A DNA stretch of 64,000 nucleotides from Streptomyces hydrogenans (GTDB taxonomy: Bacteria; Actinomycetota; Actinomycetes; Streptomycetales; Streptomycetaceae): the NCBI RefSeq assembly GCF_014656075.1, contig NZ_BNBS01000035.1, forward strand, positions 1 to 64,000. The letters run 5' to 3'. Numbering within the stretch: the stretch's first letter is position 1; every line of letters starts with the position of its first letter. The notes under the pieces were generated by a model, which was given only the letters and a program-made list of their open reading frames with translations, did not search any database and was not told the DNA's origin. The position numbers were made by a program, and so were the translations under genes. Below are positions 1 through 64,000 of this stretch, one piece after another.

Positions 1-1
1 G

Positions 2-1720
2 GGCACCAGTGCCGCGCCGGCGCCCGCGGCGGCGAGCGCCGGCACGACGACCGTGGAGCCCGTCCGCTCGCTGCCGCCCGGCGCCACGCTGCGCAGCGCG
101 GGAACGGGCGGCTACATCGTCTCGATGCCCACCGACACCTCCGACGAGCGGATCCTCCGCTGGATCCCGTACGCGGGCGGCACGCACCGCGACGACCACC
201 GTTCCTTCGAGTGGCACACCCGTCCGTCCGGCGACCTGGTGGCCGCGACCCTGGAGGGGTACGACGGCGCGCTGACGGACCTGGCGACCGGGGAGTCCTT
301 CCGCATGGAGGGCGTGCCCGGCTGGACGGACGCCGAGTTCGCGGGCACCGCGGGGCGGGCGATCGGCGTGCGGGCCTTCGGCCGGGTGTACCTGGACACG
401 AAGGACGCGGCGCCCCGCGCGATCACGGGGCTGCCCGAGGGGAGCACGTACGGGGACCTGCGTCCGGGCACCGCCGCGGTCGGGCTGCTCGACCACAGGA
501 CCGCGACGGGCGAGCGGCGCGTGGGGCTCGTCGACCTGGCCACCGCCACCGTCACCGAGTCGTACGCGCGCGTGGAGGCCGTCTCGGCGACCCGGGTGGC
601 CTGGACCGAACCGTCCGTCGGCACCACCCCGCGCCGGGTGGTGGTCCACGACCGGGCCTCCGGGGCACAGACCGAGGTCCCGGTGAGTTCCACGGTCTCC
701 CCGCTCCCGATGGGCCTGCTCGGCGACTGGCTGCTGTACGGCACCTCGGCCACGCACCTGGGGACCGGCGAGACGGTCACGCTCTTCGACCGCGTCGAGA
801 CCCTGGTGCCCGCCCCGGACGGGACGGCGAGCGTCGTCCAGGGCAGCTCGGCCCGGGACGGCGCGGGCCTGCACCGCGTCGCGCTCGGCACGGACGGCAG
901 GCCCACCACCCGGCTGCTGGCCCGGCAGGGCACCGCTTCCTCCTTCGTCCACGACATCGACGCCGACGGCTTCCCCGACCTCCTCGGCCGGGACTCCGCG
1001 GGCGCGCTGTGGCGGGACAGCGCCGGGGACGGCCGGAGCCGGGTCTCCGTAGGCACCGGCTGGAAGGGCTACGACAAGATCGAGGTCGTCGGCGAGGTGG
1101 AGAAGCACGCCCCCTCCCACGCCTTCACCGCCGACGTCGTCGCGCGCGACGCCTTCGGCGTCCTCTGGCTGCACCAGGGCGACGGCGCCGGCGGCTTCCG
1201 CCCCCGGGTGAAGATCGGCGGCGGCTGGCAGACCTACGACCGGATCACCGGCGGCTCCGACCTCACCGGCGACGGCACCGCCGACCTCGTCGCCGCCGAC
1301 ACCACCGGCGCCCTCTACCTCTACGCGGGCACCGGCACCAGCACCCGCCCCTACGCGCCCCGCGAGAAGATCGGCACCGGCTGGGGCGTCTACAACCAGC
1401 TCACCTCCGTCGGCGACATCGCCGGCGCCGCCGGCGGCGACCTCGTCGCCCGCGACAAGGACGGCGTCCTCTGGCTCTACCTCGGCAAGGGCGACGGCAC
1501 CTACACCGCCCGGACGAGGATCGGCGGCGGCTGGCAGATCTACGGCCAGATCACCGGCGCCGGGGACGTGGACCACGACGGCAGGGCCGACCTCCTCGCC
1601 CACCACCCCAGCACCAAGAAGGTGTACCTCTACAGCGGCACCGGCGACCGGCTGAAGCCCTTCCGCGTCCGGGCCCTGTCGGACGTCCAGGCGGGATACA
1701 CGTACAACCACCTCGCCTGA
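2..1720 (+). CDS. FG-GAP/VCBS repeat secreted protein, paralog 1 (5' end outside window)
   Basis: The open frame enters from the left edge with Ala/Pro-rich residues that look like the region just after a signal peptide, so the start lies upstream. About 300 residues of propeller-like sequence follow, with the family phrases GDWLLYG and LVDLATATVTE. Five FG-GAP blades begin near base 950 (DIDADGFPD). Blades 1, 3 and 5 keep an Asp-rich calcium loop; blades 2 and 4 have GEVEKH/GDIAG-type loops instead. Unlike the other ten members it has no Ig-like module: the propeller part runs from LLARQGTASS straight into the first blade. The C-terminus is YNHLA. It is followed by paralog 2 after 124 bp containing a promoter and hairpin. 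It probably acts at the cell surface; the ligand is unknown. Confidence 0.85.
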   Translation, partial: GTSAAPAPAAASAGTTTVEPVRSLPPGATLRSAGTGGYIVSMPTDTSDERILRWIPYAGGTHRDDHRSFEWHTRPSGDLVAATLEGYDGALTDLATGESFRMEGVPGWTDAEFAGTAGRAIGVRAFGRVYLDTKDAAPRAITGLPEGSTYGDLRPGTAAVGLLDHRTATGERRVGLVDLATATVTESYARVEAVSATRVAWTEPSVGTTPRRVVVHDRASGAQTEVPVSSTVSPLPMGLLGDWLLYGTSATHLGTGETVTLFDRVETLVPAPDGTASVVQGSSARDGAGLHRVALGTDGRPTTRLLARQGTASSFVHDIDADGFPDLLGRDSAGALWRDSAGDGRSRVSVGTGWKGYDKIEVVGEVEKHAPSHAFTADVVARDAFGVLWLHQGDGAGGFRPRVKIGGGWQTYDRITGGSDLTGDGTADLVAADTTGALYLYAGTGTSTRPYAPREKIGTGWGVYNQLTSVGDIAGAAGGDLVARDKDGVLWLYLGKGDGTYTARTRIGGGWQIYGQITGAGDVDHDGRADLLAHHPSTKKVYLYSGTGDRLKPFRVRALSDVQAGYTYNHLA

Positions 1721-1769
1721 CCGGGGGCCGGTGAACGGAGCGACACTGAACGAAAGTTCGGATCGTCCG

Positions 1770-1844
1770 TACAACCAGTCGATCTCCTCGTGAGTCTGAC
1801 CGGGCACGGCACGCCCGTGCCCGGTCTTCCCGTGGGAGTTCACC
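1770..1844 (+). promoter_or_regulatory. ECF-like promoter plus leader hairpin of paralog 2
   Basis: TACAACC at 1770-1776, 15-bp spacer, GAGTC at 1792-1796. A perfect 12-bp stem follows at 1798-1809/1815-1826 with a 5-nt loop. The SD-like GGGAG lies at 1834-1838 and the TTG start at 1845, 18 nt after the hairpin. The AAC-containing -35 and GTC -10 resemble ECF-sigma promoters; the assignment is inferred. Confidence 0.7.
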
Positions 1845-4079
1845 TTGCAGTACCGCACCGCCGGCGCCCGCCTGGCCTCCGCCGTCACCGCCGTCCTCGC
1901 CGTCACGGCCCTCGGCGCGGGCACCCTCGCGACGGCGCCGGCGGCCTTCGCGGCGACCTCCGGAACCACCGCCGCCGGTGCCGCCGCCGCGCAGGAGGAC
2001 GCCCTGCCCGCCTTCCCCGCGGGCGCCACGGTCGCGGGGGCGGGCGCCACCGGCTTCCTCACCTACGACTCCTACGCCTCCGAGAACTCCCCCGAGCTGC
2101 TCTGGACGCCGTACGGGGGCGGCGCGCCGACCCCGCTGACCCGCCCGGAGGGCGGCGCCTGGGCGACCTCGGGCGGCGACGTGGTCGCCCTGGGCGACGC
2201 CGGCTTCATCTCCGAGTTCCGCAAGCTCACCCTGCGGAACATGGCCGTGCCCGGCGCCCCCGGCGTGGACCTCGACCTCGGCTCCCTCGGCGGCAACTAC
2301 GTGGCCGTCCTGGGCCCGTCGAGCGTGCTCGCCCAGATCACCGAGGCCGACGGCACGGCCGAGCTGCACGTCGTCACCCAGGGCGGGAGCGCCGCGCCGA
2401 CGACGCGCAAGGTACCGGGGCTGCCCGCCGACGCCACCGACTTCTTCACCAGCGCGCCCGTCAAGGACGGCCTCGTCCTCGTCGGCTACGAGACGGGCCC
2501 CTCGGGCGCGCGCAAGGGCGGCCGCGCCCTGATCGACCTCACGCAGAACAAGGTCCTGGAGACCTACGCCTCCGCCGAGTCCGGCTACGGCTTCAGCCAC
2601 CTCATGTTCTCGGACACCCACGTGGCCTGGCTCGACTGGGCCAGCGGCACCGGGCTGTACGTGACCTCCGTCGACCGTGCGACCCGCGCGACGAAGCAGA
2701 CCGTGCTGGGCTCGCGCGGCGACGAGTGGTTCGTCGAGCTGACGGGTGACTGGCTGGTCCACGGGGCCAACGGCGAGGCCGTCACCGCCGTCTCCCTGAC
2801 CGACGGCACGAAGCGCGCCGTCGCCGACAGCGTGACCGGCAGCGACAGCGCGGCCGACGGCAGCATGGTGCTGACCGGCAGCCGCGGCGCGGACGGCGAC
2901 GGCCTGTTCCGGGTCACGGCCGCCGGAGGCGGCGACCCGACCGTCACCAAGACGGCGGACATGGTCGCGCCGAACCCGCCGGCCTTCGTGAAGGACGACG
3001 TCCCCGCGACGACGAACCTCGACGCGACCGGCGGCGAGGTGCGGCTCGGCTGGACGCTGTCCCACGCCGACGCCTACATGTTCGTCACGCTCACCCACCT
3101 GGCCACCGGCAGGCAGTACCAGCAGTACGTGCACTCCCCCACCGACGACGAGAACTTCTCCTTCGTCTGGGACGGGCACGTCGACGACGACGACGCGCCG
3201 AACGGCACGTACCGGGTGGACGCCGAGGCGCATGCGCTCAACGGGCTCGGCGAGCCCGCGCGCCGGACCGACCAGCTGGTCCTCACCCGCACCCCCAACC
3301 CCCACGACTACTCGAACAACGGCTCCACCGACGTCCTCGCGCGGGACGCCGCCGGCGTGCTGTGGCGCGACGAGCTGAGGGACCGGCCGCAGAACGGCGT
3401 GGTCGTGACGGCGGGCCGGACCAAGGTCGGCGCCGGGTGGAACACGTACAAGCAGATCGAGGCCGTCGGCAGCATCGCCGGCGCCGCGCACGGCGACCTG
3501 GTCGCGCTCGACGGGGCCGGCGTGCTGTGGCACTACCTCGGCAAGGGCGACGGCACCTTCACCGCCCGCACCAAGGTCGGCGGCGGCTGGCAGAACTACA
3601 CCCGGCTGACCGGCGGTTCGGACCTCGACGCCGACGGGCGCTCCGACCTCCTGGCCACGGACGCGGCCGGCGCGCTCTGGTTCTACAAGGGCACCGGCTC
3701 CGCCACCAAGCCGTTCGCGACCCGCGTGAAGGTCGGCGGCGGCTGGCAGGTCTACAACCAGCTCACCGCCGTCGGGAACATCGCGGGCACCGCCGCCGGC
3801 GACCTCGTCGCCCGCGACAAGGACGGCGTCCTCTGGCTCTACCAGGGCAACGGCCGCGGCGGCTTCGGCGGGCGCGTCCAGATCGGCGGCGGCTGGGGGG
3901 CCTTCTCGCACCTCGTCGGCGCCGGCGACGTCGACAACGACGGCCGCCCCGACCTCGTCGCCCACGGCCGCAACGGCACCTACGTCTACAAGTCGACCGG
4001 CACGGCCAACCGGCCCTTCACCCGTCTGACCACCGACCTGTACGCGGGCGAGGGCAGCACGTTCGGCCAGGTCGTCTGA
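1845..4079 (+). CDS. FG-GAP/VCBS repeat secreted protein, paralog 2
   Basis: This 744-residue protein starts at TTG 1845, chosen because the SD and signal peptide fit (AGARLASA...LGAGTLATAPAAFA, cleavage near residue 36). Residues about 50-390 are propeller-like, with GDWLVHG and AWLDWASG phrases. Residues about 390-483 form the Ig-like module (LTHLATGRQYQQY...WDGH...APNGTYR). From residue about 485 come five blades of roughly 48 residues: NNGSTD, then GSIAGAAHGD, DLDADGRSD, NIAGTAAGD and DVDNDGRPD. Calcium-type and non-calcium-type loops therefore alternate. A secreted adhesin or receptor role is likely from the fold; no anchor motif or LPXTG is seen. It is probably co-transcribed with paralog 3, 25 bp downstream. 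Confidence 0.9.
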   Translation: MQYRTAGARLASAVTAVLAVTALGAGTLATAPAAFAATSGTTAAGAAAAQEDALPAFPAGATVAGAGATGFLTYDSYASENSPELLWTPYGGGAPTPLTRPEGGAWATSGGDVVALGDAGFISEFRKLTLRNMAVPGAPGVDLDLGSLGGNYVAVLGPSSVLAQITEADGTAELHVVTQGGSAAPTTRKVPGLPADATDFFTSAPVKDGLVLVGYETGPSGARKGGRALIDLTQNKVLETYASAESGYGFSHLMFSDTHVAWLDWASGTGLYVTSVDRATRATKQTVLGSRGDEWFVELTGDWLVHGANGEAVTAVSLTDGTKRAVADSVTGSDSAADGSMVLTGSRGADGDGLFRVTAAGGGDPTVTKTADMVAPNPPAFVKDDVPATTNLDATGGEVRLGWTLSHADAYMFVTLTHLATGRQYQQYVHSPTDDENFSFVWDGHVDDDDAPNGTYRVDAEAHALNGLGEPARRTDQLVLTRTPNPHDYSNNGSTDVLARDAAGVLWRDELRDRPQNGVVVTAGRTKVGAGWNTYKQIEAVGSIAGAAHGDLVALDGAGVLWHYLGKGDGTFTARTKVGGGWQNYTRLTGGSDLDADGRSDLLATDAAGALWFYKGTGSATKPFATRVKVGGGWQVYNQLTAVGNIAGTAAGDLVARDKDGVLWLYQGNGRGGFGGRVQIGGGWGAFSHLVGAGDVDNDGRPDLVAHGRNGTYVYKSTGTANRPFTRLTTDLYAGEGSTFGQVV

Positions 4080-4104
4080 TCCCCTCCGTCCTCCGAGGAG
4101 TCTC

Positions 4105-6336
4105 GTGAACCACCGCGTTTCCGGGCGCCGGCTCGCCGCCGCCCTCCTCACCCTCACCACGGTCACCGCCGTGACCGGCACCCTCGTCACGGCGCCGGCC
4201 GCCGTGGCCGCCGCCACCGCCGACGGGCGGTGCGTGCCGGCCGCCGCCGGGCTGCTGCCCGTCGGGGCGGAGATCGCCGCCACGGGCGCGTTCGGCTACG
4301 TGACGACCTGCACGGACGAGAACGGCGAGACGCGTGTCGAGCGGCACGCGCCGGACGGCACGGTCTCGGCCCTGAACGCGTCGGCGGTCCACGACTCGTC
4401 GTCCGACTGGCTGGTGACGAACGACAACGGCACCGTCACCGCCTGGAACCCGACGACCGGGACGTACACCCACCACACGCTGCGCGGCGACCTCGTCGGC
4501 GTCGCGTACAACGTCGCGTACGAGAGCCTGCCCGCGGAGTCCGGCGAGGGCCGCGAGCTGTGGCAGCTGCGCAACGACAACGGCGCCGTCAGCCGGACGA
4601 AGCTCACCGACTCCGTCGGCAACGCCTTCAACGACTACACCGAGACCGCGCACAAGGTCGTCGCCGCGGGCCGGGACGCCGACGGCCGGCCCACCGTGCT
4701 GATCCTCGGCAAGGGCTACCGCACGGTCCTGAACGACCGGCGTCCGTACACCTTCCAGGCCCGGCTCCCGATCCCCACCGGCGGGCCGATCACCCAGGGA
4801 TCGCTGGGCGGCGGCGGTGACTGGAACGAGGCGACGACCGGGGCGGTCACCCCGAAGTACCGGGCGTCGATCACGGACACGGCGGACGGCGGTCACACCC
4901 TCAACCACCTGGCCGTCGGCAGCACTTCGGACCACGACATCCCGCTCACCGACATCGCCGGACAGCCGGTCCTGGCCGGGATCATCGGCGACACGGCCCT
5001 GTACGCGGCCCGGCGCGACCCGGGCGCCGGCCCCGAGGTGCTGACCCCGCTGTTCGCGCGGAACCTGGCGACGGGCGGAGCCCCGTACAAGGTCCTGGAG
5101 AACTTCTCGTCCGTCGCGCACGCGGCGGACGGCAGCCTGCTGGTGCGCGGGGCGAGCGCCGAGGCCGACGGGCTGTTCGCCCTTGGCCGGGACGGGACGG
5201 TGACGCCCGTCCTCGTCGCCGGCACCGGCCGGGTCGTGGCGCTCAGGGTGACCGGCTCGACCGTGCCGGCGTCGGTGAGCCTGGAGAAGCCCGGGACGAG
5301 CGTCCCGCTCTCCGTCCGGCTCTCGCGCGCGGACGCGACCGTGGACCTGACCCTCACCCACACCGCCACCGGCCGGAAGCTGACCAAGCGGCTCGTCCGG
5401 TCCGGCGACGAGCCCCTGTTCACCGGGGCCTGGGACGGCGTCCTGGGCGGGATCAGCGCCCCCAACGGCGGCTACACCTGGCAGGCCGCCGCCACCTCGC
5501 TGGACGGCGCCGCCCACGACACCGCCTCCGGCACCCTCGCCGTGACCCGTGCCGCCAACCCGCACGATCTCAACGCCAACGGCTCCACGGACCTCCTGGC
5601 CCGGGACGCGGCCGGGACGCTGTGGCGGGACGACCTCTTCGACTGGCCGGTCGGCGGGCAGGTGAGGCCGGCCGAGCGGACGAGGATCGGCACGGGCTGG
5701 AACACGTACCGGCAGATCGAGGCGGCCGGGAACATCGGCGGCGCGGGCCACGGCGACCTCGTCGCCGTCGACGGGTCGGGCTACCTCTGGCACTACCTCG
5801 GCAAGGGCGACGGCACCTTCACCGCCCGCACCAAGGTCGGCGGCGGCTGGCAGGGCTACACCCGGCTGGCCGGCGGCTCGGACCTCGCGGCGGACGGCAG
5901 GGCGGACCTCTTCGCCGTCGACACGGCCGGCTCCCTCTGGTTCTACCCGGGCACGGGCAGCGCCTCGCGGCCGTACGGGACGCGCGTCAGGATCGGCGGC
6001 GGCTGGCAGGGCTACACCCAGCTGACGGCGGTCGGCAACATCGTCGGCGACGCGGGCGGCGACCTCGTCGCCCGCGACAAGGACGGCGTGCTGTGGCTGT
6101 ACGAGGGCAACGGCTACGGCTTCAAGGGCCGGGTCCGCGTCGGCGGCGGCTGGAACGCCTTCCGCGAGCTGGTGGGCGCGGGCGACGTGACCGGCGACGG
6201 CCGGCCGGACCTGATCGGGTACGGGGCGGGCGGCACGTACGTCTACCGCTCCAACGGCACGGTCCAGTCGCCCTTCACCCGCCAGTCGACCCCGCTCTAC
6301 GTGGGCGAGGGCAGCACGTTCACCAGCGTCTCCTGA
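4105..6336 (+). CDS. FG-GAP/VCBS repeat secreted protein, paralog 3
   Basis: This 743-residue protein starts at GTG 4105 with GAGGAG just upstream. No TACAACC promoter or hairpin lies in the 25-bp gap, so it is read as the second gene of a unit with paralog 2. The N-terminus MNHRVSGRRLAA...TGTLVTAP is a signal peptide nearly shared with paralog 8, and the two form a subfamily. The mature part has a Cys pair (GRCVPAA, VTTCTDE) that could form a disulfide outside the cell. The Ig-like module (LTLTHTATGRKLTKR, APNGGYTW) lies near residues 395-485. Five blades follow, starting DLNANGSTD. The C-terminus is EGSTFTSVS, as in paralogs 2 and 8 (EG.TF). Confidence 0.9.
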   Translation: MNHRVSGRRLAAALLTLTTVTAVTGTLVTAPAAVAAATADGRCVPAAAGLLPVGAEIAATGAFGYVTTCTDENGETRVERHAPDGTVSALNASAVHDSSSDWLVTNDNGTVTAWNPTTGTYTHHTLRGDLVGVAYNVAYESLPAESGEGRELWQLRNDNGAVSRTKLTDSVGNAFNDYTETAHKVVAAGRDADGRPTVLILGKGYRTVLNDRRPYTFQARLPIPTGGPITQGSLGGGGDWNEATTGAVTPKYRASITDTADGGHTLNHLAVGSTSDHDIPLTDIAGQPVLAGIIGDTALYAARRDPGAGPEVLTPLFARNLATGGAPYKVLENFSSVAHAADGSLLVRGASAEADGLFALGRDGTVTPVLVAGTGRVVALRVTGSTVPASVSLEKPGTSVPLSVRLSRADATVDLTLTHTATGRKLTKRLVRSGDEPLFTGAWDGVLGGISAPNGGYTWQAAATSLDGAAHDTASGTLAVTRAANPHDLNANGSTDLLARDAAGTLWRDDLFDWPVGGQVRPAERTRIGTGWNTYRQIEAAGNIGGAGHGDLVAVDGSGYLWHYLGKGDGTFTARTKVGGGWQGYTRLAGGSDLAADGRADLFAVDTAGSLWFYPGTGSASRPYGTRVRIGGGWQGYTQLTAVGNIVGDAGGDLVARDKDGVLWLYEGNGYGFKGRVRVGGGWNAFRELVGAGDVTGDGRPDLIGYGAGGTYVYRSNGTVQSPFTRQSTPLYVGEGSTFTSVS

Positions 6337-6398
6337 CGGCGCCGGCGCGGCACCGGAGGCGGGAACGGGCGCGGGAACGAAGAACGTGTCTCGTGCCG

Positions 6399-6496
6399 TA
6401 CAACCATATATACGGATCAAGAGTCCCCTAGGGCGGTACGCACCCGTGTGCGTACCGCCCGGTCTCGTTCCAGGCAGTACCTCCAGGGGGAACACC
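6399..6496 (+). promoter_or_regulatory. ECF-like promoter plus leader hairpin of paralog 4
   Basis: TACAACC at 6399-6405, 15-bp spacer, GAGTC at 6421-6425. A 13-bp perfect stem lies at 6431-6443/6448-6460 with a 4-nt loop. The TTG start is at 6497, 36 nt after the hairpin, the longest such distance in the array. An AGGGGG-type SD lies at 6485-6490. Confidence 0.7.
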
Positions 6497-8755
6497 TTGA
6501 CTTCCGTACGCTCCGCGCGAAGCCGCCGTCTCGGCGCGGCCGTCGCCACCGTCCTCGCCGCGACCCTCGGCGCCGGCGCCCTCACCACCGGCCCCGCGGC
6601 CGCCGCCGTGAGCGCCGCCCCGCAGGCCGCCCCCACCGCCGACGGACTCGGAGTGGTGCCCGCCTTCCACAAGCTGCTCGGCGGCGGGAAGCACGGCGCC
6701 TTCACGATGGACGGCAACCGGTACGACCACCAGGACCCCACCTACGGGCGGCTGACCTACACGCGGTACACCGACGGCACCACGATCGAACTCGACATGA
6801 TCAGCGCGGAGGACCGCGTCGTGGCCACCGGCGACACCGGGGCCGTGATCAACCCGTTCGAGACGTCCGTCACCGTCTTCGACGGGGCGCGGGGAGGCTC
6901 CTACACCCTGCCGGTCGACGAGGACACCTACGACCTCCGGGAGATCGGGCTCGCGGGCGGCGGGCTGCTCGCCGTCTCCACCACCGGCCCGCAGCCCGTC
7001 CTGAAGCTGCACACCGTCGCGGAGGGCAGCCGGGTGATCGACGGCATGCCCGGCAAGGACGCGACCCCGACCCTGGCGTCCGCCACCGACGCGCACGCCC
7101 TGCTCCTCACCAAGGACGCGGGAGGCGCGGCCGTCTGGGCCGTCGTCGACCTGGCCACGGCGAAGGTCGTGGAGACCTACGCCGTCCCGGCCGCGGCGGA
7201 CCCGTCCTCCGTCACCTTCTCCGACCGGCGGATCGCCTGGGTCGAGTACCCGGCGGACGCCGCCCCCCGGGCGGTCGTCCGCGACCGGACCGGCGGCGCG
7301 GACAGCACGGTGCCGCTCCCCCAGGCGCCCGACCGGGACTACGACCTCGGCCTGGTCGGCGACTGGCTGACGTACAGCCGGCCCGGCGGACTCACCGCCA
7401 CCACGCCCTCCCCGGCACGCCCCCTGACGGCCCGCCACCTGACCGGCGGCGAGTCGTTCGAGCTGCTGGACCACACCGTCCGCTCCACCGACAGCCCCGC
7501 GGGCGGCCAGACCGTGTGGGGCGGCAGCGTCGCCGGCGGAGCGGACGGCGAGGGCGTCCACCAGATCACCGCCGGCCCGGACGGCGTGCCCCGGGCCGTG
7601 CAGGAGGCGACCACCGGCGAGTCCACCGCGCTGCGGCCCGCCTCCTCGGAACTCCCGCACGACGGGAAGTGGTTCCGGCCGGTGAACGGCGTCCTGGCCC
7701 CCCTCCGCTTCGACTTCGCCCTGAACCGGGGCAACGTGCGGGTCGACGCCGTCTTCCGGCACCAGGACGGCAGGAAGCTCACCCGCACCTGGACCGCCAC
7801 GGACCGGAACGTGCGGTTCGACTGGAACCACTACATCGGCACCACGGAGAACGGCGAGCCCCGGTACTCCGGCGCACCCAGCGGCAGCTACCAGGTCTCC
7901 TTCACCTTCACCCCGCTGAACGGAATCGGCGAAGCGGTGCGGGTGGAGGGCCAGCTCGCCCTCGAACTCGGCATCCGGCCGCACGGCTTCGACTTCGACA
8001 CCACCCCCGACCTCCTCGCCCGCGACGCCGACGGCGTCCTGTGGACCGACACCACGGTCCTGACCCCGGAGGGGGAGCTGGACGGGCGGCGGGCACGGGT
8101 CGGCGGCGGCTGGCAGGCGTACGACCGGATCGAGACCACCGGGGACATCGCCCTCGCCAACAGGTCCGACATCGTCGCCCGCGACCGGTCCGGCGTCCTG
8201 TGGTTCTACGAGAGCAACGGCTACGGGCGCTTCTTCGACCGGTCCCGCGTCGGCGGCGGCTGGCAGGTGTACGACCAGCTGTCCGGCGGCTCCGACTACA
8301 CCGGCGACGGCCGCCCCGACCTCCTCGCCACCGACAAGACCGGCGTCCTGTGGCTCTACCGGTCCACCGGGAACGTCGACGCCCCCTTCGCCGCCCGCAA
8401 GAAGATCGGCTCCGGCTGGGGCGTCTACAACCAGCTCGTCGGCACCGGCAACATCGCCGGAGCCGCCGCGGGCGACCTCCTCGCCCGCGACAAGGACGGC
8501 GTCCTCTGGATGTACCTCGGCAAGGGCGACGGCACCTTCACCGGCCGCACCCGCATCGGCGGAGGCTGGAACGCCTACACGGAGCTGATCGGCGGCGGCG
8601 ACGCCGACAACGACGGGAAGCCCGACCTGTTCGCGTACAGCGCCGCCGAGCGGAAGACGTACTTCTACGGCGGCACCGGCGACCGCACCAAGCCCCTCAA
8701 GGTCCGCCGGGCGAACACGGTCTTCGCCGGCGGCGCGTACAACCACGTCGCCTGA
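6497..8755 (+). CDS. FG-GAP/VCBS repeat secreted protein, paralog 4
   Basis: This 752-residue protein starts at TTG 6497, after an SD-like AGGGGG and directly before a signal peptide (RSRRLGAAVATVLAATLGAGALT, cleavage after AAA). The frame is open upstream, but those codons overlap the promoter and hairpin. The Ig-like module is divergent (FRHQDGRKLTRTW, GAPSGSYQVSF). Blades begin near residue 495 with DFDTTPD, a weakened calcium loop, then NRSDIVARD, DYTGDGRPD, NIAGAAAGD and DADNDGKPD. The C-terminus YNHVA is encoded by codons containing the -35 element proposed for paralog 5. Long stretches of the last blades match paralogs 5 and 6 at the DNA level. Confidence 0.9.
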   Translation: MTSVRSARSRRLGAAVATVLAATLGAGALTTGPAAAAVSAAPQAAPTADGLGVVPAFHKLLGGGKHGAFTMDGNRYDHQDPTYGRLTYTRYTDGTTIELDMISAEDRVVATGDTGAVINPFETSVTVFDGARGGSYTLPVDEDTYDLREIGLAGGGLLAVSTTGPQPVLKLHTVAEGSRVIDGMPGKDATPTLASATDAHALLLTKDAGGAAVWAVVDLATAKVVETYAVPAAADPSSVTFSDRRIAWVEYPADAAPRAVVRDRTGGADSTVPLPQAPDRDYDLGLVGDWLTYSRPGGLTATTPSPARPLTARHLTGGESFELLDHTVRSTDSPAGGQTVWGGSVAGGADGEGVHQITAGPDGVPRAVQEATTGESTALRPASSELPHDGKWFRPVNGVLAPLRFDFALNRGNVRVDAVFRHQDGRKLTRTWTATDRNVRFDWNHYIGTTENGEPRYSGAPSGSYQVSFTFTPLNGIGEAVRVEGQLALELGIRPHGFDFDTTPDLLARDADGVLWTDTTVLTPEGELDGRRARVGGGWQAYDRIETTGDIALANRSDIVARDRSGVLWFYESNGYGRFFDRSRVGGGWQVYDQLSGGSDYTGDGRPDLLATDKTGVLWLYRSTGNVDAPFAARKKIGSGWGVYNQLVGTGNIAGAAAGDLLARDKDGVLWMYLGKGDGTFTGRTRIGGGWNAYTELIGGGDADNDGKPDLFAYSAAERKTYFYGGTGDRTKPLKVRRANTVFAGGAYNHVA

Positions 8756-8820
8756 CCACCGGTCCACGAGGGCGGCGCGCCCACCGGGCGCGCCGCCCGT
8801 CCCAGACAGGGGAACACCTC
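8738..8820 (+). promoter_or_regulatory. ECF-like promoter (inside paralog 4 end) plus leader hairpin of paralog 5
   Basis: TACAACC at 8738-8744 lies within the last codons of paralog 4. After 15 bp comes CGGTC at 8760-8764, a weaker -10 that keeps GTC. The 12-bp stem is 8770-8781/8787-8798 with loop CACCG. The SD AGGGGA is at 8808-8813. The hairpin could also help terminate paralog 4. Confidence 0.55.
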
Positions 8821-11004
8821 ATGCCCGATCGCTCCGCCGGACGCCGCCCCGGCGCGTCCGTCGCCACCGTCCTCGCCGCGACCCTCGGCGCCGCCGCCCT
8901 CGCCGCCCCGCCGGCGGGTGCCGCCGACGCCCCCGCCCCCCTCCGGATCGAGCCGCAGGCGGCGGTCGTCGCCGCCGGGTCGACGGGCTTCCTCCTCGCG
9001 ACGAACCGCTACCGCGGGGACGATCAGTACTGGGTGCGGTACGACACCGGGGAGCGCACCCCGATCGACGGAAACCAGTACATGTACCCGGGGGAGAACC
9101 TCGTCGTCGGCGACCACGTCCTGCTGTGCGGGTCCGGCACTCCCACGGTGCGGAACATGACCACGGGCACCACCGTCCTGACCATGCCCGAGGGGAGCGG
9201 CGAGCGGTGCGCCGGGCTCGCCGGCGGCGCGATCTTCCTCACGTTCTGGAACGGGACCGGCAAGCTGCGGATGTACGACGCCGAGCACGGCAGCCGCACC
9301 GTCACCGGCATCCCGGAGGGCTCCACGCGCGTGGAGGTGCGACAGGGCACCGCCACCCACGCGCTGCTCCGCTACCAGGGCGCCGACGGCGTCGCGCACC
9401 GGGGCACCATCGACCTCGCCGACGCCGCCGTGGCGGAGGACTACGCGGCGCCGCTCGCCTCCGAGTGGCACTTCGAAGCGGCCCTCTCCGACACCAGGAT
9501 CGCGTGGAACGAGTACGACCCCGCGACCAAGAAGTCCACCGTCGTCGTGCACACCCGGGGCAAGGCCGAGAAGCAGGTCGTCGAGGCGGCCAAGGACGCC
9601 CACGTCGCCTTCCTCGGCGACCGGCTCGTCCACTCCGCCCCGGACGGCACCCAGGCACTCGCCCCGTCGCCGCTGAACCGGCTGAACGTCGTCGACCTGA
9701 AGACCGGCACCACGACCCGGCTGCTCGACCACGTGCGGACCGTCGCCGCCGCCCCCGACGGCGACCTGCTGGTCAGCGGCGGCCAGATCGGCACGGGCGA
9801 CGGCATCTTCCGCGTCTCGGTCGGTGCGGACGGCACGCCCACCGCCGCGTTCCTCGCCGACGGCGGCTACCCGGCCGGGTTCGCGGAGGTCAGCGACCCC
9901 CACCTGCCGCCCGCGACGGTCGACTTCGACACGACCTACAGCGCCCCCTTCGAGCAGTTCTTCAACCACAAGGGCGTGAGGTTCCGCTACACCCTCACGC
10001 ACGTGCGGACCGGCAAGACCTACTCGCGCGTCCAGAACGGCTACGTCAGCGCCGGGGACGACGCCTACTACCCCGACGGCATCCCCCTGGGCGGGGAATG
10101 GACAGGCACCCTCCGCGGGAACGCCGCCGGGCCGGACGAGGAGATGGCCGCCTACAACGGCGCCTACACCTGGAAGTCGGTCGCCGAGTCCGGCGGCGGC
10201 TTCGGCCCGCCGATCGGGCGGTCCGGCTCCTTCACCGTCACCCGCGCGCAGAAGCCGCACGACTTCGACGACAACGGCTCGCCGGACCTGCTCGGCCGCG
10301 ACGCCTCCGGCGTGCTGCGGACGCACGACTCCGGGTACATCGGCGGCGGCTGGCAGATCTACGACCGGATCGAGGCCACCGGGAACATCGCCGGCACCGG
10401 CGTCGCCGACATCGTCGCCCGCGACAAGGCGGGCGTCCTCTGGCTGTACCAGGGCGACGGCCGCAACGGCTTCGCCGGCCGGGTGAAGGTCGGCGGCGGC
10501 TGGCAGACCTACGACCAGATCGCCGGCGGTTCGGACTTCACCGGCGACGGCCGCCCCGACCTGGTCGCCTCCGACAAGACCGGCGTCCTGTGGATGTACA
10601 AGTCCACCGGCGACACCACCAAGCCCTTCGACACCCGCAAGAGGATCGGCTCCGGCTGGGGCGTCTACAACCAGCTCGTCGGCACCGGCAACATCGCCGG
10701 AGCCGCCCACGGCGACCTCCTCGCCCGCGACAAGGACGGCGTCCTCTGGATGTACCTCGGCAAGGGCGACGGCACCTTCACCGGCCGCACCCGCATCGGC
10801 GGCGGCTTCGGCCGTTACAGCGAACTCGTCGGCGCCGGCGACTACAACCGTGACCGCTACCGGAGGAACGACCTGCTCGCGGTCGACCCGGTCACCAGGA
10901 CCACCTACGTGTTCCGCGGCACGGGGCAGCGGTACACCCCGTTCGACCTGATCCGCTCGACCACGCCCCTCTTCCAGGGCCGTTCGTACAACCTTCTCGG
11001 CTGA
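8821..11004 (+). CDS. FG-GAP/VCBS repeat secreted protein, paralog 5
   Basis: This 727-residue protein starts at ATG 8821 after AGGGGA. It has a Sec signal peptide with two Arg near the start (RSAGRRPGASVATVLAATLG), cleaved after AGA or ADA. The propeller part contains a Cys pair (LLCGSG, ERCAGLAG). The Ig-like module (YTLTHVRTGKTYSRV, AYNGAYTWKS) covers about residues 370-480. The first blade is shortened: DFDDNGSPDLLGRD is followed almost at once by GGGWQIYD. Later blades read GTGVADIVARD, DFTGDGRPD, GAAHGDLLARD and DYNRDRYRRND, the last with an irregular loop. Bases 10645-10814 are identical to 12944-13113 of paralog 6. The C-terminus is YNLLG. Confidence 0.9.
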   Translation: MPDRSAGRRPGASVATVLAATLGAAALAAPPAGAADAPAPLRIEPQAAVVAAGSTGFLLATNRYRGDDQYWVRYDTGERTPIDGNQYMYPGENLVVGDHVLLCGSGTPTVRNMTTGTTVLTMPEGSGERCAGLAGGAIFLTFWNGTGKLRMYDAEHGSRTVTGIPEGSTRVEVRQGTATHALLRYQGADGVAHRGTIDLADAAVAEDYAAPLASEWHFEAALSDTRIAWNEYDPATKKSTVVVHTRGKAEKQVVEAAKDAHVAFLGDRLVHSAPDGTQALAPSPLNRLNVVDLKTGTTTRLLDHVRTVAAAPDGDLLVSGGQIGTGDGIFRVSVGADGTPTAAFLADGGYPAGFAEVSDPHLPPATVDFDTTYSAPFEQFFNHKGVRFRYTLTHVRTGKTYSRVQNGYVSAGDDAYYPDGIPLGGEWTGTLRGNAAGPDEEMAAYNGAYTWKSVAESGGGFGPPIGRSGSFTVTRAQKPHDFDDNGSPDLLGRDASGVLRTHDSGYIGGGWQIYDRIEATGNIAGTGVADIVARDKAGVLWLYQGDGRNGFAGRVKVGGGWQTYDQIAGGSDFTGDGRPDLVASDKTGVLWMYKSTGDTTKPFDTRKRIGSGWGVYNQLVGTGNIAGAAHGDLLARDKDGVLWMYLGKGDGTFTGRTRIGGGFGRYSELVGAGDYNRDRYRRNDLLAVDPVTRTTYVFRGTGQRYTPFDLIRSTTPLFQGRSYNLLG
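10645..10814 (+). repeat. 170-bp segment identical to 12944-13113 (paralogs 5 and 6)
   Basis: The coding sequence for blade 4 and its linkers is base-for-base the same in the two genes, third codon positions included. Paralog 4 is nearly identical over the same stretch. This suggests recent gene conversion or duplication. Confidence 0.85.
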
Positions 11005-11068
11005 CCGGTTGTCCTACAGGCAGGTTCGCGCGGTTGTACGAACCTGCCTGTCTGCACCTGGAGGGGTC
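10987..11068 (+). promoter_or_regulatory. ECF-like promoter (inside paralog 5 end) plus leader hairpin of paralog 6
   Basis: TACAACC at 10987-10993 overlaps the last codons of paralog 5, with TTGTC at 11009-11013 after a 15-bp spacer. The 13-bp perfect stem is 11016-11028/11039-11051 with a 10-nt loop. GGAGGGG lies at 11060-11066 and TTG at 11069, 17 nt after the hairpin. Confidence 0.65.
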
Positions 11069-13297
11069 TTGCTTCCCGTACGCGTCACGCGACGCCGCAC
11101 CGCCGCGGCCGTCGCCACCGTCCTCGCCGTCACCCTCGGCGCCGGAGCCCTGACCGTCCCGGCCGCCGTGGCGGCCCCCGTCACCGCCGCCGCGGCGACG
11201 GGGGCGCAGGAGACGGTGGCCCAGATGCCGCTGCACACCGTCGTCGACGCTCCCGGCGGCAGCGCCGGCTTCTTCGTCGACAACTGGTTCCGGGGCGACT
11301 CGGTCGCCTGGACCAGCTACAAGGACGGCAAGACCGTCCCGCTGGGCGACTACTCGGAGATCTACGGCGGCGACCTGTACGTCGACTACAAGGGCAACGT
11401 CGTCGACATGGCGACCGGAGCCCGCTACGAGCTGCCCGCGGAGAACGCGAACGCGGTGGGCGTCGCCGGCCCGTACGTCTTCACCGCCTTCACCTTCGAC
11501 AACACCTCCGGCACCGGCGTCACCACCCTCTGGGCCCACACCGCCGAGGGCCAACGTCAGATCACCGGTCTGCCGGCCGGCGCCCAGGAGTTCTTCGTCC
11601 GCGGCGGCACCGGGAAGGTCGGCCTCGTCCGCTTCAAGGGCGCCAACGGCGACCGCTACGAGGGCCTCGTCGACCTGGCGACGGGGAAGGTCACCGAGAT
11701 CTACGAGGTGCCGGGCAACGGCGCGTTCACCGCCTCGGACACCCGGGTCGCCTGGGTCGAGACCAACGCGTCCGGCGCGCGGCGGGCGGTCGTCGTCGAC
11801 CGGAACACCGAGACGCGGAAGACCGTCGACCTCGGCCCGGTGAACGCGTCCCCCCGCATCGCCCTGATCGGCGACTGGCTGCTGGCCGGCGCGTACCCCG
11901 GGGCGTACGGGATCGACCCCGCGCTCGACTACCGGCTGCGCGCCTGGAACCTCGCCGACGCCTCCGCCGCACCGGTCAAGCTGCTCGACCGCGTCCAGTC
12001 GATCCAGCCGGACGCCGGGAACGGCCTGCTGATCAGCGGCGGTCTGGTCGGGACGGGCGACGGCACCTACCGCATCGACCTCGACGCGGACGGCAGGCCC
12101 GCCGCCACCTTCGTGGCGGCGAACGGCTCGCCGACCGAGACCGCGGAGCTGTCGCCCGCGAAGGTGCCGTCGGGCACGGTGGACCTGAACGGCAGCGACG
12201 ACCTCTCCTTCCGGTGGAACCTGAACCACTCGGACACGCGGGTCACGGTGGAGCTCAAGCACGTCCGCACCGGCGTCACCTACCGCGCGGTCGAAGAGGG
12301 CTACGACGAGGCCGGCGGCTGGGACAGCAACTACGACGAGGGCTTCCCCATGGGCCCCAGCTGGTGGGGCCAGTTCACGAACGTCGACGGCACGAAGGCG
12401 CTCCGCTCCCCGTCCAACGGCGACTACACCTGGGAGATGACCGCCGAGTCGCTCGTCGGCGCCGGTCCCGCCCTGAAGAGGTCCGGCTCCTTCACCGTGA
12501 CCCGCACGCCGAGGACGCACGACTTCGACGACAACGGCTCCGTCGACCTGCTCGCCCGCGACGCCTCCGGCGTCCTCCGCTCGGACAGCTCGCTGCGCCA
12601 GGGCCGCTACGGCGAGGCCGAGGTCCCGGAGACGACGATCGGCGGCGGCTGGCAGATCTACGACCGGATCGAGACCGTCGGCAACGTCGCCGGCTCCGTC
12701 CACGCCGACGTCATCGCCCGCGACAAGGCCGGCGTCCTCTGGCTCTACCAGGGCAACGGCAACGGCGGCTTCGCCGGACGCGTCCAGGTCGGCGGCGGCT
12801 GGCAGACCTACGACCAGATCAGCGGCGGCTCCGACTACACCGGCGACGGCCGCCCCGACCTGGTCGCCTCCGACAAGACCGGCGTCCTGTGGATGTACAA
12901 GTCCACCGGGAACGCCACCAAGCCCTTCGACACCCGCAAGAAGATCGGCTCCGGCTGGGGCGTCTACAACCAGCTCGTCGGCACCGGCAACATCGCCGGA
13001 GCCGCCCACGGCGACCTCCTCGCCCGCGACAAGGACGGCGTCCTCTGGATGTACCTCGGCAAGGGCGACGGCACCTTCACCGGCCGCACCCGCATCGGCG
13101 GCGGCTTCGGCCGCTACGGCGAACTGGTCGGCGCCGGCGACTACGACCGCGACGGCAAGAACGACCTCCTCGCGGTCGACCCGGCCGCCAAGAAGACGTA
13201 CTACTTCGAGGGCACCGGCGAGCGGTACACCCCGTTCGACCTGGCCCGCGTGAGCACCACCCTTCACGCGAACGGTTCGTACAACCTTTTCTCCTGA
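11069..13297 (+). CDS. FG-GAP/VCBS repeat secreted protein, paralog 6
   Basis: This 742-residue protein starts at TTG 11069. The frame is open for 60 bases further upstream, but those would run through the leader hairpin. The signal peptide is LPVRVTRRRTAAAVATVLAV...GALT. The propeller part has repeated LVDLATGKVTEIYEVP and ASDTRVAWVE phrases. The Ig-like module is VELKHVRTGVTYRAV through SNGDYTWEMTAES. Blades start at DFDDNGSVDLLARD near residue 488; VGNVAGSVHADVIARD, DYTGDGRPD, GAAHGDLLARD and DYDRDGKND follow. It is very close to paralog 7, with which it shares the phrase VPETTIGGGWQIYDRIETVG. The C-terminus is YNLFS. Confidence 0.9.
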   Translation: MLPVRVTRRRTAAAVATVLAVTLGAGALTVPAAVAAPVTAAAATGAQETVAQMPLHTVVDAPGGSAGFFVDNWFRGDSVAWTSYKDGKTVPLGDYSEIYGGDLYVDYKGNVVDMATGARYELPAENANAVGVAGPYVFTAFTFDNTSGTGVTTLWAHTAEGQRQITGLPAGAQEFFVRGGTGKVGLVRFKGANGDRYEGLVDLATGKVTEIYEVPGNGAFTASDTRVAWVETNASGARRAVVVDRNTETRKTVDLGPVNASPRIALIGDWLLAGAYPGAYGIDPALDYRLRAWNLADASAAPVKLLDRVQSIQPDAGNGLLISGGLVGTGDGTYRIDLDADGRPAATFVAANGSPTETAELSPAKVPSGTVDLNGSDDLSFRWNLNHSDTRVTVELKHVRTGVTYRAVEEGYDEAGGWDSNYDEGFPMGPSWWGQFTNVDGTKALRSPSNGDYTWEMTAESLVGAGPALKRSGSFTVTRTPRTHDFDDNGSVDLLARDASGVLRSDSSLRQGRYGEAEVPETTIGGGWQIYDRIETVGNVAGSVHADVIARDKAGVLWLYQGNGNGGFAGRVQVGGGWQTYDQISGGSDYTGDGRPDLVASDKTGVLWMYKSTGNATKPFDTRKKIGSGWGVYNQLVGTGNIAGAAHGDLLARDKDGVLWMYLGKGDGTFTGRTRIGGGFGRYGELVGAGDYDRDGKNDLLAVDPAAKKTYYFEGTGERYTPFDLARVSTTLHANGSYNLFS

Positions 13298-13361
13298 TCG
13301 ATTGTCATACGGGTCGGTCCGCATGCTTTTGCGGACCGGCCCGTCTTCGTCTGGAGAGCCC
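13280..13361 (+). promoter_or_regulatory. ECF-like promoter (inside paralog 6 end) plus leader hairpin of paralog 7
   Basis: TACAACC at 13280-13286 overlaps the last codons of paralog 6. TTGTC follows at 13302-13306 after 15 bp. The 15-bp stem is 13309-13323/13330-13344 with one G-U pair. GGAGAG lies at 13353-13358 and GTG at 13362, 17 nt after the hairpin. Confidence 0.65.
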
Positions 13362-15593
13362 GTGCTTCCTGTGCGTCTCACCCGCCGCGCCGCGGCGGCC
13401 GCTGCCACCGTCCTCGCCGTCACCCTCGGCGCCGGAGCCCTGACCGCGCCGGCCACCGCGGCGGACGCGGCGACCGGCGCGGCGACGCAGGAGGGCGTCA
13501 CCCGGATGTCCCTGAACTACGTGGTCGACGAGGCCGGCAGCACCGGGTTCTTCGACAGCCTCTGGTTCAACGAGGGCGTCCGCGCGTGGACGAGCTACAC
13601 GGACGGCCGGTCCTACAGCCTGAGCCGCTACGCGAAGTCGGTCTCGGTGGTGGGCGGCGACCAGTTCGTCGACAGCGAGACCGACACCGTGATCAACATG
13701 GCGACGGGTGCCCGCTACCAGCTCCCCACCAGCAACAACTGGGAGATCGGCATCGCCGGTCCGTACGTCTTCACCACGCTCTCCCCGGCCTCGGGCGTGA
13801 CGCTGTGGGCCCACACCGCCCAGGGCAGCCGGCAGATCACCGGCCTGCCCGCCGGCGCCAAGAGCGTCTCGGTCCGTCCCGGCACCGCGCGGTACGCCGT
13901 CATCGCCTTCACCGACGCGGACGGCGGACGGCACCAGGGCCTGGTGGACCTCGCGGCGGGGAAGGTCACCGAGGTCTACGCGGTCCCGGCGTCGGCCTCC
14001 TCGTTCACCTTCTCGGACACCCGGGTCGCCTGGGCGGAGCGCGACGACGCGTCCGGCACGGCGCGGGCGGTCGTCCTCACCCGGGGGACGGACGAGCGGA
14101 AGACCGTCGACCTCGGCACCATGCCCCGCACCGCCGAGGTGCAGCTGGTGGGAGACTGGCTCCTCGACGGACTGCCCCTGCGGGAGGGCCGGGACCTGAC
14201 GCCCGGCTACGGCCTGCGCGCCCGGAACCTCGCCGACGGCTCCGCGCCGGTCAAGCTGCTCGACTACTTCCAGACGATGACCCGCGACACCGGCGGCGGC
14301 GTCCTGGCCAGCGGCGGCCGGCTCGGGAAGGGCGAGGGCGTCCACCGGATCGAGCGCGGCGCGGACGGCCGGCCCACCGTCACCCTCGTCGCGAGCAACG
14401 GCTCGCCGGCCGAGACCGCGGAGATGCGGGAACCCCTGATGCGGAACCCGGTCGACCTGGACCGGGAATCGAGCGTCTCGTTCCACTGGTACGTGAACCA
14501 CTGGGACACCAAGGCCACCGTGCGGCTGCGGCACGTCCGTACCGGCAAGACCTACGACTGGGCCTCGGACGGCTACGGCGGGGGCCGTCGCATGGACGGG
14601 AACAACAACGACTACGGCGACGGCTTCTCCATGGGCCCCGGCGACTGGGTGGGGACGTTCGGCACCCAGGACGAGAGCGCGCCCGGCACCACCATCGCCT
14701 ACAACGGCGCCTACACCTGGGAGTTCACCGCGGAGTCCCTGGCCGGTCTCGGCCCCGCCGTGAAGAGGTCCGGCACCTTCACCGTCGTCCGCAGCCCCAA
14801 GCAGCACGACTTCGACGACAATGGCTCGCCCGACATCCTCGCGCGCGACGCCTCCGGCGTCCTGCGGTCGGACACCTCGGTCCGCTCCCGCCGATGGAGC
14901 GCCCTGACCGAGTTCGAGGTCCCGGAGACGACGATCGGCGGCGGCTGGCAGATCTACGACCGGATCGAGACCGTCGGGAACGTCGCCGGCTCCGTCCACG
15001 CCGACGTCATCGCCCGCGACAAGGCCGGCGTCCTCTGGCTCTACCAGGGCGACGGCAACGGCGGCTTCGCCGGCCGCGTCCAGGTCGGCGGCGGCTGGCA
15101 GACCTACGACAGGATCACCGGCGGCTCCGACTTCACCGGCGACGGCCGCGCCGACGTCGTGGCCGTCGACAAGGCGGGCGACCTGTGGCTGTACAAGGCC
15201 ACCGGCAGTGCCACCAAGCCCTTCGACACCCGCAAGAAGGTCTCCTCCGGCTGGGGCGGCTACGACCAGCTCACCGCCACCGGGAACATCGCGGGCGCCG
15301 CCCACGGCGACCTCGTCACCCGTGACGCGAACGGCGTCATGTGGATGTTCCTCGGCAAGGGCGACGGCACCTTCACCGAGCCCACCCGCCTGCGCGAGGG
15401 CTTCGGCCGGTACAGCAAGTTCATCGGCGCGGGCGACTACGACGACGACGGCAGGAACGACCTGCTCGCCGTCGAGGCCGCCACCGGCAAGACGTACCTC
15501 TTCCAGGGCACGGGCGCCCGCACCACCCCGTTCGAGCGGGCCCGCATCGGCACCGCCCTCTTCTCCTCGGGGTCGTACGACCTGTTCGGCTGA
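13362..15593 (+). CDS. FG-GAP/VCBS repeat secreted protein, paralog 7
   Basis: This 743-residue protein starts at GTG 13362 with GGAGAG upstream. The signal peptide (LPVRLTRRAAAAAATVLAVTLG) nearly repeats that of paralog 6. The Ig-like module (LRHVRTGKTYDW, AYNGAYTWEFTAES) is extended by a Gly/Asn/Asp-rich insert. The blades carry DFDDNGSPD, GSVHADVIARD, DFTGDGRAD, GAAHGDLVTRD and DYDDDGRND. The C-terminus is YDLFG, so the TACAACC seen at the ends of paralogs 4-6 is changed to TACGACC. No matching promoter is seen for the next gene, 34 bp away, so paralog 8 is probably read from the same transcript. Confidence 0.9.
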   Translation: MLPVRLTRRAAAAAATVLAVTLGAGALTAPATAADAATGAATQEGVTRMSLNYVVDEAGSTGFFDSLWFNEGVRAWTSYTDGRSYSLSRYAKSVSVVGGDQFVDSETDTVINMATGARYQLPTSNNWEIGIAGPYVFTTLSPASGVTLWAHTAQGSRQITGLPAGAKSVSVRPGTARYAVIAFTDADGGRHQGLVDLAAGKVTEVYAVPASASSFTFSDTRVAWAERDDASGTARAVVLTRGTDERKTVDLGTMPRTAEVQLVGDWLLDGLPLREGRDLTPGYGLRARNLADGSAPVKLLDYFQTMTRDTGGGVLASGGRLGKGEGVHRIERGADGRPTVTLVASNGSPAETAEMREPLMRNPVDLDRESSVSFHWYVNHWDTKATVRLRHVRTGKTYDWASDGYGGGRRMDGNNNDYGDGFSMGPGDWVGTFGTQDESAPGTTIAYNGAYTWEFTAESLAGLGPAVKRSGTFTVVRSPKQHDFDDNGSPDILARDASGVLRSDTSVRSRRWSALTEFEVPETTIGGGWQIYDRIETVGNVAGSVHADVIARDKAGVLWLYQGDGNGGFAGRVQVGGGWQTYDRITGGSDFTGDGRADVVAVDKAGDLWLYKATGSATKPFDTRKKVSSGWGGYDQLTATGNIAGAAHGDLVTRDANGVMWMFLGKGDGTFTEPTRLREGFGRYSKFIGAGDYDDDGRNDLLAVEAATGKTYLFQGTGARTTPFERARIGTALFSSGSYDLFG

Positions 15594-15627
15594 CAGCACC
15601 GTCCCTCCCTCCGAAAGGGCGAAGCAG

Positions 15628-17865
15628 ATGAACCAGCGCCACTCCCCCCGCCGCCTGGCGACCCTGGTCCTCGCCCTCTCTGCCGTGACGGCGGTGACGG
15701 GGACCCTCGTCACCGCCGTCCCGGCGGCCGGGTCCACCGGGGCCGGGGCCCGCCCGGCCGCCGCCGACGCGGCGACCCTGCCCGTGGACGCCGAGGTCGT
15801 CGGCTCCGGGGCGACCGGATACCTGACCACCCGTGAGGACGCCGCCGGGAAGCCGGTGCTGGAGTGGCGGACCTTCGCGGACGGAGCGGTCACGGTCCTG
15901 CCCGGGGCGACCGTCGGATACGACAGCCGCTCCGACCACGCCGTGGTCAGCGGCCCGGACGGCGTGACCGTCCGGGACATGCGGCCGGGCGCCACCTGGT
16001 CGGCGACCTACGACCTGGCGGAGGAGTTCCGACCGGGCTCGCGGATGGCCGGCGCGGTCGGATCGCACCTGTTCGTCAACGTGCCGACGGACTCGGGCTT
16101 CTGGGACCTGTACGAGCTGTACGAGACGCCCGGCGGCGAGGTGCGCAAGACGCGGCTGACCTCGCGCCCGCGCGGGCTGGGCTCCACCGTGGCGGCCGCC
16201 TCCGGTGACAAGGCGCTGATCCTGGGCCTGAACCAGGTGACCGAGAACCTGCGCCCGGTGGCCCACTGGCGGGCCGTCGCGACCCTCGGCGGCGGCGCGG
16301 TCGTGGACGGGGAGGGCGCGCACGACCTGGGCGGGACGGGCACCTGGCCGTCCCCGGTGACGGGCGCGCTCACCCCCGCGTACCAGGCGTGGACCTGGTC
16401 CGAGGCGGGCGGCACCGGCATCGTCGTGGCCTCGGCGGACGGCGAGCGCCGGCTGCCGCCCTGGGTCTCGGGACCCCCGTACCTCGCGGGGATCGTCGGG
16501 GACACCGTCCTGTACGGCCCGGTGCGCACCGTCGAGTCGTCGCCGGACGACGAGTTCCCGCTGTACGGACGGGACCTGCGCGACGAGGAGAGCGCGCCCT
16601 ACCGGCTCCTCGGGGAGTTCACGAGCGTGGCGCACGCGCCCGACGGGAGCCTGCTCGTGCGGGGCAGGTCCGCCGAGCACGACGGGCTGTTCCGGATCTC
16701 GGCGGGCGCCGGGCGTCCGGTGGCCTCGCTGGTGGCGGACACCGGGCGGGACGTGGCCCTGCGGATCGTCGCCTCGCACGTGCCGGCCGTGGTCGACATG
16801 CAGAAGCGGAACGGGCCCTACCGGATGGACTGGGTGCTCAACCAGGCGTGGGCCTACGTCGAGGTGACGCTCACCCATACAGCCACCGGCGCCACCCTGC
16901 GGACGTACGCGACCCGGACCGGCTACGCGGACTCCGACCCGTACGTCTTCGACTGGGACGGGCTCCTGGACGGGGCCGCCGCGCCGAACGGCGCCTACCG
17001 GTGGGAGGTGACGGCCCGGTCCTCCGACGGGATCGCCGCCCCGGCGACCGCCTCGGGCTCGTTCACGGTCCGCCGGGACCGCAACCCGCACGACTTCAAC
17101 GACAACGGCTCGACGGACCTGCTGGCCCGGGACGCCTCGGGCGTGCTGTGGCGGGACGACCTCCTGGACTGGCCGCTGAACGGCCGGTTCGCCGCGGCCC
17201 GGCGGACGAAGGTGGGCGCCGGGTGGAACACGTACAAGCAGATCGAGGCCGTCGGGAACATCGCGGGCGCCGCGCACGGCGATCTGGTGGGGGTCGACGG
17301 GGCCGGCCTGCTGTGGCACTACCTCGGCAAGGGCGACGGCACCTTCACCGCCCGCCGCAAGGTCGGCGGCGGCTGGCAGGTCTACGACAAGATCACCGGC
17401 GGCTCGGACCTGAACGGCGACGGCCGCCCGGACCTCGTCGCGGCGGACCGGTCCGGCGGGCTGTGGTTCTACAAGGGCACCGGCGACGCGGCCCGGCCGT
17501 TCGCCGCCCGGGTGCGGGTCGGCGGCGGCTGGCAGGTCTACGACCAGCTCACCGCCGTCGGGAACATCGCGGGCACCGCCCCCGGAGACCTCGTCGCCCG
17601 CGACAAGGACGGCGTCCTCTGGCTCTACCAGGGCAACGGCCGCGGCGGCTTCGCCGGACGGGTCCGGGTCGGCGGCGGCTGGCAGGCGTTCTCGCACCTC
17701 GTCGGCGCGGGCGACATCAGCAACGACGGCCGCCCCGACCTCATCGCCTACGGCAGGAACGGCACCGCGCTGTACGAGGCGACCGGTTCGGTCACCCAGC
17801 CCTTCTGGCCCAGCGCCGTCGAGCTGTACCCGGGCGAGGGCGGCACGTTCGACCCGGTCCTCTGA
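15628..17865 (+). CDS. FG-GAP/VCBS repeat secreted protein, paralog 8
   Basis: This 745-residue protein starts at ATG 15628 with a weak GGGCGA upstream. The N-terminus MNQRHSPRRLATLVLALSAV...TGTLVTAV resembles paralog 3, and like paralog 3 it follows a promoter-bearing member with neither promoter nor hairpin of its own. The propeller part includes GATGYLTTRED, HAPDGSLLVRGRSAEHDGLF and RDVALR. The Ig-like module is LTHTATGATLRTY through APNGAYRWEV. Blades begin DFNDNGSTDLLARD near residue 490, then GAAHGDLVGVD, DLNGDGRPD, NIAGTAPGD and DISNDGRPD. The same arrangement in genes 2-3 and 7-8 suggests that the array grew partly by two-gene block duplication. Confidence 0.9.
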   Translation: MNQRHSPRRLATLVLALSAVTAVTGTLVTAVPAAGSTGAGARPAAADAATLPVDAEVVGSGATGYLTTREDAAGKPVLEWRTFADGAVTVLPGATVGYDSRSDHAVVSGPDGVTVRDMRPGATWSATYDLAEEFRPGSRMAGAVGSHLFVNVPTDSGFWDLYELYETPGGEVRKTRLTSRPRGLGSTVAAASGDKALILGLNQVTENLRPVAHWRAVATLGGGAVVDGEGAHDLGGTGTWPSPVTGALTPAYQAWTWSEAGGTGIVVASADGERRLPPWVSGPPYLAGIVGDTVLYGPVRTVESSPDDEFPLYGRDLRDEESAPYRLLGEFTSVAHAPDGSLLVRGRSAEHDGLFRISAGAGRPVASLVADTGRDVALRIVASHVPAVVDMQKRNGPYRMDWVLNQAWAYVEVTLTHTATGATLRTYATRTGYADSDPYVFDWDGLLDGAAAPNGAYRWEVTARSSDGIAAPATASGSFTVRRDRNPHDFNDNGSTDLLARDASGVLWRDDLLDWPLNGRFAAARRTKVGAGWNTYKQIEAVGNIAGAAHGDLVGVDGAGLLWHYLGKGDGTFTARRKVGGGWQVYDKITGGSDLNGDGRPDLVAADRSGGLWFYKGTGDAARPFAARVRVGGGWQVYDQLTAVGNIAGTAPGDLVARDKDGVLWLYQGNGRGGFAGRVRVGGGWQAFSHLVGAGDISNDGRPDLIAYGRNGTALYEATGSVTQPFWPSAVELYPGEGGTFDPVL

Positions 17866-17893
17866 CCCCCGCCCGTCCCCTCATCCGTTCACC

Positions 17894-17941
17894 CCGGGGG
17901 TCCCGCGGGTGCCGCGCTCCCCGCGTCACCCGCACCCCCGG
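17894..17941 (+). repeat. Imperfect inverted repeat before paralog 9
   Basis: The arms are 17894-17911 and 17927-17941; they pair fully except for a 3-nt CCC bulge in the left arm. It lies in the 100-bp gap between paralogs 8 and 9, where no TACAACC element is present. It may be a read-through or processing hairpin, or a terminator lacking a T-run. Confidence 0.45.
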
Positions 17942-17965
17942 CCCCACACCCAGGAGGCCCCTTCC

Positions 17966-20083
17966 GTGTCGTCCGCCCGCATCCGCCGGCCCCGGCTGTC
18001 CGCCGCCGTCGCCGTCGCCCTCGCCGTCACGGGGACCCTCCTGGCCGCCCCGGCGGCCCTCGCCGCACCGGCCGCGCCGGTGAGCGCCGTCGGGGCGGCC
18101 GTCCAGGGCGTCGCCCCCTTCCCGGAGAACGGCACGGTGCTCAGCGCCGGCGAAACCGGCTTCCTCGCGAAGGCCGGCACCTCCCTCGCCCCGTACTTCT
18201 GGACGTCGTACGACGGCACCGTCACCGCCCTGCCCGGCGCCCGCCACCTCGGCGCCGACGGGTCCGACACGGTCGTGCAGGACTCCGGCGACGGCACGTA
18301 CACCCTGCGGGACATGGGGTCGGACGCCGCGCCCGTCGTCATCACCACGCCCGGCAGGCTGGTCGCCGTCGTGGGCACGACGCTCGTGACGCAGGACGCG
18401 CAGGGATTCCACCTGGTGAGCCGGGACGGGGACCGGGTCGAGCGCCGCACCGTGACCGGCCTGCCGGGCGGCGAGGCGCGCCTGGGCAGCGCGGTGCCGG
18501 GGGCGCTGACGGTGCTGACGGACGGCGGCGCGGACCGCCTCTCCCTGGTGGACACCACGACGGCCTCCGTCGTCACGACCGTCACGGCCCGCAACAGCGT
18601 CCTGGGCTTCGAGAACGTCGCCGGGTCGCCGACGCACCTCACCTGGTACGACTACACACCGGCGGACGACGGCGGGTCGTTCCACCTCTACGACCGCGCG
18701 ACCGGCCGCACCCAGGTCCTGGACCACGTGGGCGGCGGCCAGTCGGTGGCCCTCTCGGAGGACTGGCTGGCGGTCGCGGGCGGCGGGACGCTCGGGCAGG
18801 TGGGATGGCCGCTCCTGCTCCGGTCCCTGGCCGACGGCCGGGAGAAGGAGGTCCTCGACCGCGTCGACAACCTGCGGATCGGGGCCGACGGCGCGTTCCT
18901 CGTCCAGGGCGTCGACGCGCGCGAGAAGGGCGTCTACCGGATCACGGTCGGCGCGGACGGCGAACCCGCCGCGCGGCTCGTCGCGAGCTCCGGACGCCTG
19001 CCGGACCTCACCATGACGCTGGAGGACGTGCCGAAGGTCGTCGACTTCGACGACGAGGACGCCCGCGTGTACCTGTCCTGGGACTTCAACCTCAGCGTGG
19101 CGCCCAAGCTCACGCTGACCCACACCGCCACCGGGCGGCAGCGGACCCTCTCGTACGGCATCCACTCCCCCGGACCCAGGTACCGCTTCGTCTGGAACGG
19201 CGACGGTCCGTTCACCGGCACGGGTGACTACAGCGGCGAGTACACCTGGAAGATGACGGCCACGGAGACGTCCGACGTCGGCCCGAGCGTCGAGCGGACC
19301 GGCACCCTCACGCTCAACCGCCCCGCGACGCCGCGCGACTTCGACGCCAACGGCTTCCCGGACGTCCTCGCCAGGGACGCCTCCGGCGGGCTGTCCGCCT
19401 ACGAGGCCAAGCAGTTGGGCGACAGGTACGCGGACACGCTGTCCCCGACGCCGCTGGGCACCGGCTGGAACACGTACACGCTGACGGCCTCGCCGTCGGA
19501 CCGCACGCTCGTCGGCCGGGACCGCGACGGCGTGCTGTGGATGCACCGGAGCGAGGGTCAGAAGCTGCTGCCCCGCACGAAGGTCGGCGGCGGCTGGCAG
19601 GTCTACAACAAGATCGTCGGAGGCTCCGACCTCAACGGCGACGGCCGCGGCGACCTCCTCGCCACCGACACCTCCGGCGTCCTGTGGCTCTACACCTCCA
19701 CCGGCAACACCGCCCGCCCCTTCCACACCCGGAAGAAGGTCGGCGGCGGCTGGCAGGTCTACAACCTCCTCACCGCGCCCGGGAACGTCGCCGGAGCCTC
19801 CGGCGGCGACCTCCTCGCCCGCGACAAGGACGGCGTCCTCTGGCTCTACCTCGGCAAGGGCGACGGCACCTTCACCGCCCGCCGCCAGATCGGCGGCGGC
19901 TGGCAGAAGTACACCCACCTCGTCCCGGTCGGGACGAACGACGCCGGCGCGGCCGACGTGTACGCGGTCGGCCCGACCGGCCTCGTCGCCTACACCGGCC
20001 TCAACAGCACGACCCGCCCCTTCGGCCCGGGCCGCACGCTCACCGCGGACCTCGACCCCACCCGCTTCACGGCCTTCTTCTGA
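17966..20083 (+). CDS. FG-GAP/VCBS repeat secreted protein, paralog 9
   Basis: This 705-residue protein is the shortest complete member. It starts at GTG 17966 after GGAGG at 17953-17957. The signal peptide is RIRRPRLSAAVAVALAV...APAALAAPA. The Ig-like module (LTLTHTATGRQRTLS, GEYTWKMTATE) uses a more compact linker. The first blade has DFDANGFPD but lacks the usual following segment, running through SPSDRTLVGRD. Blades with DLNGDGRGD and GASGGDLLARD are normal. The last blade is degenerate (VGTNDAGAADVYAVG), with no calcium loop. The C-terminus TRFTAFF does not match its neighbours. No promoter of the array type precedes it. Confidence 0.9.
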   Translation: MSSARIRRPRLSAAVAVALAVTGTLLAAPAALAAPAAPVSAVGAAVQGVAPFPENGTVLSAGETGFLAKAGTSLAPYFWTSYDGTVTALPGARHLGADGSDTVVQDSGDGTYTLRDMGSDAAPVVITTPGRLVAVVGTTLVTQDAQGFHLVSRDGDRVERRTVTGLPGGEARLGSAVPGALTVLTDGGADRLSLVDTTTASVVTTVTARNSVLGFENVAGSPTHLTWYDYTPADDGGSFHLYDRATGRTQVLDHVGGGQSVALSEDWLAVAGGGTLGQVGWPLLLRSLADGREKEVLDRVDNLRIGADGAFLVQGVDAREKGVYRITVGADGEPAARLVASSGRLPDLTMTLEDVPKVVDFDDEDARVYLSWDFNLSVAPKLTLTHTATGRQRTLSYGIHSPGPRYRFVWNGDGPFTGTGDYSGEYTWKMTATETSDVGPSVERTGTLTLNRPATPRDFDANGFPDVLARDASGGLSAYEAKQLGDRYADTLSPTPLGTGWNTYTLTASPSDRTLVGRDRDGVLWMHRSEGQKLLPRTKVGGGWQVYNKIVGGSDLNGDGRGDLLATDTSGVLWLYTSTGNTARPFHTRKKVGGGWQVYNLLTAPGNVAGASGGDLLARDKDGVLWLYLGKGDGTFTARRQIGGGWQKYTHLVPVGTNDAGAADVYAVGPTGLVAYTGLNSTTRPFGPGRTLTADLDPTRFTAFF

Positions 20084-20157
20084 CGGGTGCGGGGCACCCG
20101 GCGGACGTCACCGACCTGACGTACTCCCCACGGTTTCCGAATAACCACAAACATCCC

Positions 20158-20247
20158 TACAACCCCACATACCGCTCATGAGTCGGACGGGGAGAGCGGC
20201 GTCTCCGCGCCGCTCTCCCCGTCCGACTCACGTGAAGGGCCTGCCCG
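20158..20247 (+). promoter_or_regulatory. ECF-like promoter plus leader hairpin of paralog 10
   Basis: TACAACC at 20158-20164, 15-bp spacer, GAGTC at 20180-20184. A perfect 23-bp stem runs 20179-20201/20208-20230 with a 6-nt loop, the longest of the array, and its outer end includes the proposed -10. GAAGGG at 20234-20239 precedes the start. Confidence 0.7.
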
Positions 20248-22467
20248 TTGATGCGTACTTCCCGATCCCGGCGGCGGCTCGTGACGGCCGTCGCCGTCGC
20301 GTTCGCCGTGACCGCCGGCGCCGCCGCGGCCCCCGCCCTCGCCACCCCCGCGTCCGCTCCCGCCCTCGCCGTCGCGGCGCCCGCGGCAGCCGGAGAAGCG
20401 GAGCAGGACGCGATAGGCATCCGCGCGAGCCTCCTGCGCGGCAGCGGGCCGTCCGGTTTCCTGACCCGGTCGAAGACGACGGTCGACCAGTTCTTCTGGA
20501 CGCGGTACGCGGACGGCGTCACCGTCACGCTGCCCCGCGGCGAGTACCACGGCTCCGCGCGGAGCGACGTGGTCGTGCGGCGGGCGGAGACGGACCGCTA
20601 CGCGGTGTACGACATGTCCACGGGAGGCGCGCCCGTCGAGATCGACACCGCGTTCCTCGGCTCGTCCGCGCAGTTCCTCGGGCCCTCCGGGAGGACCCTC
20701 GTCTTCCGCACCTCGGACGCCTCGGGCAACGCCACCCTGCACCTGGTCTCCCAGGAGGAGGGCGCCGAGCCCGTCGACCGCACGGTCACCGGACTGCCCG
20801 CCGACACCAGGGTCGTCCGCCACAGCCTGTCCTCGCCCGGCGTCCTCGCCCTCCTCCACACCGGTTCGGTCGACGGGGTGTCCCAGACCCGTCTGGGCGT
20901 CGTCGACCTGACGTCCGGGAAGCTCGCGGACAGCCGCGTGGTGCCCGCCGGCACCGGCTCCATCAGCGCCTCCGACACCCACGTGGCCTGGGTGGACGGG
21001 GCGTACGTGGTGACGGCCCGCCGGGGCGCCACCACCACCGTCCGGACGTCCGTCGGCTGGGGGACCGGACTCCGCGTCGACCTGATGGGCGACTGGGTCA
21101 CGTACAGCCTGCCCGGCGGGTCGACCGCCACCACGCCGTCCGACCTCCACGCCCTGACGGCCCGCTCCCTCACCGCCGGGAACGCGACCACCGTCAAGCT
21201 CCTGGACACCACGCTGACCGCGTACGCGGAGGCGGGCGGCAGCCTGCTGGTCCAGGGCGGGACCGTCGCCCAGGGCGAGGGCGTCTACCGAATCGCCCCG
21301 GGCGCCGACGGCAGGCCGGCGGCCACGCTCGTGGCGGACACCGGCGAGTCCACGGCACTGGCGGTGACGGACGAGAAGCTCCCCGGAACCATCGACCTCC
21401 GCCTCGACAACGGCGAGCCGCACCTGTCCTGGGGCCTCAACCAGCAGAAGGCGCAGGTGACCCTCAAGATCACCGAGACCGCGACCGGCGCCCACGGCCG
21501 GGTCCCGGTCAAGGACGACGACGGGGACGGGACCTACACCGTCTTCTGGAACGGCGAGCTGGACGGCGCGGGCGCCACCAACGGCGCGTACACGTGGACG
21601 ATGACCGCCCAGCCCGCCAACCGCATCGGGCCCGACCTGATCCGGTCCGGCTCCTTCACCCTGGACAGCGGCCACGGCCCACACGCCTACTCCAACAGCT
21701 TCTCCCCCGACCTGCTGACGCGCACCGGCTCGGGCCGGCTCGTCTCCTACGACGTCCGCCGACTCACCGACAACGGCCATTCCGCGCCGGCGAAGGACCA
21801 CGGCGGCGGCTGGCAGATCTACGACCGGGTGATCGCCACCGGCAACGTGGCGGGGACCACCCACGCCGACGTCCTGGGCCGCGACCGCGCCGGCGTCCTC
21901 TGGTTCTACCAGGGCACGGACACCGGCCTCGCCCGCCGGACCCAGGTCGGGGGCGGCTGGCAGGTGTACGACAAGCTCGCCGGAGGCACCGACGTGACGG
22001 GCGACGGCCGCGCCGACCTCCTCGCCGCCGACAGGTCCGGCGTCCTCTGGCTCTACCCGGCCACCGGCAACACCGCGCGCCCCTTCGCCACCCGGAAGAA
22101 GATCGGCGGCGGCTGGCAGGTCTACGACAAGCTCGTCAGCCTGAACAACGTCGGCGGCGACGGCGCCTCCAGGCTCTTCGCCCGGGACAAGAACGGCGTC
22201 CTCTGGGACTACTGGAGCCCGGGCGACGGCACGTTCAAGCCGCGTCGGCAGATCGGCGGCGGCTGGCAGCGGTACAAGGAGATCGTCGGCACCGGCAACG
22301 CGGACAGCGACGACCGCTTCGACCTGATCGGCCACGACCCGTCCCACCTCGGCCGGACCCTGCACTTCTACGGCAGCGCCAACGCCTCGCCCACCATGTT
22401 CCTCGGCGGCCGGAAGCAGTTGTCCACCCCGCCCGCCCTCGACGACCGGAACACCCTGGTCTTCTGA
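20248..22467 (+). CDS. FG-GAP/VCBS repeat secreted protein, paralog 10
   Basis: This 739-residue protein starts at TTG 20248, immediately followed by ATG 20251. The SD GAAGGG sits 8 nt before the TTG, which favours it, but ATG cannot be excluded. The signal peptide has many Arg (RTSRSRRRLVTAVAVAFAV) and ends near APALATPA. The Ig-like module is LKITETATGAHGRV through GATNGAYTWTM. The first blade has lost its calcium loop (YSNSFSPDLL); later loops read DVTGDGRAD, NVGGDGAS and NADSDDRFD, so only one is canonical. Of the ten complete members its blade set is the most divergent. Confidence 0.9.
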   Translation: MMRTSRSRRRLVTAVAVAFAVTAGAAAAPALATPASAPALAVAAPAAAGEAEQDAIGIRASLLRGSGPSGFLTRSKTTVDQFFWTRYADGVTVTLPRGEYHGSARSDVVVRRAETDRYAVYDMSTGGAPVEIDTAFLGSSAQFLGPSGRTLVFRTSDASGNATLHLVSQEEGAEPVDRTVTGLPADTRVVRHSLSSPGVLALLHTGSVDGVSQTRLGVVDLTSGKLADSRVVPAGTGSISASDTHVAWVDGAYVVTARRGATTTVRTSVGWGTGLRVDLMGDWVTYSLPGGSTATTPSDLHALTARSLTAGNATTVKLLDTTLTAYAEAGGSLLVQGGTVAQGEGVYRIAPGADGRPAATLVADTGESTALAVTDEKLPGTIDLRLDNGEPHLSWGLNQQKAQVTLKITETATGAHGRVPVKDDDGDGTYTVFWNGELDGAGATNGAYTWTMTAQPANRIGPDLIRSGSFTLDSGHGPHAYSNSFSPDLLTRTGSGRLVSYDVRRLTDNGHSAPAKDHGGGWQIYDRVIATGNVAGTTHADVLGRDRAGVLWFYQGTDTGLARRTQVGGGWQVYDKLAGGTDVTGDGRADLLAADRSGVLWLYPATGNTARPFATRKKIGGGWQVYDKLVSLNNVGGDGASRLFARDKNGVLWDYWSPGDGTFKPRRQIGGGWQRYKEIVGTGNADSDDRFDLIGHDPSHLGRTLHFYGSANASPTMFLGGRKQLSTPPALDDRNTLVF

Positions 22468-22520
22468 GCGCCCGGCCGACCCCCCGAACCTGACGCACTC
22501 CGGGGATCTTCGCAACGGCG

Positions 22521-22600
22521 TACAACCCTCCGGGCCCCTCGTGAGTCATGCGGGCGTGGCGTGTCGCGCCACGCCCGCACTCCTGGGGAGAAACGTTCCG
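22521..22600 (+). promoter_or_regulatory. ECF-like promoter plus leader hairpin of paralog 11
   Basis: TACAACC at 22521-22527, 15-bp spacer, GAGTC at 22543-22547. A 13-bp perfect stem lies at 22549-22561/22567-22579 with a 5-nt loop. GGGGAG is at 22585-22590 and the TTG start at 22601. Confidence 0.7.
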
Positions 22601-24790
22601 TTGAAGCGCCCGCTCACTCTCACCGCCGCCCTTGTCCTCGCCGTGACCGCCGGCGGCCTCACCGCACCGGCGTTCGCCGCCGGGGCGGCACCCGCCTCCG
22701 CCGCGGCGGCGGAGGCGGACCAGGAACAGCTCCTTCCGTTGCCCGCCGGCGAGATCGTCGGCGCGGGCGCTACCGGTTACCTCGTCCGCGACGTCACGAC
22801 GGACACGTACCGCTGGGTGCGGTTCGACACCGGGGCGGTCGTCGAGCTGGACGGCGCGTACGTCCCGTACGTCCAGGGCTCGGACAGCGTCGTCGGCGAG
22901 TCGCACTACGGCCCGACCACGGTCCGGGACATGACGACCGGCACGGTCGTCCTCACCGTGGAGAACACCAGGCTGTACCGAGCCCGGGCCTTGGGCGCGG
23001 TCGGCTCCACCCTGCTCGTCACCGTCCCCGACGACACGACGGGCCACGAGAGCCTGCACCTCTTCCGCTCGGGTGCGAACGGCACCGCCGTCCGGTCGGT
23101 CGCGACCGGGCTGCCCACCGACGCGACCGCGGTCTGGAGCGGGGCGGTGACCGGCACGTCCGTGACCCTCGGCTACGCGTCCGGGGGCAAGCGGTACAGC
23201 GCCTCCCTCGACCTCGCCTCGGGCACGGTGACCGGCGCGCGGGTGGTGACGATCCCCGCCGACGCCCTGTACAAGCAGCCCGGGGACGCGTCGGAGACCC
23301 TGAAGGCGTGGCTGACGCAGGACGCGTCGGCCAAGGTCCGCCTGGTGCTGCAGGACCGGAAGACCTCCGAGAGCCGCTCCCACGTCCTGGACGACGCGTA
23401 CGATCCGTCGGTCCACGTCGTCGGCGACTGGGCGCTGTACGCCGACAGCCTGGTGCCCGTGAAACCGTCCGCGCTCCAGGCGCTCCGCGCCCGCTCCTTC
23501 TCCGGGACCGAATTCAAGCTGCTCGACACCTTCGCGGCGGCCGTCCGGCAGCCGGACGGCACCCTCCTCGTGCAGGGCGGGACGCTGGAGCGGGGCCAGG
23601 GCCTGTTCCGGATCACGACCGCGGCCGACGGGAAGCCCGTCGCGACCATGATCGCCTCCAACGGCGTGCCGGTGAAGCTCGTCCTGACGTCCACGGCGAT
23701 CCCCTCCGTCATCGACCTCGACAAGAACGGCGGCACGGCGAACCTGGACTGGAAGCTGTCCCGGATCAACGTGGACGTCAAGGTCACCCTGCGCCACCGG
23801 CGCACGGGCCGGACCACGACCGCGTTGCTCTCCCCGGCCTACAACGACCACGTCGACCGCAACACCGTCCGCTTCCGCTGGGACGGCTCCTACGGATCCG
23901 AGCGCGCCTTCAACGGCGCCTACGACTGGCAGTTCACCGCCACCCCGCTGGACGGGCTCGGCCCCGCGGTCAGCTCCTCCGGCTCCTTCACGGTCACCCG
24001 CAAGGTCAACCCGCGCGACCTCAACGACAACGGCTCGCCCGACCTGCTGGTGCGGGACCGCGCGGGCACTCTCACCCGCCTCGACACCTTCCACTTCCCC
24101 GCCGAACCGCGGACCTCCGGCAACACCCCCCACACCGTCGGCGGCGGCTGGCAGGTGTACGACCGGATCGAGACGACCGGCAACCTCGGCGGCTCGGCCG
24201 TCGGCGACCTCGTCGCCCGCGACCGCACCGGTGTCCTCTGGCTCTACCAGGGCAACGGCCGCGGCGGCTTCCTCGGCCGCGTCCGGGTCGGCGCGGGCTG
24301 GCAGGCGTACGACAAGCTCGCCGGCGGCTCCGACCTGACCGGCGACGGCCGCAACGACCTCCTCGCCACCGACAGGTCCGGCGTCCTGTGGCTCTACCCC
24401 GGCACCGGCAGCACCACCCGCCCCTTCGCCACCCGCAAGAGGATCGGCGGCGGCTGGGGCGCCTACGACCGCCTCGCCGCCACCGGGAACCTGGCGGGCG
24501 GCACGGCCGGCGATCTGGTCGCCCGCGACCGTTCCGGTGTCCTGTGGCTCTACCTCGGCAAGGGCGACGGCACCTTCGCCCCGCGCACGAGGATCGGCGG
24601 CGGGTGGAACGCGTACACCGACATCACCGGCGCGGCCGACACGAACGCCGACGGCCGCAACGACCTCGTCGGCATCACCGGCCACGGCGACACCGTCGTC
24701 CACAAGGGCACCGGAGCGTGGAAGACCCCCTTCCAGCCGGGCTACGAGGCCAACTACGGCTCCGCGTACGAGCACGACCTCATGTCCTGA
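22601..24790 (+). CDS. FG-GAP/VCBS repeat secreted protein, paralog 11 (last of array)
   Basis: This 729-residue protein starts at TTG 22601. The frame continues 60 bases upstream through the hairpin, so the TTG with GGGGAG is preferred. The signal peptide is short (KRPLTLTAALVLAVTAGGLTAPAFA). The Ig-like module reads VTLRHRRTGRTTTALL through AFNGAYDWQFTATPLDG. Five blades begin at DLNDNGSPDLLVRD near residue 478; then GSAVGDLVARD, DLTGDGRND, GGTAGDLVARD and DTNADGRND. It closes the array; beyond it lie the remains of an XRE/DUF397 pair. Confidence 0.9.
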   Translation: MKRPLTLTAALVLAVTAGGLTAPAFAAGAAPASAAAAEADQEQLLPLPAGEIVGAGATGYLVRDVTTDTYRWVRFDTGAVVELDGAYVPYVQGSDSVVGESHYGPTTVRDMTTGTVVLTVENTRLYRARALGAVGSTLLVTVPDDTTGHESLHLFRSGANGTAVRSVATGLPTDATAVWSGAVTGTSVTLGYASGGKRYSASLDLASGTVTGARVVTIPADALYKQPGDASETLKAWLTQDASAKVRLVLQDRKTSESRSHVLDDAYDPSVHVVGDWALYADSLVPVKPSALQALRARSFSGTEFKLLDTFAAAVRQPDGTLLVQGGTLERGQGLFRITTAADGKPVATMIASNGVPVKLVLTSTAIPSVIDLDKNGGTANLDWKLSRINVDVKVTLRHRRTGRTTTALLSPAYNDHVDRNTVRFRWDGSYGSERAFNGAYDWQFTATPLDGLGPAVSSSGSFTVTRKVNPRDLNDNGSPDLLVRDRAGTLTRLDTFHFPAEPRTSGNTPHTVGGGWQVYDRIETTGNLGGSAVGDLVARDRTGVLWLYQGNGRGGFLGRVRVGAGWQAYDKLAGGSDLTGDGRNDLLATDRSGVLWLYPGTGSTTRPFATRKRIGGGWGAYDRLAATGNLAGGTAGDLVARDRSGVLWLYLGKGDGTFAPRTRIGGGWNAYTDITGAADTNADGRNDLVGITGHGDTVVHKGTGAWKTPFQPGYEANYGSAYEHDLMS

Positions 24791-24811
24791 CCCGACCCCG
24801 ATGAGGCCCGG

Positions 24812-24904
24812 ATGCACACCGAGCGGTACGGGATCATGCGCGCACAGGCGCTCACGCCCCGGGAGTCCCTGGAGCGCCCGGAGAAATCGCTGGGAGAGCT
24901 GTGA
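24812..24904 (+). pseudogene. C-terminal remnant of an XRE/DUF5753-type regulator
   Basis: A 30-residue reading frame ending ...ERYGIMRAQALTPRESL...GEL resembles the extreme C-terminus of Streptomyces XRE regulators with a DUF5753 domain. No HTH or body of the protein lies between it and paralog 11, only 21 bp upstream. Its TGA overlaps the following GTG by four bases (GTGA), as in intact regulator-DUF397 pairs. It is interpreted as a deletion remnant; the match is from memory. Confidence 0.5.
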
Positions 24905-24999
24905 GCACCGCGCATCTGGCCTGGCTCAAGAGCAGCTACAGCAGCGGCGAGGGCGTGGAGGTCGCCGTCGCGTTCGTCGGGGTCACCGGGCGGGCGTAG
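24901..24999 (+). pseudogene. Truncated DUF397 protein
   Basis: The 32-residue frame from GTG 24901 starts with the DUF397 signature (LAWLKSSYSSGEG.VEVA) and stops soon after. Full DUF397 proteins are about 60-80 residues with a Cys after the SSGEG block and an I.VRDSK core, both missing here. With the overlapping regulator fragment it forms a decayed regulatory pair at the edge of the FG-GAP array. Confidence 0.6.
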
Positions 25000-25218
25000 G
25001 GCCCTGGTCACGTTTCCGCAGAGCCTCCCTGAGCTTCGGCCAGGGGGGCTCTCCGTCGTTCAGGACGGGGATCACGACGACCGCTCCGGGGGCGAGGGGG
25101 TCTCCAGGGCGCCGTGCCAGGGTCGGGCCCGGCGGTGAGGGCGGGAAGAACTCCGGACGACCGCGGGGGCCTTCACACAACCTTCAACCACAGCACTGTA
25201 ACGACGGCTTGACGGCCG
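25000..25218. other. Non-coding stretch between DUF397 remnant and kinase
   Basis: No convincing gene is seen. A 65-codon minus-strand frame exists but has no recognisable family or SD. The right end becomes AT-richer toward the kinase promoter. Confidence 0.5.
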
Positions 25219-25255
25219 TTCAGATGCTGATCGCACTGGGCTACCCTGTGGCCCA
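25219..25255 (+). promoter_or_regulatory. Probable leaderless promoter of the kinase gene
   Basis: TTCAGA at 25219-25224, 17-bp spacer, TACCCT at 25242-25247 (fits TANNNT), then 7 nt to the A of ATG 25255. No SD precedes the ATG. Transcription starting at the ATG itself would explain this. Confidence 0.5.
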
Positions 25256-27267
25256 TGCAGGGGGAATTGGAAAACGACTCTAATTTGACCGGGAGCGGGG
25301 CGATCCCGCTCGACGCGGACGACCCGCGCCGCATCGGCGCCTTCCGCCTGCTCGGCGTGCTCGGCTCCGGCGGCATGGGGCGGGTGTACCTGGGCGCGGT
25401 CCCGGGGACGTACGCCGCCGTGAAGCGGGTGCTGCCGGCGCTCGCCGAGGACAAGGACTTCCTGAGCCACTTCGGCCACGAGCTGGACAATCTGGCGCGG
25501 CTGCCCGCCGGGGCCAGTACGCGCCTGCTCGCGAGCGACCGGCTCGCGAAGCCGCCGTGGTTCGCCACCGCCTTCATCCCCGGCGTGACGCTCAACGACG
25601 CGCTGCGGCTCAACGGCGGGCCGCTGCCCGTGGACGCCCTGTGGCGGCTGCTGCGGGAGGCGGCGGCGGGGCTGCGGACCGTGCACGCCGCCGAGATGGT
25701 GCACCGCGACCTCAAGCCGTCCAACGTGATGCTCACCGGCGACGGGCTCTCCCTCATCGACTTCGGGGTGGCGCGGGCCGCCGACCAGAGCCGGCTGACC
25801 AAGACCGGCATGATCATCGGCACCCCCGCCTACATGGCGCCCGAACAGGCCGTCGCCGACAAGGTGCTGACCGGCGCCGCGGACGTCTTCGCCCTCGGCA
25901 GCCTCGTCCTCTACGCGGCCAATGGACGGCCGCCGTTCGGCGACGGCTCCGGACACGACCTGCTGTACCGGGTGGTGCACGGCGAGCCGGACTTCGGCCG
26001 CCTCACGGACGTCGACCCCGACCTCGCCGACCTCGTCCGGACCTGCCTCGCCAAGGACCCCGACGACCGGCCCACCGCCACCGAACTCGTCGGGCACGCG
26101 GACGCGCGCGCGGCGGGCGTGGACTGGCCGGAACCGGTCGCCGCGCGGATCGCCGAGCGGACCGCCTTCGCCGCCGGGGCGCCGACGGCCGAGGCGCTGG
26201 CGGAGCTGGAGGCCGCCGACCCGTCGGAGGACGTGGCCACGGCGCCGCTGACCCCGCAGACGCCGGCGACCGACCCCGCGTACGTGCTCGCCGGGAAGCC
26301 GGCGGGCGGCAGGGAGCGCAAGCGGCGCAACCGGCTCGTCCTGATGGCCGTGCCCGTCGTCGTCACCACCGGTACGACGCTGACGCTGACCCTGGGACCG
26401 TACGAGATCGGCAAGGCGGGCGCGGACGGCCGGCCGTCCTCCTCCCCCACCGCCGTGCTCTCCCCGTCGGCGCGGCCGACCTCGGCGGTGCCCGCGGGGA
26501 AGCCGTCCACCTCCGCGAAGCCGTCCGCGTACGCCTCGGCGTCCGCGAGCCCCGCGCCGCCCGGGACCCCGCCGCCGGGCGCGCCGCAACCGCCCGCGGG
26601 CGGGGGCGGGGGCGGGGGCGGGGCCGCCTCCGGGGGTGGCTCGGTCACCGGCGGCGGAGGCGGCACGTCGACCTCCGGGGGAGGCGGCACGTCCACCTCC
26701 GGCGGCTCCTCCAGCACGTCCGGCGGCTCCTCGGGCGGCTCCTCCAGCACGTCGGGCGGCTCCTCCGGGGGCACCACCTCCCGTCCGACGACCACCGCCC
26801 CCCGCCCCACCACGACCGCGCCCAAGCCTCCGCCGACCTCCGGCGGGGGCGGTTCCGGCCCCTCGGGGACGTACGCGCTGGAGGAGGGGACGAGCGGGAA
26901 CTGCCTCGCGGAGTACAAGCAGCCGTACGGGGTCACCACGATCAACGCGGTGGCGTGCGGCAGCCAGCCCGAACTCGCCGGCTACTCCTGGACCTACCGG
27001 GCCAACGCGGACGGCTCCTTCCGGCTGGTCAGCCGGAAGTCCGGCCAGTGCCTCCAGCCGAGCAGCGGCGTCGCCGCCACGGTCGCCACCTGCACCGGGG
27101 CCGCCACCCAGTCCTGGAAGTTCGCGTCCTCCACGTCCGCCGGGCGCATGCTCAAGAACGTGGGCAGCGACGCCTGCCTGACGTCCAACCCCGGCGGCGT
27201 GCTCCTCTTCGCCTGCGGCGGTTCGTTCAGCGCGGGTCAGTACTGGCGCAACATCGGCGCGCTCTAG
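25255..27267 (+). CDS. Transmembrane Ser/Thr protein kinase with C-terminal ricin-type lectin domain
   Basis: This 670-residue protein has a Hanks-type kinase domain at about 28-285: glycine loop GSGGMG 37-42, Lys57 in AAVKRV, catalytic HRDLKPSN at 150, DFG 169-171, and APE 195-197. All key residues are present, so it should be active. A basic stretch (RERKRRNR) precedes one membrane segment at about 360-380. A long Pro, Ser and Gly-rich spacer (to about 535) follows, and then about 130 residues with NCLAEY, SGQCLQPS and QSWKF repeats typical of ricin-B lectins. The topology is kinase inside, sugar-binding part outside. That would let it sense a wall glycan or surface ligand; the ligand is not known. 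The stop overlaps that of the converging DUF35 gene at CTAG. Confidence 0.88.
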   Translation: MQGELENDSNLTGSGAIPLDADDPRRIGAFRLLGVLGSGGMGRVYLGAVPGTYAAVKRVLPALAEDKDFLSHFGHELDNLARLPAGASTRLLASDRLAKPPWFATAFIPGVTLNDALRLNGGPLPVDALWRLLREAAAGLRTVHAAEMVHRDLKPSNVMLTGDGLSLIDFGVARAADQSRLTKTGMIIGTPAYMAPEQAVADKVLTGAADVFALGSLVLYAANGRPPFGDGSGHDLLYRVVHGEPDFGRLTDVDPDLADLVRTCLAKDPDDRPTATELVGHADARAAGVDWPEPVAARIAERTAFAAGAPTAEALAELEAADPSEDVATAPLTPQTPATDPAYVLAGKPAGGRERKRRNRLVLMAVPVVVTTGTTLTLTLGPYEIGKAGADGRPSSSPTAVLSPSARPTSAVPAGKPSTSAKPSAYASASASPAPPGTPPPGAPQPPAGGGGGGGGAASGGGSVTGGGGGTSTSGGGGTSTSGGSSSTSGGSSGGSSSTSGGSSGGTTSRPTTTAPRPTTTAPKPPPTSGGGGSGPSGTYALEEGTSGNCLAEYKQPYGVTTINAVACGSQPELAGYSWTYRANADGSFRLVSRKSGQCLQPSSGVAATVATCTGAATQSWKFASSTSAGRMLKNVGSDACLTSNPGGVLLFACGGSFSAGQYWRNIGAL

Positions 27268-27677
27268 GCGTCGGCCGTGCGGCCCGGCGCCGTGAACACC
27301 GGCACCGCGACGCCGTCGTCGCCGGTGCGGAAGACGACCTCCAGGGCCATGTCCGCCCGGAGGTCGTCCTCCGGCACGTCCACGACCTGCGTCATCATGC
27401 GCGGCCCCTCCGCCAGGTCGACGACGGCCGCCACGTACGGCACCCGCTCCCCGAAGGGCGGCAGGTCGTTGCGGTGGACGACGGACCACGTGTAGAGCGT
27501 GGCGCGGCCGCTCGCCGGCTCCCAGTCGACGTCCTCGCTCCAGCAGTGCGGGCAGAACTCGCGGGGGTAGTGGTGCGGCCGCGCGCAGGCCCGGCAGCGG
27601 CGGAGCAGCAGGCGGCCCTCGGCGGCGGCGTCCCAGTAGGGGCGGGTGAAGGCGTCGATGTCGGGGGTGGCGGTCAC
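27264..27677 (-). CDS. Zn-ribbon and OB-fold (DUF35) acyl-CoA-associated protein
   Basis: This 137-residue protein starts at GTG 27677, overlapping the DoxX gene stop by four bases. The N-terminal rubredoxin-like zinc ribbon has Cys28, Cys31, Cys42 and Cys45 (CRAC...FCPHC). The OB-fold ACP domain follows (TLYTWSVVHR, PYVAAVVDLAEGPRMM). DUF35 proteins bind acyl-CoA and pair with SCP-type thiolases or dehydratases in steroid and acyl-CoA catabolism. No partner thiolase is present here. The unit carries the palindrome shared with the acyl-CoA genes further right, so it may serve that pathway. Confidence 0.85.
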   Translation of the reverse strand: MTATPDIDAFTRPYWDAAAEGRLLLRRCRACARPHHYPREFCPHCWSEDVDWEPASGRATLYTWSVVHRNDLPPFGERVPYVAAVVDLAEGPRMMTQVVDVPEDDLRADMALEVVFRTGDDGVAVPVFTAPGRTADA

Positions 27678-28126
27678 AGGAAGAGTCCGATCGCGGAGTC
27701 CAGGGACCAGGTCTGCCAGGACAGGGCGAAGAGGGCGACGAGGGAGATCAGCGCCATCATCGCGTTCTGCCCCTGCTCGGCCCAGTCGTGGATCATCAGG
27801 ACGAGGTAGAGGAGGTTGAGGAGGAGGCCGCCCACGAGGGCGATCGGGGTGAGGAAGCCGCTGACCAGGCCGAGGCCGAGGGCGAGTTCGGCGTAGACGA
27901 CGACGTGGGCCATCAGCCGGGGGCGGGGGGCGACGACGGCGTCGAAGCCCTTCTTGACCTGCGGCCACCGGTGCTTGCCGGCGACGTCGGCGGCCCAGGC
28001 GATGCCCGTGCCGCGCTCGAACCAGCCCTTCTTGTCCTTGTGGCGCCAGCTCTCCAGCCACCACAGGCCGAGGCCGATGCGGAGGACGGCGAGCCATTCG
28101 GCGCCGGTGAGCCAGACGGTCTGCAT
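27674..28126 (-). CDS. DoxX-family membrane protein
   Basis: This 150-residue protein has about four hydrophobic segments (WLAVLRIGLGLWWLE, VVVYAELALGLGLVSGF, IALVGGLLLNLLYLVL, MALISLVALFALSW), matching DoxX/TQO-small-subunit size and layout. The charged loop HKDKKGWFERG lies between segments 1 and 2. It is the first gene of a two-gene unit with the DUF35 gene (4-bp overlap). The substrate is unknown; the family is linked to quinone-dependent oxidation or redox homeostasis. A CTGA...TCAG palindrome lies 30 bp upstream. Confidence 0.8.
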   Translation of the reverse strand: MQTVWLTGAEWLAVLRIGLGLWWLESWRHKDKKGWFERGTGIAWAADVAGKHRWPQVKKGFDAVVAPRPRLMAHVVVYAELALGLGLVSGFLTPIALVGGLLLNLLYLVLMIHDWAEQGQNAMMALISLVALFALSWQTWSLDSAIGLFL

Positions 28127-28155
28127 GCGTGGTCCTCCTCGATGGACCTCGATAT

Positions 28156-28170
28156 CTGACGGTACGTCAG
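28156..28170. promoter_or_regulatory. Palindromic operator copy 1 (CTGACGGTACGTCAG)
   Basis: A near-perfect 15-bp palindrome between the divergent DoxX and FMO-like genes. It fits CTGAYKRNNCRTYAG, seen seven times in the window. Control of the DoxX-DUF35 unit is most likely. Confidence 0.65.
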
Positions 28171-28284
28171 TTCAGCGCAGTGCCCCCGCCCTCCGCAAGG
28201 GGTCGGGGCACGTGACCGTTTCGCAACCGAAATCCCTTCTCGACCGAGACCCACTGCGTGTACACGTCATTACGCTCAGCAGTC

Positions 28285-29457
28285 ATGGTCACCACCACCC
28301 CCCAAGAGCCGGTGTACGTCATCGGCGCCGGCCCCGGCGGGCTCGCGGTCGCCGCCACCCTGCGCGCCCGGGGCGTCCGCGCCGTCGTCCTGGAGAAGTC
28401 CGGGTCCGTCGGCACCTCCTGGCGCGGCCACTACGACCGGCTCCGGCTGCACACCACCCGGCGCCTCTCCGCCCTGCCCGGCCTGCGGATACCCCGCGCG
28501 TACGGCCGCTGGGTCGCCCGCGCCGACGTGGTCCGCTACCTGGAGGCGTACGCCGAGAAGCACGAGCTGGACGTCGTCACCGGCGTCGAGGTGCACCGGA
28601 TCGAGCGCGCGCAGGACGGGACCGGGGGCTGGGTGCTGCACGCGACCGGCGGACGGCGGCTGACCGGCCGGGCCGTGGTCGTCGCCACCGGCTTCAACCA
28701 CACCCCCAGGCTGCCGGACTGGCCGGGCCTCGACACGTACGAGGGGGACCTCGTCCACGCGCGGGAGTACCGGAACCCGGAGGCGTACGCGGGCAGGGAC
28801 GTCCTCGTCGTCGGCGTCGGCAACACCGGCGCCGAGATCGCCGCCGACCTCGCCGAGGGCGGCGCCGCGCGGGTCCGGATCGCCGTCAGGACCGTCCCGC
28901 ACATCGTCCGCCGCACCACGGCCGGCTGGCCCGCGCAGCGCACCGGCGTCCTGATCCGGCGCCTCCCGCCCGCCCTGGTCGACCTCCTCGGCACCGGCAT
29001 GAACCGGCTCGCCGTCCCCGACCTCGCCGCCCACGGCCTGCCCCGCCCCGACACCGGCCTCGCCACGCGCGCGCGTGCCGGGGCGATCCCGGTCCAGGAC
29101 GTCGGCCTGATCGACGCGGTCCGCACCGGCAAGGTGGAGGTCGTCGCGGCCGTCGAGGCGCTGGAGGGACGCGAGGTGGTCCTCGCCGACGGCACCCGGA
29201 TCGCCCCGGACGCGGTGATCGCCGCCACCGGCTACCGCCGCGCCCTCGAACCCCTCGTCGGCCACCTCGACGTGCTCGACACCCACGGCCGCCCCCGGGT
29301 CAGCGGCCCCCGCTGCCCCCGCCAGGCCCCCGGCCTCTATTTCACGGGCTTCGTCAACCCCATAAGCGGCATGCTGCGCGAACTGTCCCGCGACGCCCAC
29401 CGCATCTCCCGCCGGATCGCCCGCACGACTCCGGCCCGGGAACGGAAGCGGGGATAG
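28285..29457 (+). CDS. FMO/YUCCA-like flavin-dependent monooxygenase
   Basis: This 390-residue protein has an FAD-binding GAGPGG at 14-19, an FMO-type fingerprint YxGxxxHxxxY at 152-162, and an NADPH-binding GVGNTG at 177-182. ATGFNHTP and the later IAATGYRRALEP are the usual conserved ATG motifs. It probably hydroxylates or oxidises a small soft nucleophile or ketone using NADPH and O2. ATG 28285 is preferred over in-frame GTG 28258: it lies 8 nt after a TANNNT-type TACGCT (28271-28276), so the mRNA may be leaderless. It stands alone and is transcribed away from the DoxX unit. Confidence 0.85.
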   Translation: MVTTTPQEPVYVIGAGPGGLAVAATLRARGVRAVVLEKSGSVGTSWRGHYDRLRLHTTRRLSALPGLRIPRAYGRWVARADVVRYLEAYAEKHELDVVTGVEVHRIERAQDGTGGWVLHATGGRRLTGRAVVVATGFNHTPRLPDWPGLDTYEGDLVHAREYRNPEAYAGRDVLVVGVGNTGAEIAADLAEGGAARVRIAVRTVPHIVRRTTAGWPAQRTGVLIRRLPPALVDLLGTGMNRLAVPDLAAHGLPRPDTGLATRARAGAIPVQDVGLIDAVRTGKVEVVAAVEALEGREVVLADGTRIAPDAVIAATGYRRALEPLVGHLDVLDTHGRPRVSGPRCPRQAPGLYFTGFVNPISGMLRELSRDAHRISRRIARTTPARERKRG

Positions 29458-29793
29458 CCCCGGCTCGCGGCAGCCACCCCGCCGGCCCCGCACCCTCGTG
29501 CGGGCCCGGCACGCTTCGTCGCGGGCCGTCGCGCCTCTTGCGGGGTCGGCACACTTCCCCGCGGGGCCATCGCGCTTCCCTGCGGGACCGTCGCGCTTCC
29601 CTTCGGGCGGCGTGCCCCCGCGCCGACCGGACGCCCCTCCCGGCCGCTCCCACCCCCCCTCCCGCACGGCCGCACCCGCATCACGCCCGACCGCCTCCAC
29701 CCCCTCCGACCCCGTCGCCCCCGCCCCCTCCCGCCCCGCCGTCCCCACCCCCTCCGAACCGACCGTTCACGCTTCCCCCTCCCCGCCCCATTC
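29458..29793. other. GC-rich non-coding region
   Basis: Low-complexity C-rich sequence with short imperfect repeats (for example CATCGCGCTTCCCTGCGGGAC and CGTCGCGCTTCCCTTCGGGC near 29568-29605). No gene is seen; the frames here give only Pro, Arg and Ser-rich peptides. Confidence 0.6.
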
Positions 29794-29832
29794 CTGACTG
29801 AGCGTCAGTTCTGTAATCTGACTAGGCGTCAG
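29794..29832. promoter_or_regulatory. Tandem palindromic operators, copies 2 and 3
   Basis: CTGACTGAGCGTCAG (29794-29808) and CTGACTAGGCGTCAG (29818-29832) are 24 bp apart, just upstream of the acyl-CoA ligase gene. Both belong to the seven-copy motif. Two sites suggest cooperative or stronger repression of this unit. Confidence 0.7.
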
Positions 29833-29878
29833 GTCACTTGTCCGGGACGCGTCCTGCACGGAAGGGCGGAGCGGAACG

Positions 29879-32101
29879 ATGCTTGGATCGACTCACGGCA
29901 CCTTCACCACCGGTCTGCGCGCCCGCGTGGACGCCTGCGGGGAATCCCCCCGCACCGCCGTCCACGGGCACGCCGCCGCGCCCGGCGACCGGGACGTCAG
30001 CGGGCGGGAGCTGTACGCCGAGGTCCCCGACCTCGACCGGTTCTTCCGGCCCCGGTCCGTCGCCGTCGTCGGGGCTTCCGACGCCGATGGGCGGCCCAAC
30101 ACCGGCATCACGCGGCAGCTGCTCGCCTGGGCCGAGCGGGTCGGCGCGCAGCTCGTACCCGTCCACCCGACCCGCGCCAGCGTCTTCGGCCTCCCCTGCG
30201 TGCGGTCGGTCAAGGACCTGGCGGAGCCGGTGGACCTCGCCGTCCTCCTGGTCGCCGACCCCCTGCCGGTCGTCGAGGAGCTGGGCGAGGCCAAGGTGCG
30301 GTTCGCCGTCGCCTTCGCGTCCGGCTTCGCCGAGACCGGCGCCGACGGGGCCGCCGCGCAGGAACGGCTCGCCGAGGCCGTGCGCCGCACCGGCATCCGC
30401 CTCCTCGGCCCCAACACCAACCTCAACGCCTTCGAGCGCTTCCGCGACGACCTCGAAGGCCCCGCCGTCGCCCTCATCACCCAGTCCGGCCACCAGGGCC
30501 GGCCGGTCTTCACGCTCCAGGAGCTGGGCGTCCGGCTCTCCCACTGGGCGCCGACCGGCAACGAGGCGGACCTGGAGACCGCCGACTTCATCTCCTACTT
30601 CGCCTCCCTCCCGGAGGTCGGCGCGATCGCCGCGTACGTCGAGGGGCTCAAGGACGGCCGGTCCTTCCTCCTCGCCGCCGACCGCGCCGCCCGCGAGGGC
30701 GTGCCCGTGGTCGCCGTGAAGGTCGGCAGGACCGAGACCGGCGCCCGCACCGCCGCCTCCCACACCGGGAAGCTGACCGGCGCGGACCGGGTCGTGGACG
30801 CGGCGATGCGGCAGTTCGGGGTGATCCGGGTCGACGGACTCGACCAGCTCCAGGACACCGCGACCCTGCTCGCCCGCGCCCGCAGGCCGCTCGCGGACGG
30901 CGTCGTCGTCTACTCGATCTCCGGCGGCACCGGCGCCCACTTCGCCGACCTCGCGACGGCCGCGGGGCTGACCCTGCCCACGCTCCCGCGGGCCAAGCAG
31001 GACGAGCTGCACGAGTGGATCCCGGAGTACCTGAACGTCGCCAACCCCGTCGACAACGGCGGCCACCCGGTCGGCGACTGGCGCGGCCGGAAGATCATCG
31101 ACGCGATCCTCGCCGACCCCTCCGTCGGCGTCCTCATCTGTCCCATCACCGGCCCCTTCCCGCCCATGAGCGACAAGCTCGCCCAGGACCTGGTGGACGC
31201 GGCCGAGGCCACCGACAAGCTGGTGTGCGTGGTGTGGGGCTCCCCCGTCGGCACCGAGGACGCCTACCGCACCACCCTCCTCGGCTCCTCGCGCGTCGCC
31301 ACCTTCCGGACCTTCGCCAACTGCATCGGCGCCGTGAAGGCGTACCTCGACCACCACCGCTTCACCGCCGACTACCGCTCCCCCTTCGACGAGGCCCCCC
31401 GCACCCCCTCCCCGTCCTTCCGCAAGGCCCAGGCCCTGATGCGGCCCGGGCAGCGGCTCAGCGAGCACGCCGCCAAGCAGCTGCTGCGCGCGTACGGCAT
31501 CCGCGTCCCGCGCGAGCAGCTGGTGACGAGCGCGGCGGCGGCCGTCCGGGCCGCCGGGCTCGTCGGCTACCCCGTGGTGATGAAGGCGTCCGGCGGACAG
31601 CTCGCCCACAAGACCGAGCTGGGCCTGGTCAAGGTCGGGCTCACCTCGGCGAGCCAGGTCCGCGACGCGTACCGCGACCTCACCGACATCGCCCGCTACG
31701 AACAGATCGACCTCGACGGGATCCTGGTCTGCCAGATGGTGGGCAGGGGCGTCGAGATGGTCGTCGGCGTGACCCGCGACGAGCTCTTCGGCCCCACGGT
31801 CACGGTGGGCCTCGGCGGGGTCCTGGTGGAGGTCCTGAACGACACCGCCGTACGCGTCCCGCCCTTCGGCGAACGCGAGGCCCGCTCGATGCTGGACGAA
31901 CTCCGCGGCCGGGCCCTCCTCGACGGGGTGCGCGGCGCGCCGCCGGCCGACGTCGACGCGCTCGTCGAGGTCGTGCTCCGGGTCCAGCGGATGGCCCTCG
32001 AACTCGACGGCGACCTCGCCGAACTCGACATCAACCCGCTGATGGTGCTGCCCCGCGGCCAGGGCGCGGTGGCCCTCGACGCGCTGGCCGTCTGCCGATA
32101 G
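29879..32101 (+). CDS. NDP-forming acyl-CoA synthetase (acetate-CoA ligase family)
   Basis: This 740-residue protein has a CoA-binding Rossmann domain (SVAVVGASD near residue 60). Next come succinyl-CoA-ligase-like domains with the conserved His in SHTGKLTGADR (about 293), which would be phosphorylated. A C-terminal ATP-grasp domain starts from about 515 (HAAKQLLRAYGI, VVMKASGGQLAHKTELG, LDINPLMV). The order matches single-chain ADP-forming acyl-CoA synthetases and Fcs-like enzymes; there is no acetyltransferase domain. It likely forms an acyl-CoA from a free acid or runs in reverse. Enoyl-CoA hydratase follows 11 bp later, indicating an operon. Confidence 0.85.
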   Translation: MLGSTHGTFTTGLRARVDACGESPRTAVHGHAAAPGDRDVSGRELYAEVPDLDRFFRPRSVAVVGASDADGRPNTGITRQLLAWAERVGAQLVPVHPTRASVFGLPCVRSVKDLAEPVDLAVLLVADPLPVVEELGEAKVRFAVAFASGFAETGADGAAAQERLAEAVRRTGIRLLGPNTNLNAFERFRDDLEGPAVALITQSGHQGRPVFTLQELGVRLSHWAPTGNEADLETADFISYFASLPEVGAIAAYVEGLKDGRSFLLAADRAAREGVPVVAVKVGRTETGARTAASHTGKLTGADRVVDAAMRQFGVIRVDGLDQLQDTATLLARARRPLADGVVVYSISGGTGAHFADLATAAGLTLPTLPRAKQDELHEWIPEYLNVANPVDNGGHPVGDWRGRKIIDAILADPSVGVLICPITGPFPPMSDKLAQDLVDAAEATDKLVCVVWGSPVGTEDAYRTTLLGSSRVATFRTFANCIGAVKAYLDHHRFTADYRSPFDEAPRTPSPSFRKAQALMRPGQRLSEHAAKQLLRAYGIRVPREQLVTSAAAAVRAAGLVGYPVVMKASGGQLAHKTELGLVKVGLTSASQVRDAYRDLTDIARYEQIDLDGILVCQMVGRGVEMVVGVTRDELFGPTVTVGLGGVLVEVLNDTAVRVPPFGEREARSMLDELRGRALLDGVRGAPPADVDALVEVVLRVQRMALELDGDLAELDINPLMVLPRGQGAVALDALAVCR

Positions 32102-32112
32102 GAGCCCGTGCC

Positions 32113-32898
32113 GTGCCCGACGTCCTCCACGCCCTCGACAACGGCGTCTCGTGGATCACGCTCAACCGTCCCGAGGCGATGAACGCCGTCACCTGGGACC
32201 AGCGGGAGCGGATCATCGCCCTGCTGGCCGAGGCGTCCGCGGACCCCGCCGTGCGGGCCGTGGTCGTCACCGCCACCGGGCGCGGCTTCTGCGCGGGCGC
32301 GGACCTGCGGGGCTCGCCCCCGGTGGGGGACAGGGTCGCGGGAGACGTGGCGCGCATGATCCGCCAGGGTGCCCAGCGCTTCATCGCCGCCGTCATGGAC
32401 TGCGAGAAGCCGGTGATCGCGGCGGTGAACGGCACGGCGGCGGGCATCGGCGCGCACCTGGCCTTCGCCTGCGACCTGGTGCTCGCAGCCGAGTCCGCCC
32501 GCTTCGTCGAGGTCTTCGCCCGCCGCGGCCTGGTCCCCGACGGAGGCGGCGCGTACCTCCTCCCCCGCCTCATCGGCCCGCAGCGCACGAAGGAGCTGAT
32601 GTACTTCGGCGACGCCCTCCCGGCGGCGGAGGCGCACGCCATGGGGCTGGTCAACCGGGTCGTCCCGGCCGAGGACCTGCCGAAGACCGCCCGCGCGTGG
32701 GCCGAACGCCTCGCCCAGGGCCCCACCCGCGCCCTCGCCCTCACCAAACAGCTGGTCAACGCCTCCCTGGACGCCGACCGCACCACCGCCTTCGCGGCCG
32801 AGGCGACGGCCCAGGAGCTGAACATGACGACGAGGGACGCCCAGGAGGGCGTCGCGAGCTTCGTGGAGCGCCGGGAGGCGCGGTACGAGGGGCGGTAA
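32113..32898 (+). CDS. Enoyl-CoA hydratase/isomerase
   Basis: This 261-residue crotonase-fold protein starts at GTG 32113 with GGAG at 32101-32104. Oxyanion-hole segments are RGFCAGADLRG (near 60) and GTAAGIGAHLAFACDL (near 110). Glu in the VEVFARRG region and the DGGGAYLLPRLIG segment fit hydratases. It would hydrate a 2-enoyl-CoA made by an acyl-CoA dehydrogenase. It is the second gene of the operon with the acyl-CoA synthetase and so falls under the tandem operators. Confidence 0.88.
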   Translation: MPDVLHALDNGVSWITLNRPEAMNAVTWDQRERIIALLAEASADPAVRAVVVTATGRGFCAGADLRGSPPVGDRVAGDVARMIRQGAQRFIAAVMDCEKPVIAAVNGTAAGIGAHLAFACDLVLAAESARFVEVFARRGLVPDGGGAYLLPRLIGPQRTKELMYFGDALPAAEAHAMGLVNRVVPAEDLPKTARAWAERLAQGPTRALALTKQLVNASLDADRTTAFAAEATAQELNMTTRDAQEGVASFVERREARYEGR

Positions 32899-32923
32899 GG
32901 GAGGGTGTCACGGCCATTCCCAT

Positions 32924-32938
32924 CTGATGGTCCGTCAG
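32924..32938. promoter_or_regulatory. Palindromic operator copy 4 (CTGATGGTCCGTCAG)
   Basis: Ends only 5 bases before ATG 32944 of the flavin reductase. A site this close would block initiation, and it favours a leaderless or slightly downstream start for that gene. Confidence 0.65.
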
Positions 32939-32943
32939 TTTCA

Positions 32944-33558
32944 ATGGCGGACATGATGGGACACGCGGGGATGGCGGCCACCGCCGTCCGACACCTGAGA
33001 GCGGCCGGGGCGCCCACGGCCGTCGAACACCTTCCCCGGCCCGCGCTGCGGGCCGTGCGCGAGGACGAGCGGGCGCCGGTGGATCCGGCGGAGTTCCGGC
33101 GGGTGCTGGGTCACTTCGCGAGCGGCGTCACCCTCGTGACGACGGTCGACGGGGCCGGCCCCACCGGCTTCGCCTGCCAGTCCTTCGCCTCCCTCTCCCT
33201 CGACCCGCCCCTGGTGGCCTTCATGGTCGCCAGGACGTCGACCACCTGGCCCCGCATCGCCGCCGCGGGCACCTTCTGCGTCAACATCCTGGGCGCCGAC
33301 CAGGGCCCGCTCTGCCGTGCCTTCGCGGTCAGCGGCGCCGACAAGTTCGCGGGCGTGGAGTGGTCCCCCGCTCCCGTCACCGGCGCCCCCCGGCTCCCCG
33401 GCAGCCCCGCCTGGATCGACTGCGCGATCACCGCCGTCCACACCGGCGGCGACCACCTGGTCGTCGTCGGCCGCGTCGAGGCCCTGGGCGCGGACGACGG
33501 CGACGCGGAGCCGCTGCTGTTCCACCGGGGGCGGTTCGGGCGGTTCAGCGGAGCGTGA
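32944..33558 (+). CDS. Flavin reductase-like FMN-binding protein
   Basis: The core (from about residue 40) is a flavin-reductase split barrel: FRRVLGHFASGVTLVTT, GFACQSFASLSLDPPLVAF, FCVNILGADQ, DKFAGVEW. Such proteins supply reduced flavin to a two-component monooxygenase or reduce FMN with NAD(P)H. The start is uncertain: ATG 32944, 32953 and 32956 all lie just behind the operator, and no SD is visible. The frame also extends upstream to 32905 across the operator, which is less likely. It converges with the MFS gene and overlaps it by 14 bp. A matching flavin-dependent oxygenase was not identified beside it. Confidence 0.82.
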   Translation: MADMMGHAGMAATAVRHLRAAGAPTAVEHLPRPALRAVREDERAPVDPAEFRRVLGHFASGVTLVTTVDGAGPTGFACQSFASLSLDPPLVAFMVARTSTTWPRIAAAGTFCVNILGADQGPLCRAFAVSGADKFAGVEWSPAPVTGAPRLPGSPAWIDCAITAVHTGGDHLVVVGRVEALGADDGDAEPLLFHRGRFGRFSGA

Positions 33559-34846
33559 GCCCGTCGGTCCTGCCCGGGCGGCGGATCACGAGGGCCATCA
33601 GGGCCGCGGCGGCGCAGAGGGCGCCGGAGGCGTACCAGACGGTGTCGTAGGAGCCGAAGACGTCGCGGGCGACCCCGCCGGCGAAGGCGACGACGGCGGC
33701 GCCGACCTGGTGGGAGGCGAGGACCCAGCCGAAGACGATGGCGGAGTCCTCGCCGTAGTGCTCGCGGCAGAGGGCGATCGTGGGCGGGACGGTCGCGACC
33801 CAGTCCAGGCCGTAGAAGACGATGAAGAAGATCATCGGCGGGTGGACCGCGGGCGCGAGGAGCAGGGGGAGGAAGAGGAGGGAGACGCCGCGCAGGGCGT
33901 AGTAGACGGCCAGCAGGCGGCGGGCCTCGAAGCGGTCGGTGAACCAGCCGGAGGCGATCGTGCCGACGACGTCGAAGACGCCGATGACGGCGAGGAGCCC
34001 GGCGGCGGCCGTGACCGGCATGCCGTGGTCGTGCGCGGCGGGCACGAAGTGGGTCTTGACCAGGCCGTTCGTGGAGGCGCCGCAGATCGCGAAGGTGCCG
34101 GCGAGGAGCCAGAAGGGTCCGGTGCGGGCGGCCTTGAGGAGGACGGTGACCGCGCGGCGGGCCGCGCCCGTGACGGGGGCGGGCTTCTCGGCGTACTCGC
34201 CGCCGTAGGGGGCGAGGCCGACGTCCGCCGGGTGGTCGCGGAGCAGCAGCCAGACGAACGGGACGACGGCGATCGCGGCGAGGGAGACCGTCACCGCGGC
34301 CGGGCGCCAGCCGTGGTGCTCGACCAGCCAGGACAGGAGCGGCAGGAAGACCAGCTGGCCGGAGGCGCCGGCGGCCGTGAGGATGCCGGTGACGAGCCCG
34401 CGGCGGGCGGTGAACCAGCGGTTGGTGACGGTCGCGGCGAAGGCGAGCGCCATGGAGCCGCTGCCGAGGCCGACGAGGATCCCCCAGAAGAGGACGAGCT
34501 GCCAGGCCGCCGTCATCCAGACCGTGAGCACGGAGCCGAGCGCGATGACCGTCAGGGCGACGGCGACGACCCGGCGGATGCCGAAGCGGTCCATGAGGGC
34601 GGCGGCGAAGGGGGCGGTGAGGCCGTAGAGGGCGAGGTTCACGGAGACCGCGAAGCCGATCGTGCCGCGCGACCAGTCGAACTCGGTGTGGAGCGGTTCG
34701 ATGAGCAGGCCCGGCAGGGAGGCGAAGGCGGCCGCGCCGATGATCGTGACGAAGGTGACCGCGGCGACGGACCAGGCGCGGTGGACGCGCGGCGTGCGGG
34801 GGGTGCGGGCGGGGGCGGGGGGACGGTGCTCCGTTGTCTGGGCCAT
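33545..34846 (-). CDS. MFS transporter (OFA/monocarboxylate-like)
   Basis: This 433-residue protein has about 12 membrane segments. MFS signatures are visible: MDRFGIRRVVAV after segment 2 and the NRWFTARRG loop. The overall pattern with FDWSRGTIGFAVSV resembles the oxalate:formate antiporter/monocarboxylate group. It may import an organic acid; that fits its place between acyl-CoA genes but is not shown. It starts at ATG 34846 and converges with the flavin reductase. Confidence 0.82.
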   Translation of the reverse strand: MAQTTEHRPPAPARTPRTPRVHRAWSVAAVTFVTIIGAAAFASLPGLLIEPLHTEFDWSRGTIGFAVSVNLALYGLTAPFAAALMDRFGIRRVVAVALTVIALGSVLTVWMTAAWQLVLFWGILVGLGSGSMALAFAATVTNRWFTARRGLVTGILTAAGASGQLVFLPLLSWLVEHHGWRPAAVTVSLAAIAVVPFVWLLLRDHPADVGLAPYGGEYAEKPAPVTGAARRAVTVLLKAARTGPFWLLAGTFAICGASTNGLVKTHFVPAAHDHGMPVTAAAGLLAVIGVFDVVGTIASGWFTDRFEARRLLAVYYALRGVSLLFLPLLLAPAVHPPMIFFIVFYGLDWVATVPPTIALCREHYGEDSAIVFGWVLASHQVGAAVVAFAGGVARDVFGSYDTVWYASGALCAAAALMALVIRRPGRTDGLTLR

Positions 34847-34942
34847 GCCATCGAGGATCCCGGCCGGACCCCGCCCCCCACCATTGGCCCGACTGCCAGC
34901 TTTCCCATGGATCGGGCCAAAGCGGCGGCCGCGCCCGCGCGG

Positions 34943-36193
34943 CTACCCGACCCGCGGCAGGTTCCTGATCGGCCGGACCGCGAGCAGCGCCGCCACCACC
35001 AGGACCGCGATGCCCGCCCCGGTGAGCAGCACCGCCTCCGTGCCCACCAGGCCCGCGACCGGCCCGGACAGCGCCCGCCCGACGCCCATCATCAGCAGCG
35101 ATCCGGCCACGTCGTAGGCGTGCATGCGGTTCAGGGCCTCCTGCGGGACGTGCGTCTGGACGGACGTCGACCACATGACGAGCCAGTACGCGAAGGCCGT
35201 GCCCGCCACGAACTGCCCGGCCGCCAGCACCGGGACCGGCGCGCCGAGGCCGAGGAGCACCAGGTTGACCGGCAGGCCGAGGAGGGCGACGGCGCCGGAG
35301 GCGAGGGGGCGGCGGGGGCGGATCCGGAGGGCGAGGAGCCCGCCGAGTGCGCTGCCCGCGCCGTTGACGGCCATCAGCGTGCCGTACACCGCCGAGCCGT
35401 GCGCCCCGGTGACCAGGCTCGCGGTGAGCGGCACCATCGGACCGGCGACGGTCAGGCCGTACACGGTCCAGATGGAGATGACCCCCCACAGCCAGCTCCG
35501 CGAGCGGAACTCCCGCCAACCGAGGGCCAGTTCGGAGCCGAAGGAGCCGCGCTCCCGGCCGCCGGGGGGCGCGGCCGGGATCCGCATCAGCAGGAAGCAG
35601 ACGGCGCTGACGGCGAAGGTCGCGGCGTTGGCGGCGAAGGCCGCGCCCGCGTTCCAGGCGGCGACGAGGAGGCCCGCGAGCGCCGGGCCCGCCATCGTCA
35701 TCAGCGCCTCCACCACCCGCAGGACGGCGTTGGCGCGCTGCACGTCGGGGGCGATGCGCGGGATGGTCGAGGCGACGCCCGGCTGGAAGAGCGCGGCGCC
35801 GACGCCGGCGACGACGGAGAGCGAGTAGACGGCCCACAGCGGCGGGCTGCCGACCGCGAAGGCGACGGCGAGCAGCGCGGCGCCGGGCAGTCGCAGCAGG
35901 TCGGCGGTGATCATCATGCGGCGGGCGGTGAAGCGGTCGGCGAGGACGCCGCCGAAGAGGACGAAGACGGCGAAGGCGGCGGTCCACAGACCGAGCGCGT
36001 AGCCGACGGAGGAGCCGGGCCGGCCGGCGCCGAGGAGGCCCGCGGCGAAGGCGACGGGGACCATCCCCTCGCCCAGGACGGCGGCGGCCCGGGCGGTGAA
36101 GAAGAGCCGGAACTCGCGGTTCCAGAGGGCGGGAGGCGCGAGCGGCACGGGAATCAGCGCGTCGGCCTCAGACTTGTACGTGTTGTCCGTCAC
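34943..36193 (-). CDS. MFS transporter (MFS_3/EntS-like exporter family)
   Basis: The protein is 416 residues from GTG 36193. A 12-residue longer start at GTG 36229 would place the start inside an operator-like palindrome, so the shorter form is preferred. About 12 membrane segments are seen, with LADRFTARRMMI between segments 2 and 3, and the FQPGVASTIPRIAPDVQRANAV segment of the MFS_3 group. These are usually drug or siderophore exporters. It is divergent from the GlxA-type regulator, which may control it. Confidence 0.82.
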   Translation of the reverse strand: MTDNTYKSEADALIPVPLAPPALWNREFRLFFTARAAAVLGEGMVPVAFAAGLLGAGRPGSSVGYALGLWTAAFAVFVLFGGVLADRFTARRMMITADLLRLPGAALLAVAFAVGSPPLWAVYSLSVVAGVGAALFQPGVASTIPRIAPDVQRANAVLRVVEALMTMAGPALAGLLVAAWNAGAAFAANAATFAVSAVCFLLMRIPAAPPGGRERGSFGSELALGWREFRSRSWLWGVISIWTVYGLTVAGPMVPLTASLVTGAHGSAVYGTLMAVNGAGSALGGLLALRIRPRRPLASGAVALLGLPVNLVLLGLGAPVPVLAAGQFVAGTAFAYWLVMWSTSVQTHVPQEALNRMHAYDVAGSLLMMGVGRALSGPVAGLVGTEAVLLTGAGIAVLVVAALLAVRPIRNLPRVG

Positions 36194-36202
36194 GGACAGC
36201 CA

Positions 36203-36230
36203 GTGGTACCACCAGGTGGTCTGGACCACC
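36203..36230. promoter_or_regulatory. Two adjacent GntR-type palindromes between MFS and regulator genes
   Basis: GTGGTACCAC (36203-36212) and GGTGGTCTGGACCACC (36215-36230) both contain TGGT/ACCA half-sites. The second resembles the DasR-type core TGGTCTAGACCA with one difference. The binding protein is not encoded nearby. Confidence 0.5.
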
Positions 36231-36281
36231 AGTCATTTTCGCTCCGTCCCGACGGGGCTCCGCCTCGACGGGAGGAACACC

Positions 36282-37265
36282 GTGCCGCACCGGCCGCACC
36301 GGGTCGTCGTCCTCGCCCTGCCCGGGCTGCTCCCCTTCGAGCTGGGCATCCCGCACCGGATCTTCGGCCGCGCCAAGGACCCCGGGGGGAGGCCGCTGTA
36401 CGAGATCGTGACGTGCGCGGTGACCGCCGGCCCCGTGCCGACCGACGCCGACTTCGCCGTGCACGTCGAGCACGGCCCGGAGGCGCTGGCCACGGCGGAC
36501 ACGGTCGTGGTCCCCGCCTCGTACGAACTGGGGCCGGTCTACGAGGAGGGCAGGCTCCCCGGCGAACTGGCCGCCGCCCTCGCGCACATCAGGCCCGGCA
36601 CCCGGCTGGTCGCGATCTGCACGGGCGGCTACGTCCTCGCCGCCGCCGGCCATCTCGACGGCCGCCCGGCCACCACGCACTGGGCGTCGGCCGACCACTT
36701 CCAGCGGCTCTTCCCGAGCGTCCGGGTCGACGCTGACGTCCTCTTCGTCGACGACGGCGACGTGCTCACCTCGGCGGGCGTCGCCGCCGGCATCGACCTC
36801 TGCCTGCACATCGTGCGCCGCGACCACGGCACGGCCGTCGCCAACGACGTGGCCCGCCGCACGGTCGTCCCGCCGCACCGGGACGGCGGTCAGGCGCAGT
36901 ACATCGCCCGTCCCGTCCCGGACGCCTCCGCCCGTGCCACGACCGCCGCCCGCGCCTGGGCGCTCGCCCACCTGCACGAGCCGATCCAGCTGCGGGACCT
37001 CGCCGAGCGGGAGGCGATGAGCGTCCGCACCTTCACCCGCCGCTTCCGCGAGGAGGTCGGCATCAGCCCCGGCCAGTGGCTCACCCAGCAGCGCGTGGAG
37101 CGGGCCCGCCACCTCCTGGAGACCAGCGACCTGCCCGTCGACCGGGTCGCCCAGGACTGCGGCTTCGGCACCGCCCAGTCGCTGCGCGTCCACCTGATGA
37201 CCGCGATCGGCGTCACCCCGACCGCCTACCGGCGCACCTTCCGCTTGGGCTTCCCCTTGACGTGA
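36282..37265 (+). CDS. GlxA-type AraC-family transcriptional regulator
   Basis: This 327-residue protein starts at GTG 36282, with GGAGG at 36271-36275. The N-terminal DJ-1/PfpI-like domain (VVVLALPGLLPFELGIP, LVAICTGGYVLAAAG, TTHW) lacks a clear protease triad and is probably a sensor. The C-terminal AraC double HTH lies from about 225: LRDLAEREAMSVRTFTRRFREEVG, VDRVAQDCGFGTAQSLRVH, GVTPTAYRRTF. It is divergent from the MFS exporter, whose expression it may regulate. Its 3' end overlaps the converging lipoprotein gene by 40 bp. Confidence 0.87.
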   Translation: MPHRPHRVVVLALPGLLPFELGIPHRIFGRAKDPGGRPLYEIVTCAVTAGPVPTDADFAVHVEHGPEALATADTVVVPASYELGPVYEEGRLPGELAAALAHIRPGTRLVAICTGGYVLAAAGHLDGRPATTHWASADHFQRLFPSVRVDADVLFVDDGDVLTSAGVAAGIDLCLHIVRRDHGTAVANDVARRTVVPPHRDGGQAQYIARPVPDASARATTAARAWALAHLHEPIQLRDLAEREAMSVRTFTRRFREEVGISPGQWLTQQRVERARHLLETSDLPVDRVAQDCGFGTAQSLRVHLMTAIGVTPTAYRRTFRLGFPLT

Positions 37266-37804
37266 CCGTCGTCATCGTCGTCGTCCGAGCCGGTCGGGGA
37301 GACCGTCCCGGTCGTGCCGTCGCCGACGGAGTCGGGGTCGATCCGCCAGGCCACCATGCCGCTCGCCCCGGCCGCCCCGGTGATCTCCACGGGCAGTTCC
37401 GCCGGGGCGCTCCCGACCCGGTGCCGCAGGGGCGTCCCGTCGCACGTCGCGCTCAGCGGGGCCGTCTCGCCGACGACGACCTTCACCGATCCCGTCCCGA
37501 CGCAGGCCACGGCGAGCTCGTAGGGCTCCCCGGGCTCCAGCACCGCGCGCACGTGCGCGCCGTCCGCGACCCGTTCGAGCCCGGACTCGACGAACTCCTC
37601 GTCGCCGTCGAGGTCCAGGGCCTCCTGGGCCCGCTCGCCCTGCTCGGTCTCCCGCGCGTCCCCGGTCGGGGTCGCCGTCGCGGTCGCCGTCGGCCTCGGC
37701 TTCGGCGCGGGGTCGGGCGCCGGCGGCTCCCCGCCGCACCCGGCCAGCAGCAGGGGCACGAGCGCCAGGGGCACGGCCACGGTCACGCGTCGGCGACGGC
37801 TCAT
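37226..37804 (-). CDS. Small secreted lipoprotein of unknown function
   Basis: This 192-residue protein has a lipoprotein signal peptide with lipobox LLLAGC and lipidated Cys23. A Pro/Thr linker (PAPKPRPTATATATPTG) follows, then a domain with AVACVGTGSVKVVVG and SATCDGTPLRHRV whose two Cys may pair. The C-terminus has a poly-Asp run and a basic tail (GKPKRKVRR). No enzyme motif is recognised. It lies 11 bp behind an MFS gene on the same strand and is likely co-transcribed. Confidence 0.75.
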   Translation of the reverse strand: MSRRRRVTVAVPLALVPLLLAGCGGEPPAPDPAPKPRPTATATATPTGDARETEQGERAQEALDLDGDEEFVESGLERVADGAHVRAVLEPGEPYELAVACVGTGSVKVVVGETAPLSATCDGTPLRHRVGSAPAELPVEITGAAGASGMVAWRIDPDSVGDGTTGTVSPTGSDDDDDDGHVKGKPKRKVRR

Positions 37805-37815
37805 CAGGGCTTCCT

Positions 37816-39033
37816 TCACCTCAGGGCGGGGTCCTCGTTCTCCTTCCTCGGACGTGGCGCCCGGGCCTCCCGGTTCCGTACGAGGCTCCGCTCGCCGAGG
37901 GCCGCGACGGTGACGAGCAGCAGCGTCAGGCCCACCCCGCACAGGATCGCCGTCGAGGGGGCGACGACCTTCAGCAGCCCGCCCGCGAGGGTGCCGCTCG
38001 CGGCGTAACCGGCGCCGACGGCCGCGTACATCATCGAGTACCCGGCGGCCAGCGCCGACGGCGGCAGCACCCGCCGCAGCGCCAGGTTCCGGGTGAGCAT
38101 GGCGGGCGCCTGGAGCAGACCGGCCGCGACGAGCGCGGCACCGAGCCCGAGGGCGCCCGGCACCACCGCCACCAGCGCCACCCCCGCGGTCACCCCGAGG
38201 ACGAGCAGGAGCGACTGCGCGGGCAGCGGCCCGGGCCAGTCGGAGCGGAGCCCGTACAGGAAGGATCCGGCGACGGAGCCGATCGAGAATCCGGCGAGCA
38301 GCGGGCCCGCCCAGCCGATCGCGATCCCGCGCTGTTCGAGCAGGGCGGGCAGGACCAGCTCGGCGAGCGCGAGGAGCGTCAGGGACGCCGCCCCGAGCAC
38401 GTACACGGGCCAGGCCGCGAGCAGCGCCCGCCGGTCCGCCCCGTCCTTCTCCTGCTTCTCCGCCGCCCACCCGGTGGGCAGCAGCCACAGTCCGGCGAGC
38501 CCGAGCGCCATCAGCGCGCCCTGGAGGAGCAGCGGCACGCCGGGCCCCGCGCCGAGCGCGAGCCCGGTGGTGAGCGCGGGCGCGGCGGCCCAGATCCCGA
38601 AGGTCAGCATGGACTCCAGGCTCAGCGCCTGGGTCACGGCCCGCTCGGGCACCATGGCGGTGAGCAGGGCCCGCAGCCCGGCCGAGACGGCGACGGGCCC
38701 GGCCCCCGCCAGGACCGCCAGCACCCCCAGGACCACGGGGTGGGCGCCCTGCGCGAGGCCGAGCCCGGTGAACCCGGCGGCCCCCACGCCCAGTCCGGCG
38801 GCCATCTGCGGCCGCGCCCGCTCGGCCCGCATCCGCAGTCCGAGGACCGGCGCGGCGACGATCTCCCCGAGCACGTACACGGCGGCGAGCACCGCCCCGA
38901 GGCTGTACCCGCCCGGCCGTTCCCGCACCAGGAACACCAGCGCCAGCGGTGCCATCGCGACGGGCAGCCGCGCGACCGTGGTGACGGCGCACCAGGTGAG
39001 GACGGGTCGGGTGAGCAGTTCGCGGTACGCCAT
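37816..39033 (-). CDS. MFS transporter
   Basis: This 405-residue protein has about 12 hydrophobic segments (for example VTTVARLPVAMAPLALVFLV, LGVLAVLAGAGPVAVSAGLRALL, VYVLGAASLTLLALAELVLPALL). The large central loop (GWAAEKQEKDGADRR) separates two halves. The motif after segment 2 is weak, and the substrate cannot be predicted. It starts at ATG 39033, with the lipoprotein gene directly downstream. The upstream region consists of GC-rich repeats. Confidence 0.78.
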   Translation of the reverse strand: MAYRELLTRPVLTWCAVTTVARLPVAMAPLALVFLVRERPGGYSLGAVLAAVYVLGEIVAAPVLGLRMRAERARPQMAAGLGVGAAGFTGLGLAQGAHPVVLGVLAVLAGAGPVAVSAGLRALLTAMVPERAVTQALSLESMLTFGIWAAAPALTTGLALGAGPGVPLLLQGALMALGLAGLWLLPTGWAAEKQEKDGADRRALLAAWPVYVLGAASLTLLALAELVLPALLEQRGIAIGWAGPLLAGFSIGSVAGSFLYGLRSDWPGPLPAQSLLLVLGVTAGVALVAVVPGALGLGAALVAAGLLQAPAMLTRNLALRRVLPPSALAAGYSMMYAAVGAGYAASGTLAGGLLKVVAPSTAILCGVGLTLLLVTVAALGERSLVRNREARAPRPRKENEDPALR

Positions 39034-39062
39034 GCGGGTGACCGTACTGGCGGACCGCCCGG

Positions 39063-39273
39063 GGAGACGATCGGGTTTCCGGAGGCGGCGGACCGCCCTC
39101 GGAGACGACCGGGTTCCCGGAAGCGGGGGACCGCCCCCGAAGCCCGCACGACCGAAGCCACGGCCGCCCCGGAGCCCGCCCGGCCGGAGCCTGAACCCGC
39201 CCGCCGGAGCCCGGGCCCGCCCCGAAGACCGCGGCCGCCCCGGAGCCCGCCCGGCCGGAGCCTGAGCCCGCCC
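39063..39273. repeat. GC-rich tandem and direct repeats
   Basis: Two imperfect units at 39063-39098 and 39101-39136 (about 38-bp period) are followed by a 42-bp direct repeat at 39161-39202 and 39232-39273 with one mismatch. No gene is supported here; this 260-bp gap lies between the MFS start and the alcohol dehydrogenase stop. Confidence 0.8.
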
Positions 39274-39294
39274 CGGAGCCCGACCGGCCGCCCC

Positions 39295-40344
39295 CTAGAA
39301 GACCAGCACCCCCCGGGCCACCTTCCCCGCCTCGGCGTCCTCGCGCGCCCGGGCGAACTCCTCGACCGGGTAGGAGGCGGTGACGAGTTCGTCGAGGAGG
39401 AGGGCGCCGGTGCGGTACAGCTCGGCGTAGAGCGGGATGTCCTTCTGCGGGCGGGAGGATCCGTACCGGCAGCCGAGGATGGACTTGTCGAGGAACATCG
39501 CGGCGGGCGGGAAGCTCGCCTCCGCCTTGGGCGCGGTCATCCCGAGGAGGACGGCCTGCCCGTGCCGGTCGAGGAGGTCGATCGCGGTCCGCACGAGCCC
39601 GGTGTGCCCGACGCACTCGAAGACGTGGTCGGCGCCGGTCGGCAGCACGTCCTTCACGCCGTCCGCGGAGGGCAGGAAGTGGGTGGCCCCGAAGAGCCGG
39701 GCCGTCTCCTCCTTGGCCGGGTTGGTGTCCACGGCGACGATCGTGAGCGCGCCGGCGATCCGGGCCCCCTGGATGACGTTGAGGCCGATGCCGCCGGTGC
39801 CGATGACGACGACGGTGTCGCCGCGCGCCACCTTCGCCCGGTTCAGTACGGCTCCGACGCCGGTGAGCACGCCGCAGCCGAGGAGCGCGGCGGACGGGAA
39901 CGGCACGTCCTCGGGGATCTTCACGGCCTGCACGGCCCGGACGACCGTCCGCTCCGCGAAGGAGGAGTTGGAGGCGAACTGGAAGAGCGGCAGGCCCTGC
40001 CGCGAGAACGGCCGCCCGGGCATCCCGATGGCCTTGCGGCACATGGTGGGCCGGCCGGCGTCGCAGTCGCCGCAGGCGCCGCAGTTGGCGAGCGTGGAGA
40101 GCGCCACGTGGTCGCCGACGGCGACGTGCGTGACCCCCTCCCCCACCCCCTCGACGACCCCGGCGCCCTCGTGCCCGAGCACGACGGGCGGCGGGAACGG
40201 GATGGTCCCGTCGATGACGGACAGGTCGCTGTGGCAGAGCCCCGCGGCCCGGATCCCGACCAGCACCTCCCCGGGCCCGGGGTCCCGCACCTCCAGATCC
40301 CCGACGACCTCGACGCTCTTCCCGTCGAACACCACACCGCGCAT
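39295..40344 (-). CDS. Zinc-dependent alcohol dehydrogenase (MDR family)
   Basis: This 349-residue protein has catalytic zinc ligands Cys37 and His58-Glu59 (GHEGAGVV). The structural zinc set is Cys88, Cys91, Cys94 and Cys102 (CGACGDCDAGRPTMC). The NAD-binding Rossmann motif is VVIGTGGIGLNVIQGA, with Asp at the end of strand 2 favouring NAD. It resembles class-III-like or NDMA-dependent alcohol dehydrogenases. The likely reaction is oxidation of a primary alcohol or hydroxyacyl side chain. It lies 46 bp downstream of the SDR gene, on the same strand, in one operon. Confidence 0.88.
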   Translation of the reverse strand: MRGVVFDGKSVEVVGDLEVRDPGPGEVLVGIRAAGLCHSDLSVIDGTIPFPPPVVLGHEGAGVVEGVGEGVTHVAVGDHVALSTLANCGACGDCDAGRPTMCRKAIGMPGRPFSRQGLPLFQFASNSSFAERTVVRAVQAVKIPEDVPFPSAALLGCGVLTGVGAVLNRAKVARGDTVVVIGTGGIGLNVIQGARIAGALTIVAVDTNPAKEETARLFGATHFLPSADGVKDVLPTGADHVFECVGHTGLVRTAIDLLDRHGQAVLLGMTAPKAEASFPPAAMFLDKSILGCRYGSSRPQKDIPLYAELYRTGALLLDELVTASYPVEEFARAREDAEAGKVARGVLVF

Positions 40345-40390
40345 GACGACCCCTCCCTCTCCTGAAAGTCTGAAAGCCCGGCCCGCCGGA

Positions 40391-41305
40391 CTACCGGTTC
40401 GGGCGGTCCCCCGCGGCGGCCGCGCGGGCCATCTCCTCCAGCCGGGCCAGCATCGGCATCGGGTCCGTCCCCACCGTCCCCGGCAGGAAGTCCGCGATCC
40501 GCTCCGGCGTCCACGCGCCGCCCTCGGCGTATCCGGCCCGCAGCTCGCGCGGCTGCGCCCAGACCGCGATCTTGGGGCCGGCGATCGTGTAGACCTGCCC
40601 GGTGATGGACTCGGCGCGGGCCCGCTCGCTGAGCAGGTAGACGACGAGCGCGGCGACGTCCTCCGGTTCGCCGATCTCCTTGAGCTCCATGGGCACGTTG
40701 GCGGACATCCGGGTCCGGGCGACGGGCGCGACGGCGTTCGCGGTGACCCCGTACTTGTGCAGGCCGAGGGCCGCGCTGCGCACGAGCGAGATGATCCCGC
40801 CCTTGGCCGCCGAGTAGTTGGCCTGGGCCACGGACCCCTGGTGGTTGCCGCTGGTGAAGCCGATGAGCGCTCCGGTCCCCTGCTTGCGCATCACCGCCGA
40901 GGCGGCGCGGAAGACGGTGAAGGTGCCCTTGAGGTGGGTGGCGACGACCGGGTCCCACTCCTCCTCGGTCATGTTGAAGAGCATCCGCTCGCGCAGGATG
41001 CCCGCCACGCACACGACCCCGTCGATCCGCCCGTACGTCTCCACCGCCACGTCGACGAGCCGCTGCCCGCCGGCCATGGTGGAGATGTCGTCGGCGACGG
41101 CCACGGCGGTGCCGCCGGCGGCCTCGATCTCCTTCACGACCTCGGCGGCGATCTCCGAGGTCGGCTCGCCGCCCTCGATGGAGACGCCGTAGTCGTTGAC
41201 GACGACCTTCGCCCCCTCGGCGGCGCACGCGAGGGCGACGGCGCGGCCGATGCCGCGTCCCGCCCCGGTCACGGCGACGACCTTGCCCGCCAAGAAGTTC
41301 CCCAT
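40391..41305 (-). CDS. SDR-family 3-hydroxyacyl-CoA dehydrogenase-like protein
   Basis: This 304-residue protein has an NAD-binding TGAGRGIG at 13-20, with catalytic Ser152, Tyr164 and Lys168 (YSAAK). The C-terminal extension beyond the SDR core (WAQPRELRAGYAEGGAWTPERIADFLP) is like the dehydrogenase part of peroxisomal multifunctional enzyme 2. It probably oxidises a 3-hydroxyacyl-CoA produced by the hydratase. It is first in the operon with the zinc dehydrogenase and divergent from the cyclase gene, sharing an operator region. Confidence 0.87.
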   Translation of the reverse strand: MGNFLAGKVVAVTGAGRGIGRAVALACAAEGAKVVVNDYGVSIEGGEPTSEIAAEVVKEIEAAGGTAVAVADDISTMAGGQRLVDVAVETYGRIDGVVCVAGILRERMLFNMTEEEWDPVVATHLKGTFTVFRAASAVMRKQGTGALIGFTSGNHQGSVAQANYSAAKGGIISLVRSAALGLHKYGVTANAVAPVARTRMSANVPMELKEIGEPEDVAALVVYLLSERARAESITGQVYTIAGPKIAVWAQPRELRAGYAEGGAWTPERIADFLPGTVGTDPMPMLARLEEMARAAAAGDRPNR

Positions 41306-41327
41306 CTCCGGCCCCTTCCCGCAGTTT

Positions 41328-41342
41328 CTGACGGTCCGTTAG
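41328..41342. promoter_or_regulatory. Palindromic operator copy 5 (CTGACGGTCCGTTAG) with adjacent half-site
   Basis: Lies between the divergent SDR and cyclase genes. A degenerate second site (TCTATGGGTCGTCAGA, 41345-41360) follows closely, so both directions may be controlled. Confidence 0.65.
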
Positions 41343-41389
41343 ATTCTATGGGTCGTCAGATACCGGAAAACAAGACCCCGGAGGCTCCG

Positions 41390-42316
41390 ATGTCCCTCCC
41401 CGCCGCATTCCACGAGATCGCCAAACGCGTGAACAACTGGGGCCGTTGGGGCCAGGACGACGAGATCGGCACGCTCAACCTGATCTCCGGCGAGGTGGTC
41501 CGCGAGGCCGCCGCCACCGTCCGCACCGGCCGCCGCGTGCCGCTCGCCGTGGACCTGCGGCAGGACGGCGTGCAGACCGGCATGATCCCGGGCCGGGTCA
41601 ATCCGCTGCACGTCATGGTCCAGGTCAACCAGGAGCTGTTCGGCCCCGGCACGGTCGCCACCAGCGACGACGCCGTGACCCTGGGCCTGCAGGCCGGCAC
41701 CCACTGGGACGCGCTCACGCACGCCTCGCACTCGGGCCGCATCTACAACGGCCGCCCGGCCGACACCATCACTCCGCACGGCCGCGCCGCCTTCAGCGGC
41801 ATCCACACGGCCCGGCACGTGGTGAGCCGGGGGGTGCTGCTGGACGTGGCGGCGGCGAAGGGCGTGGACCGGCTGCCCGGCGACCACGCGGTGACCCCGG
41901 AGGACCTGGACGAGGCGGCGGAGTTCGGGCGGGTGACGGTCCGGGCCGGCGACGTCGTCCTCGTACGGACCGGGCAGATCCAGCTGTACCTGGCCGGGGA
42001 CCGGCACGGGTACGCGTTCCCCTCGCCGGGGCTGTCGATCCGCACGCCCGAGTGGTTCCACGCACGGGACGTGGCGGCCGTCGCCAACGACACCCTCACC
42101 TTCGAGATCTTCCCGCCGGAGATCGAGGACCTGTGGCTGGGCGTGCACGCGCTCGACCTGGTCGAGATGGGGATGCTTCAGGGCCAGAACTGGAATCTGG
42201 AGGAGTTGTCCACAGCCTGTGCACAAGAAGAGCGCTACGCCTTCCTGCTCTCCGCGATGCCGGAACCCTTCGTCGGCGGCACGGGCACACCGGTGGCACC
42301 GGTCGCGATCTTCTGA
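41390..42316 (+). CDS. Cyclase/kynurenine formamidase-like metal-dependent hydrolase
   Basis: This 308-residue protein starts at ATG 41390 after GGAGG (41380-41384). The metal-binding family motif is seen as GTHWDALTHASH with His105, Asp107, His111 and His114. A further conserved block is GVLLDVAAAKG, then GDVVLVRTG. These proteins hydrolyse amides, lactones or ring ketones. Placement opposite the SDR/ADH operon suggests a ring-opening or lactone-hydrolysis step, but that is inference. The first half of the protein (NNWGRWGQDDEIGTLN) matches the larger cyclase subgroup. Confidence 0.83.
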   Translation: MSLPAAFHEIAKRVNNWGRWGQDDEIGTLNLISGEVVREAAATVRTGRRVPLAVDLRQDGVQTGMIPGRVNPLHVMVQVNQELFGPGTVATSDDAVTLGLQAGTHWDALTHASHSGRIYNGRPADTITPHGRAAFSGIHTARHVVSRGVLLDVAAAKGVDRLPGDHAVTPEDLDEAAEFGRVTVRAGDVVLVRTGQIQLYLAGDRHGYAFPSPGLSIRTPEWFHARDVAAVANDTLTFEIFPPEIEDLWLGVHALDLVEMGMLQGQNWNLEELSTACAQEERYAFLLSAMPEPFVGGTGTPVAPVAIF

Positions 42317-42592
42317 TCAGCCCCACGGGCACGACCGGCCAAGCGGGTTCGGAGGCCACGCGGACTCACGAGCGCGGAGACCCATGGACCCGACAGGCCA
42401 CGGCGGGCACCTCGGCACAGACACAGGCACAGGCGCCTCAGGGCTCACGGGCGGCGGCGCGCCCGCGCGCGCCCCGAGCACGGCACGGAGCGCCGCCACC
42501 CGGCCACGACCCGCACCTGCCGAGGGCACACGGCCCTCGGCTCCCCTCACCACGAATCGCTCACCCCAGGGTGGGCAAAACGGAACGAAGCG
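42317..42592. other. Intergenic region without a supported gene
   Basis: A Gly/Thr/Pro-rich frame from an ATG near 42384 runs on antisense to the ATPase gene. Its composition is low-complexity and no family is recognised. Confidence 0.5.
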
Positions 42593-43036
42593 TCAACAGT
42601 GCACCCGTCCGGGTGAGCCGACACCCTCCCCCGGCGCTGACGCCCCGGGCGTGCGGTCGACCTCGCACCAGATGCTCTTCCCCGCCCCTTCGGGCTGCCA
42701 GCCCCACCGGTCGGCGAGGCCGTCCACCAGCTCCAGGCCGCGCCCGTTGGTGTCCTCGCCGGCGGCGTGCCGGGGCCGGGGCGGCCGGTCGCTGCTGTCG
42801 GCGACCTCGACGCGCACCCCGCCCTCCGCAGCGAAGAGCATCCGCAGCACGGCCGGGCACCCGGTGTGCACCACCGCGTTGGTCACGAGCTCGGAGATGA
42901 GCAGCACCAGCGTCTCCGCCAGCGGCTCGTCGTCCCCTATCCCGGATCCGGCCAGCCGTTTCCGGGCCCACCTGCGCGCACGCCCCACCTCCGCCGGGTC
43001 CGGCCCGACCTCCAACTGAACCTGAAGCACCTGCAC
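42593..43036 (-). CDS. RsbW-like ATP-binding protein (HATPase_c)
   Basis: This 147-residue GHKL ATPase starts at GTG 43036. The N-box ELVTNAVVHT has Asn53; the G1-like segment is VADSSDRPP and the G2-like segment GRGLELVDGLADRWG. Streptomyces genomes encode many such stand-alone anti-sigma kinase-like proteins, which phosphorylate STAS antagonists or bind sigma factors. It has no adjacent sigma gene, so its partner is unknown. The STAS gene at 48229 is a possible but distant candidate. Confidence 0.85.
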   Translation of the reverse strand: MQVLQVQLEVGPDPAEVGRARRWARKRLAGSGIGDDEPLAETLVLLISELVTNAVVHTGCPAVLRMLFAAEGGVRVEVADSSDRPPRPRHAAGEDTNGRGLELVDGLADRWGWQPEGAGKSIWCEVDRTPGASAPGEGVGSPGRVHC

Positions 43037-43160
43037 CGTTCACACCATCCGAACCGGCGGACACACCTTTACGGAACGTGATTCCCTTGTGAGACAGCAT
43101 GGTTGACGTACAGTCACCGCAACAAGCGCTTCGGGCATATTCCAGCGCGAAGGAGTACGC

Positions 43161-43277
43161 GTGGTCCATACTGTGCGACGCACGCGGCGGGGAGTCGAAC
43201 GCGGGGCGCGACCCGGGCTCACAAGCACTCGCATCCCACGGAGAGTACCGGAGCGGAAGGCCGACTCCGGCCCGTGA
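43161..43277 (+). CDS. Possible small basic peptide
   Basis: A 38-codon frame from GTG 43161 has a good SD (AAGGAG at 43150-43155, 5-nt spacing). It encodes an Arg-rich peptide (VHTVRRTRRGVERG...), divergent from the ATPase gene. No family is recognised. The 339-bp gap around it holds nothing else clear. Confidence 0.3.
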   Translation: MVHTVRRTRRGVERGARPGLTSTRIPRRVPERKADSGP

Positions 43278-43375
43278 CGACCCCCCGAAGGACACAACCC
43301 GATATCGACATTCCGCCCCGCCCCGCCGGGAATTCGAACACGCTCCGTCACCAGTTCGGGGCCGGGGTCCCGGGT

Positions 43376-44242
43376 TCAGAGCGCGGCGGCCACCTCCTCC
43401 GCCGCCCGCCCCGCCGGCAGCACCAGCGCGGCCCGCACCCACGCCCGTTTCAGGTGGAGATGGACGTCCGCCTCCCAGGTGAAGCCCATCCCGCCGTGCA
43501 CCTGGAGGCAGTCCCGCGCGTTCGCCACGGCCGCCTCGTCGGCGAGCAGCTTCGCCCCCGCGGTCTCGACGGCGTCGCCGGTGACGGCGGCGGCCCACAC
43601 CGCGGCCCGCGCCAGCTCGGTCCGCACCAGCATCCCCGCGCAGAGGTGCTTCACCGCCTGGAAGCCCCCGATCACCTGCCCGAACTGCTCCCGCTGCCGC
43701 GCGTACGCCACGGCGGCGTCGGTGCACCAGGCGGCGGTCCCGACCTGCTCGGCGGCGGTCAGCAGCACCGTCACGGACTCCGCCGCTCCCCCGGCGCCGG
43801 GGACCCGGTGCAGGGGCGTGAGCGGATCGACCGACCGCACGGGTACGGCTCCGGCCGCGTCGCCCCGCACCACGTCGGCCGCGTCCCGCCAGGGGAGCAG
43901 CCCCTCGGGCGAGACCTCCGTGACGACCGCCGTCCCCTCCGCGGCGCCCGGCACGGCCCCCGCCGCCACGTGGGTGGCGACCAGCGGCCCCGGCAGCAGC
44001 GCCCGGCCCGCCTCCTCGAAGACGAGCACCGCCTCGGGCAGCCCGAGCCCCACCCCGCCCTCGTCCTCCGGGAGGCGCAGCGCGAAGAACCCGGCCTCGC
44101 CGAGCTCCTTCCAGAGCCCCCGGTCCAGTCCCCCGCCGCCGTCCACGGCCGCCCGCAGGGCCTCCCGCCCGAACCGTCCGGCGAGCAGCTCCCGTACGCC
44201 CCGCCTGAGGTCCGTCTGGTCCCGACTCAACCGGAAGTCCAC
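43376..44242 (-). CDS. Acyl-CoA dehydrogenase, small (beta-type) subunit
   Basis: This 288-residue protein is clearly shorter than the usual 380. It keeps the C-terminal signature (YARQREQFGQVIGGFQAVKH, CLQVHGGMGFTWEADVHLHLKRA) but has a reduced middle domain. That pattern is known for the partner subunit of heteromeric acyl-CoA dehydrogenases such as those in actinobacterial sterol catabolism. It lies 7 bp behind the full-length subunit gene. Together they would form an FAD enzyme desaturating a bulky acyl-CoA. Confidence 0.82.
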   Translation of the reverse strand: MDFRLSRDQTDLRRGVRELLAGRFGREALRAAVDGGGGLDRGLWKELGEAGFFALRLPEDEGGVGLGLPEAVLVFEEAGRALLPGPLVATHVAAGAVPGAAEGTAVVTEVSPEGLLPWRDAADVVRGDAAGAVPVRSVDPLTPLHRVPGAGGAAESVTVLLTAAEQVGTAAWCTDAAVAYARQREQFGQVIGGFQAVKHLCAGMLVRTELARAAVWAAAVTGDAVETAGAKLLADEAAVANARDCLQVHGGMGFTWEADVHLHLKRAWVRAALVLPAGRAAEEVAAAL

Positions 44243-44249
44243 GCCCGGC

Positions 44250-45383
44250 TCACCGCCCCTTCGGCAGGCCGAGGATGCGCTCGGCGACGATGTTGCGCTG
44301 GATCTGGCTGGTGCCCGCGGCGATCGTGTACGAGAGGGAGGAGAGCCGGTCGAGGTTCCACTCCCGGCCGAGGTCGAGGGCGTCGGGGCCGAGGACCTCG
44401 GCGGCGGTGTCGTACAGCTCCTGGCGGGCGTGCGAGTAGTGCAGCTTGAAGACGGAGCCGCCGGCGCCGGGGACGCCGCCGGTGGCCTGCGCCTCGCTGA
44501 CGTTGCGCTGGGTGAGCCGCCAGAGGGCCTGGAAGGCGGCGGCGAGCCCGCCGAGGCGGCGGCGCAGCGCCGGGTCGTCCCAGCGGCCGTTCTCCCGGGC
44601 CGCGCGGGCGAGTTCGCCGAGCAGCCGGCGGCAGGCGACGACCTCGCCGACGAAGGCGGTGCCGCGCTCGAAGGAGAGGGTCACCATCGTGACCCGCCAG
44701 CCGTCGTTCTCGTCACCGACCCGGTTATCGACGGGCACCCGCACCTCGTCGAGGAACAGCTCGGCGAACTCGGTGGAGCCCGCGAGGGTCCGCAGCGGCC
44801 GGACGCTGACGCCCGGGGCGTCCATGGGGAGCGCGAGCCAGCTGATCCCCCGGTGCCGGGGCCCCTCCGTGTCGGTCCGCACGAGCAGTTCGCACCAGTC
44901 GGCGACCTCGGCGTGCGAGGTCCAGATCTTCTGCCCGGTGACGACGTACGCGTCCCCGTCCCGGACGGCCCTGGTGCGCAGCGAGGCGAGGTCGGAGCCG
45001 GCGTCGGGCTCGCTGAAGCCCTGGCACCAGACCTCGTCGCCGCGGAGGACCGGCTCCAGCCAGCGGGCGCGCTGGGCGGGCGTGCCCTCGGCGGCGATGG
45101 TGGGGCCGGCGTGGAGGAGGCCGACGAAGTTGGCGCCGACGTAGGGGGCGCCGGCCCGCTCGGTCTCCTCCAGGAAGATCAGCCGCTGGGTGGGCGAGGC
45201 GTCCCAGTGGACGTGGCCGTACCCGGCGTCGTAGAGCCGTCGCTGCCAGCCGCAGTCGTAGGCCCTGCGGCCCGGCCAGTCGAGCGGGTCGGGCCGGTCC
45301 GGCAGCCGGGGCAGCTCGGCGGCGAGCCAGTCGCGCAGCCCGGCCCGGAACTCCTCCTCCTCGTCCGTGTAGGAGAGGTCCAT
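44250..45383 (-). CDS. Acyl-CoA dehydrogenase, large (alpha-type) subunit
   Basis: This 377-residue protein starts at ATG 45383, sharing the A of the upstream TGA (TGATG), so translation is coupled to the amidohydrolase. Conserved blocks are WCQGFSEPDAGSDLASL and VVTGQKIWTSHAEVADWCELLVRT (FAD and substrate pocket). The C-terminal block IAAGTSQIQRNIVAERILGLP is typical of full-length family members. It is expected to pair with the short subunit encoded next. Confidence 0.87.
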   Translation of the reverse strand: MDLSYTDEEEEFRAGLRDWLAAELPRLPDRPDPLDWPGRRAYDCGWQRRLYDAGYGHVHWDASPTQRLIFLEETERAGAPYVGANFVGLLHAGPTIAAEGTPAQRARWLEPVLRGDEVWCQGFSEPDAGSDLASLRTRAVRDGDAYVVTGQKIWTSHAEVADWCELLVRTDTEGPRHRGISWLALPMDAPGVSVRPLRTLAGSTEFAELFLDEVRVPVDNRVGDENDGWRVTMVTLSFERGTAFVGEVVACRRLLGELARAARENGRWDDPALRRRLGGLAAAFQALWRLTQRNVSEAQATGGVPGAGGSVFKLHYSHARQELYDTAAEVLGPDALDLGREWNLDRLSSLSYTIAAGTSQIQRNIVAERILGLPKGR

Positions 45384-46573
45384 CAGACGATGCCCAGGTC
45401 GAGCATGCGGATGGCGTTGCCGCGCATCAGTTTGTAGACGGTCTCGTCGTCGAGGCCCCGGACGTGGTCGAGGGCGACCTCCTTGGTGTGCGGGAAGGTC
45501 GAGTCGACGTGCGGGTAGTCGGTCTCGAAGGTGGCGTTGTCCCGGCCGACGACGTCGAGCGAGGCGATGCCGTGCTTGTCGCGGAAGAAGCAGCAGAAGA
45601 TCTGCCGGTAGTAGTAGGTGGACGGCGGCTCGGGGATCAGGTCGCGGACCCCGCCCCAGGCGCGGTGCTCCTCCCACACGTCGTCGGCGCGCTCCAGGGC
45701 GTACGGGATCCACCCCATCTGGCCCTCGCTGTAGGCGAGCTTGAGGCGGGGGAACTTCACCAGGACGCCGCTGAAGAGGAAGTCCATCATCGAGGCCATC
45801 GCGTTGTTGAAGCTGAGGCTGGCCTGGACGGCGGGCGGGGCGTCGGGGGAGGCGGCGGGCATCTGGCTGCTGGAGCCGATGTGCATGTTCACGACCGTGC
45901 CTGTCTCCTGGCAGACGGCGAAGAACGGGTCCCAGTGGCCGGAGTGGATCGAGGGCAGTCCGAGGTGGGTGGGGATCTCGGAGAAGGTCACCGCCTTGAC
46001 CCCGCGGGCGGCGTTGCGGCGGATCTCGGCGACGGCGAGGTCGATGTCCCAGAGCGGGATGATGCACAGCGGGATGAGCCGGCCGCCGCTGTCGCCGCAC
46101 CACTCCTCGACCATCCAGTCGTTGTACGCGCGCACGCACGCGAGGGCGACCTCCTTGTCGTGCGCCTCGGCGAAGGTCTGCCCGCAGAAGCGCGGGAAGG
46201 TCGGGAAGCAGAGGGACGCCTCGACGTGGTTGAGGTCCATGTCGGCGAGTCGCGCCTTGGGGTCCCAGCAGCCGCGCCGCATCTCCTCCCGGGTGATCCC
46301 CTCCAGGGTCATCTCGTCCCGGTCGAAGCCCACGGCCGCGATGTTCCGCTTGTACGGGAACCGCAGGTCCTCGTAGATCCACCAGTCGGTGGGGGGACCG
46401 TCGGGGTCCATGGTGATCTGGTACTTGCCCCCGACGTAGGCGAGCTCCCCGATCCCGGCCGTGAGCGCCTTGGGGCCCCGCTCCCGGTACTTCGCCGGCA
46501 GCCAGGTCTCGAAGAGGTGCGCGGGCTCGATCACGTGATCGTCGACGCTGATGATGCGGGGCAGTTCGGTCAT
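45383..46573 (-). CDS. Amidohydrolase-2 family metal-dependent hydrolase/decarboxylase
   Basis: This 396-residue protein is of the ACMSD-related type. The N-terminal metal motif appears as SVDDHVIEP (10-17). A metal His is in VVNMHIGSSS, and the catalytic Asp segment is FETDYPHVDSTFPHTKE. Members cleave C-C or C-N bonds, including decarboxylation and ring-product hydrolysis. It is first in the three-gene unit with both acyl-CoA dehydrogenase subunits, which points to a role in the same acyl-CoA route. The unit's promoter region carries operator copy 6. Confidence 0.85.
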   Translation of the reverse strand: MTELPRIISVDDHVIEPAHLFETWLPAKYRERGPKALTAGIGELAYVGGKYQITMDPDGPPTDWWIYEDLRFPYKRNIAAVGFDRDEMTLEGITREEMRRGCWDPKARLADMDLNHVEASLCFPTFPRFCGQTFAEAHDKEVALACVRAYNDWMVEEWCGDSGGRLIPLCIIPLWDIDLAVAEIRRNAARGVKAVTFSEIPTHLGLPSIHSGHWDPFFAVCQETGTVVNMHIGSSSQMPAASPDAPPAVQASLSFNNAMASMMDFLFSGVLVKFPRLKLAYSEGQMGWIPYALERADDVWEEHRAWGGVRDLIPEPPSTYYYRQIFCCFFRDKHGIASLDVVGRDNATFETDYPHVDSTFPHTKEVALDHVRGLDDETVYKLMRGNAIRMLDLGIV

Positions 46574-46588
46574 GACCCCTCCACGTTT

Positions 46589-46603
46589 CTGATGGATCGT
46601 CAG
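46589..46603. promoter_or_regulatory. Palindromic operator copy 6 (CTGATGGATCGTCAG)
   Basis: Located 15 bp upstream of the amidohydrolase start (minus strand), in the region shared with the divergent ligase gene. Confidence 0.65.
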
Positions 46604-46675
46604 ATCCTGATGAGGTCAGGCTAACCCCGGGGGTCTGGACCGACAAGGACCGGACCTCTACGCTCTCCGCACGAT

Positions 46676-46690
46676 CTGACGGTGCATCAG
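46676..46690. promoter_or_regulatory. Palindromic operator copy 7 (CTGACGGTGCATCAG)
   Basis: Located 40 bp upstream of the acyl-CoA ligase start. With copy 6 it brackets the divergent promoter region, one site per direction. Confidence 0.65.
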
Positions 46691-46730
46691 GTACGTGTGC
46701 CGGTGACGACAGTCAGGAATGGAGGCTCCG

Positions 46731-48284
46731 GTGACCGAGACCGCGACCGCACAGGCCCTGGCGCTGGGCGAGTCCCGCACCCTCTGGGAACTCGTCGAAC
46801 GCCGCGCCGACCTCACCCCCGACCGGCCCGTGCTCCTCCAGGAGGACCGCGTCCTCACCTTCGGCGGACTGCGCGACCGCGCCGAGCGCTGCGCCGCCGG
46901 GCTGTACGCGCGCGGCGTCCGGCCCGGCACGGTCGTCGCCTGGCAGCTGCCCACCCGCATCGAGACCGCGGTGCTCTCCTTCGCGCTCGCCCGCCTCGGA
47001 GCCGTACAGACCCCCGTCATCCCCTTCTACCGGGACAAGGAGGTCGGCTTCGCCCTGCGCGAGTCCCGGGCCGAACACTTCGCCGTGCCCGGCGTCTGGC
47101 GCGGCTACGACCACACGGAGCTGGCCCGGCGGCTCGGCGCGCCCGGCGTCTTCCGGGCGTACGACCCCGAGGACCTGCCCGACGGCGACCCCGCCGTCCT
47201 GCCCCCGCCGCCCGCCTCCGGCACCGACGTCCGCTGGATCTACTGGACCTCCGGCACCACCTCGGACCCCAAGGGCGTCCTGCACACCGACCGCTCCCTG
47301 CTCGCCGGCGGCGCCTGCCTCGCCCACGCGCTGCGCCTCACCCCCGAGGACGTCGGCTCGATGGCCTTCCCGTACGCGCACATCGCCGGACCCGACTACA
47401 CGGTGATGCTGCTGCTGTACGGCTTCCCGGCCGTGATGCTCGAACAGTTCGCGCTGCCCGGCTCGCTGGCCGAGTACCGGCGGCACGGCGTCACCGTCGC
47501 CGGCGGCTCCACCGCCTTCTACTCGATGTTCCTCGCCGAGCAGCGCAAGAACCCCGGCGAGCCCGTCATCCCCACCCTGCGGCTGCTCGCCGGCGGCGGC
47601 GCCCCCAAGCCGCCCGAGGTCTACCACGCGGTCCGCAAGGAGCTGGGCTGCCAGCTCACCCACGGCTACGGCATGACCGAGGTCCCCATGATCACCATGG
47701 GCGACCCCGAGGACACCCCCGAGAACCTCGCCACCACCGAGGGCCGGCCGCCCGCCGGCATGGAGATCCGCGTCACCGCCTCCGGCGAGATCCGGCTGCG
47801 CGGCGAAGCCGTCTGCCGGGGCTACCTCGACCCCGCGCAGACCGCCGCCGCCTTCGACGAGGACGGCTTCCTCATCACCGGCGACCTCGGCCGGCTCACC
47901 CCCGGCGGCCACCTCGTCCTCACCGGCCGGGCGAAGGACATCATCATCCGCAAGGGCGAGAACATCTCGGCCAAGGAGATCGAGGACCTCCTCCACGAAC
48001 ACCCGGCCGTCGGCGACGCCGCCGTCATCGGCCTCCCCGACGCCGAACGCGGCGAACGGGTCTGCGCGGTCGTCGAACAGCCCGAGGGCGCCCCGCCGCT
48101 CACCCTGGAGGAGCTGGGCGCCTTCCTGCGCGCGGCCGGACTCTCCGTCCACAAGCTGCCGGAACAGCTGGAGGTGGTGGACGCCCTGCCGCGCAACGAG
48201 ACGCTGCGGAAGGTCCTCAAGTACCGGCTCAGGGAGCGGTTCGGGGCAGCGGAGCGATCGGCGGCGGCGGAACCGGCAGGCTGA
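46731..48284 (+). CDS. AMP-forming acyl-CoA ligase
   Basis: This 517-residue ANL enzyme starts at GTG 46731; the string GGAGGCTCCG directly before it equals that before the cyclase ATG 41390, which decides against ATG 46719. The ATP-binding loop is YWTSGTTSDPKGVLHT (near 170); HGYGMTE, the ITGDLGRL aspartate, and RKGENISAKEIEDLL follow. The C-terminal Lys lies in PRNETLRKVLK. It resembles cyclohexanecarboxylate-type CoA ligases. It would activate the pathway's starting acid to its CoA ester. It is divergent from the amidohydrolase-dehydrogenase operon. Confidence 0.87.
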   Translation: MTETATAQALALGESRTLWELVERRADLTPDRPVLLQEDRVLTFGGLRDRAERCAAGLYARGVRPGTVVAWQLPTRIETAVLSFALARLGAVQTPVIPFYRDKEVGFALRESRAEHFAVPGVWRGYDHTELARRLGAPGVFRAYDPEDLPDGDPAVLPPPPASGTDVRWIYWTSGTTSDPKGVLHTDRSLLAGGACLAHALRLTPEDVGSMAFPYAHIAGPDYTVMLLLYGFPAVMLEQFALPGSLAEYRRHGVTVAGGSTAFYSMFLAEQRKNPGEPVIPTLRLLAGGGAPKPPEVYHAVRKELGCQLTHGYGMTEVPMITMGDPEDTPENLATTEGRPPAGMEIRVTASGEIRLRGEAVCRGYLDPAQTAAAFDEDGFLITGDLGRLTPGGHLVLTGRAKDIIIRKGENISAKEIEDLLHEHPAVGDAAVIGLPDAERGERVCAVVEQPEGAPPLTLEELGAFLRAAGLSVHKLPEQLEVVDALPRNETLRKVLKYRLRERFGAAERSAAAEPAG

Positions 48285-48678
48285 CCGGCGGCCCGAGCGG
48301 CGCCTCCCGGTTCCCGGCGGGCCCCTCGCCCGCCAGGGCCTCCGGCACGTCCGCGTACACCTCGAAGAGACGCGTCACGCCGAGCGCGGCGAAGACCCGG
48401 GTCACATGGCCCTGGCCCTCCGCCGCCGCCGGCAGCACCAGCCGCAGCCGCCCGCCGCAGGAGCGCAGCAGCCGACGGGCCGCGACCAGCACGCCGATGC
48501 CGCTGGAATCGCAGAACAGCACCCCGGACAGGTCGACGACCAGGTCGTGGCGGCCCGCGGCGACGGCGTCGTGGACCCGCCGCCGTATCTCCGGGGAGGT
48601 CACCAGGTCCAGCTCGCCGCGCAGGCGCAGCACCGTCCATCCCCCGCGGTCGTCCTCGTCGGCCTCGATCGTCGTCAC
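48229..48678 (-). CDS. STAS-domain anti-sigma factor antagonist
   Basis: This 149-residue protein has a STAS fold (WTVLRLRGELDLVTSPEIRRR). The phosphorylatable Ser lies in LFCDSSGIGVLV, typical of SpoIIAA/RsbV-like antagonists. A Pro-rich tail extends beyond the domain. GTG 48678 is chosen because the domain starts right after it; no strong SD is seen. It overlaps the converging ligase gene by 56 bp and is divergent from the sigma factor gene. It may take part in a partner-switching circuit with an RsbW-like kinase. Confidence 0.83.
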   Translation of the reverse strand: MTTIEADEDDRGGWTVLRLRGELDLVTSPEIRRRVHDAVAAGRHDLVVDLSGVLFCDSSGIGVLVAARRLLRSCGGRLRLVLPAAAEGQGHVTRVFAALGVTRLFEVYADVPEALAGEGPAGNREAPLGPPVSLPVPPPPIAPLPRTAP

Positions 48679-48904
48679 ACCCGGCCGCCTGCCCCCGGGG
48701 GCCTGGCCGAAACCATCTGAGCCGGGTATGACGCTTTCCTTACCATCCACTCCTGTGTGAAGGCCGCACTTGCGGCAAACAGGCGTGCGTTGTCGGCCGC
48801 TCGCACTAGTTTGGGTGAAGGACGGGCCAGGACGGGAACGACGGCGGGCGGGACACGACGGCAGCGGCGGAAGCCGGGACGAAGGCGAAAGGTGGAGGGC
48901 TCGG

Positions 48905-49483
48905 ATGGCGAACGACACACCACCGCGCTGGGACCGCAGGATGCAGCAGCGGCTCGCCCGTGGTGAGGCCGCCGCCCTCGGCGAGCTCTACGACCGCTTC
49001 GCCTCCCTGGTGCACAGCCTCGCCCACCGCGTCCTCGACGACGACCAGGCCGCCGACCAGATCACCCGCGAGGTCTTCGGCTACATCTGGGAGAACCCCG
49101 ACGCGTACGACCCCCGGCAGGGCAACCTCCGCTCCTGGGTGGCCCGGCTGACCCAGCGCCAGGCCGTCCACCGGCTGCGCCAGACCGAGGCGACGGCGTA
49201 CGCGGAGACCGGCGTCGGCACCGCGGAGGAGCTGGAGGCCAAGGTGCGCCGGGCCACCGTCGCCGCCCGCGCCGACTACATCGTCACCTCCATGCCGGCC
49301 CCGCTCCGCAAGGCACTCGAACTGGCGTACTTCCAGCGGCGGGACTACCGCCAGACCGCCGCCGACCTCTCCATCAGCCACGAGGAGGCCAGGCGCCGGC
49401 TCCGGCTCGGCCTCCAGCTCCTCTCCACGGCCAACACCCGCCCCCTCGACGGGCCGCCGGGCGGCTACGGGCGGACGCTGTGA
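48905..49483 (+). CDS. ECF-like RNA polymerase sigma factor
   Basis: This 192-residue protein starts at ATG 48905 after GGAGGG. Region 2 lies at about 17-85 (LGELYDRFASLVHSLAHRVL, FGYIWENPDAYDPRQGNLRSWVARLTQRQAVHRLR). Region 4 lies at about 125-180 (RKALELAYFQRRDYRQTAADLSISHEEARRRLRLGLQLL). There is no extended region 1 or 3, as expected for ECF. It is translationally coupled by a GTGA overlap to a zinc-finger anti-sigma gene, which appears broken. It could conceivably read the ECF-like promoters of the FG-GAP array, but nothing in the sequence shows that. Confidence 0.85.
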   Translation: MANDTPPRWDRRMQQRLARGEAAALGELYDRFASLVHSLAHRVLDDDQAADQITREVFGYIWENPDAYDPRQGNLRSWVARLTQRQAVHRLRQTEATAYAETGVGTAEELEAKVRRATVAARADYIVTSMPAPLRKALELAYFQRRDYRQTAADLSISHEEARRRLRLGLQLLSTANTRPLDGPPGGYGRTL

Positions 49484-50410
49484 CGGGGGCGAACGGCGAG
49501 GGCGACGACCTCGCACGCGCCCCCTGGATACCGGGCCCGCGCGAACCCGCCGACGACCACGCCGACCTGTCGGACCCGGCCGCGCCCCTGGTCCTCTCCC
49601 ACACGGTGCTCAAGTCCCTGCTCGGGGCCTGGGCACTGTCGGCGTGTTCGGCCGCCGAGACCCGGGCCGTCGAGGACCACCTGACCGCGTGCGCGCCGTG
49701 CGCGGACGAGGCGCTGCGGCTCCGGGACGCGGTCACGCTGCTGCACGAGGACCGGGACCTCGACCTCGACCCGCTGCTGCGCTCACGGGTCCTGGAGAAC
49801 TGCCTGGGCCGCCGCCCGGCCCGGATCCCGGTCCCCGCGTGGGCGGCGCCGTACGACGCGGAGACCGCCCGCCTCGACGCGCTGCTCCGCGACATCGGCG
49901 AGTCGGAGTGGCACGCGCCGGTCCGCCTCAAGTGGTACGAGGACGACCACCTGGTGCGGCGGAAGTCGACCGTCGCCGGGGTCATCGGCCACCTTCTCGC
50001 CGTCGACGGCCTGGTCTCCGGCGCGCTCGGGCTCGACGACCCGCTCGGTCCCGACGTGCCCGAGCTGTCGCCGACGGAGCGGACGGAGGCGTTCTGGGAG
50101 GCCCTCGACCGGCCGCCGCGCCGGCCTCGCGGCACCGCCCCGCCACCTCGTCGCGGCGGGCGCGCCCGGGCGGTCCCTCCACCTGGAGGTCGAGGGCGCG
50201 GGCGGCGGCCACTGGTACATCGCGCTCGACTCGCCCGCCGCGCTGGGCTCCCCCGACCACACGGTCGCGCAGGTCGCCATGGACGGCGTCGAGTTCTGCC
50301 AGCTGGTCGCCGGCCACATCTCCCCGCAGGAAGCCGCCGCCGGCCAGGACGGCGACCGAGAAGCCATCCAGGACGTCCTCTCGGCCGCCGCCTCCCTGAG
50401 CCGCCTGTAG
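49480..50410 (+). pseudogene. Zinc-finger anti-sigma factor with MDMPI-like domain, internal deletion and frameshift
   Basis: Starts at GTG 49480 overlapping the sigma gene stop. The N-terminal ZAS domain is intact (DHLTACAPCADEA, HxxxCxxC). A maleylpyruvate-isomerase/DinB-like part follows (LDALLRDIGESEW, STVAGVIGHLLAVDG) up to EAFWEALDRPP. After about base 50115 the family's C-terminal segment continues in the next frame (RRAGLAAPP, HLVAAGAPGRSLHLEVEG, WYIALDSPAALG, ending SLSRL at TAG 50408-50410). The middle of the usual protein seems missing. Without the deletion-shift, frame 1 runs to 50607 as Arg/Pro-rich nonsense. The anti-sigma end may still work as a truncated protein. The family comparison is from memory. 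Confidence 0.6.
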
Positions 50411-50836
50411 GCCCCTGGCGCGGGCCGCACCCGCGTCCCCTGGCGCGGGCTACGCCCGCTGTCGGACCTGCGGGCTGTGCCCGCGCCCCTGGTGCCGGGC
50501 TGCGCCCGCCGCCGCCCCGCCCCTCCCTGTGGGCAGGCGTCCCGCAGGGCGGGACGGGTGGGCACAGGGACGGCGCCCCCTGCCGGGCCAAGGCTTTCCG
50601 CGCCTGAACCCGCACCCCGTGCGATGACGCCGTACCGGTGCGGGTCCAGGCACGGAAGCGGAGGCACCCGCAGAAGGGTGCCGCTCCGTCGTGCCCACCC
50701 TCCCCCAAGCTCTCGGCTTCGCTCGAGCAGGGGGACCCCCATCGCCCCAGCGGAACGACTGCCCACAACGGAACGGCGGAGCCGGAGCCCCGGTCGGGCG
50801 CAGCTCACAACGGAGCGGCGGCGGCGCCGGAGGGTG
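50411..50836. repeat. Intergenic repeats and hairpins
   Basis: Holds several CCCCTGGCGCGGGC-type short repeats (50411-50510). An interrupted hairpin has outer arms 50524-50531/50563-50570 and inner arms 50539-50545/50549-50555. A block at about 50691-50770 (CCCCCAAGCTCTCGGCTTCG, then GGGGGACCCCC) matches my memory of a dispersed Streptomyces intergenic repeat. No gene is seen. Confidence 0.65.
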
Positions 50837-51688
50837 TCAGGTGAAGACGACGGTGCGGCGGCCGTTGAGGAGGATGCGGCGCTCGGCGTGCCACTTGACG
50901 GCCCGCGCCAGCGCCTGGCACTCCACGTCGCGACCGATCGCGACGAGCGCGTCGGGCGTCACCTCGTGCCCCACCCGCTCGACCTCCTGCTCGATGATCG
51001 GCCCCTCGTCGAGGTCCGCCGTCACGTAGTGCGCCGTCGCCCCGATGAGCTTCACGCCGCGCGCGTGCGCCTGGTGGTAGGGCTTGGCGCCCTTGAAGCT
51101 CGGCAGGAAGGAGTGGTGGATGTTGATGATCCGCCCGGAGAGCCGCTTGCAGAGGTCGTCGGACAGGACCTGCATGTAGCGGGCGAGGACGACGAGCTCG
51201 ACGTCCTGCTCCTCGACGAGCGCCAGCAGCTCCGCCTCGGCCGCCGGCTTGTTCTCCTTGGTGACCGGGATGTGCCGGAACGGCAGGTCGTAGGAGGCGA
51301 CGAGTTCCGCGAAGTCGGTGTGGTTGGAGACGACGGCGACGATCTCGACGGGCAGCGCCCCGATGGAGGACCGGAAGAGCAGGTCGTTCAGGCAGTGGCC
51401 GAACTTCGAGACCATGAGCACGACCCGCATGCGCTCCTCGGCGCGGTGGATCTGCCAGTCCATCTGGAAGGAGTCGCCCACCGCCGCGAAGCTCGCCCGC
51501 AGCTTGTCCACGGTCACCGGCGCCTCGGCGGAGAAGTGGACCCGCATGAAGAAGAGACCGCTGTCACGGTCTCCGAACTGCTGACTGTCCTCGATGTTGC
51601 ATCCGGTGATGAAGAGGTAGCTCGACACGGCGTGCACGATGCCCTGCTTGTCCGGGCACGAGATGGTGAGGACATACTGGTCGGTCAT
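50837..51688 (-). CDS. purU: Formyltetrahydrofolate deformylase
   Basis: This 283-residue protein has an N-terminal ACT domain (YVLTISCPDKQGIVHAVSSYL, about 4-80). A formyltransferase-fold catalytic domain follows, with NIHHSFLPSFKGAKPYHQAHARGVKLIGATAHYV and DEGPIIEQ; the Asn, His and Asp of the active site are present. PurU hydrolyses 10-formyl-THF to formate and THF, balancing one-carbon pools. Length and motifs match the family. The SCO4402-like gene lies upstream on the same strand across a gap of about 100 bp. Confidence 0.93.
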   Translation of the reverse strand: MTDQYVLTISCPDKQGIVHAVSSYLFITGCNIEDSQQFGDRDSGLFFMRVHFSAEAPVTVDKLRASFAAVGDSFQMDWQIHRAEERMRVVLMVSKFGHCLNDLLFRSSIGALPVEIVAVVSNHTDFAELVASYDLPFRHIPVTKENKPAAEAELLALVEEQDVELVVLARYMQVLSDDLCKRLSGRIINIHHSFLPSFKGAKPYHQAHARGVKLIGATAHYVTADLDEGPIIEQEVERVGHEVTPDALVAIGRDVECQALARAVKWHAERRILLNGRRTVVFT

Positions 51689-51789
51689 CCCGACAGCGTG
51701 CCACACCGCACCGCCCGCCCCGTACCGCCGTCCGCCCTCCGGAACGGCCCCGTGGTACGGCGTCACGCCGGGTCCGCCCCGGCGCGCGC

Positions 51790-52293
51790 TCACGCCCGGG
51801 TGAGGATCCGCAGGACGTCCAGGGAGCGCGGCGGCACCTCCGGGTCGTCCCCGTCGGCCGTCGCGAGCCGGACGTGCGCCTCGCGCGCCGCGCGGACGGC
51901 CTCGGGCCAGCCCGGGTGCTCCTGGTAGGCGGAGAAGGGCGCGTCGGGGCCGACCTGGTGCAGGATGCGCAGCACCCGCAGCACGGCGACGTCGACGAGC
52001 TGCGCCTCCGCGGAGTCGCGGAAGATCGCGCCGACGTACTTCTCGGCGGACCAGCTGTCGAGCCAGGTGTCCTCGACGAGCCGGTAGACGGCGTCGGTGA
52101 CGTCCCCGTACCCCTCCTGGCCGGCGAGCCAGACGGACCGGTGGAACCCGGGATCGGAGAGCATGTGCAGCGCCGAGCGCACATTGGTGCGCCAGCGCCA
52201 CCACGGCATGTCGTTGAGCGGCATGCCGCCCATGGTGGAGGAGCGACGGCCGCGACGGGAAGAGTTAACCGAACCGGGGACGGTACTGGACAT
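51790..52293 (-). CDS. SCO4402-like conserved protein
   Basis: This 167-residue protein has a strongly characteristic core (MPLNDMPWWRWRTNVRSALHML, GYGDVTDAVYRLVEDTWLDSWSAEKYVG, LRVLRILHQVGP) that I associate with the SCO4402 family of actinomycetes; function unknown. The start is uncertain. ATG 52293 lies 6 nt after a TACGAT hexamer and could be leaderless; an internal ATG at 52233 begins the conserved core. No signal peptide or membrane segment is seen. Confidence 0.75.
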   Translation of the reverse strand: MSSTVPGSVNSSRRGRRSSTMGGMPLNDMPWWRWRTNVRSALHMLSDPGFHRSVWLAGQEGYGDVTDAVYRLVEDTWLDSWSAEKYVGAIFRDSAEAQLVDVAVLRVLRILHQVGPDAPFSAYQEHPGWPEAVRAAREAHVRLATADGDDPEVPPRSLDVLRILTRA

Positions 52294-52436
52294 CGCTCGA
52301 TCGTACGGTTCACCACCGACAACCGGACCCACACCCTCCCCTTAGGCGTCCCGACCCCCGCAATTCACCTCCATGTCACCGACCGTTGAACGGTGCACAC
52401 TCCCGCGTTACCCCGGGGGCGGAAAGGTGCATGCCC

Positions 52437-53720
52437 ATGACCGGTAGGCGACTGTCCACTCTCCTCGCGTCCGTCACCGCCGCGGCGGCCGGCGCGTCGC
52501 TTCTCACCGGGTGTGGCGTGCTCCCTGGTGCCACGGGGGGCTCCAGGGAGCCCGTCACGGTGATGACCTGGGCCCCCGACCAGACCCGCGCGACCAACAT
52601 GCCCGGCATGCCCGCCATGGCCCAGGCGTACGCCCGCTGGGTGAACGCCCAGGGCGGCATCGACGGCCACGAACTGCGCGTCCTCACCTGCAACGAACAG
52701 AACACCCCGACGGGCGCCGCCGCGTGCGCCCGCCGCGCGGTCCGCGAGCACGCGGTCGCGGTCGTCGGCTCGTACAGCCAGAACGGCCGCGCCTTCATGG
52801 CCCCGCTCGAAGCGGCCGGCATCCCGTACATCGGCGGCTACGGCGTCACCGAGGACGAGTTCACCAGTCCCCTGTCGTACCCCGTCAACGGCGGTCTCGC
52901 CGCACTCATCGCCGGACACGGCATGCAGCTCGCCGAGTCCTGCCGCAAGGTCTCCCTGGTCCGACCCGACACCCTCGCCGGCGACCGGCTGCCCAAGCTC
53001 CTCGACGCCGGTCTGAAGAACTCCAGCAAGCGCGGCGCCGTCGACATCCGGGCCGTCGAGGACGCCACCGAGTACACCGCCCAGGCCGCCACGGCCCGCG
53101 ACAAGGCGGGCACCGAGTCCGGCTGCGTCACCGCCGTGCTCGGCGAACGGACCCAGACCTTCTTCGACTCCTTCCGCCGGCTCCCCCGGTCCACCGGCGG
53201 CGCCCGGGCGGACGGCGGGGAGAAGAAGGACTCCGTACGGATCTCCTCGGTCCTCGGCAGCGTCGGCCAGCCCGTCATCGACCGCACCGGCGGCGCCCGC
53301 AGCCCCTTCGAGGGCGCCTTCGTCACCGGCTGGTACCCGGAGGCGGACGACAAGAGCTGGGAGCCCATGCGCAAGGTCATCCGGGAGCACGCCTTCGCCG
53401 ACAACCGGGTCGACCCGAACGACGCCGGCGTCCAGACCACCTGGATCGCCTACACCGTCCTCAAGGAGGTGATCGAGTCCCTCGACACCGACACGATCAC
53501 CGGCTCGCGCATCTCCGAGGCCCTCGACCAAGGCGCCCGCGTGGACACCGGCGGCCTCACCCCGCCGCTGCGCTGGATGTACGAGGACCTGCTCGGCGCC
53601 CCCGACTTCCCCAGGATCGTCAACCACGCGGTGACGTTCCAGGTGGTGCGGAAGGGCCGGCTCGTCGCCCAGCGGCCCGGCTTCGTCGACGTCGGCCCCA
53701 CCGTCACCAACCGGGGCTGA
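52437..53720 (+). CDS. ABC-type substrate-binding lipoprotein (periplasmic-binding protein type 1)
   Basis: This 427-residue protein starts at ATG 52437; GGAAAGG at 52421-52427 gives better spacing than to ATG 52431. The lipobox is SLLTGC with Cys26. The type-1 binding fold shows as YARWVNAQGGIDGHELRVLTCNEQ, AVVGSYSQNGRAFMAPLEAAGIPYIGG and SRISEALDQG. Homologues bind branched-chain amino acids or related solutes, but no permease or ATPase lies beside it. It may be an orphan receptor-like protein. Confidence 0.83.
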   Translation: MTGRRLSTLLASVTAAAAGASLLTGCGVLPGATGGSREPVTVMTWAPDQTRATNMPGMPAMAQAYARWVNAQGGIDGHELRVLTCNEQNTPTGAAACARRAVREHAVAVVGSYSQNGRAFMAPLEAAGIPYIGGYGVTEDEFTSPLSYPVNGGLAALIAGHGMQLAESCRKVSLVRPDTLAGDRLPKLLDAGLKNSSKRGAVDIRAVEDATEYTAQAATARDKAGTESGCVTAVLGERTQTFFDSFRRLPRSTGGARADGGEKKDSVRISSVLGSVGQPVIDRTGGARSPFEGAFVTGWYPEADDKSWEPMRKVIREHAFADNRVDPNDAGVQTTWIAYTVLKEVIESLDTDTITGSRISEALDQGARVDTGGLTPPLRWMYEDLLGAPDFPRIVNHAVTFQVVRKGRLVAQRPGFVDVGPTVTNRG

Positions 53721-53747
53721 ACCGCCCCGGTCCCTCCGGTCCGCCCC

Positions 53748-55181
53748 CTACAGCTGGGTGGCGGACCGCTTCGACAGTCCGTACTTCTCGGCGGTCGGGT
53801 TCCACAGCCCGGCCGCCTCCTTCTTGGCCTTGGTCGCCTCGGCGCTCTTGTCGTTGGCCGCCTTGAACCGGTTGGTCGACTTGGCCTGGCCGCCCTTGCA
53901 GGCGTTCTTGGCCTTCATCTGGTCCGCCCAGCCCGCGTAGTGGTCGTCGGCCGCCGCGGACGCCTGCCACGCGCGCGTGAGGGCCGCCGTCAGCGCGCCG
54001 TTGTCCGGGACCTTGTCGACGGCGAGCGACTGGAGCTTGGTGACCAGGCTCCGCCGCTGCTCGGCCGCGCCCCGCAGGTCGGCGGCCGACTGGTCGAGGT
54101 TCTTGCACTGCTTGATCGCCTCGACCGAGCGGATCACCGCGTCCCGGCTGTCGTTGCTGGTGGCCAGGAGCTTGTCCAGCTCCTTCGCCTGCGGCTCCGC
54201 CGGGTCGTCCTTCTTCTCCGGCGCCTCGGAGGCACCGTCGCTCGGGGCCGGGGCCTGCGAGCTGGGCGCGACGCTCTGCCCGGCCTTCGGGTCCTTCTCC
54301 TCGTCGCCGCCGCTGAGCAGGGCGCCCACGCCGAGACCGACGACCGCGCAGCCCACCACCACGGCCGCGATCAGCGCGACCGGCGACTTCCGGCGCGGCG
54401 GCTCCGGCTCGTCGTCGTAGTAGTACGCCTCCTGCTGACCGCCGGGCGCCTGGTAGCCACCGCCCCCGCCCTGGTAGCCGTACGGCTGCTGCTGCGGCGG
54501 CGCCTGGTGCTGCGGGGGGTGCTGCTGGTAAGGAGCCGGCGCCGGCTGCTGGTACGCCGGGGGCGCGGGCTGTGCGGGCGCCGAGTCCCGGAAGAGGCTG
54601 TCGAACTCCGCGGGCGGCTGCGTCGGCCCGGGGCCGCCCGGCACCGGACCACCGGACATCGGACCGCCCGGCACCGGCGCGATGTACTGGGTCGCGTCCG
54701 AGGCCCCGGCCGGACCGGACGGCTGCGTCAGCCCGCCGGTCCCCAGGAACTGCGTCTGCGAGCCGTCGCCGGGTCCGCCCTGCGGCGGCACCGGCGCGAT
54801 GTGCTGGGTCGCCTGCAGGTCCGCGACCGGCGGCGGATATCCGTATCCGGCCGGCGGACCGACCGGCGGCGCGCCCCCGGGCACCGGCGCGAGGTGCTGG
54901 GTGGCCTGCATGTCGCCGTGGGCGGCGACCGGCGGCGGGTAGCCGTACCCGGCCGGCGGACCGGTCGGCGGCATCGCCCCCGGGGCGCCCTGCGGCTGCG
55001 GCGGGACCGGGGCTATGTACTGCGTGGCCTGGAGATCACCGGCGGCCGGCGCCTCGGGGGGCAGCGGCTGCGCGGGGGGCAGCGGCTGCCCGCCCGGCTG
55101 CGGCGGGCCGCCGGCGGGGCCCCAGCCACCGCCCCACGCCTGCGCGCCCCCCTGCTCCGGACCCTGTCCGTTCTGCGTCAC
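53748..55181 (-). CDS. Membrane protein with TQ-rich repeat tail in the cytoplasm
   Basis: In this 477-residue protein, residues 1-255 are Pro, Gly and Gln-rich with at least four copies of a D.QATQ(Y/H)(I/L)APVP motif, plus TQFLG. One membrane segment (SPVALIAAVVVGCAVVGLGVGALL) lies near 265-287, preceded by RRKS. The outer part has an acidic and Pro linker and a mostly helical domain (KELDKLLATSNDSRDAVIRSVEAIKQCKNLDQ, DNGALTAALTRAWQASAAADDHYAGWADQ). The Thr-Gln repeats look like kinase phosphosites or FHA docking sites; that is inference. No known domain is recognised. Confidence 0.75.
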   Translation of the reverse strand: MTQNGQGPEQGGAQAWGGGWGPAGGPPQPGGQPLPPAQPLPPEAPAAGDLQATQYIAPVPPQPQGAPGAMPPTGPPAGYGYPPPVAAHGDMQATQHLAPVPGGAPPVGPPAGYGYPPPVADLQATQHIAPVPPQGGPGDGSQTQFLGTGGLTQPSGPAGASDATQYIAPVPGGPMSGGPVPGGPGPTQPPAEFDSLFRDSAPAQPAPPAYQQPAPAPYQQHPPQHQAPPQQQPYGYQGGGGGYQAPGGQQEAYYYDDEPEPPRRKSPVALIAAVVVGCAVVGLGVGALLSGGDEEKDPKAGQSVAPSSQAPAPSDGASEAPEKKDDPAEPQAKELDKLLATSNDSRDAVIRSVEAIKQCKNLDQSAADLRGAAEQRRSLVTKLQSLAVDKVPDNGALTAALTRAWQASAAADDHYAGWADQMKAKNACKGGQAKSTNRFKAANDKSAEATKAKKEAAGLWNPTAEKYGLSKRSATQL

Positions 55182-55309
55182 CGGGACTCCTACTGATGGA
55201 CCTACGGAATCGTCGGCTCACGCTACCGGGTGCGTCCGCCGCTCCGCACACACGTGTGAGACCGGTAACACCCTTCGCACGGAACCCGACCGGTCCGAGG
55301 ACCGTCCGC

Positions 55310-56692
55310 TCACGCCGCGTGCACCTCCAGGCGCGCCTCGAACTCCCGGACCACCGCCTCTCCCGCGAAGGGCTCCAGGCGGTCCCTCAGCTCCTCCAGG
55401 TACTCCGCCCCGCGCGACGACCGCAGCGTGCCGAGGAGTTCGAGCGCGCGGGTGCCCGTGCGGCACGCCTCCTCCACCTCCCGCTGCTGCACGCGCGCGT
55501 GCGCCAGCAGCGCCAGCCCGATCGCCCGCCGCCGCGCCCGCCCCTCCGGGTGCCCTGCCAGCGACTCCTCCGCCGCCCGGGCCGCCTGCTCCGCCCGCCC
55601 CAGGTCCCGGTAGCAGTGCGCCAGTTCGTCCGCCAGGTACGCCCCGTCGAAGTGGGCGATCCACACCGGGTCGTCGCCGGACTCGGGATCGGCCCGCTCC
55701 AGCGCGCGCGTGGCCCGCCCCGCCGCCGACTCGAAGGCGCGGGCGTCCCCGAGCAGCGCGTGCCCGCGCGCCTCCGCCGCCAGGAACATCGCCTCGGCCC
55801 GCGGCGGCACCCCGCCCCGGGTCCCCTCCTGCGCGGCGCGCGCCAGCTGGGCGATCTCCCGGGGGTTCCCGAGCTCCGCCGCCAGGTGGCTCATCGACGC
55901 GGCCAGCACGTAGCCGCCGTAGGCCCGGTCCCCGGCCGCCTGCGCGAGCCGCAGCGCCTGGATGTAGTACCGCTGGGCCAGGCCCGGTTCGCCCGTGTCC
56001 ACGGCCATGTACCCGGCCAGCTCGGTCAGTCGGGCCACCGCGCCGAACAGCTCCCGGCCCACCGCCTCCCGGTAGGAGCCGGACAGCATCCCGGACACCA
56101 CGCTGTCGAGGTAGTGGACGACCACCGGGCGGACGTGCCCGCTGCCGAAGCGGCGGTCCAGGTCGACGAGCGCCGCCGTCGTCTCCCGCACCGCCGCCAC
56201 GTCGGACCGGCCGACCCGGGCGCCGGCCGCGCGCGCCACCTGCGCGTCCGCGCCGGTGATCAGCCAGTCCCTGCTGGGCTCGACGAGCGCGGAGGCGGCG
56301 ACCGCGGAACCGGTCAGGAAATCGCGGCGGCCCACGTCGCTGCGGTACAGCTCGCAGACCTGCTCGATGGCGCCGAGCACGGTCGGCGCGAACTGGAGGC
56401 CGACGCCCGCCGCGAGGTTCCGGCCGTTGGCCATCCCCACCTCGTCGATCGTCACCGTCCGCCCGATCTTGCGGCCGATCGCCTCCGCGATGACGCCGGG
56501 CGCCCGGCCGCGCGGCTGCTGCCCGCGCAGCCAGCGCGCCACCGAGGTCTTGTCGTAGCGCAGGTCGAGGCCGCGCTCCGCGCCGACCATGTTGACCCTG
56601 CGGGCGAGACCGGCGTTGGAACACGCGGCCTCCTGGATGAGCGCCTGGAGCCGTTCGTTGGGCTGTCGTGGCACGAGTGGCCTGGCTGCCAT
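55310..56692 (-). CDS. NsdA-like helix-turn-helix/TPR-type regulator
   Basis: This 460-residue protein starts at ATG 56692. The N-terminal HTH-like part (NERLQALIQEAACSNAGLARRVNMV, YDKTSVARWLRGQQPRGRAPGVIAEAIGRKIG) is followed by a linker with GRRDFLTGSAVAASALVEP. About 300 residues of helical TPR-like repeats follow (AQRYYIQALRLAQAAGD, LARAAQEG, ALERADPESGDDPVWIAHFDGAYLADELAHCYRDLG). This matches the Streptomyces NsdA-type regulator family, which influences development and antibiotic production. It may bind DNA directly; targets are unknown. Confidence 0.8.
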   Translation of the reverse strand: MAARPLVPRQPNERLQALIQEAACSNAGLARRVNMVGAERGLDLRYDKTSVARWLRGQQPRGRAPGVIAEAIGRKIGRTVTIDEVGMANGRNLAAGVGLQFAPTVLGAIEQVCELYRSDVGRRDFLTGSAVAASALVEPSRDWLITGADAQVARAAGARVGRSDVAAVRETTAALVDLDRRFGSGHVRPVVVHYLDSVVSGMLSGSYREAVGRELFGAVARLTELAGYMAVDTGEPGLAQRYYIQALRLAQAAGDRAYGGYVLAASMSHLAAELGNPREIAQLARAAQEGTRGGVPPRAEAMFLAAEARGHALLGDARAFESAAGRATRALERADPESGDDPVWIAHFDGAYLADELAHCYRDLGRAEQAARAAEESLAGHPEGRARRRAIGLALLAHARVQQREVEEACRTGTRALELLGTLRSSRGAEYLEELRDRLEPFAGEAVVREFEARLEVHAA

Positions 56693-56961
56693 GAGTGGAA
56701 CCCCCAGACGGGACAGGTACGGACACGGACTGATCACTGCCCTGCGGATATCTGGTCAATGCCGATGTGAACACGCGAAACCGGACACGTCGTTCACCGG
56801 CCGCCGGCACCCCTCCGGCCCCCCGCCCCGTGTCCGGCCCCGCCCTCCTTGGTACCCCTCCCGGGCTCCCCGGTCCCCCGCGCGCCCCCGCGCGTGCACC
56901 CATGCGCCCCGCATGCAGGATCGATGCCTCACTCCCGGCGCCGCCGCGCCCGTAACCCCAG
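56693..56961. other. Intergenic region between regulator and prim-pol gene
   Basis: A divergent promoter region. C-rich with short CGCGCGCCCCC runs; no gene or clear operator recognised. Confidence 0.5.
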
Positions 56962-57666
56962 GTGACGGGCGCAGTTGTCTTCGACGTGGATGAGACCATC
57001 GGAGTCACGACGGAAGCCGCGCAGATCCCCAAGCAGCGTGGGGAGCAGCTGCTCGACAGCGCCGTGCGGTATGCGGAAGAGCGGCACTGGGACGTGTTCC
57101 CGGGGACCTGGCTGGAAGCCGTCGACGGCCGGGAGCGCTGCTCCTGCGGGACCGCCGACTGCCCGCTGCCGGGCGGTCACGCCGTGAAGCCCGACTGGGC
57201 GACGCTGGCGACGGGGAGCGGGGTCGGTGCCCGGCGCATGTGGTCGAAGCAGCCGAAGTCCTCGATCCTGCTGCCGACCGGCCGCACCTTCGACGCGATC
57301 GAGGTGCCCGAGGCGGCCGGTTTCCTCGCGCTCGCCCGCATGGAGCGGATGGAGCTGACGCTGGGTCCCGTGACCTGCACCCCGGACCGCCGGATGTTCT
57401 TCTTCGTGCTGCCCGGCGCCTCGGCGAAGGTGCCGGACCTGATCCGCAAGCTCGGCTGGACCCCGGCCTCGCTCGACCTCACCACGCGCGGGGAGGGGCA
57501 TTACGTGGCGGCGCCGCCGACGCGGATCGGCGGCCGGGGCGCGGTGCAGTGGGCGCGGCGTCCCACGCCGGCCAACCGCTGGCTGCCGGACGCGGAGGAG
57601 CTGATCAGCGCGCTCGCGTACGCGTGCGGGCGTGAGGCGGCGGAGTCGCGGGCCCGCCGTCAGTGA
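56962..57666 (+). CDS. Bifunctional primase/polymerase (prim-pol) domain protein
   Basis: This protein of about 234 residues has a prim-pol N-terminal-like domain: ERHWDVFPGTWLE, CSCGTADCPLPGGHAVKPDWATLATG, SILLPTGRTFDAIEVPE and EGHYVAAPPTRIGGRGAVQW. Such stand-alone domains are common in Streptomyces and their role is unclear. The start is uncertain: GTG 56962, or GTG 56986 (VDETIGVTTEA), which better fits what I recall of homologues. No SD is obvious for either. The Cys/His cluster may bind metal. Confidence 0.8.
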   Translation: MTGAVVFDVDETIGVTTEAAQIPKQRGEQLLDSAVRYAEERHWDVFPGTWLEAVDGRERCSCGTADCPLPGGHAVKPDWATLATGSGVGARRMWSKQPKSSILLPTGRTFDAIEVPEAAGFLALARMERMELTLGPVTCTPDRRMFFFVLPGASAKVPDLIRKLGWTPASLDLTTRGEGHYVAAPPTRIGGRGAVQWARRPTPANRWLPDAEELISALAYACGREAAESRARRQ

Positions 57667-57752
57667 CCTGGGGTTCTCCCCGGGCGGCCCCGTAGGGTGG
57701 CGCGAAAGGCGCGATCCGCGCCGCGTGGGGACGACCGGAAGGTTGACGGAAC

Positions 57753-58610
57753 ATGCCTGACCAGGCATTTGACGGATCGTTCGAACCGCAGGGCGTCGCA
57801 CCGGAACCATCCGGTGCGACGCCCGCGGTGCAGGTGGAGGGGGTGTGGAAGCGGTTCGGGCAGCAGATCGCGGTGCACGGCGTCGATCTGGTGCTGCCGG
57901 CCGGGAAGTTCATCGGTCTCGTCGGGCCGAACGGCGCCGGCAAGACCACCACCCTCTCCATGATCACCGGCCTGTTGCGGCCGGACTCGGGGCGGATCCG
58001 GGTGGCGGGCCACGACGTGTGGCGCGACCCGGAGTCGGTGGCGCAGGTGAAGGCGCGGATCGGCATCCTGCCGGAGGGGCTGCGGCTCTTCGAGCGGCTC
58101 TCGGGGCGGGAACTCCTGGCGTACAGCGGGCGGCTGCGGGGGCTGCCCGGCGCTGAGGTCGACAAGCGGGCCACCCAGCTGCTGGACGTGCTGGACCTGG
58201 CCGGTTCGCAGCACAAGCTGGTGGTCGACTACTCGACCGGCATGCGGAAGAAGATCGGGCTGGCGGCGGCGCTGCTGCACAACCCGGACGTGCTCTTCCT
58301 CGACGAGCCCTTCGAGGGCGTCGACCCGGTGTCGGCGCAGACCATCCGGGGCGTCCTGGAGCGGTACACGTCCTCCGGCGCGACGGTGGTCTTCTCCAGC
58401 CATGTGATGGAGCTGGTGGAGTCGCTGTGCGACTGGGTCGCGGTGATGGCCGGGGGCCGGATCCGGGCGCAGGGTCCGCTGACGGAGGTGAAGGGCTCGG
58501 CGGCCACCCTCCAGGAGGCGTTCCTGGAGCTGGTGGGGGCCCATGACCGGGCGGCGGCCGGGGACTCGCTGGACTGGCTGGGCGGCGGCGCCCAGGGAGG
58601 CCGCTCGTGA
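57753..58610 (+). CDS. ABC transporter ATP-binding protein
   Basis: This 285-residue protein has Walker A GPNGAGKT at 58-65, a Q-loop region GILPEGLRLF (Glu in place of the usual Gln), the signature YSTGMRKKI (instead of LSGGQ), and Walker B VLFLDEPFEGVDP with switch His in SSHVMELVE. It belongs to the ABC-2 type exporter class. GGAAGG lies 10 nt before ATG 57753. Residues about 14-26 are encoded by a perfect hairpin (57791-57824). The permease gene follows with a 4-bp GTGA overlap. Confidence 0.9.
   Translation: MPDQAFDGSFEPQGVAPEPSGATPAVQVEGVWKRFGQQIAVHGVDLVLPAGKFIGLVGPNGAGKTTTLSMITGLLRPDSGRIRVAGHDVWRDPESVAQVKARIGILPEGLRLFERLSGRELLAYSGRLRGLPGAEVDKRATQLLDVLDLAGSQHKLVVDYSTGMRKKIGLAAALLHNPDVLFLDEPFEGVDPVSAQTIRGVLERYTSSGATVVFSSHVMELVESLCDWVAVMAGGRIRAQGPLTEVKGSAATLQEAFLELVGAHDRAAAGDSLDWLGGGAQGGRS
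57791..57824 (+). repeat. Perfect 15-bp stem inside the ABC ATPase 5' coding region
   Basis: The left arm GGGCGTCGCACCGGA (57791-57805) pairs with 57810-57824 across a 4-nt loop. It is very strong for coding DNA and lies about 40 nt after the start codon. Confidence 0.8.
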
Positions 58611-60217
58611 GCGCCACGGCCACCGGGCCGTCGCTCACCCCGGTCTTCGTCCGGCTCAAGCTGTCGCTGATGCGCAACGGGCTGCGGCAGTCGGGCGGGC
58701 GGACGGCCGCGTTCGTCGCCTCCCTGGTGGTGGTGCTGGCGATCGCCGCGTTCATGGTGCTGGGGTTCCTGCTGCTGCGGGGGCACGAGGCGGCCGGGGC
58801 GGTCGCGGTGCTGACGGTGGGGGTGTTCGCCCTCGGCTGGGCGGTGATGCCGCTGTTCCTGCCGAGCGGGGACGAGACGCTGGACCCGTCGCGGCTGGTG
58901 ATGCTGCCGCTGCGGCCGCAGCCGCTGGTACGGGCGCTGCTGGTGGCCTCCCTGGTGGGGATCGGCCCGCTGTTCACGCTCTGTCTGGCGGTGGGCGCCG
59001 TCGCGGCGGTGGCGCACGGGGCGGCGGCGACGGTGTTCGCGGTCCTCGCGGTGCCGCTGGTGCTGCTGGTGTGCGTGGCGCTGTCGCGGGCGATCGCGAC
59101 GGCGAACGTGCGGCTGCTGACGTCCCGCAAGGGGCGGGACATGGCGCTGCTGAGCGGTCTGGTGATCGCGCTCGGCATCCAGGCGGTCAACTTCGGCGCC
59201 CAGGCGCTGGGCCGCGCGGAGGACCTGTCGGTACTCGACACGGTGGCGTCGGTGGTGGGCTGGCTGCCGCCGGCCTCGGCGGTGGCCGCGGTGCGGTCGG
59301 CGGCGGACGGGGACCTGGTGGTCGCCGTGGCGCGGCTGGTACCGGCGGTGCTGGCGCTGGTGGCGCTGCTGTGGTGGTGGCGGCGGAGCCTGGTGCGGCT
59401 GATGGTGGAGCCGGACGGCTCGACGATCGGCGCGGCCCCGGACACCGTGAAGGACCCGGCGCAGGGGCGGGGGCTGCTGGCGCGGCTGCTGCCCGGAGGG
59501 CGTACGGGCGCGGTGATGGAACGTTGCTTCCGCTACATCTGGCGTGATCCGAAGACGAAGGCGGCGTGGGTGTCCGCGCTGGCGATCGGTGCGCTCGTGC
59601 CGCTGTTCAACGCCTTCCAGGAGGCGGGCTCGGTCTACTGGGCGTGCTTCGCGTCGGGGATGCTGGGCGTGCAGATGTTCAACCAGTTCGGGCAGGACTC
59701 GTCGGCGTTCTGGATGGTGGCGCAGACGATCGCGTCTCCGGCGGACGCGTACGCGGAGCTGCGCGACCGGGCGTACGTGATGACCGCGATCACCGTCCCG
59801 TTCACCGTGGTGGTGGCGGTGGCGACGGCCGTGGTGACGGGTGGCTGGAACCAGCTCCCCGAGGTCTTCGGCCTGGCGTTCGCGCTGCTCGGCGCGATGC
59901 TGGCGCTGGGCGTGGTCGCGTCGGTGAACTTCCCGTACGGGATCCCGCAGGACTCGCGGCGCAATGTGGCGCCGGGCCAGGGCGGCATGGCGGTGGCCGC
60001 GATCTTCGGCGGCATGTTCGGCGGCCCGCTGCTGTGCGCCCCGCTGATCGCGCTGCTGGTGTGGCTGCGGGTCGGCGGCCACCACGGCCTGCTGTGGCTG
60101 CTGCTGCCGCTGGGCGTGACGTACGGGCTGCTGCTGACGTGGGGCGCCCTGAAGCTCATGTCGGGGCGGATGGTGCGGCGGCTGCCGGAGATCCTGGCGG
60201 CGGTCAGCAAGGGCTGA
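58607..60217 (+). CDS. ABC transporter permease (large, ABC-2-like)
   Basis: This 536-residue protein has roughly 12 hydrophobic segments, including FVASLVVVLAIAAFMVLGFLLL, LTVGVFALGWAVMPLFL and the C-terminal GLLWLLLPLGVTYGLLLTWGALK. A central cytoplasmic part (EPDGSTIGAAPDTVKDPAQGRG...RCFRYIWRDPKTK) separates two halves. It starts at GTG 58607, coupled to the ATPase gene. Together they form a complete exporter of unknown substrate. A terminator-like palindrome follows the stop. Confidence 0.87.
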   Translation: MSATATGPSLTPVFVRLKLSLMRNGLRQSGGRTAAFVASLVVVLAIAAFMVLGFLLLRGHEAAGAVAVLTVGVFALGWAVMPLFLPSGDETLDPSRLVMLPLRPQPLVRALLVASLVGIGPLFTLCLAVGAVAAVAHGAAATVFAVLAVPLVLLVCVALSRAIATANVRLLTSRKGRDMALLSGLVIALGIQAVNFGAQALGRAEDLSVLDTVASVVGWLPPASAVAAVRSAADGDLVVAVARLVPAVLALVALLWWWRRSLVRLMVEPDGSTIGAAPDTVKDPAQGRGLLARLLPGGRTGAVMERCFRYIWRDPKTKAAWVSALAIGALVPLFNAFQEAGSVYWACFASGMLGVQMFNQFGQDSSAFWMVAQTIASPADAYAELRDRAYVMTAITVPFTVVVAVATAVVTGGWNQLPEVFGLAFALLGAMLALGVVASVNFPYGIPQDSRRNVAPGQGGMAVAAIFGGMFGGPLLCAPLIALLVWLRVGGHHGLLWLLLPLGVTYGLLLTWGALKLMSGRMVRRLPEILAAVSKG

Positions 60218-60234
60218 CGGGGTTCTCCGACACG

Positions 60235-60268
60235 AAGGGGCCGTCCACGCGCGCGTGGACGGCCCCTT
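60235..60268. terminator. Bidirectional terminator-like perfect palindrome
   Basis: A 34-bp perfect palindrome (arms begin AAGGGGCCGTCCACGCG) lies between the converging permease and FG-GAP/I36 genes. The A/T ends give short AA/TT tails on both strands. Confidence 0.75.
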
Positions 60269-60289
60269 CCGGCTGTGCCGGGGGGCGGG

Positions 60290-61510
60290 TCAGAAGACGC
60301 CGTCGAGGCCCCACCACTCGCCGTCGCGCCGGTCGCCGGCGCCGAGGCCGCCAGTGCCGAGGCCGTTGTAGGTGATCAGCCAGCCCGGGTTGCCGCGGAA
60401 GCCGTCGATCACGTAGTTCTCGTTGGTGACGGCGGCGAGGTCGGCGCGGCCGTCGCCGCTGCGGTCGCCGACGGCGATGATCGTCTCGATGGCGTTCCAG
60501 CCGCCGGAGCCGATGAGCTTGCGGGCGCCGAGGGTGCCGGTGGTCGTGCCGGGGTAGAGCCAGAGCTTGCCGGTGGACGCCTCGCGGGCGATCAGGTCGA
60601 CCCGGCCGTCGCCGTTCATGTCGCCGGGGCCGGCGAGCGCGTTCATGCCGTTCCAGCCGCCCGTGCCGAGCAGCTTGCGGGCGCCGAGGCCGCCGGAGGC
60701 CGTACCGGGGTAGAGCCACAGCTTGCCGGTGGACTTCTCGACGGCGAGGAGGTCGGCGCGGCCGTCGCGGGAGAGGTCACCGACGGCGGCGATCCGGGAC
60801 ATGCCGTTCCAGCCGCCGGAGCCGAGCAGCTTGCGCGCGCCGAGGCCGCCGGTGCCCGTGCCCGGGTAGAGCCAGAGCTTGCCGGTGGACGCCTCGCGGG
60901 CGATCACGTCCTCCTTGCCGTCACGGCTGAAGTCGCCATGGCGGACGAGGGCGTTCATGCCGTTCCAGCCGCCGGCGCCGACGAGCCTGCCGGTGGAGTC
61001 GCCGGGGGTGAACCACAGGCGGCCCGCCTCGTCGCGGACGAGGAGGTCGGCCTTGCGGTTGCCGTCGAGGTCCCCGAATCCGGCCGCCTTGGGGGAGGTC
61101 TCGGACCACCAGTCCGGGTAGGCGTTCCGGGAGCACTCGCGGTCCGTGCGGACGAACTTGAGCGAGTTCATGACCGTGTTGGAGCCGCTGGTCCACGAGC
61201 CGTTGACGGACGGGTTCTCCGACCAGTAGCCGTCCCACGGGTAGTAGTCGGCCGAGGTGTACATGCAGGCGATCGACGAGGTGCGGTTGATGTACGAGCC
61301 GTACCGGGTGCCGTAGGAGCCCATGGTGGGCATGTCCGTACGGGTCTTGAGCATCGTGCCCTGGGCGTTCTCCTTCGTCCAGGCGCAGAAGTACCCGCTG
61401 GGGCAGTCCGTGACCGCGGCCTGGGCCGGGGCGGCCCCGGCAAGCCCGGCGGCGCCCAGGGTCACGGCCCCCAGCAGGGACGCCAGACTTCTTCTGATGG
61501 CAGCGCGCAA
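60290..61510 (-). CDS. Secreted protein with I36 inhibitor-like domain and FG-GAP repeats
   Basis: This 406-residue protein starts at TTG 61510 with a good GAGGAG SD 8 nt upstream. The signal peptide is RRSLASLLGAVTLG...APAQA. Residues about 34-125 resemble peptidase inhibitor family I36 (CPSGYFCAWTKENAQG, then SLKFVRTDREC). Five or so repeats follow with motif GGWNGMNAL...GDxxxDGxxDLIAREASTGKLWLYPGT, each with a calcium-type Asp loop (DLDGNRKAD, DFSRDGKED, DLSRDGRAD, DMNGDGRVD, DRSGDGRAD). This repeat type differs from the array at 2-24790 (GGWNGM against GGGWQ.Y), so it is a separate lineage. It stands alone. Confidence 0.88.
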   Translation of the reverse strand: MRAAIRRSLASLLGAVTLGAAGLAGAAPAQAAVTDCPSGYFCAWTKENAQGTMLKTRTDMPTMGSYGTRYGSYINRTSSIACMYTSADYYPWDGYWSENPSVNGSWTSGSNTVMNSLKFVRTDRECSRNAYPDWWSETSPKAAGFGDLDGNRKADLLVRDEAGRLWFTPGDSTGRLVGAGGWNGMNALVRHGDFSRDGKEDVIAREASTGKLWLYPGTGTGGLGARKLLGSGGWNGMSRIAAVGDLSRDGRADLLAVEKSTGKLWLYPGTASGGLGARKLLGTGGWNGMNALAGPGDMNGDGRVDLIAREASTGKLWLYPGTTTGTLGARKLIGSGGWNAIETIIAVGDRSGDGRADLAAVTNENYVIDGFRGNPGWLITYNGLGTGGLGAGDRRDGEWWGLDGVF

Positions 61511-61589
61511 AATCGATTCTCCTCGGGGGTGACGGCCCGCGCGGGAGCTTGCCTCCGCACGGCCGCTCCGACGGTACCCGCCGCCCCGG

Positions 61590-61955
61590 TCAGCGGAACT
61601 CGTGGGTGACCGTGATCGGTCCCACGATGTGCGCGTTGAAGTCGTCCAGCTCCTCGGCGGGGACCCACAGCTCCAGGATCGTGCGGCCGCCGGCCTGCCG
61701 GACGGGGTAGCGCGCCAGGAAGGCCGAGTCGACCTCGAAGCGCGTGACGTGGCCGGAGCCGCTGTGCTTCACGTTCCAGTCGCGGGCGATGCGGATCGCG
61801 TAGTCCTCGTTCAGCACCGGGTAGAAGATCGGCTGCTCGGGCAGGCGGGGCGGCCAGGCGCGCCAGTCGAGCGCGCGGACGAGGGCGAGCTCCTCGGGGC
61901 CGGTGGGGCGCCAGAGGGTCGTCGTCGGCCGGGTCCGCGGGCTGGGGCTGGTCAT
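61590..61955 (-). CDS. Conserved protein of the Streptomyces 'ADP-ribosylation/crystallin J1' type
   Basis: This 121-residue protein starts at ATG 61955. Characteristic text is LWRPTGPEELALVRALDWRAWPPRLPEQPIFYPVLNEDYA, then SGHVTRFEVDSAFLARYPVRQAGG and LWVPAEELDDFNAHIVG. I recall such proteins being annotated as ADP-ribosylation/crystallin J1, but no ADP-ribosylglycohydrolase motif is present, so the function is unknown. No signal peptide or membrane segment is seen. Confidence 0.75.
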   Translation of the reverse strand: MTSPSPRTRPTTTLWRPTGPEELALVRALDWRAWPPRLPEQPIFYPVLNEDYAIRIARDWNVKHSGSGHVTRFEVDSAFLARYPVRQAGGRTILELWVPAEELDDFNAHIVGPITVTHEFR

Positions 61956-61996
61956 GGCCGGAAACGTATCCAGGCGGGACCGACGGCGGCCAGGGG

Positions 61997-62019
61997 TTTT
62001 CCACAGGTGGTTGTCCACA
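61997..62019 (+). promoter_or_regulatory. Two DnaA-box-like sites
   Basis: TTTTCCACA (61997-62005) and TTGTCCACA (62011-62019) lie in the same orientation, 14 bp apart, upstream of the TPR gene. The second equals the Streptomyces-preferred DnaA box. Two sites are too few for an origin. Confidence 0.45.
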
Positions 62020-62091
62020 GGGGTGTCGGGGGTGGGGGACGCGGGACATGATGCGGGTGAGGGCAACGGGCGACGACCGGGGGAGGTTCGC

Positions 62092-63534
62092 ATGGCGATG
62101 TTCGGACGGCGGAGGAAGAAGGGCACGGAGGGCGGGGACCGCCCGTCCGTGGACGGCCTGTCGGCGGAGCGGGCCGTAGAGGCCGCGGACGCGATCGTGC
62201 GGCTGACGACGGCGGAGCTGGAGCGGCTGACGCGGCTCACGCAGGAGGCGTACGAGCAGGGCGTCCGGCAGCAGGTGCTGCCGAGCAGGGCCCGGGCGGC
62301 GCTCGACTCCTTCGACCGCTCGGCCGGGTATCTCGACGAGCTGTGCCGGGCGAGGCCCGACGAGCCCGAGCTGTGGCACATGCGGGGCGCGCTGCTCTAC
62401 TCCCGGGCCACCACCCAGCTCGCCCTCGGCCTGCCCGGCGCCGCGGTGACCGACCTGGGCGCGTGTGTGGACGCGTACGAGCGCAGCGCCCTGCCGAACG
62501 CGTCGCTGCTGGCGGCGGACGCGCTGATACGCCGGGCCCGGGCGCACGGCGAGGCCGGTCACCCGATGGCCGCGCTCGCGGACGTGGACCGGGCGATCGG
62601 CGCCTATGTGACGGCCGGGGCCTACGAGTCGCCGCACCCGCTGCTCCCCGACTTCGCTCGGGTCCTGGCGCTGGCGGCGGCGGTACAGCTGAAGGTCGGC
62701 GACACCGACCAGGCGCTGGCCTGCGCCCGGCAGTCGCTGGCCCGCTACCAGGACCTGACGCGGCAGCGGGGCGGCCTCGGCCGGGAGGAGGCCGGATACA
62801 TGGCGGACGCGGCCGGAGACACCGCGTCCCGGCTGGAGGCGGTGCGCGGCAACTGGGACGCGGCGCTCGCGGTGGACCTGGTGGTGCGGGAGGCGGCCGA
62901 GGCGGGGCTCGGCGTCCTCGGGCAGGCGCTGGCGCGCGAGGGGCTGCACCTGCGGCTGGCCGGCCGGGAGCGGCAGGCCGGGCCGGTGCTGGCCCGGGCC
63001 GAGGCGCTGGCGCCCGGCTCGGTGGCCCGGGAGGAGGAGTTGGCCGCGCTGCCGCTGCCGCCGTCCCTGGCGGAGGCGCTCGCGGCGGGCGAGGAACTGC
63101 TGCGGGACGAGCGGGACGTGCCGCTGCCGCCGGGCGAGATGACGCGGCTGCGGGCGGAGCTGACCGGGCACGAGTCGTACTCGGCGTCGGTGCGGGTGCG
63201 GATGGGCTCCACGTTCGCCCCGAAGGCGGCGCTGCTGGCGGCCGTGGCGGAGCTGCTGCTCCGGGAGGGGCGGGTCGCGCAGGCGTGGCGGGTCGCGCTG
63301 GAGACCCACCTCATATGCGACTCGATCGTCCGCCGCGCGGGCGACGAGGCGGCGGACCTGCTGCCGGGGCTCGCCGGGCCGTGGCGCGACGCCCTGGAAA
63401 CGGCCTCGCGGGCGGCGGTCACGGCGGGCCGGGACTCCTTCGTGGAGGACGTGGCGGCGGCCTCGGCTGAGCTGCGCGCGACGCTCGGGGAGAAGCTGGG
63501 AGAGAAGCCGGGGGCGGCGCTCCGGGAGGCGTGA
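62092..63534 (+). CDS. TPR-like helical repeat protein
   Basis: This 480-residue protein starts at ATG 62092 with GGGAGG upstream. A basic N-terminus (FGRRRKKG) is followed by helical repeats: RARPDEPELWHMRGALLYSRATTQLALG, AADALIRRARAHGEAGHPMAALADVDRAIGAY, LALAAAVQLKVGDTDQALACARQSLARYQ. There is no signal peptide or catalytic motif, so a soluble scaffold or regulator is likely. It is transcribed alone, with an HxlR gene converging on it. Confidence 0.78.
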   Translation: MAMFGRRRKKGTEGGDRPSVDGLSAERAVEAADAIVRLTTAELERLTRLTQEAYEQGVRQQVLPSRARAALDSFDRSAGYLDELCRARPDEPELWHMRGALLYSRATTQLALGLPGAAVTDLGACVDAYERSALPNASLLAADALIRRARAHGEAGHPMAALADVDRAIGAYVTAGAYESPHPLLPDFARVLALAAAVQLKVGDTDQALACARQSLARYQDLTRQRGGLGREEAGYMADAAGDTASRLEAVRGNWDAALAVDLVVREAAEAGLGVLGQALAREGLHLRLAGRERQAGPVLARAEALAPGSVAREEELAALPLPPSLAEALAAGEELLRDERDVPLPPGEMTRLRAELTGHESYSASVRVRMGSTFAPKAALLAAVAELLLREGRVAQAWRVALETHLICDSIVRRAGDEAADLLPGLAGPWRDALETASRAAVTAGRDSFVEDVAAASAELRATLGEKLGEKPGAALREA

Positions 63535-63570
63535 CGGGCGCCGTCGCGGGCGCCGGCGGCGGCCCTCCCA

Positions 63571-63942
63571 CTACGGGGTGAGGGCCTCCTGCCGGCTGTC
63601 GAAGTCGGCGCGGGCGCGGACGATCTCGTCCTGGTGGAGTTCGGTCCAGCCGACCAGGGCCTGGATCGTGGTGTGCAGGGTGGCGCCGAGCGGCGTGAGC
63701 GCGTACTCGACGCGGGGCGGGACCACGGGGTGGACGGTCCGCCGGACGAGGCCGTCCCGTTCGAGCTGGCGGAGGGTCACGGTCAGCATCCGCTGGCTGA
63801 TGCCGGTGATGCGGCGGCGGAGTTCGGAGAACCGCAGCGGCTCGCGCTCCAGGTGGGCGATGGCCAGCAGTGACCACCTGTCGGCGACCCGGTCGAGGAT
63901 CTGCCGCACCTCGCACCCCTCGCGGGCGTCCCACTGGAGCAC
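63571..63942 (-). CDS. HxlR-family transcriptional regulator (start may lie beyond the window)
   Basis: The visible 123 residues contain the HxlR winged-helix: CEVRQILDRVADRWSLLAIAHL, LRFSELRRRITGISQRMLTVTLRQLERDGLV and PPRVEYALTPLGATL. The conserved Cys is in REGCEV. GTG 63942 is one start, but the frame stays open to the window end (SPGHCEGTEQEYAV precedes it), so the true start may be further out and an extra Cys included. It probably senses redox or electrophiles and represses a neighbouring gene outside the window. Confidence 0.85.
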   Translation of the reverse strand: MLQWDAREGCEVRQILDRVADRWSLLAIAHLEREPLRFSELRRRITGISQRMLTVTLRQLERDGLVRRTVHPVVPPRVEYALTPLGATLHTTIQALVGWTELHQDEIVRARADFDSRQEALTP

Positions 63943-64000
63943 CGCGTACTCCTGCTCGGTTCCCTCGCAGTGACCAGGTGACGTGAAAGTGCGTTCTTCC

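What the first reader, a model, noticed from the sequence alone, without database searches (positions are those of the whole stretch)
1770..22600. Seven copies of an ECF-like promoter fused to a structure-conserved leader hairpin
Upstream of paralogs 2, 4, 5, 6, 7, 10 and 11 the same layout recurs: TACAACC, exactly 15 bp, NNGTC (GAGTC four times, TTGTC twice, CGGTC once), then a 12-23 bp stem, then the start codon. The start lies 17-22 nt after the hairpin in six of seven. Stem sequences are unrelated to each other while pairing is kept, so the structure rather than the sequence seems selected. If NNGTC is a -10, the transcript starts at or just before the hairpin, giving a 5'-terminal stem-loop. 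Possible roles are RNA stabilisation, a translation gate for the weak TTG starts, or phase-variable expression. The hairpins may instead be terminators of the gene before, but paralogs 3 and 8 lack both promoter and hairpin.
Basis: partly seen in the sequence, partly recalled or inferred. Interest (0 to 1): 0.88.

Follow-up and report, generated by a model that had tools for sequence, protein, structure and literature searches.

The report
Promoters overlapping the previous gene's terminator
In a Streptomyces row of duplicated secreted-protein genes, seven copies of one stress-type promoter each overlap a strong palindrome that most likely stops transcription from the gene before, and the same promoter stands in front of a regulator gene found across the genus that probably switches the whole group on.

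Summary
TACAACC-N15-NNGTC occurs seven times in the window (0.02 expected), each time followed by a strong hairpin.

Promoter: the same motif precedes other FG-GAP genes in this genome and an ECF sigma gene (NCBIfam SigE family; orthologue in 100 of 101 genus genomes). It lies upstream of that gene in 79 of 80 named loci. So these look like promoters of one autoregulated, little-studied ECF sigma.

Hairpin: it is not a constant part of the promoter. Strong hairpins concentrate in two tandem-gene families, mainly where a same-direction gene lies upstream and no other terminator intervenes (24 of 49 reach terminator grade; 3 of 19 with another terminator; 5 of 51 with a divergent neighbour). The window stems begin 1-6 nt after the -10, upstream of the inferred start near GTC+9, and such outer pairs covary. 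Best reading: a terminator of the preceding gene overlapping the next promoter, so that the new transcript lacks part of the stem. A 5'-terminal leader role survives as a second, weaker signal. Nothing was measured on RNA.

The parts
1770..1796 (+). ECF-type promoter, TACAACC-N15-GAGTC, before paralog 2
1798..1826 (+). hairpin, 12 bp, starts 2 nt after GTC; likely terminator of gene 1
6399..6425 (+). ECF-type promoter before paralog 4
6431..6460 (+). hairpin, 13 bp, starts 6 nt after GTC
8738..8764 (+). promoter whose -35 lies in the last codons of paralog 4, before paralog 5
8770..8798 (+). hairpin, 13 bp, starts 6 nt after GTC
10987..11013 (+). promoter whose -35 lies in the last codons of paralog 5, before paralog 6
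11016..11051 (+). hairpin, 13 bp plus inner 2 bp, starts 3 nt after GTC
13280..13306 (+). promoter whose -35 lies in the last codons of paralog 6, before paralog 7
13309..13344 (+). hairpin, 15 bp, starts 3 nt after GTC
20158..20184 (+). ECF-type promoter before paralog 10
20180..20229 (+). hairpin, 18 bp after GTC, extended to about 23 bp through GAGTC/GACTC
22521..22547 (+). ECF-type promoter before paralog 11
22549..22579 (+). hairpin, 14 bp, starts 2 nt after GTC
1845..4079 (+). paralog 2, FG-GAP protein (PF13517), signal-peptide-like N-terminus by eye
4105..6336 (+). paralog 3, no promoter motif or terminator-grade hairpin in its 25-nt gap
6497..8755 (+). paralog 4
8821..11004 (+). paralog 5
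11069..13297 (+). paralog 6
13362..15593 (+). paralog 7 (start codon uncertain, 13362 or 13371)
15628..17865 (+). paralog 8, no promoter motif or terminator-grade hairpin in its 34-nt gap
17966..20083 (+). paralog 9, no promoter motif; a hairpin of -24.5 in its 100-nt gap (start uncertain)
20248..22467 (+). paralog 10 (start codon uncertain)
22601..24790 (+). paralog 11

Best explanation
Each TACAACC-N15-NNGTC is a promoter of one ECF sigma factor: the SigE-family sigma encoded on contig C133 of the same genome, which carries the same motif before its own gene. Transcription probably starts about 9 nt after GTC. The palindrome after the -10 is mainly the intrinsic, often U-poor (I-shaped) terminator of the preceding gene, placed across the start of the next transcription unit. 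RNA arriving from upstream contains the whole stem and is terminated. RNA started at the promoter lacks the outer 3-8 nt of the 5' arm (of 12-18 bp), so it forms a weaker hairpin and escapes. Each duplicated gene thus becomes a separately promoted, insulated unit in a gap of 60-200 nt. Tight junctions without the promoter have no such hairpin and are read as operons. Shown from sequence: the motif, its place before the sigma gene, covariation, dependence on the neighbour. Inferred: sigma dependence, start site, termination, escape.
For: Promoter. Sigma gene with the same motif upstream in 29 of 30 and 79 of 80 loci, the 80th with a spacer one base shorter; in 70 of the 79 exactly 8 nt lie between GTC and GTGGCAG, which suggests a leaderless start at GTC+9. 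Terminator: (a) in family B (PA14 type) strong hairpins (z below -2) in 8 of 9 genes with a same-direction upstream gene against 8 of 28 with a divergent one; (b) hairpin of -23 kcal/mol or lower in 24 of 49 sites with a same-direction neighbour and no other terminator, 3 of 19 with another terminator, 5 of 51 divergent; need against no need p=0.013 (family A, 30 vs 15), p=0.0004 (family B, 8 vs 26); (c) all seven window junctions lack another terminator-grade hairpin between stop and -35; (d) family-A genes are followed by a terminator-grade hairpin in 21 of 25 convergent junctions and 11 of 12 junctions with the motif (in 10 of these it is the promoter-overlapping one), but in 0 of 7 same-direction junctions under 60 nt without the motif; (e) nt 1-7 after GTC, before the inferred start, covary in family A (z -4.7 to -5.6, 0 of 2000) and, more weakly, in same-direction family B (z -2.6 to -3.3), not in the other regulon genes.
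Against: Four family-A genes with a well-supported divergent neighbour still have moderate to strong hairpins (L273 -24.1, L281 -20.1, L274 and L291 -17.7), and L144 and L141 in family B do too; inheritance from a tandem copy would explain these but is not shown. 25 of 49 sites that would need a terminator do not reach -23. In family B 2 of 8 tight same-direction junctions without the motif do hold such a hairpin, and in family A 17 of 34 same-direction junctions of any length without the motif do. Terminator-grade hairpins are common after unrelated genes too (67 of 137 same-direction, 42 of 61 convergent). Only 15 of 38 family-A and 0 of 11 family-B hairpins have 3 or more T in the next 8 nt, with no control count made. 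In divergent family B nt 1-5 are marginal rather than clean (27 of 2000). The start at GTC+9 is inferred. One of 30 sigma loci (L131) shows no motif. The -23 line was set for 40 nt; one search used 46 nt (with 40 nt the seven window hairpins give -25.7 to -38.6).
Confidence: 0.6

Rival explanations
1. The hairpin is a 5'-terminal stem-loop of the gene's own mRNA that protects it from 5'-end-dependent decay (as in ompA or aprE), and its power to terminate upstream RNA is secondary.
For: In divergent family-B genes, where no upstream gene needs ending, the arm 9-16 nt after GTC pairs with its own downstream sequence better than with those of relatives (z -6.4, 0 of 2000), and the best hairpin starts 7-11 nt after GTC in 10 of 23 against 33 of 266 controls (p=0.0005). 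Regulon genes outside the two families show the same at +8 (z -5.6, N=42; -5.1 without two family-A-like rows; -3.4 with one per group, N=22, 1 of 2000). In four control sets of 42 no value is below -2.9, in 20 sigma-R-type leaders none below -2.4.
Against: Own transcripts (nt 9-46) of these genes are no more stable than control leaders (-9.9 and -9.5 against -10.0). Outside the two families only 11 of 40 have the hairpin at 7-11 nt (p=0.015), and with a 5-nt arm the signal there is weak (26 of 2000). It does not explain the pairs upstream of the start, nor the neighbour dependence.
Confidence: 0.25
2. The hairpins have no function of their own: promoter, palindrome and gene were duplicated as a cassette.
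For: Some family-A leaders share recognisable sequence (TGACCGGGC...).
Against: Many stems differ in sequence while pairing is kept; arm-swap z -13.5, 0 of 2000.
Confidence: 0.07
3. The palindrome is an operator, an attenuator or a phase-variable switch that regulates the downstream gene.
For: It lies at the start of the transcript, a usual place for such elements.
Against: No common stem sequence for a repressor to read is seen; alternative pairings and inversion were not looked for.
Confidence: 0.05

Closest known systems
ECF sigma promoters of actinobacteria (sigma-R/SigH type; sigma-E of S. coelicolor)
   Same: AAC-N18-GTC has the geometry of GGAA[T/C]-N18-19-GTT (PMC10012870, passages seen); envelope-related targets, as for sigma-E (PMC6767563, passages seen).
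   Different: -35 is TACAACC and the -10 ends in GTC; the candidate sigma is a different SigE-family (TIGR02983) protein with this motif before its own gene.
U-poor (I-shaped) terminators of Streptomyces
   Same: Long GC stem below the -23 kcal/mol line used for highly structured transcript ends of S. clavuligerus, of which 353 of 535 lacked a U-rich tract (PMC8269248, passages seen).
   Different: Placed in register with the -10 of the next gene and across its inferred start site.
5'-terminal stabilising stem-loops (ompA, papA, aprE)
   Same: Stem at or near the 5' end of the mRNA (PMC3997798, passages and reference titles seen).
   Different: In the window the stem begins upstream of the inferred start, and across relatives its strength depends on the upstream neighbour.

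Membership tests
ECF sigma promoter | two short elements at fixed spacing, enriched over control | tested here: met
ECF sigma promoter | same motif before the gene of a candidate cognate sigma | tested here: met
   29 of 30, 79 of 80 within 600 nt upstream of the match
ECF sigma promoter | transcription lost without the sigma | not testable with these tools
   needs a mutant
SigE-family ECF sigma (TIGR02983) | profile score above cut-off; sigma regions 2 and 4 | tested here: met
   187.8 bits against 141.55; PF04542 and PF08281
Intrinsic (I-shaped) terminator | stable hairpin after a stop codon, -23 kcal/mol or lower in 40 nt | tested here: met
   seven of seven in the window, -25.7 to -38.6
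Intrinsic (U-rich) terminator | 3 or more U in the 8 nt after the stem | tested here: inconclusive
   15 of 38 family A, 0 of 11 family B, no control
Intrinsic terminator | present where a transcript must end, absent in operon-like junctions | tested here: inconclusive
   trend significant but with exceptions: 25 of 49 needing sites below grade, hairpins beside divergent genes, 2 of 8 tight family-B junctions with one
Intrinsic terminator | RNA 3' ends at the site | not testable with these tools
   needs Term-seq
5'-terminal stabilising stem-loop | stem begins at the first nucleotides of the mRNA | tested here: inconclusive
   window stems begin 1-6 nt after GTC, before the inferred start; divergent family B and other genes peak with arms starting 6-9 nt after GTC
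5'-terminal stabilising stem-loop | longer mRNA half-life | not testable with these tools
   needs RNA measurement

The most novel reading that the evidence does not exclude
One palindrome does two jobs by register alone: complete in read-through RNA it is a terminator, and cut by the start site it becomes the paired 5' end of the next mRNA. The 5'-end half is a regulon-wide trait of this ECF sigma, and the upstream half is added when a same-direction neighbour must be silenced.
Probability: 0.25. Interest if true: 0.7.

Novelty: new variant of a known kind. Interest (0 to 1): 0.5.

Why it matters
It gives a testable promoter and a target list to an ECF sigma found in 100 of 101 Streptomyces-genus genomes searched, for which I found no described regulon in the papers I could search (listings capped), and links it to FG-GAP and cell-wall proteins. 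It also suggests how tandem duplicates stay separately regulated in very short gaps: a terminator that blocks the neighbour but largely exempts the promoter it overlaps.

Tried and rejected
Rejected: a hairpin as a fixed part of the promoter (most other regulon genes lack a strong one); a pure 5'-leader reading for the window (pre-start pairs covary); a random motif; an operator reading (no common stem sequence). One conserved in-gene site made up 12 of 29 genus loci and was dropped. One search found 150 distinct sites; 44 had no called start 15-170 nt downstream and were dropped (8 of these lie inside a called gene), leaving 106, of which one search used 102 (start 30-150 nt away). The dropped rows include some likely true sites (L061, L063, the sigma's own L066). 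Near-identical leaders were removed before the swap tests (42 A, 34 B, 42 others left). Gene calls come from my own GC3-based caller, so starts and some neighbours are uncertain; the divergent neighbours of L272 and L163 look spurious and L163 (=L136) still counts as divergent. Family B was first taken for an FG-GAP family; Pfam shows PA14, fn3 and Ig-like domains on the one member scanned (L100). The name SCO3613 for the sigma is recalled: 69 of 80 loci show an Asd-type peptide upstream, as I recall for S. coelicolor; no call names it. In G000 itself aspartokinase, not asd, precedes it. [quoted passage not shown] PMC8092295 held only primers. For the start distance in ECF promoters the passages seen gave geometry but no distance I could quote. 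The sigma-R-type control pattern is recalled and has only 20 leaders.

Full report
What is there. The window lies in a 9.0 Mb genome whose sigma gene best matches Streptomyces sp. NRRL F-5727 among the named loci shown (99%). Its first 25 kb hold eleven tandem genes of one family (family A; gene 1 is cut by the contig end). Two were scanned: PF13517 FG-GAP-like repeats, one above and one below the Pfam cut-off; N-termini look like signal peptides by eye. Seven have TACAACC-N15-NNGTC with GTC 48-71 nt before the start (prefers 64 and 96 nt for two disputed starts), against 0.02 matches expected in shuffles, and each is followed by a strong hairpin. Paralogs 3, 8 and 9 lack the motif.

Which promoter. 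In the whole genome the motif also precedes family-A or similar genes on contigs C5 (two), C57, C99, C166, C170, C171 and C215 (the C57 and C215 genes are truncated and assigned by their N-termini) and, on C133, an ECF sigma gene that scores as NCBIfam SigE family. It is followed by a 424-aa protein with a likely membrane segment (by eye) and no Pfam or NCBIfam hit, an anti-sigma candidate by position only. The sigma orthologue is in 100 of 101 genus genomes at 87-100% identity, in one of them (G082) split across two frames; G001, 79% complete, has only a 42% match. The motif lies upstream in 29 of 30 loci and, within 600 nt, in 79 of 80 named loci, the eightieth having a spacer one base shorter. 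In 70 of those 79 exactly 8 nt separate GTC from GTGGCAG, the likely start. S. coelicolor has many mRNAs with leaders under 10 nt (264; PMC4681348, passages), so the simplest inference is a transcription start at GTC+9.

Which genes. Across 199 genus genomes the stricter form occurs in 102, the reversed control in 3. Behind the motif lie several FG-GAP families, a PA14/fn3 family (B), a D-Ala-D-Ala carboxypeptidase, a beta-lactamase-like enzyme, an LCP protein and exported-looking proteins without a family (18 proteins scanned, the rest by eye). This looks like an envelope-type regulon.

The hairpin, statistics. Over 102 sites the 45 nt after GTC have mean z -1.81, against -0.19 for 290 control leaders and -0.14 for 100 regions before the -35. 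Same-direction upstream gene: -2.85 (47 sites, 57% below -2); divergent: -0.97 (52 sites, 19%); controls 7%. By group the strong hairpins are concentrated in families A and B. In B: 8 of 9 against 8 of 28.

The hairpin, covariation. In the arm-swap test a leader's 5' segment is paired with its own or another leader's downstream segment; lower energy with its own means kept pairing without kept sequence. Family A: z -13.5; B: -9.0; others -5.5; 0 of 2000 each. Scanned with an 8-nt arm, family A shows the signal for arms starting from GTC to about +12, same-direction B from +3 to +9, while divergent B and the other regulon genes show it only for arms starting at about +6 to +9. Finer windows: nt 1-7 covary in A (z -4.7 to -5.6) and weakly in same-direction B (-2.6 to -3.3), not in the others; in divergent B nt 1-5 are marginal (27 of 2000) and nt 2-7 negative. 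In the control sets no value is below -2.9 or -2.4. So there are two layers: a weak one at the likely start site, also outside the two families, and a strong one reaching back to the -10 where a same-direction gene lies upstream.

Terminator test. Family genes are followed by terminator-grade hairpins at convergent junctions (A 21 of 25, B 13 of 15) and at junctions with the motif (A 11 of 12, B 1 of 1). Same-direction junctions under 60 nt without the motif: A 0 of 7, B 2 of 8; of any length: A 17 of 34, B 5 of 12. Unrelated genes reach the grade in 67 of 137 same-direction and 42 of 61 convergent junctions, so the grade alone is common. More telling, among sites with a same-direction neighbour the promoter hairpin is strong when nothing else could terminate (24 of 49) and seldom when another terminator lies before the promoter (3 of 19) or the neighbour is divergent (5 of 51). 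In the window all seven junctions have only this hairpin. The first gene of the C5 array, 439 nt from its neighbour with a hairpin of -36.9 between, has a weak promoter hairpin (-11.0), while the second, 7 nt from its neighbour, has -27.4.

Against. L273, L274, L281, L291 (A) and L144, L141 (B) keep hairpins beside divergent genes; 3 or more T follow in only 15 of 38 and 0 of 11; half of the sites that would need a terminator lack a terminator-grade one; no RNA end was mapped.

Side finding. Eight of 74 distinct family-A 3' ends carry TACAACC as Tyr-Asn codons just before the stop. In the four followed within 100 nt by a family gene GTC falls at the exact spacing; in the other four it does not. 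The -35 thus seems written into the coding end of the previous gene.

Verdict. The promoter is very probably that of an ECF sigma conserved across the genus (about 0.85 for this part). The hairpin is most probably a terminator overlapping the next promoter (about 0.6), with a possible 5'-end role in the new mRNA.

Noticed in passing
window 8738-8755, 10987-11004, 13280-13297; L257: The -35 element is formed by Tyr-Asn codons at the C-terminus of the preceding gene; GTC is at exact spacing only where another family gene follows within 100 nt (4 of 4 against 0 of 4).
   Followed up: partly
L281 1421-3126 (G190): A family-A gene lies divergently next to an aspartokinase-like gene (by eye), the gene that in G000 precedes the sigma gene.
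   Followed up: no
L066 6602-7330 and orthologues: The sigma gene's likely start lies 8 nt after its own promoter in 70 of 79 loci, and an N-terminal extension of about 80 aa precedes the ECF domain.
   Followed up: partly
window 60290-61465, - strand: A further, shorter gene related to the family (best match paralog 3, 122 bits) far from the array.
   Followed up: no
L162 (G079 C1:4646500-4663500): Tandem array of PA14-type genes in another species, with promoter plus long hairpin before two same-direction genes and neither at three tight junctions.
   Followed up: partly
L065 and L067 (contigs C99, C170): Identical 28-base promoters before two family genes near contig ends; duplicate genes or an assembly effect.
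   Followed up: no
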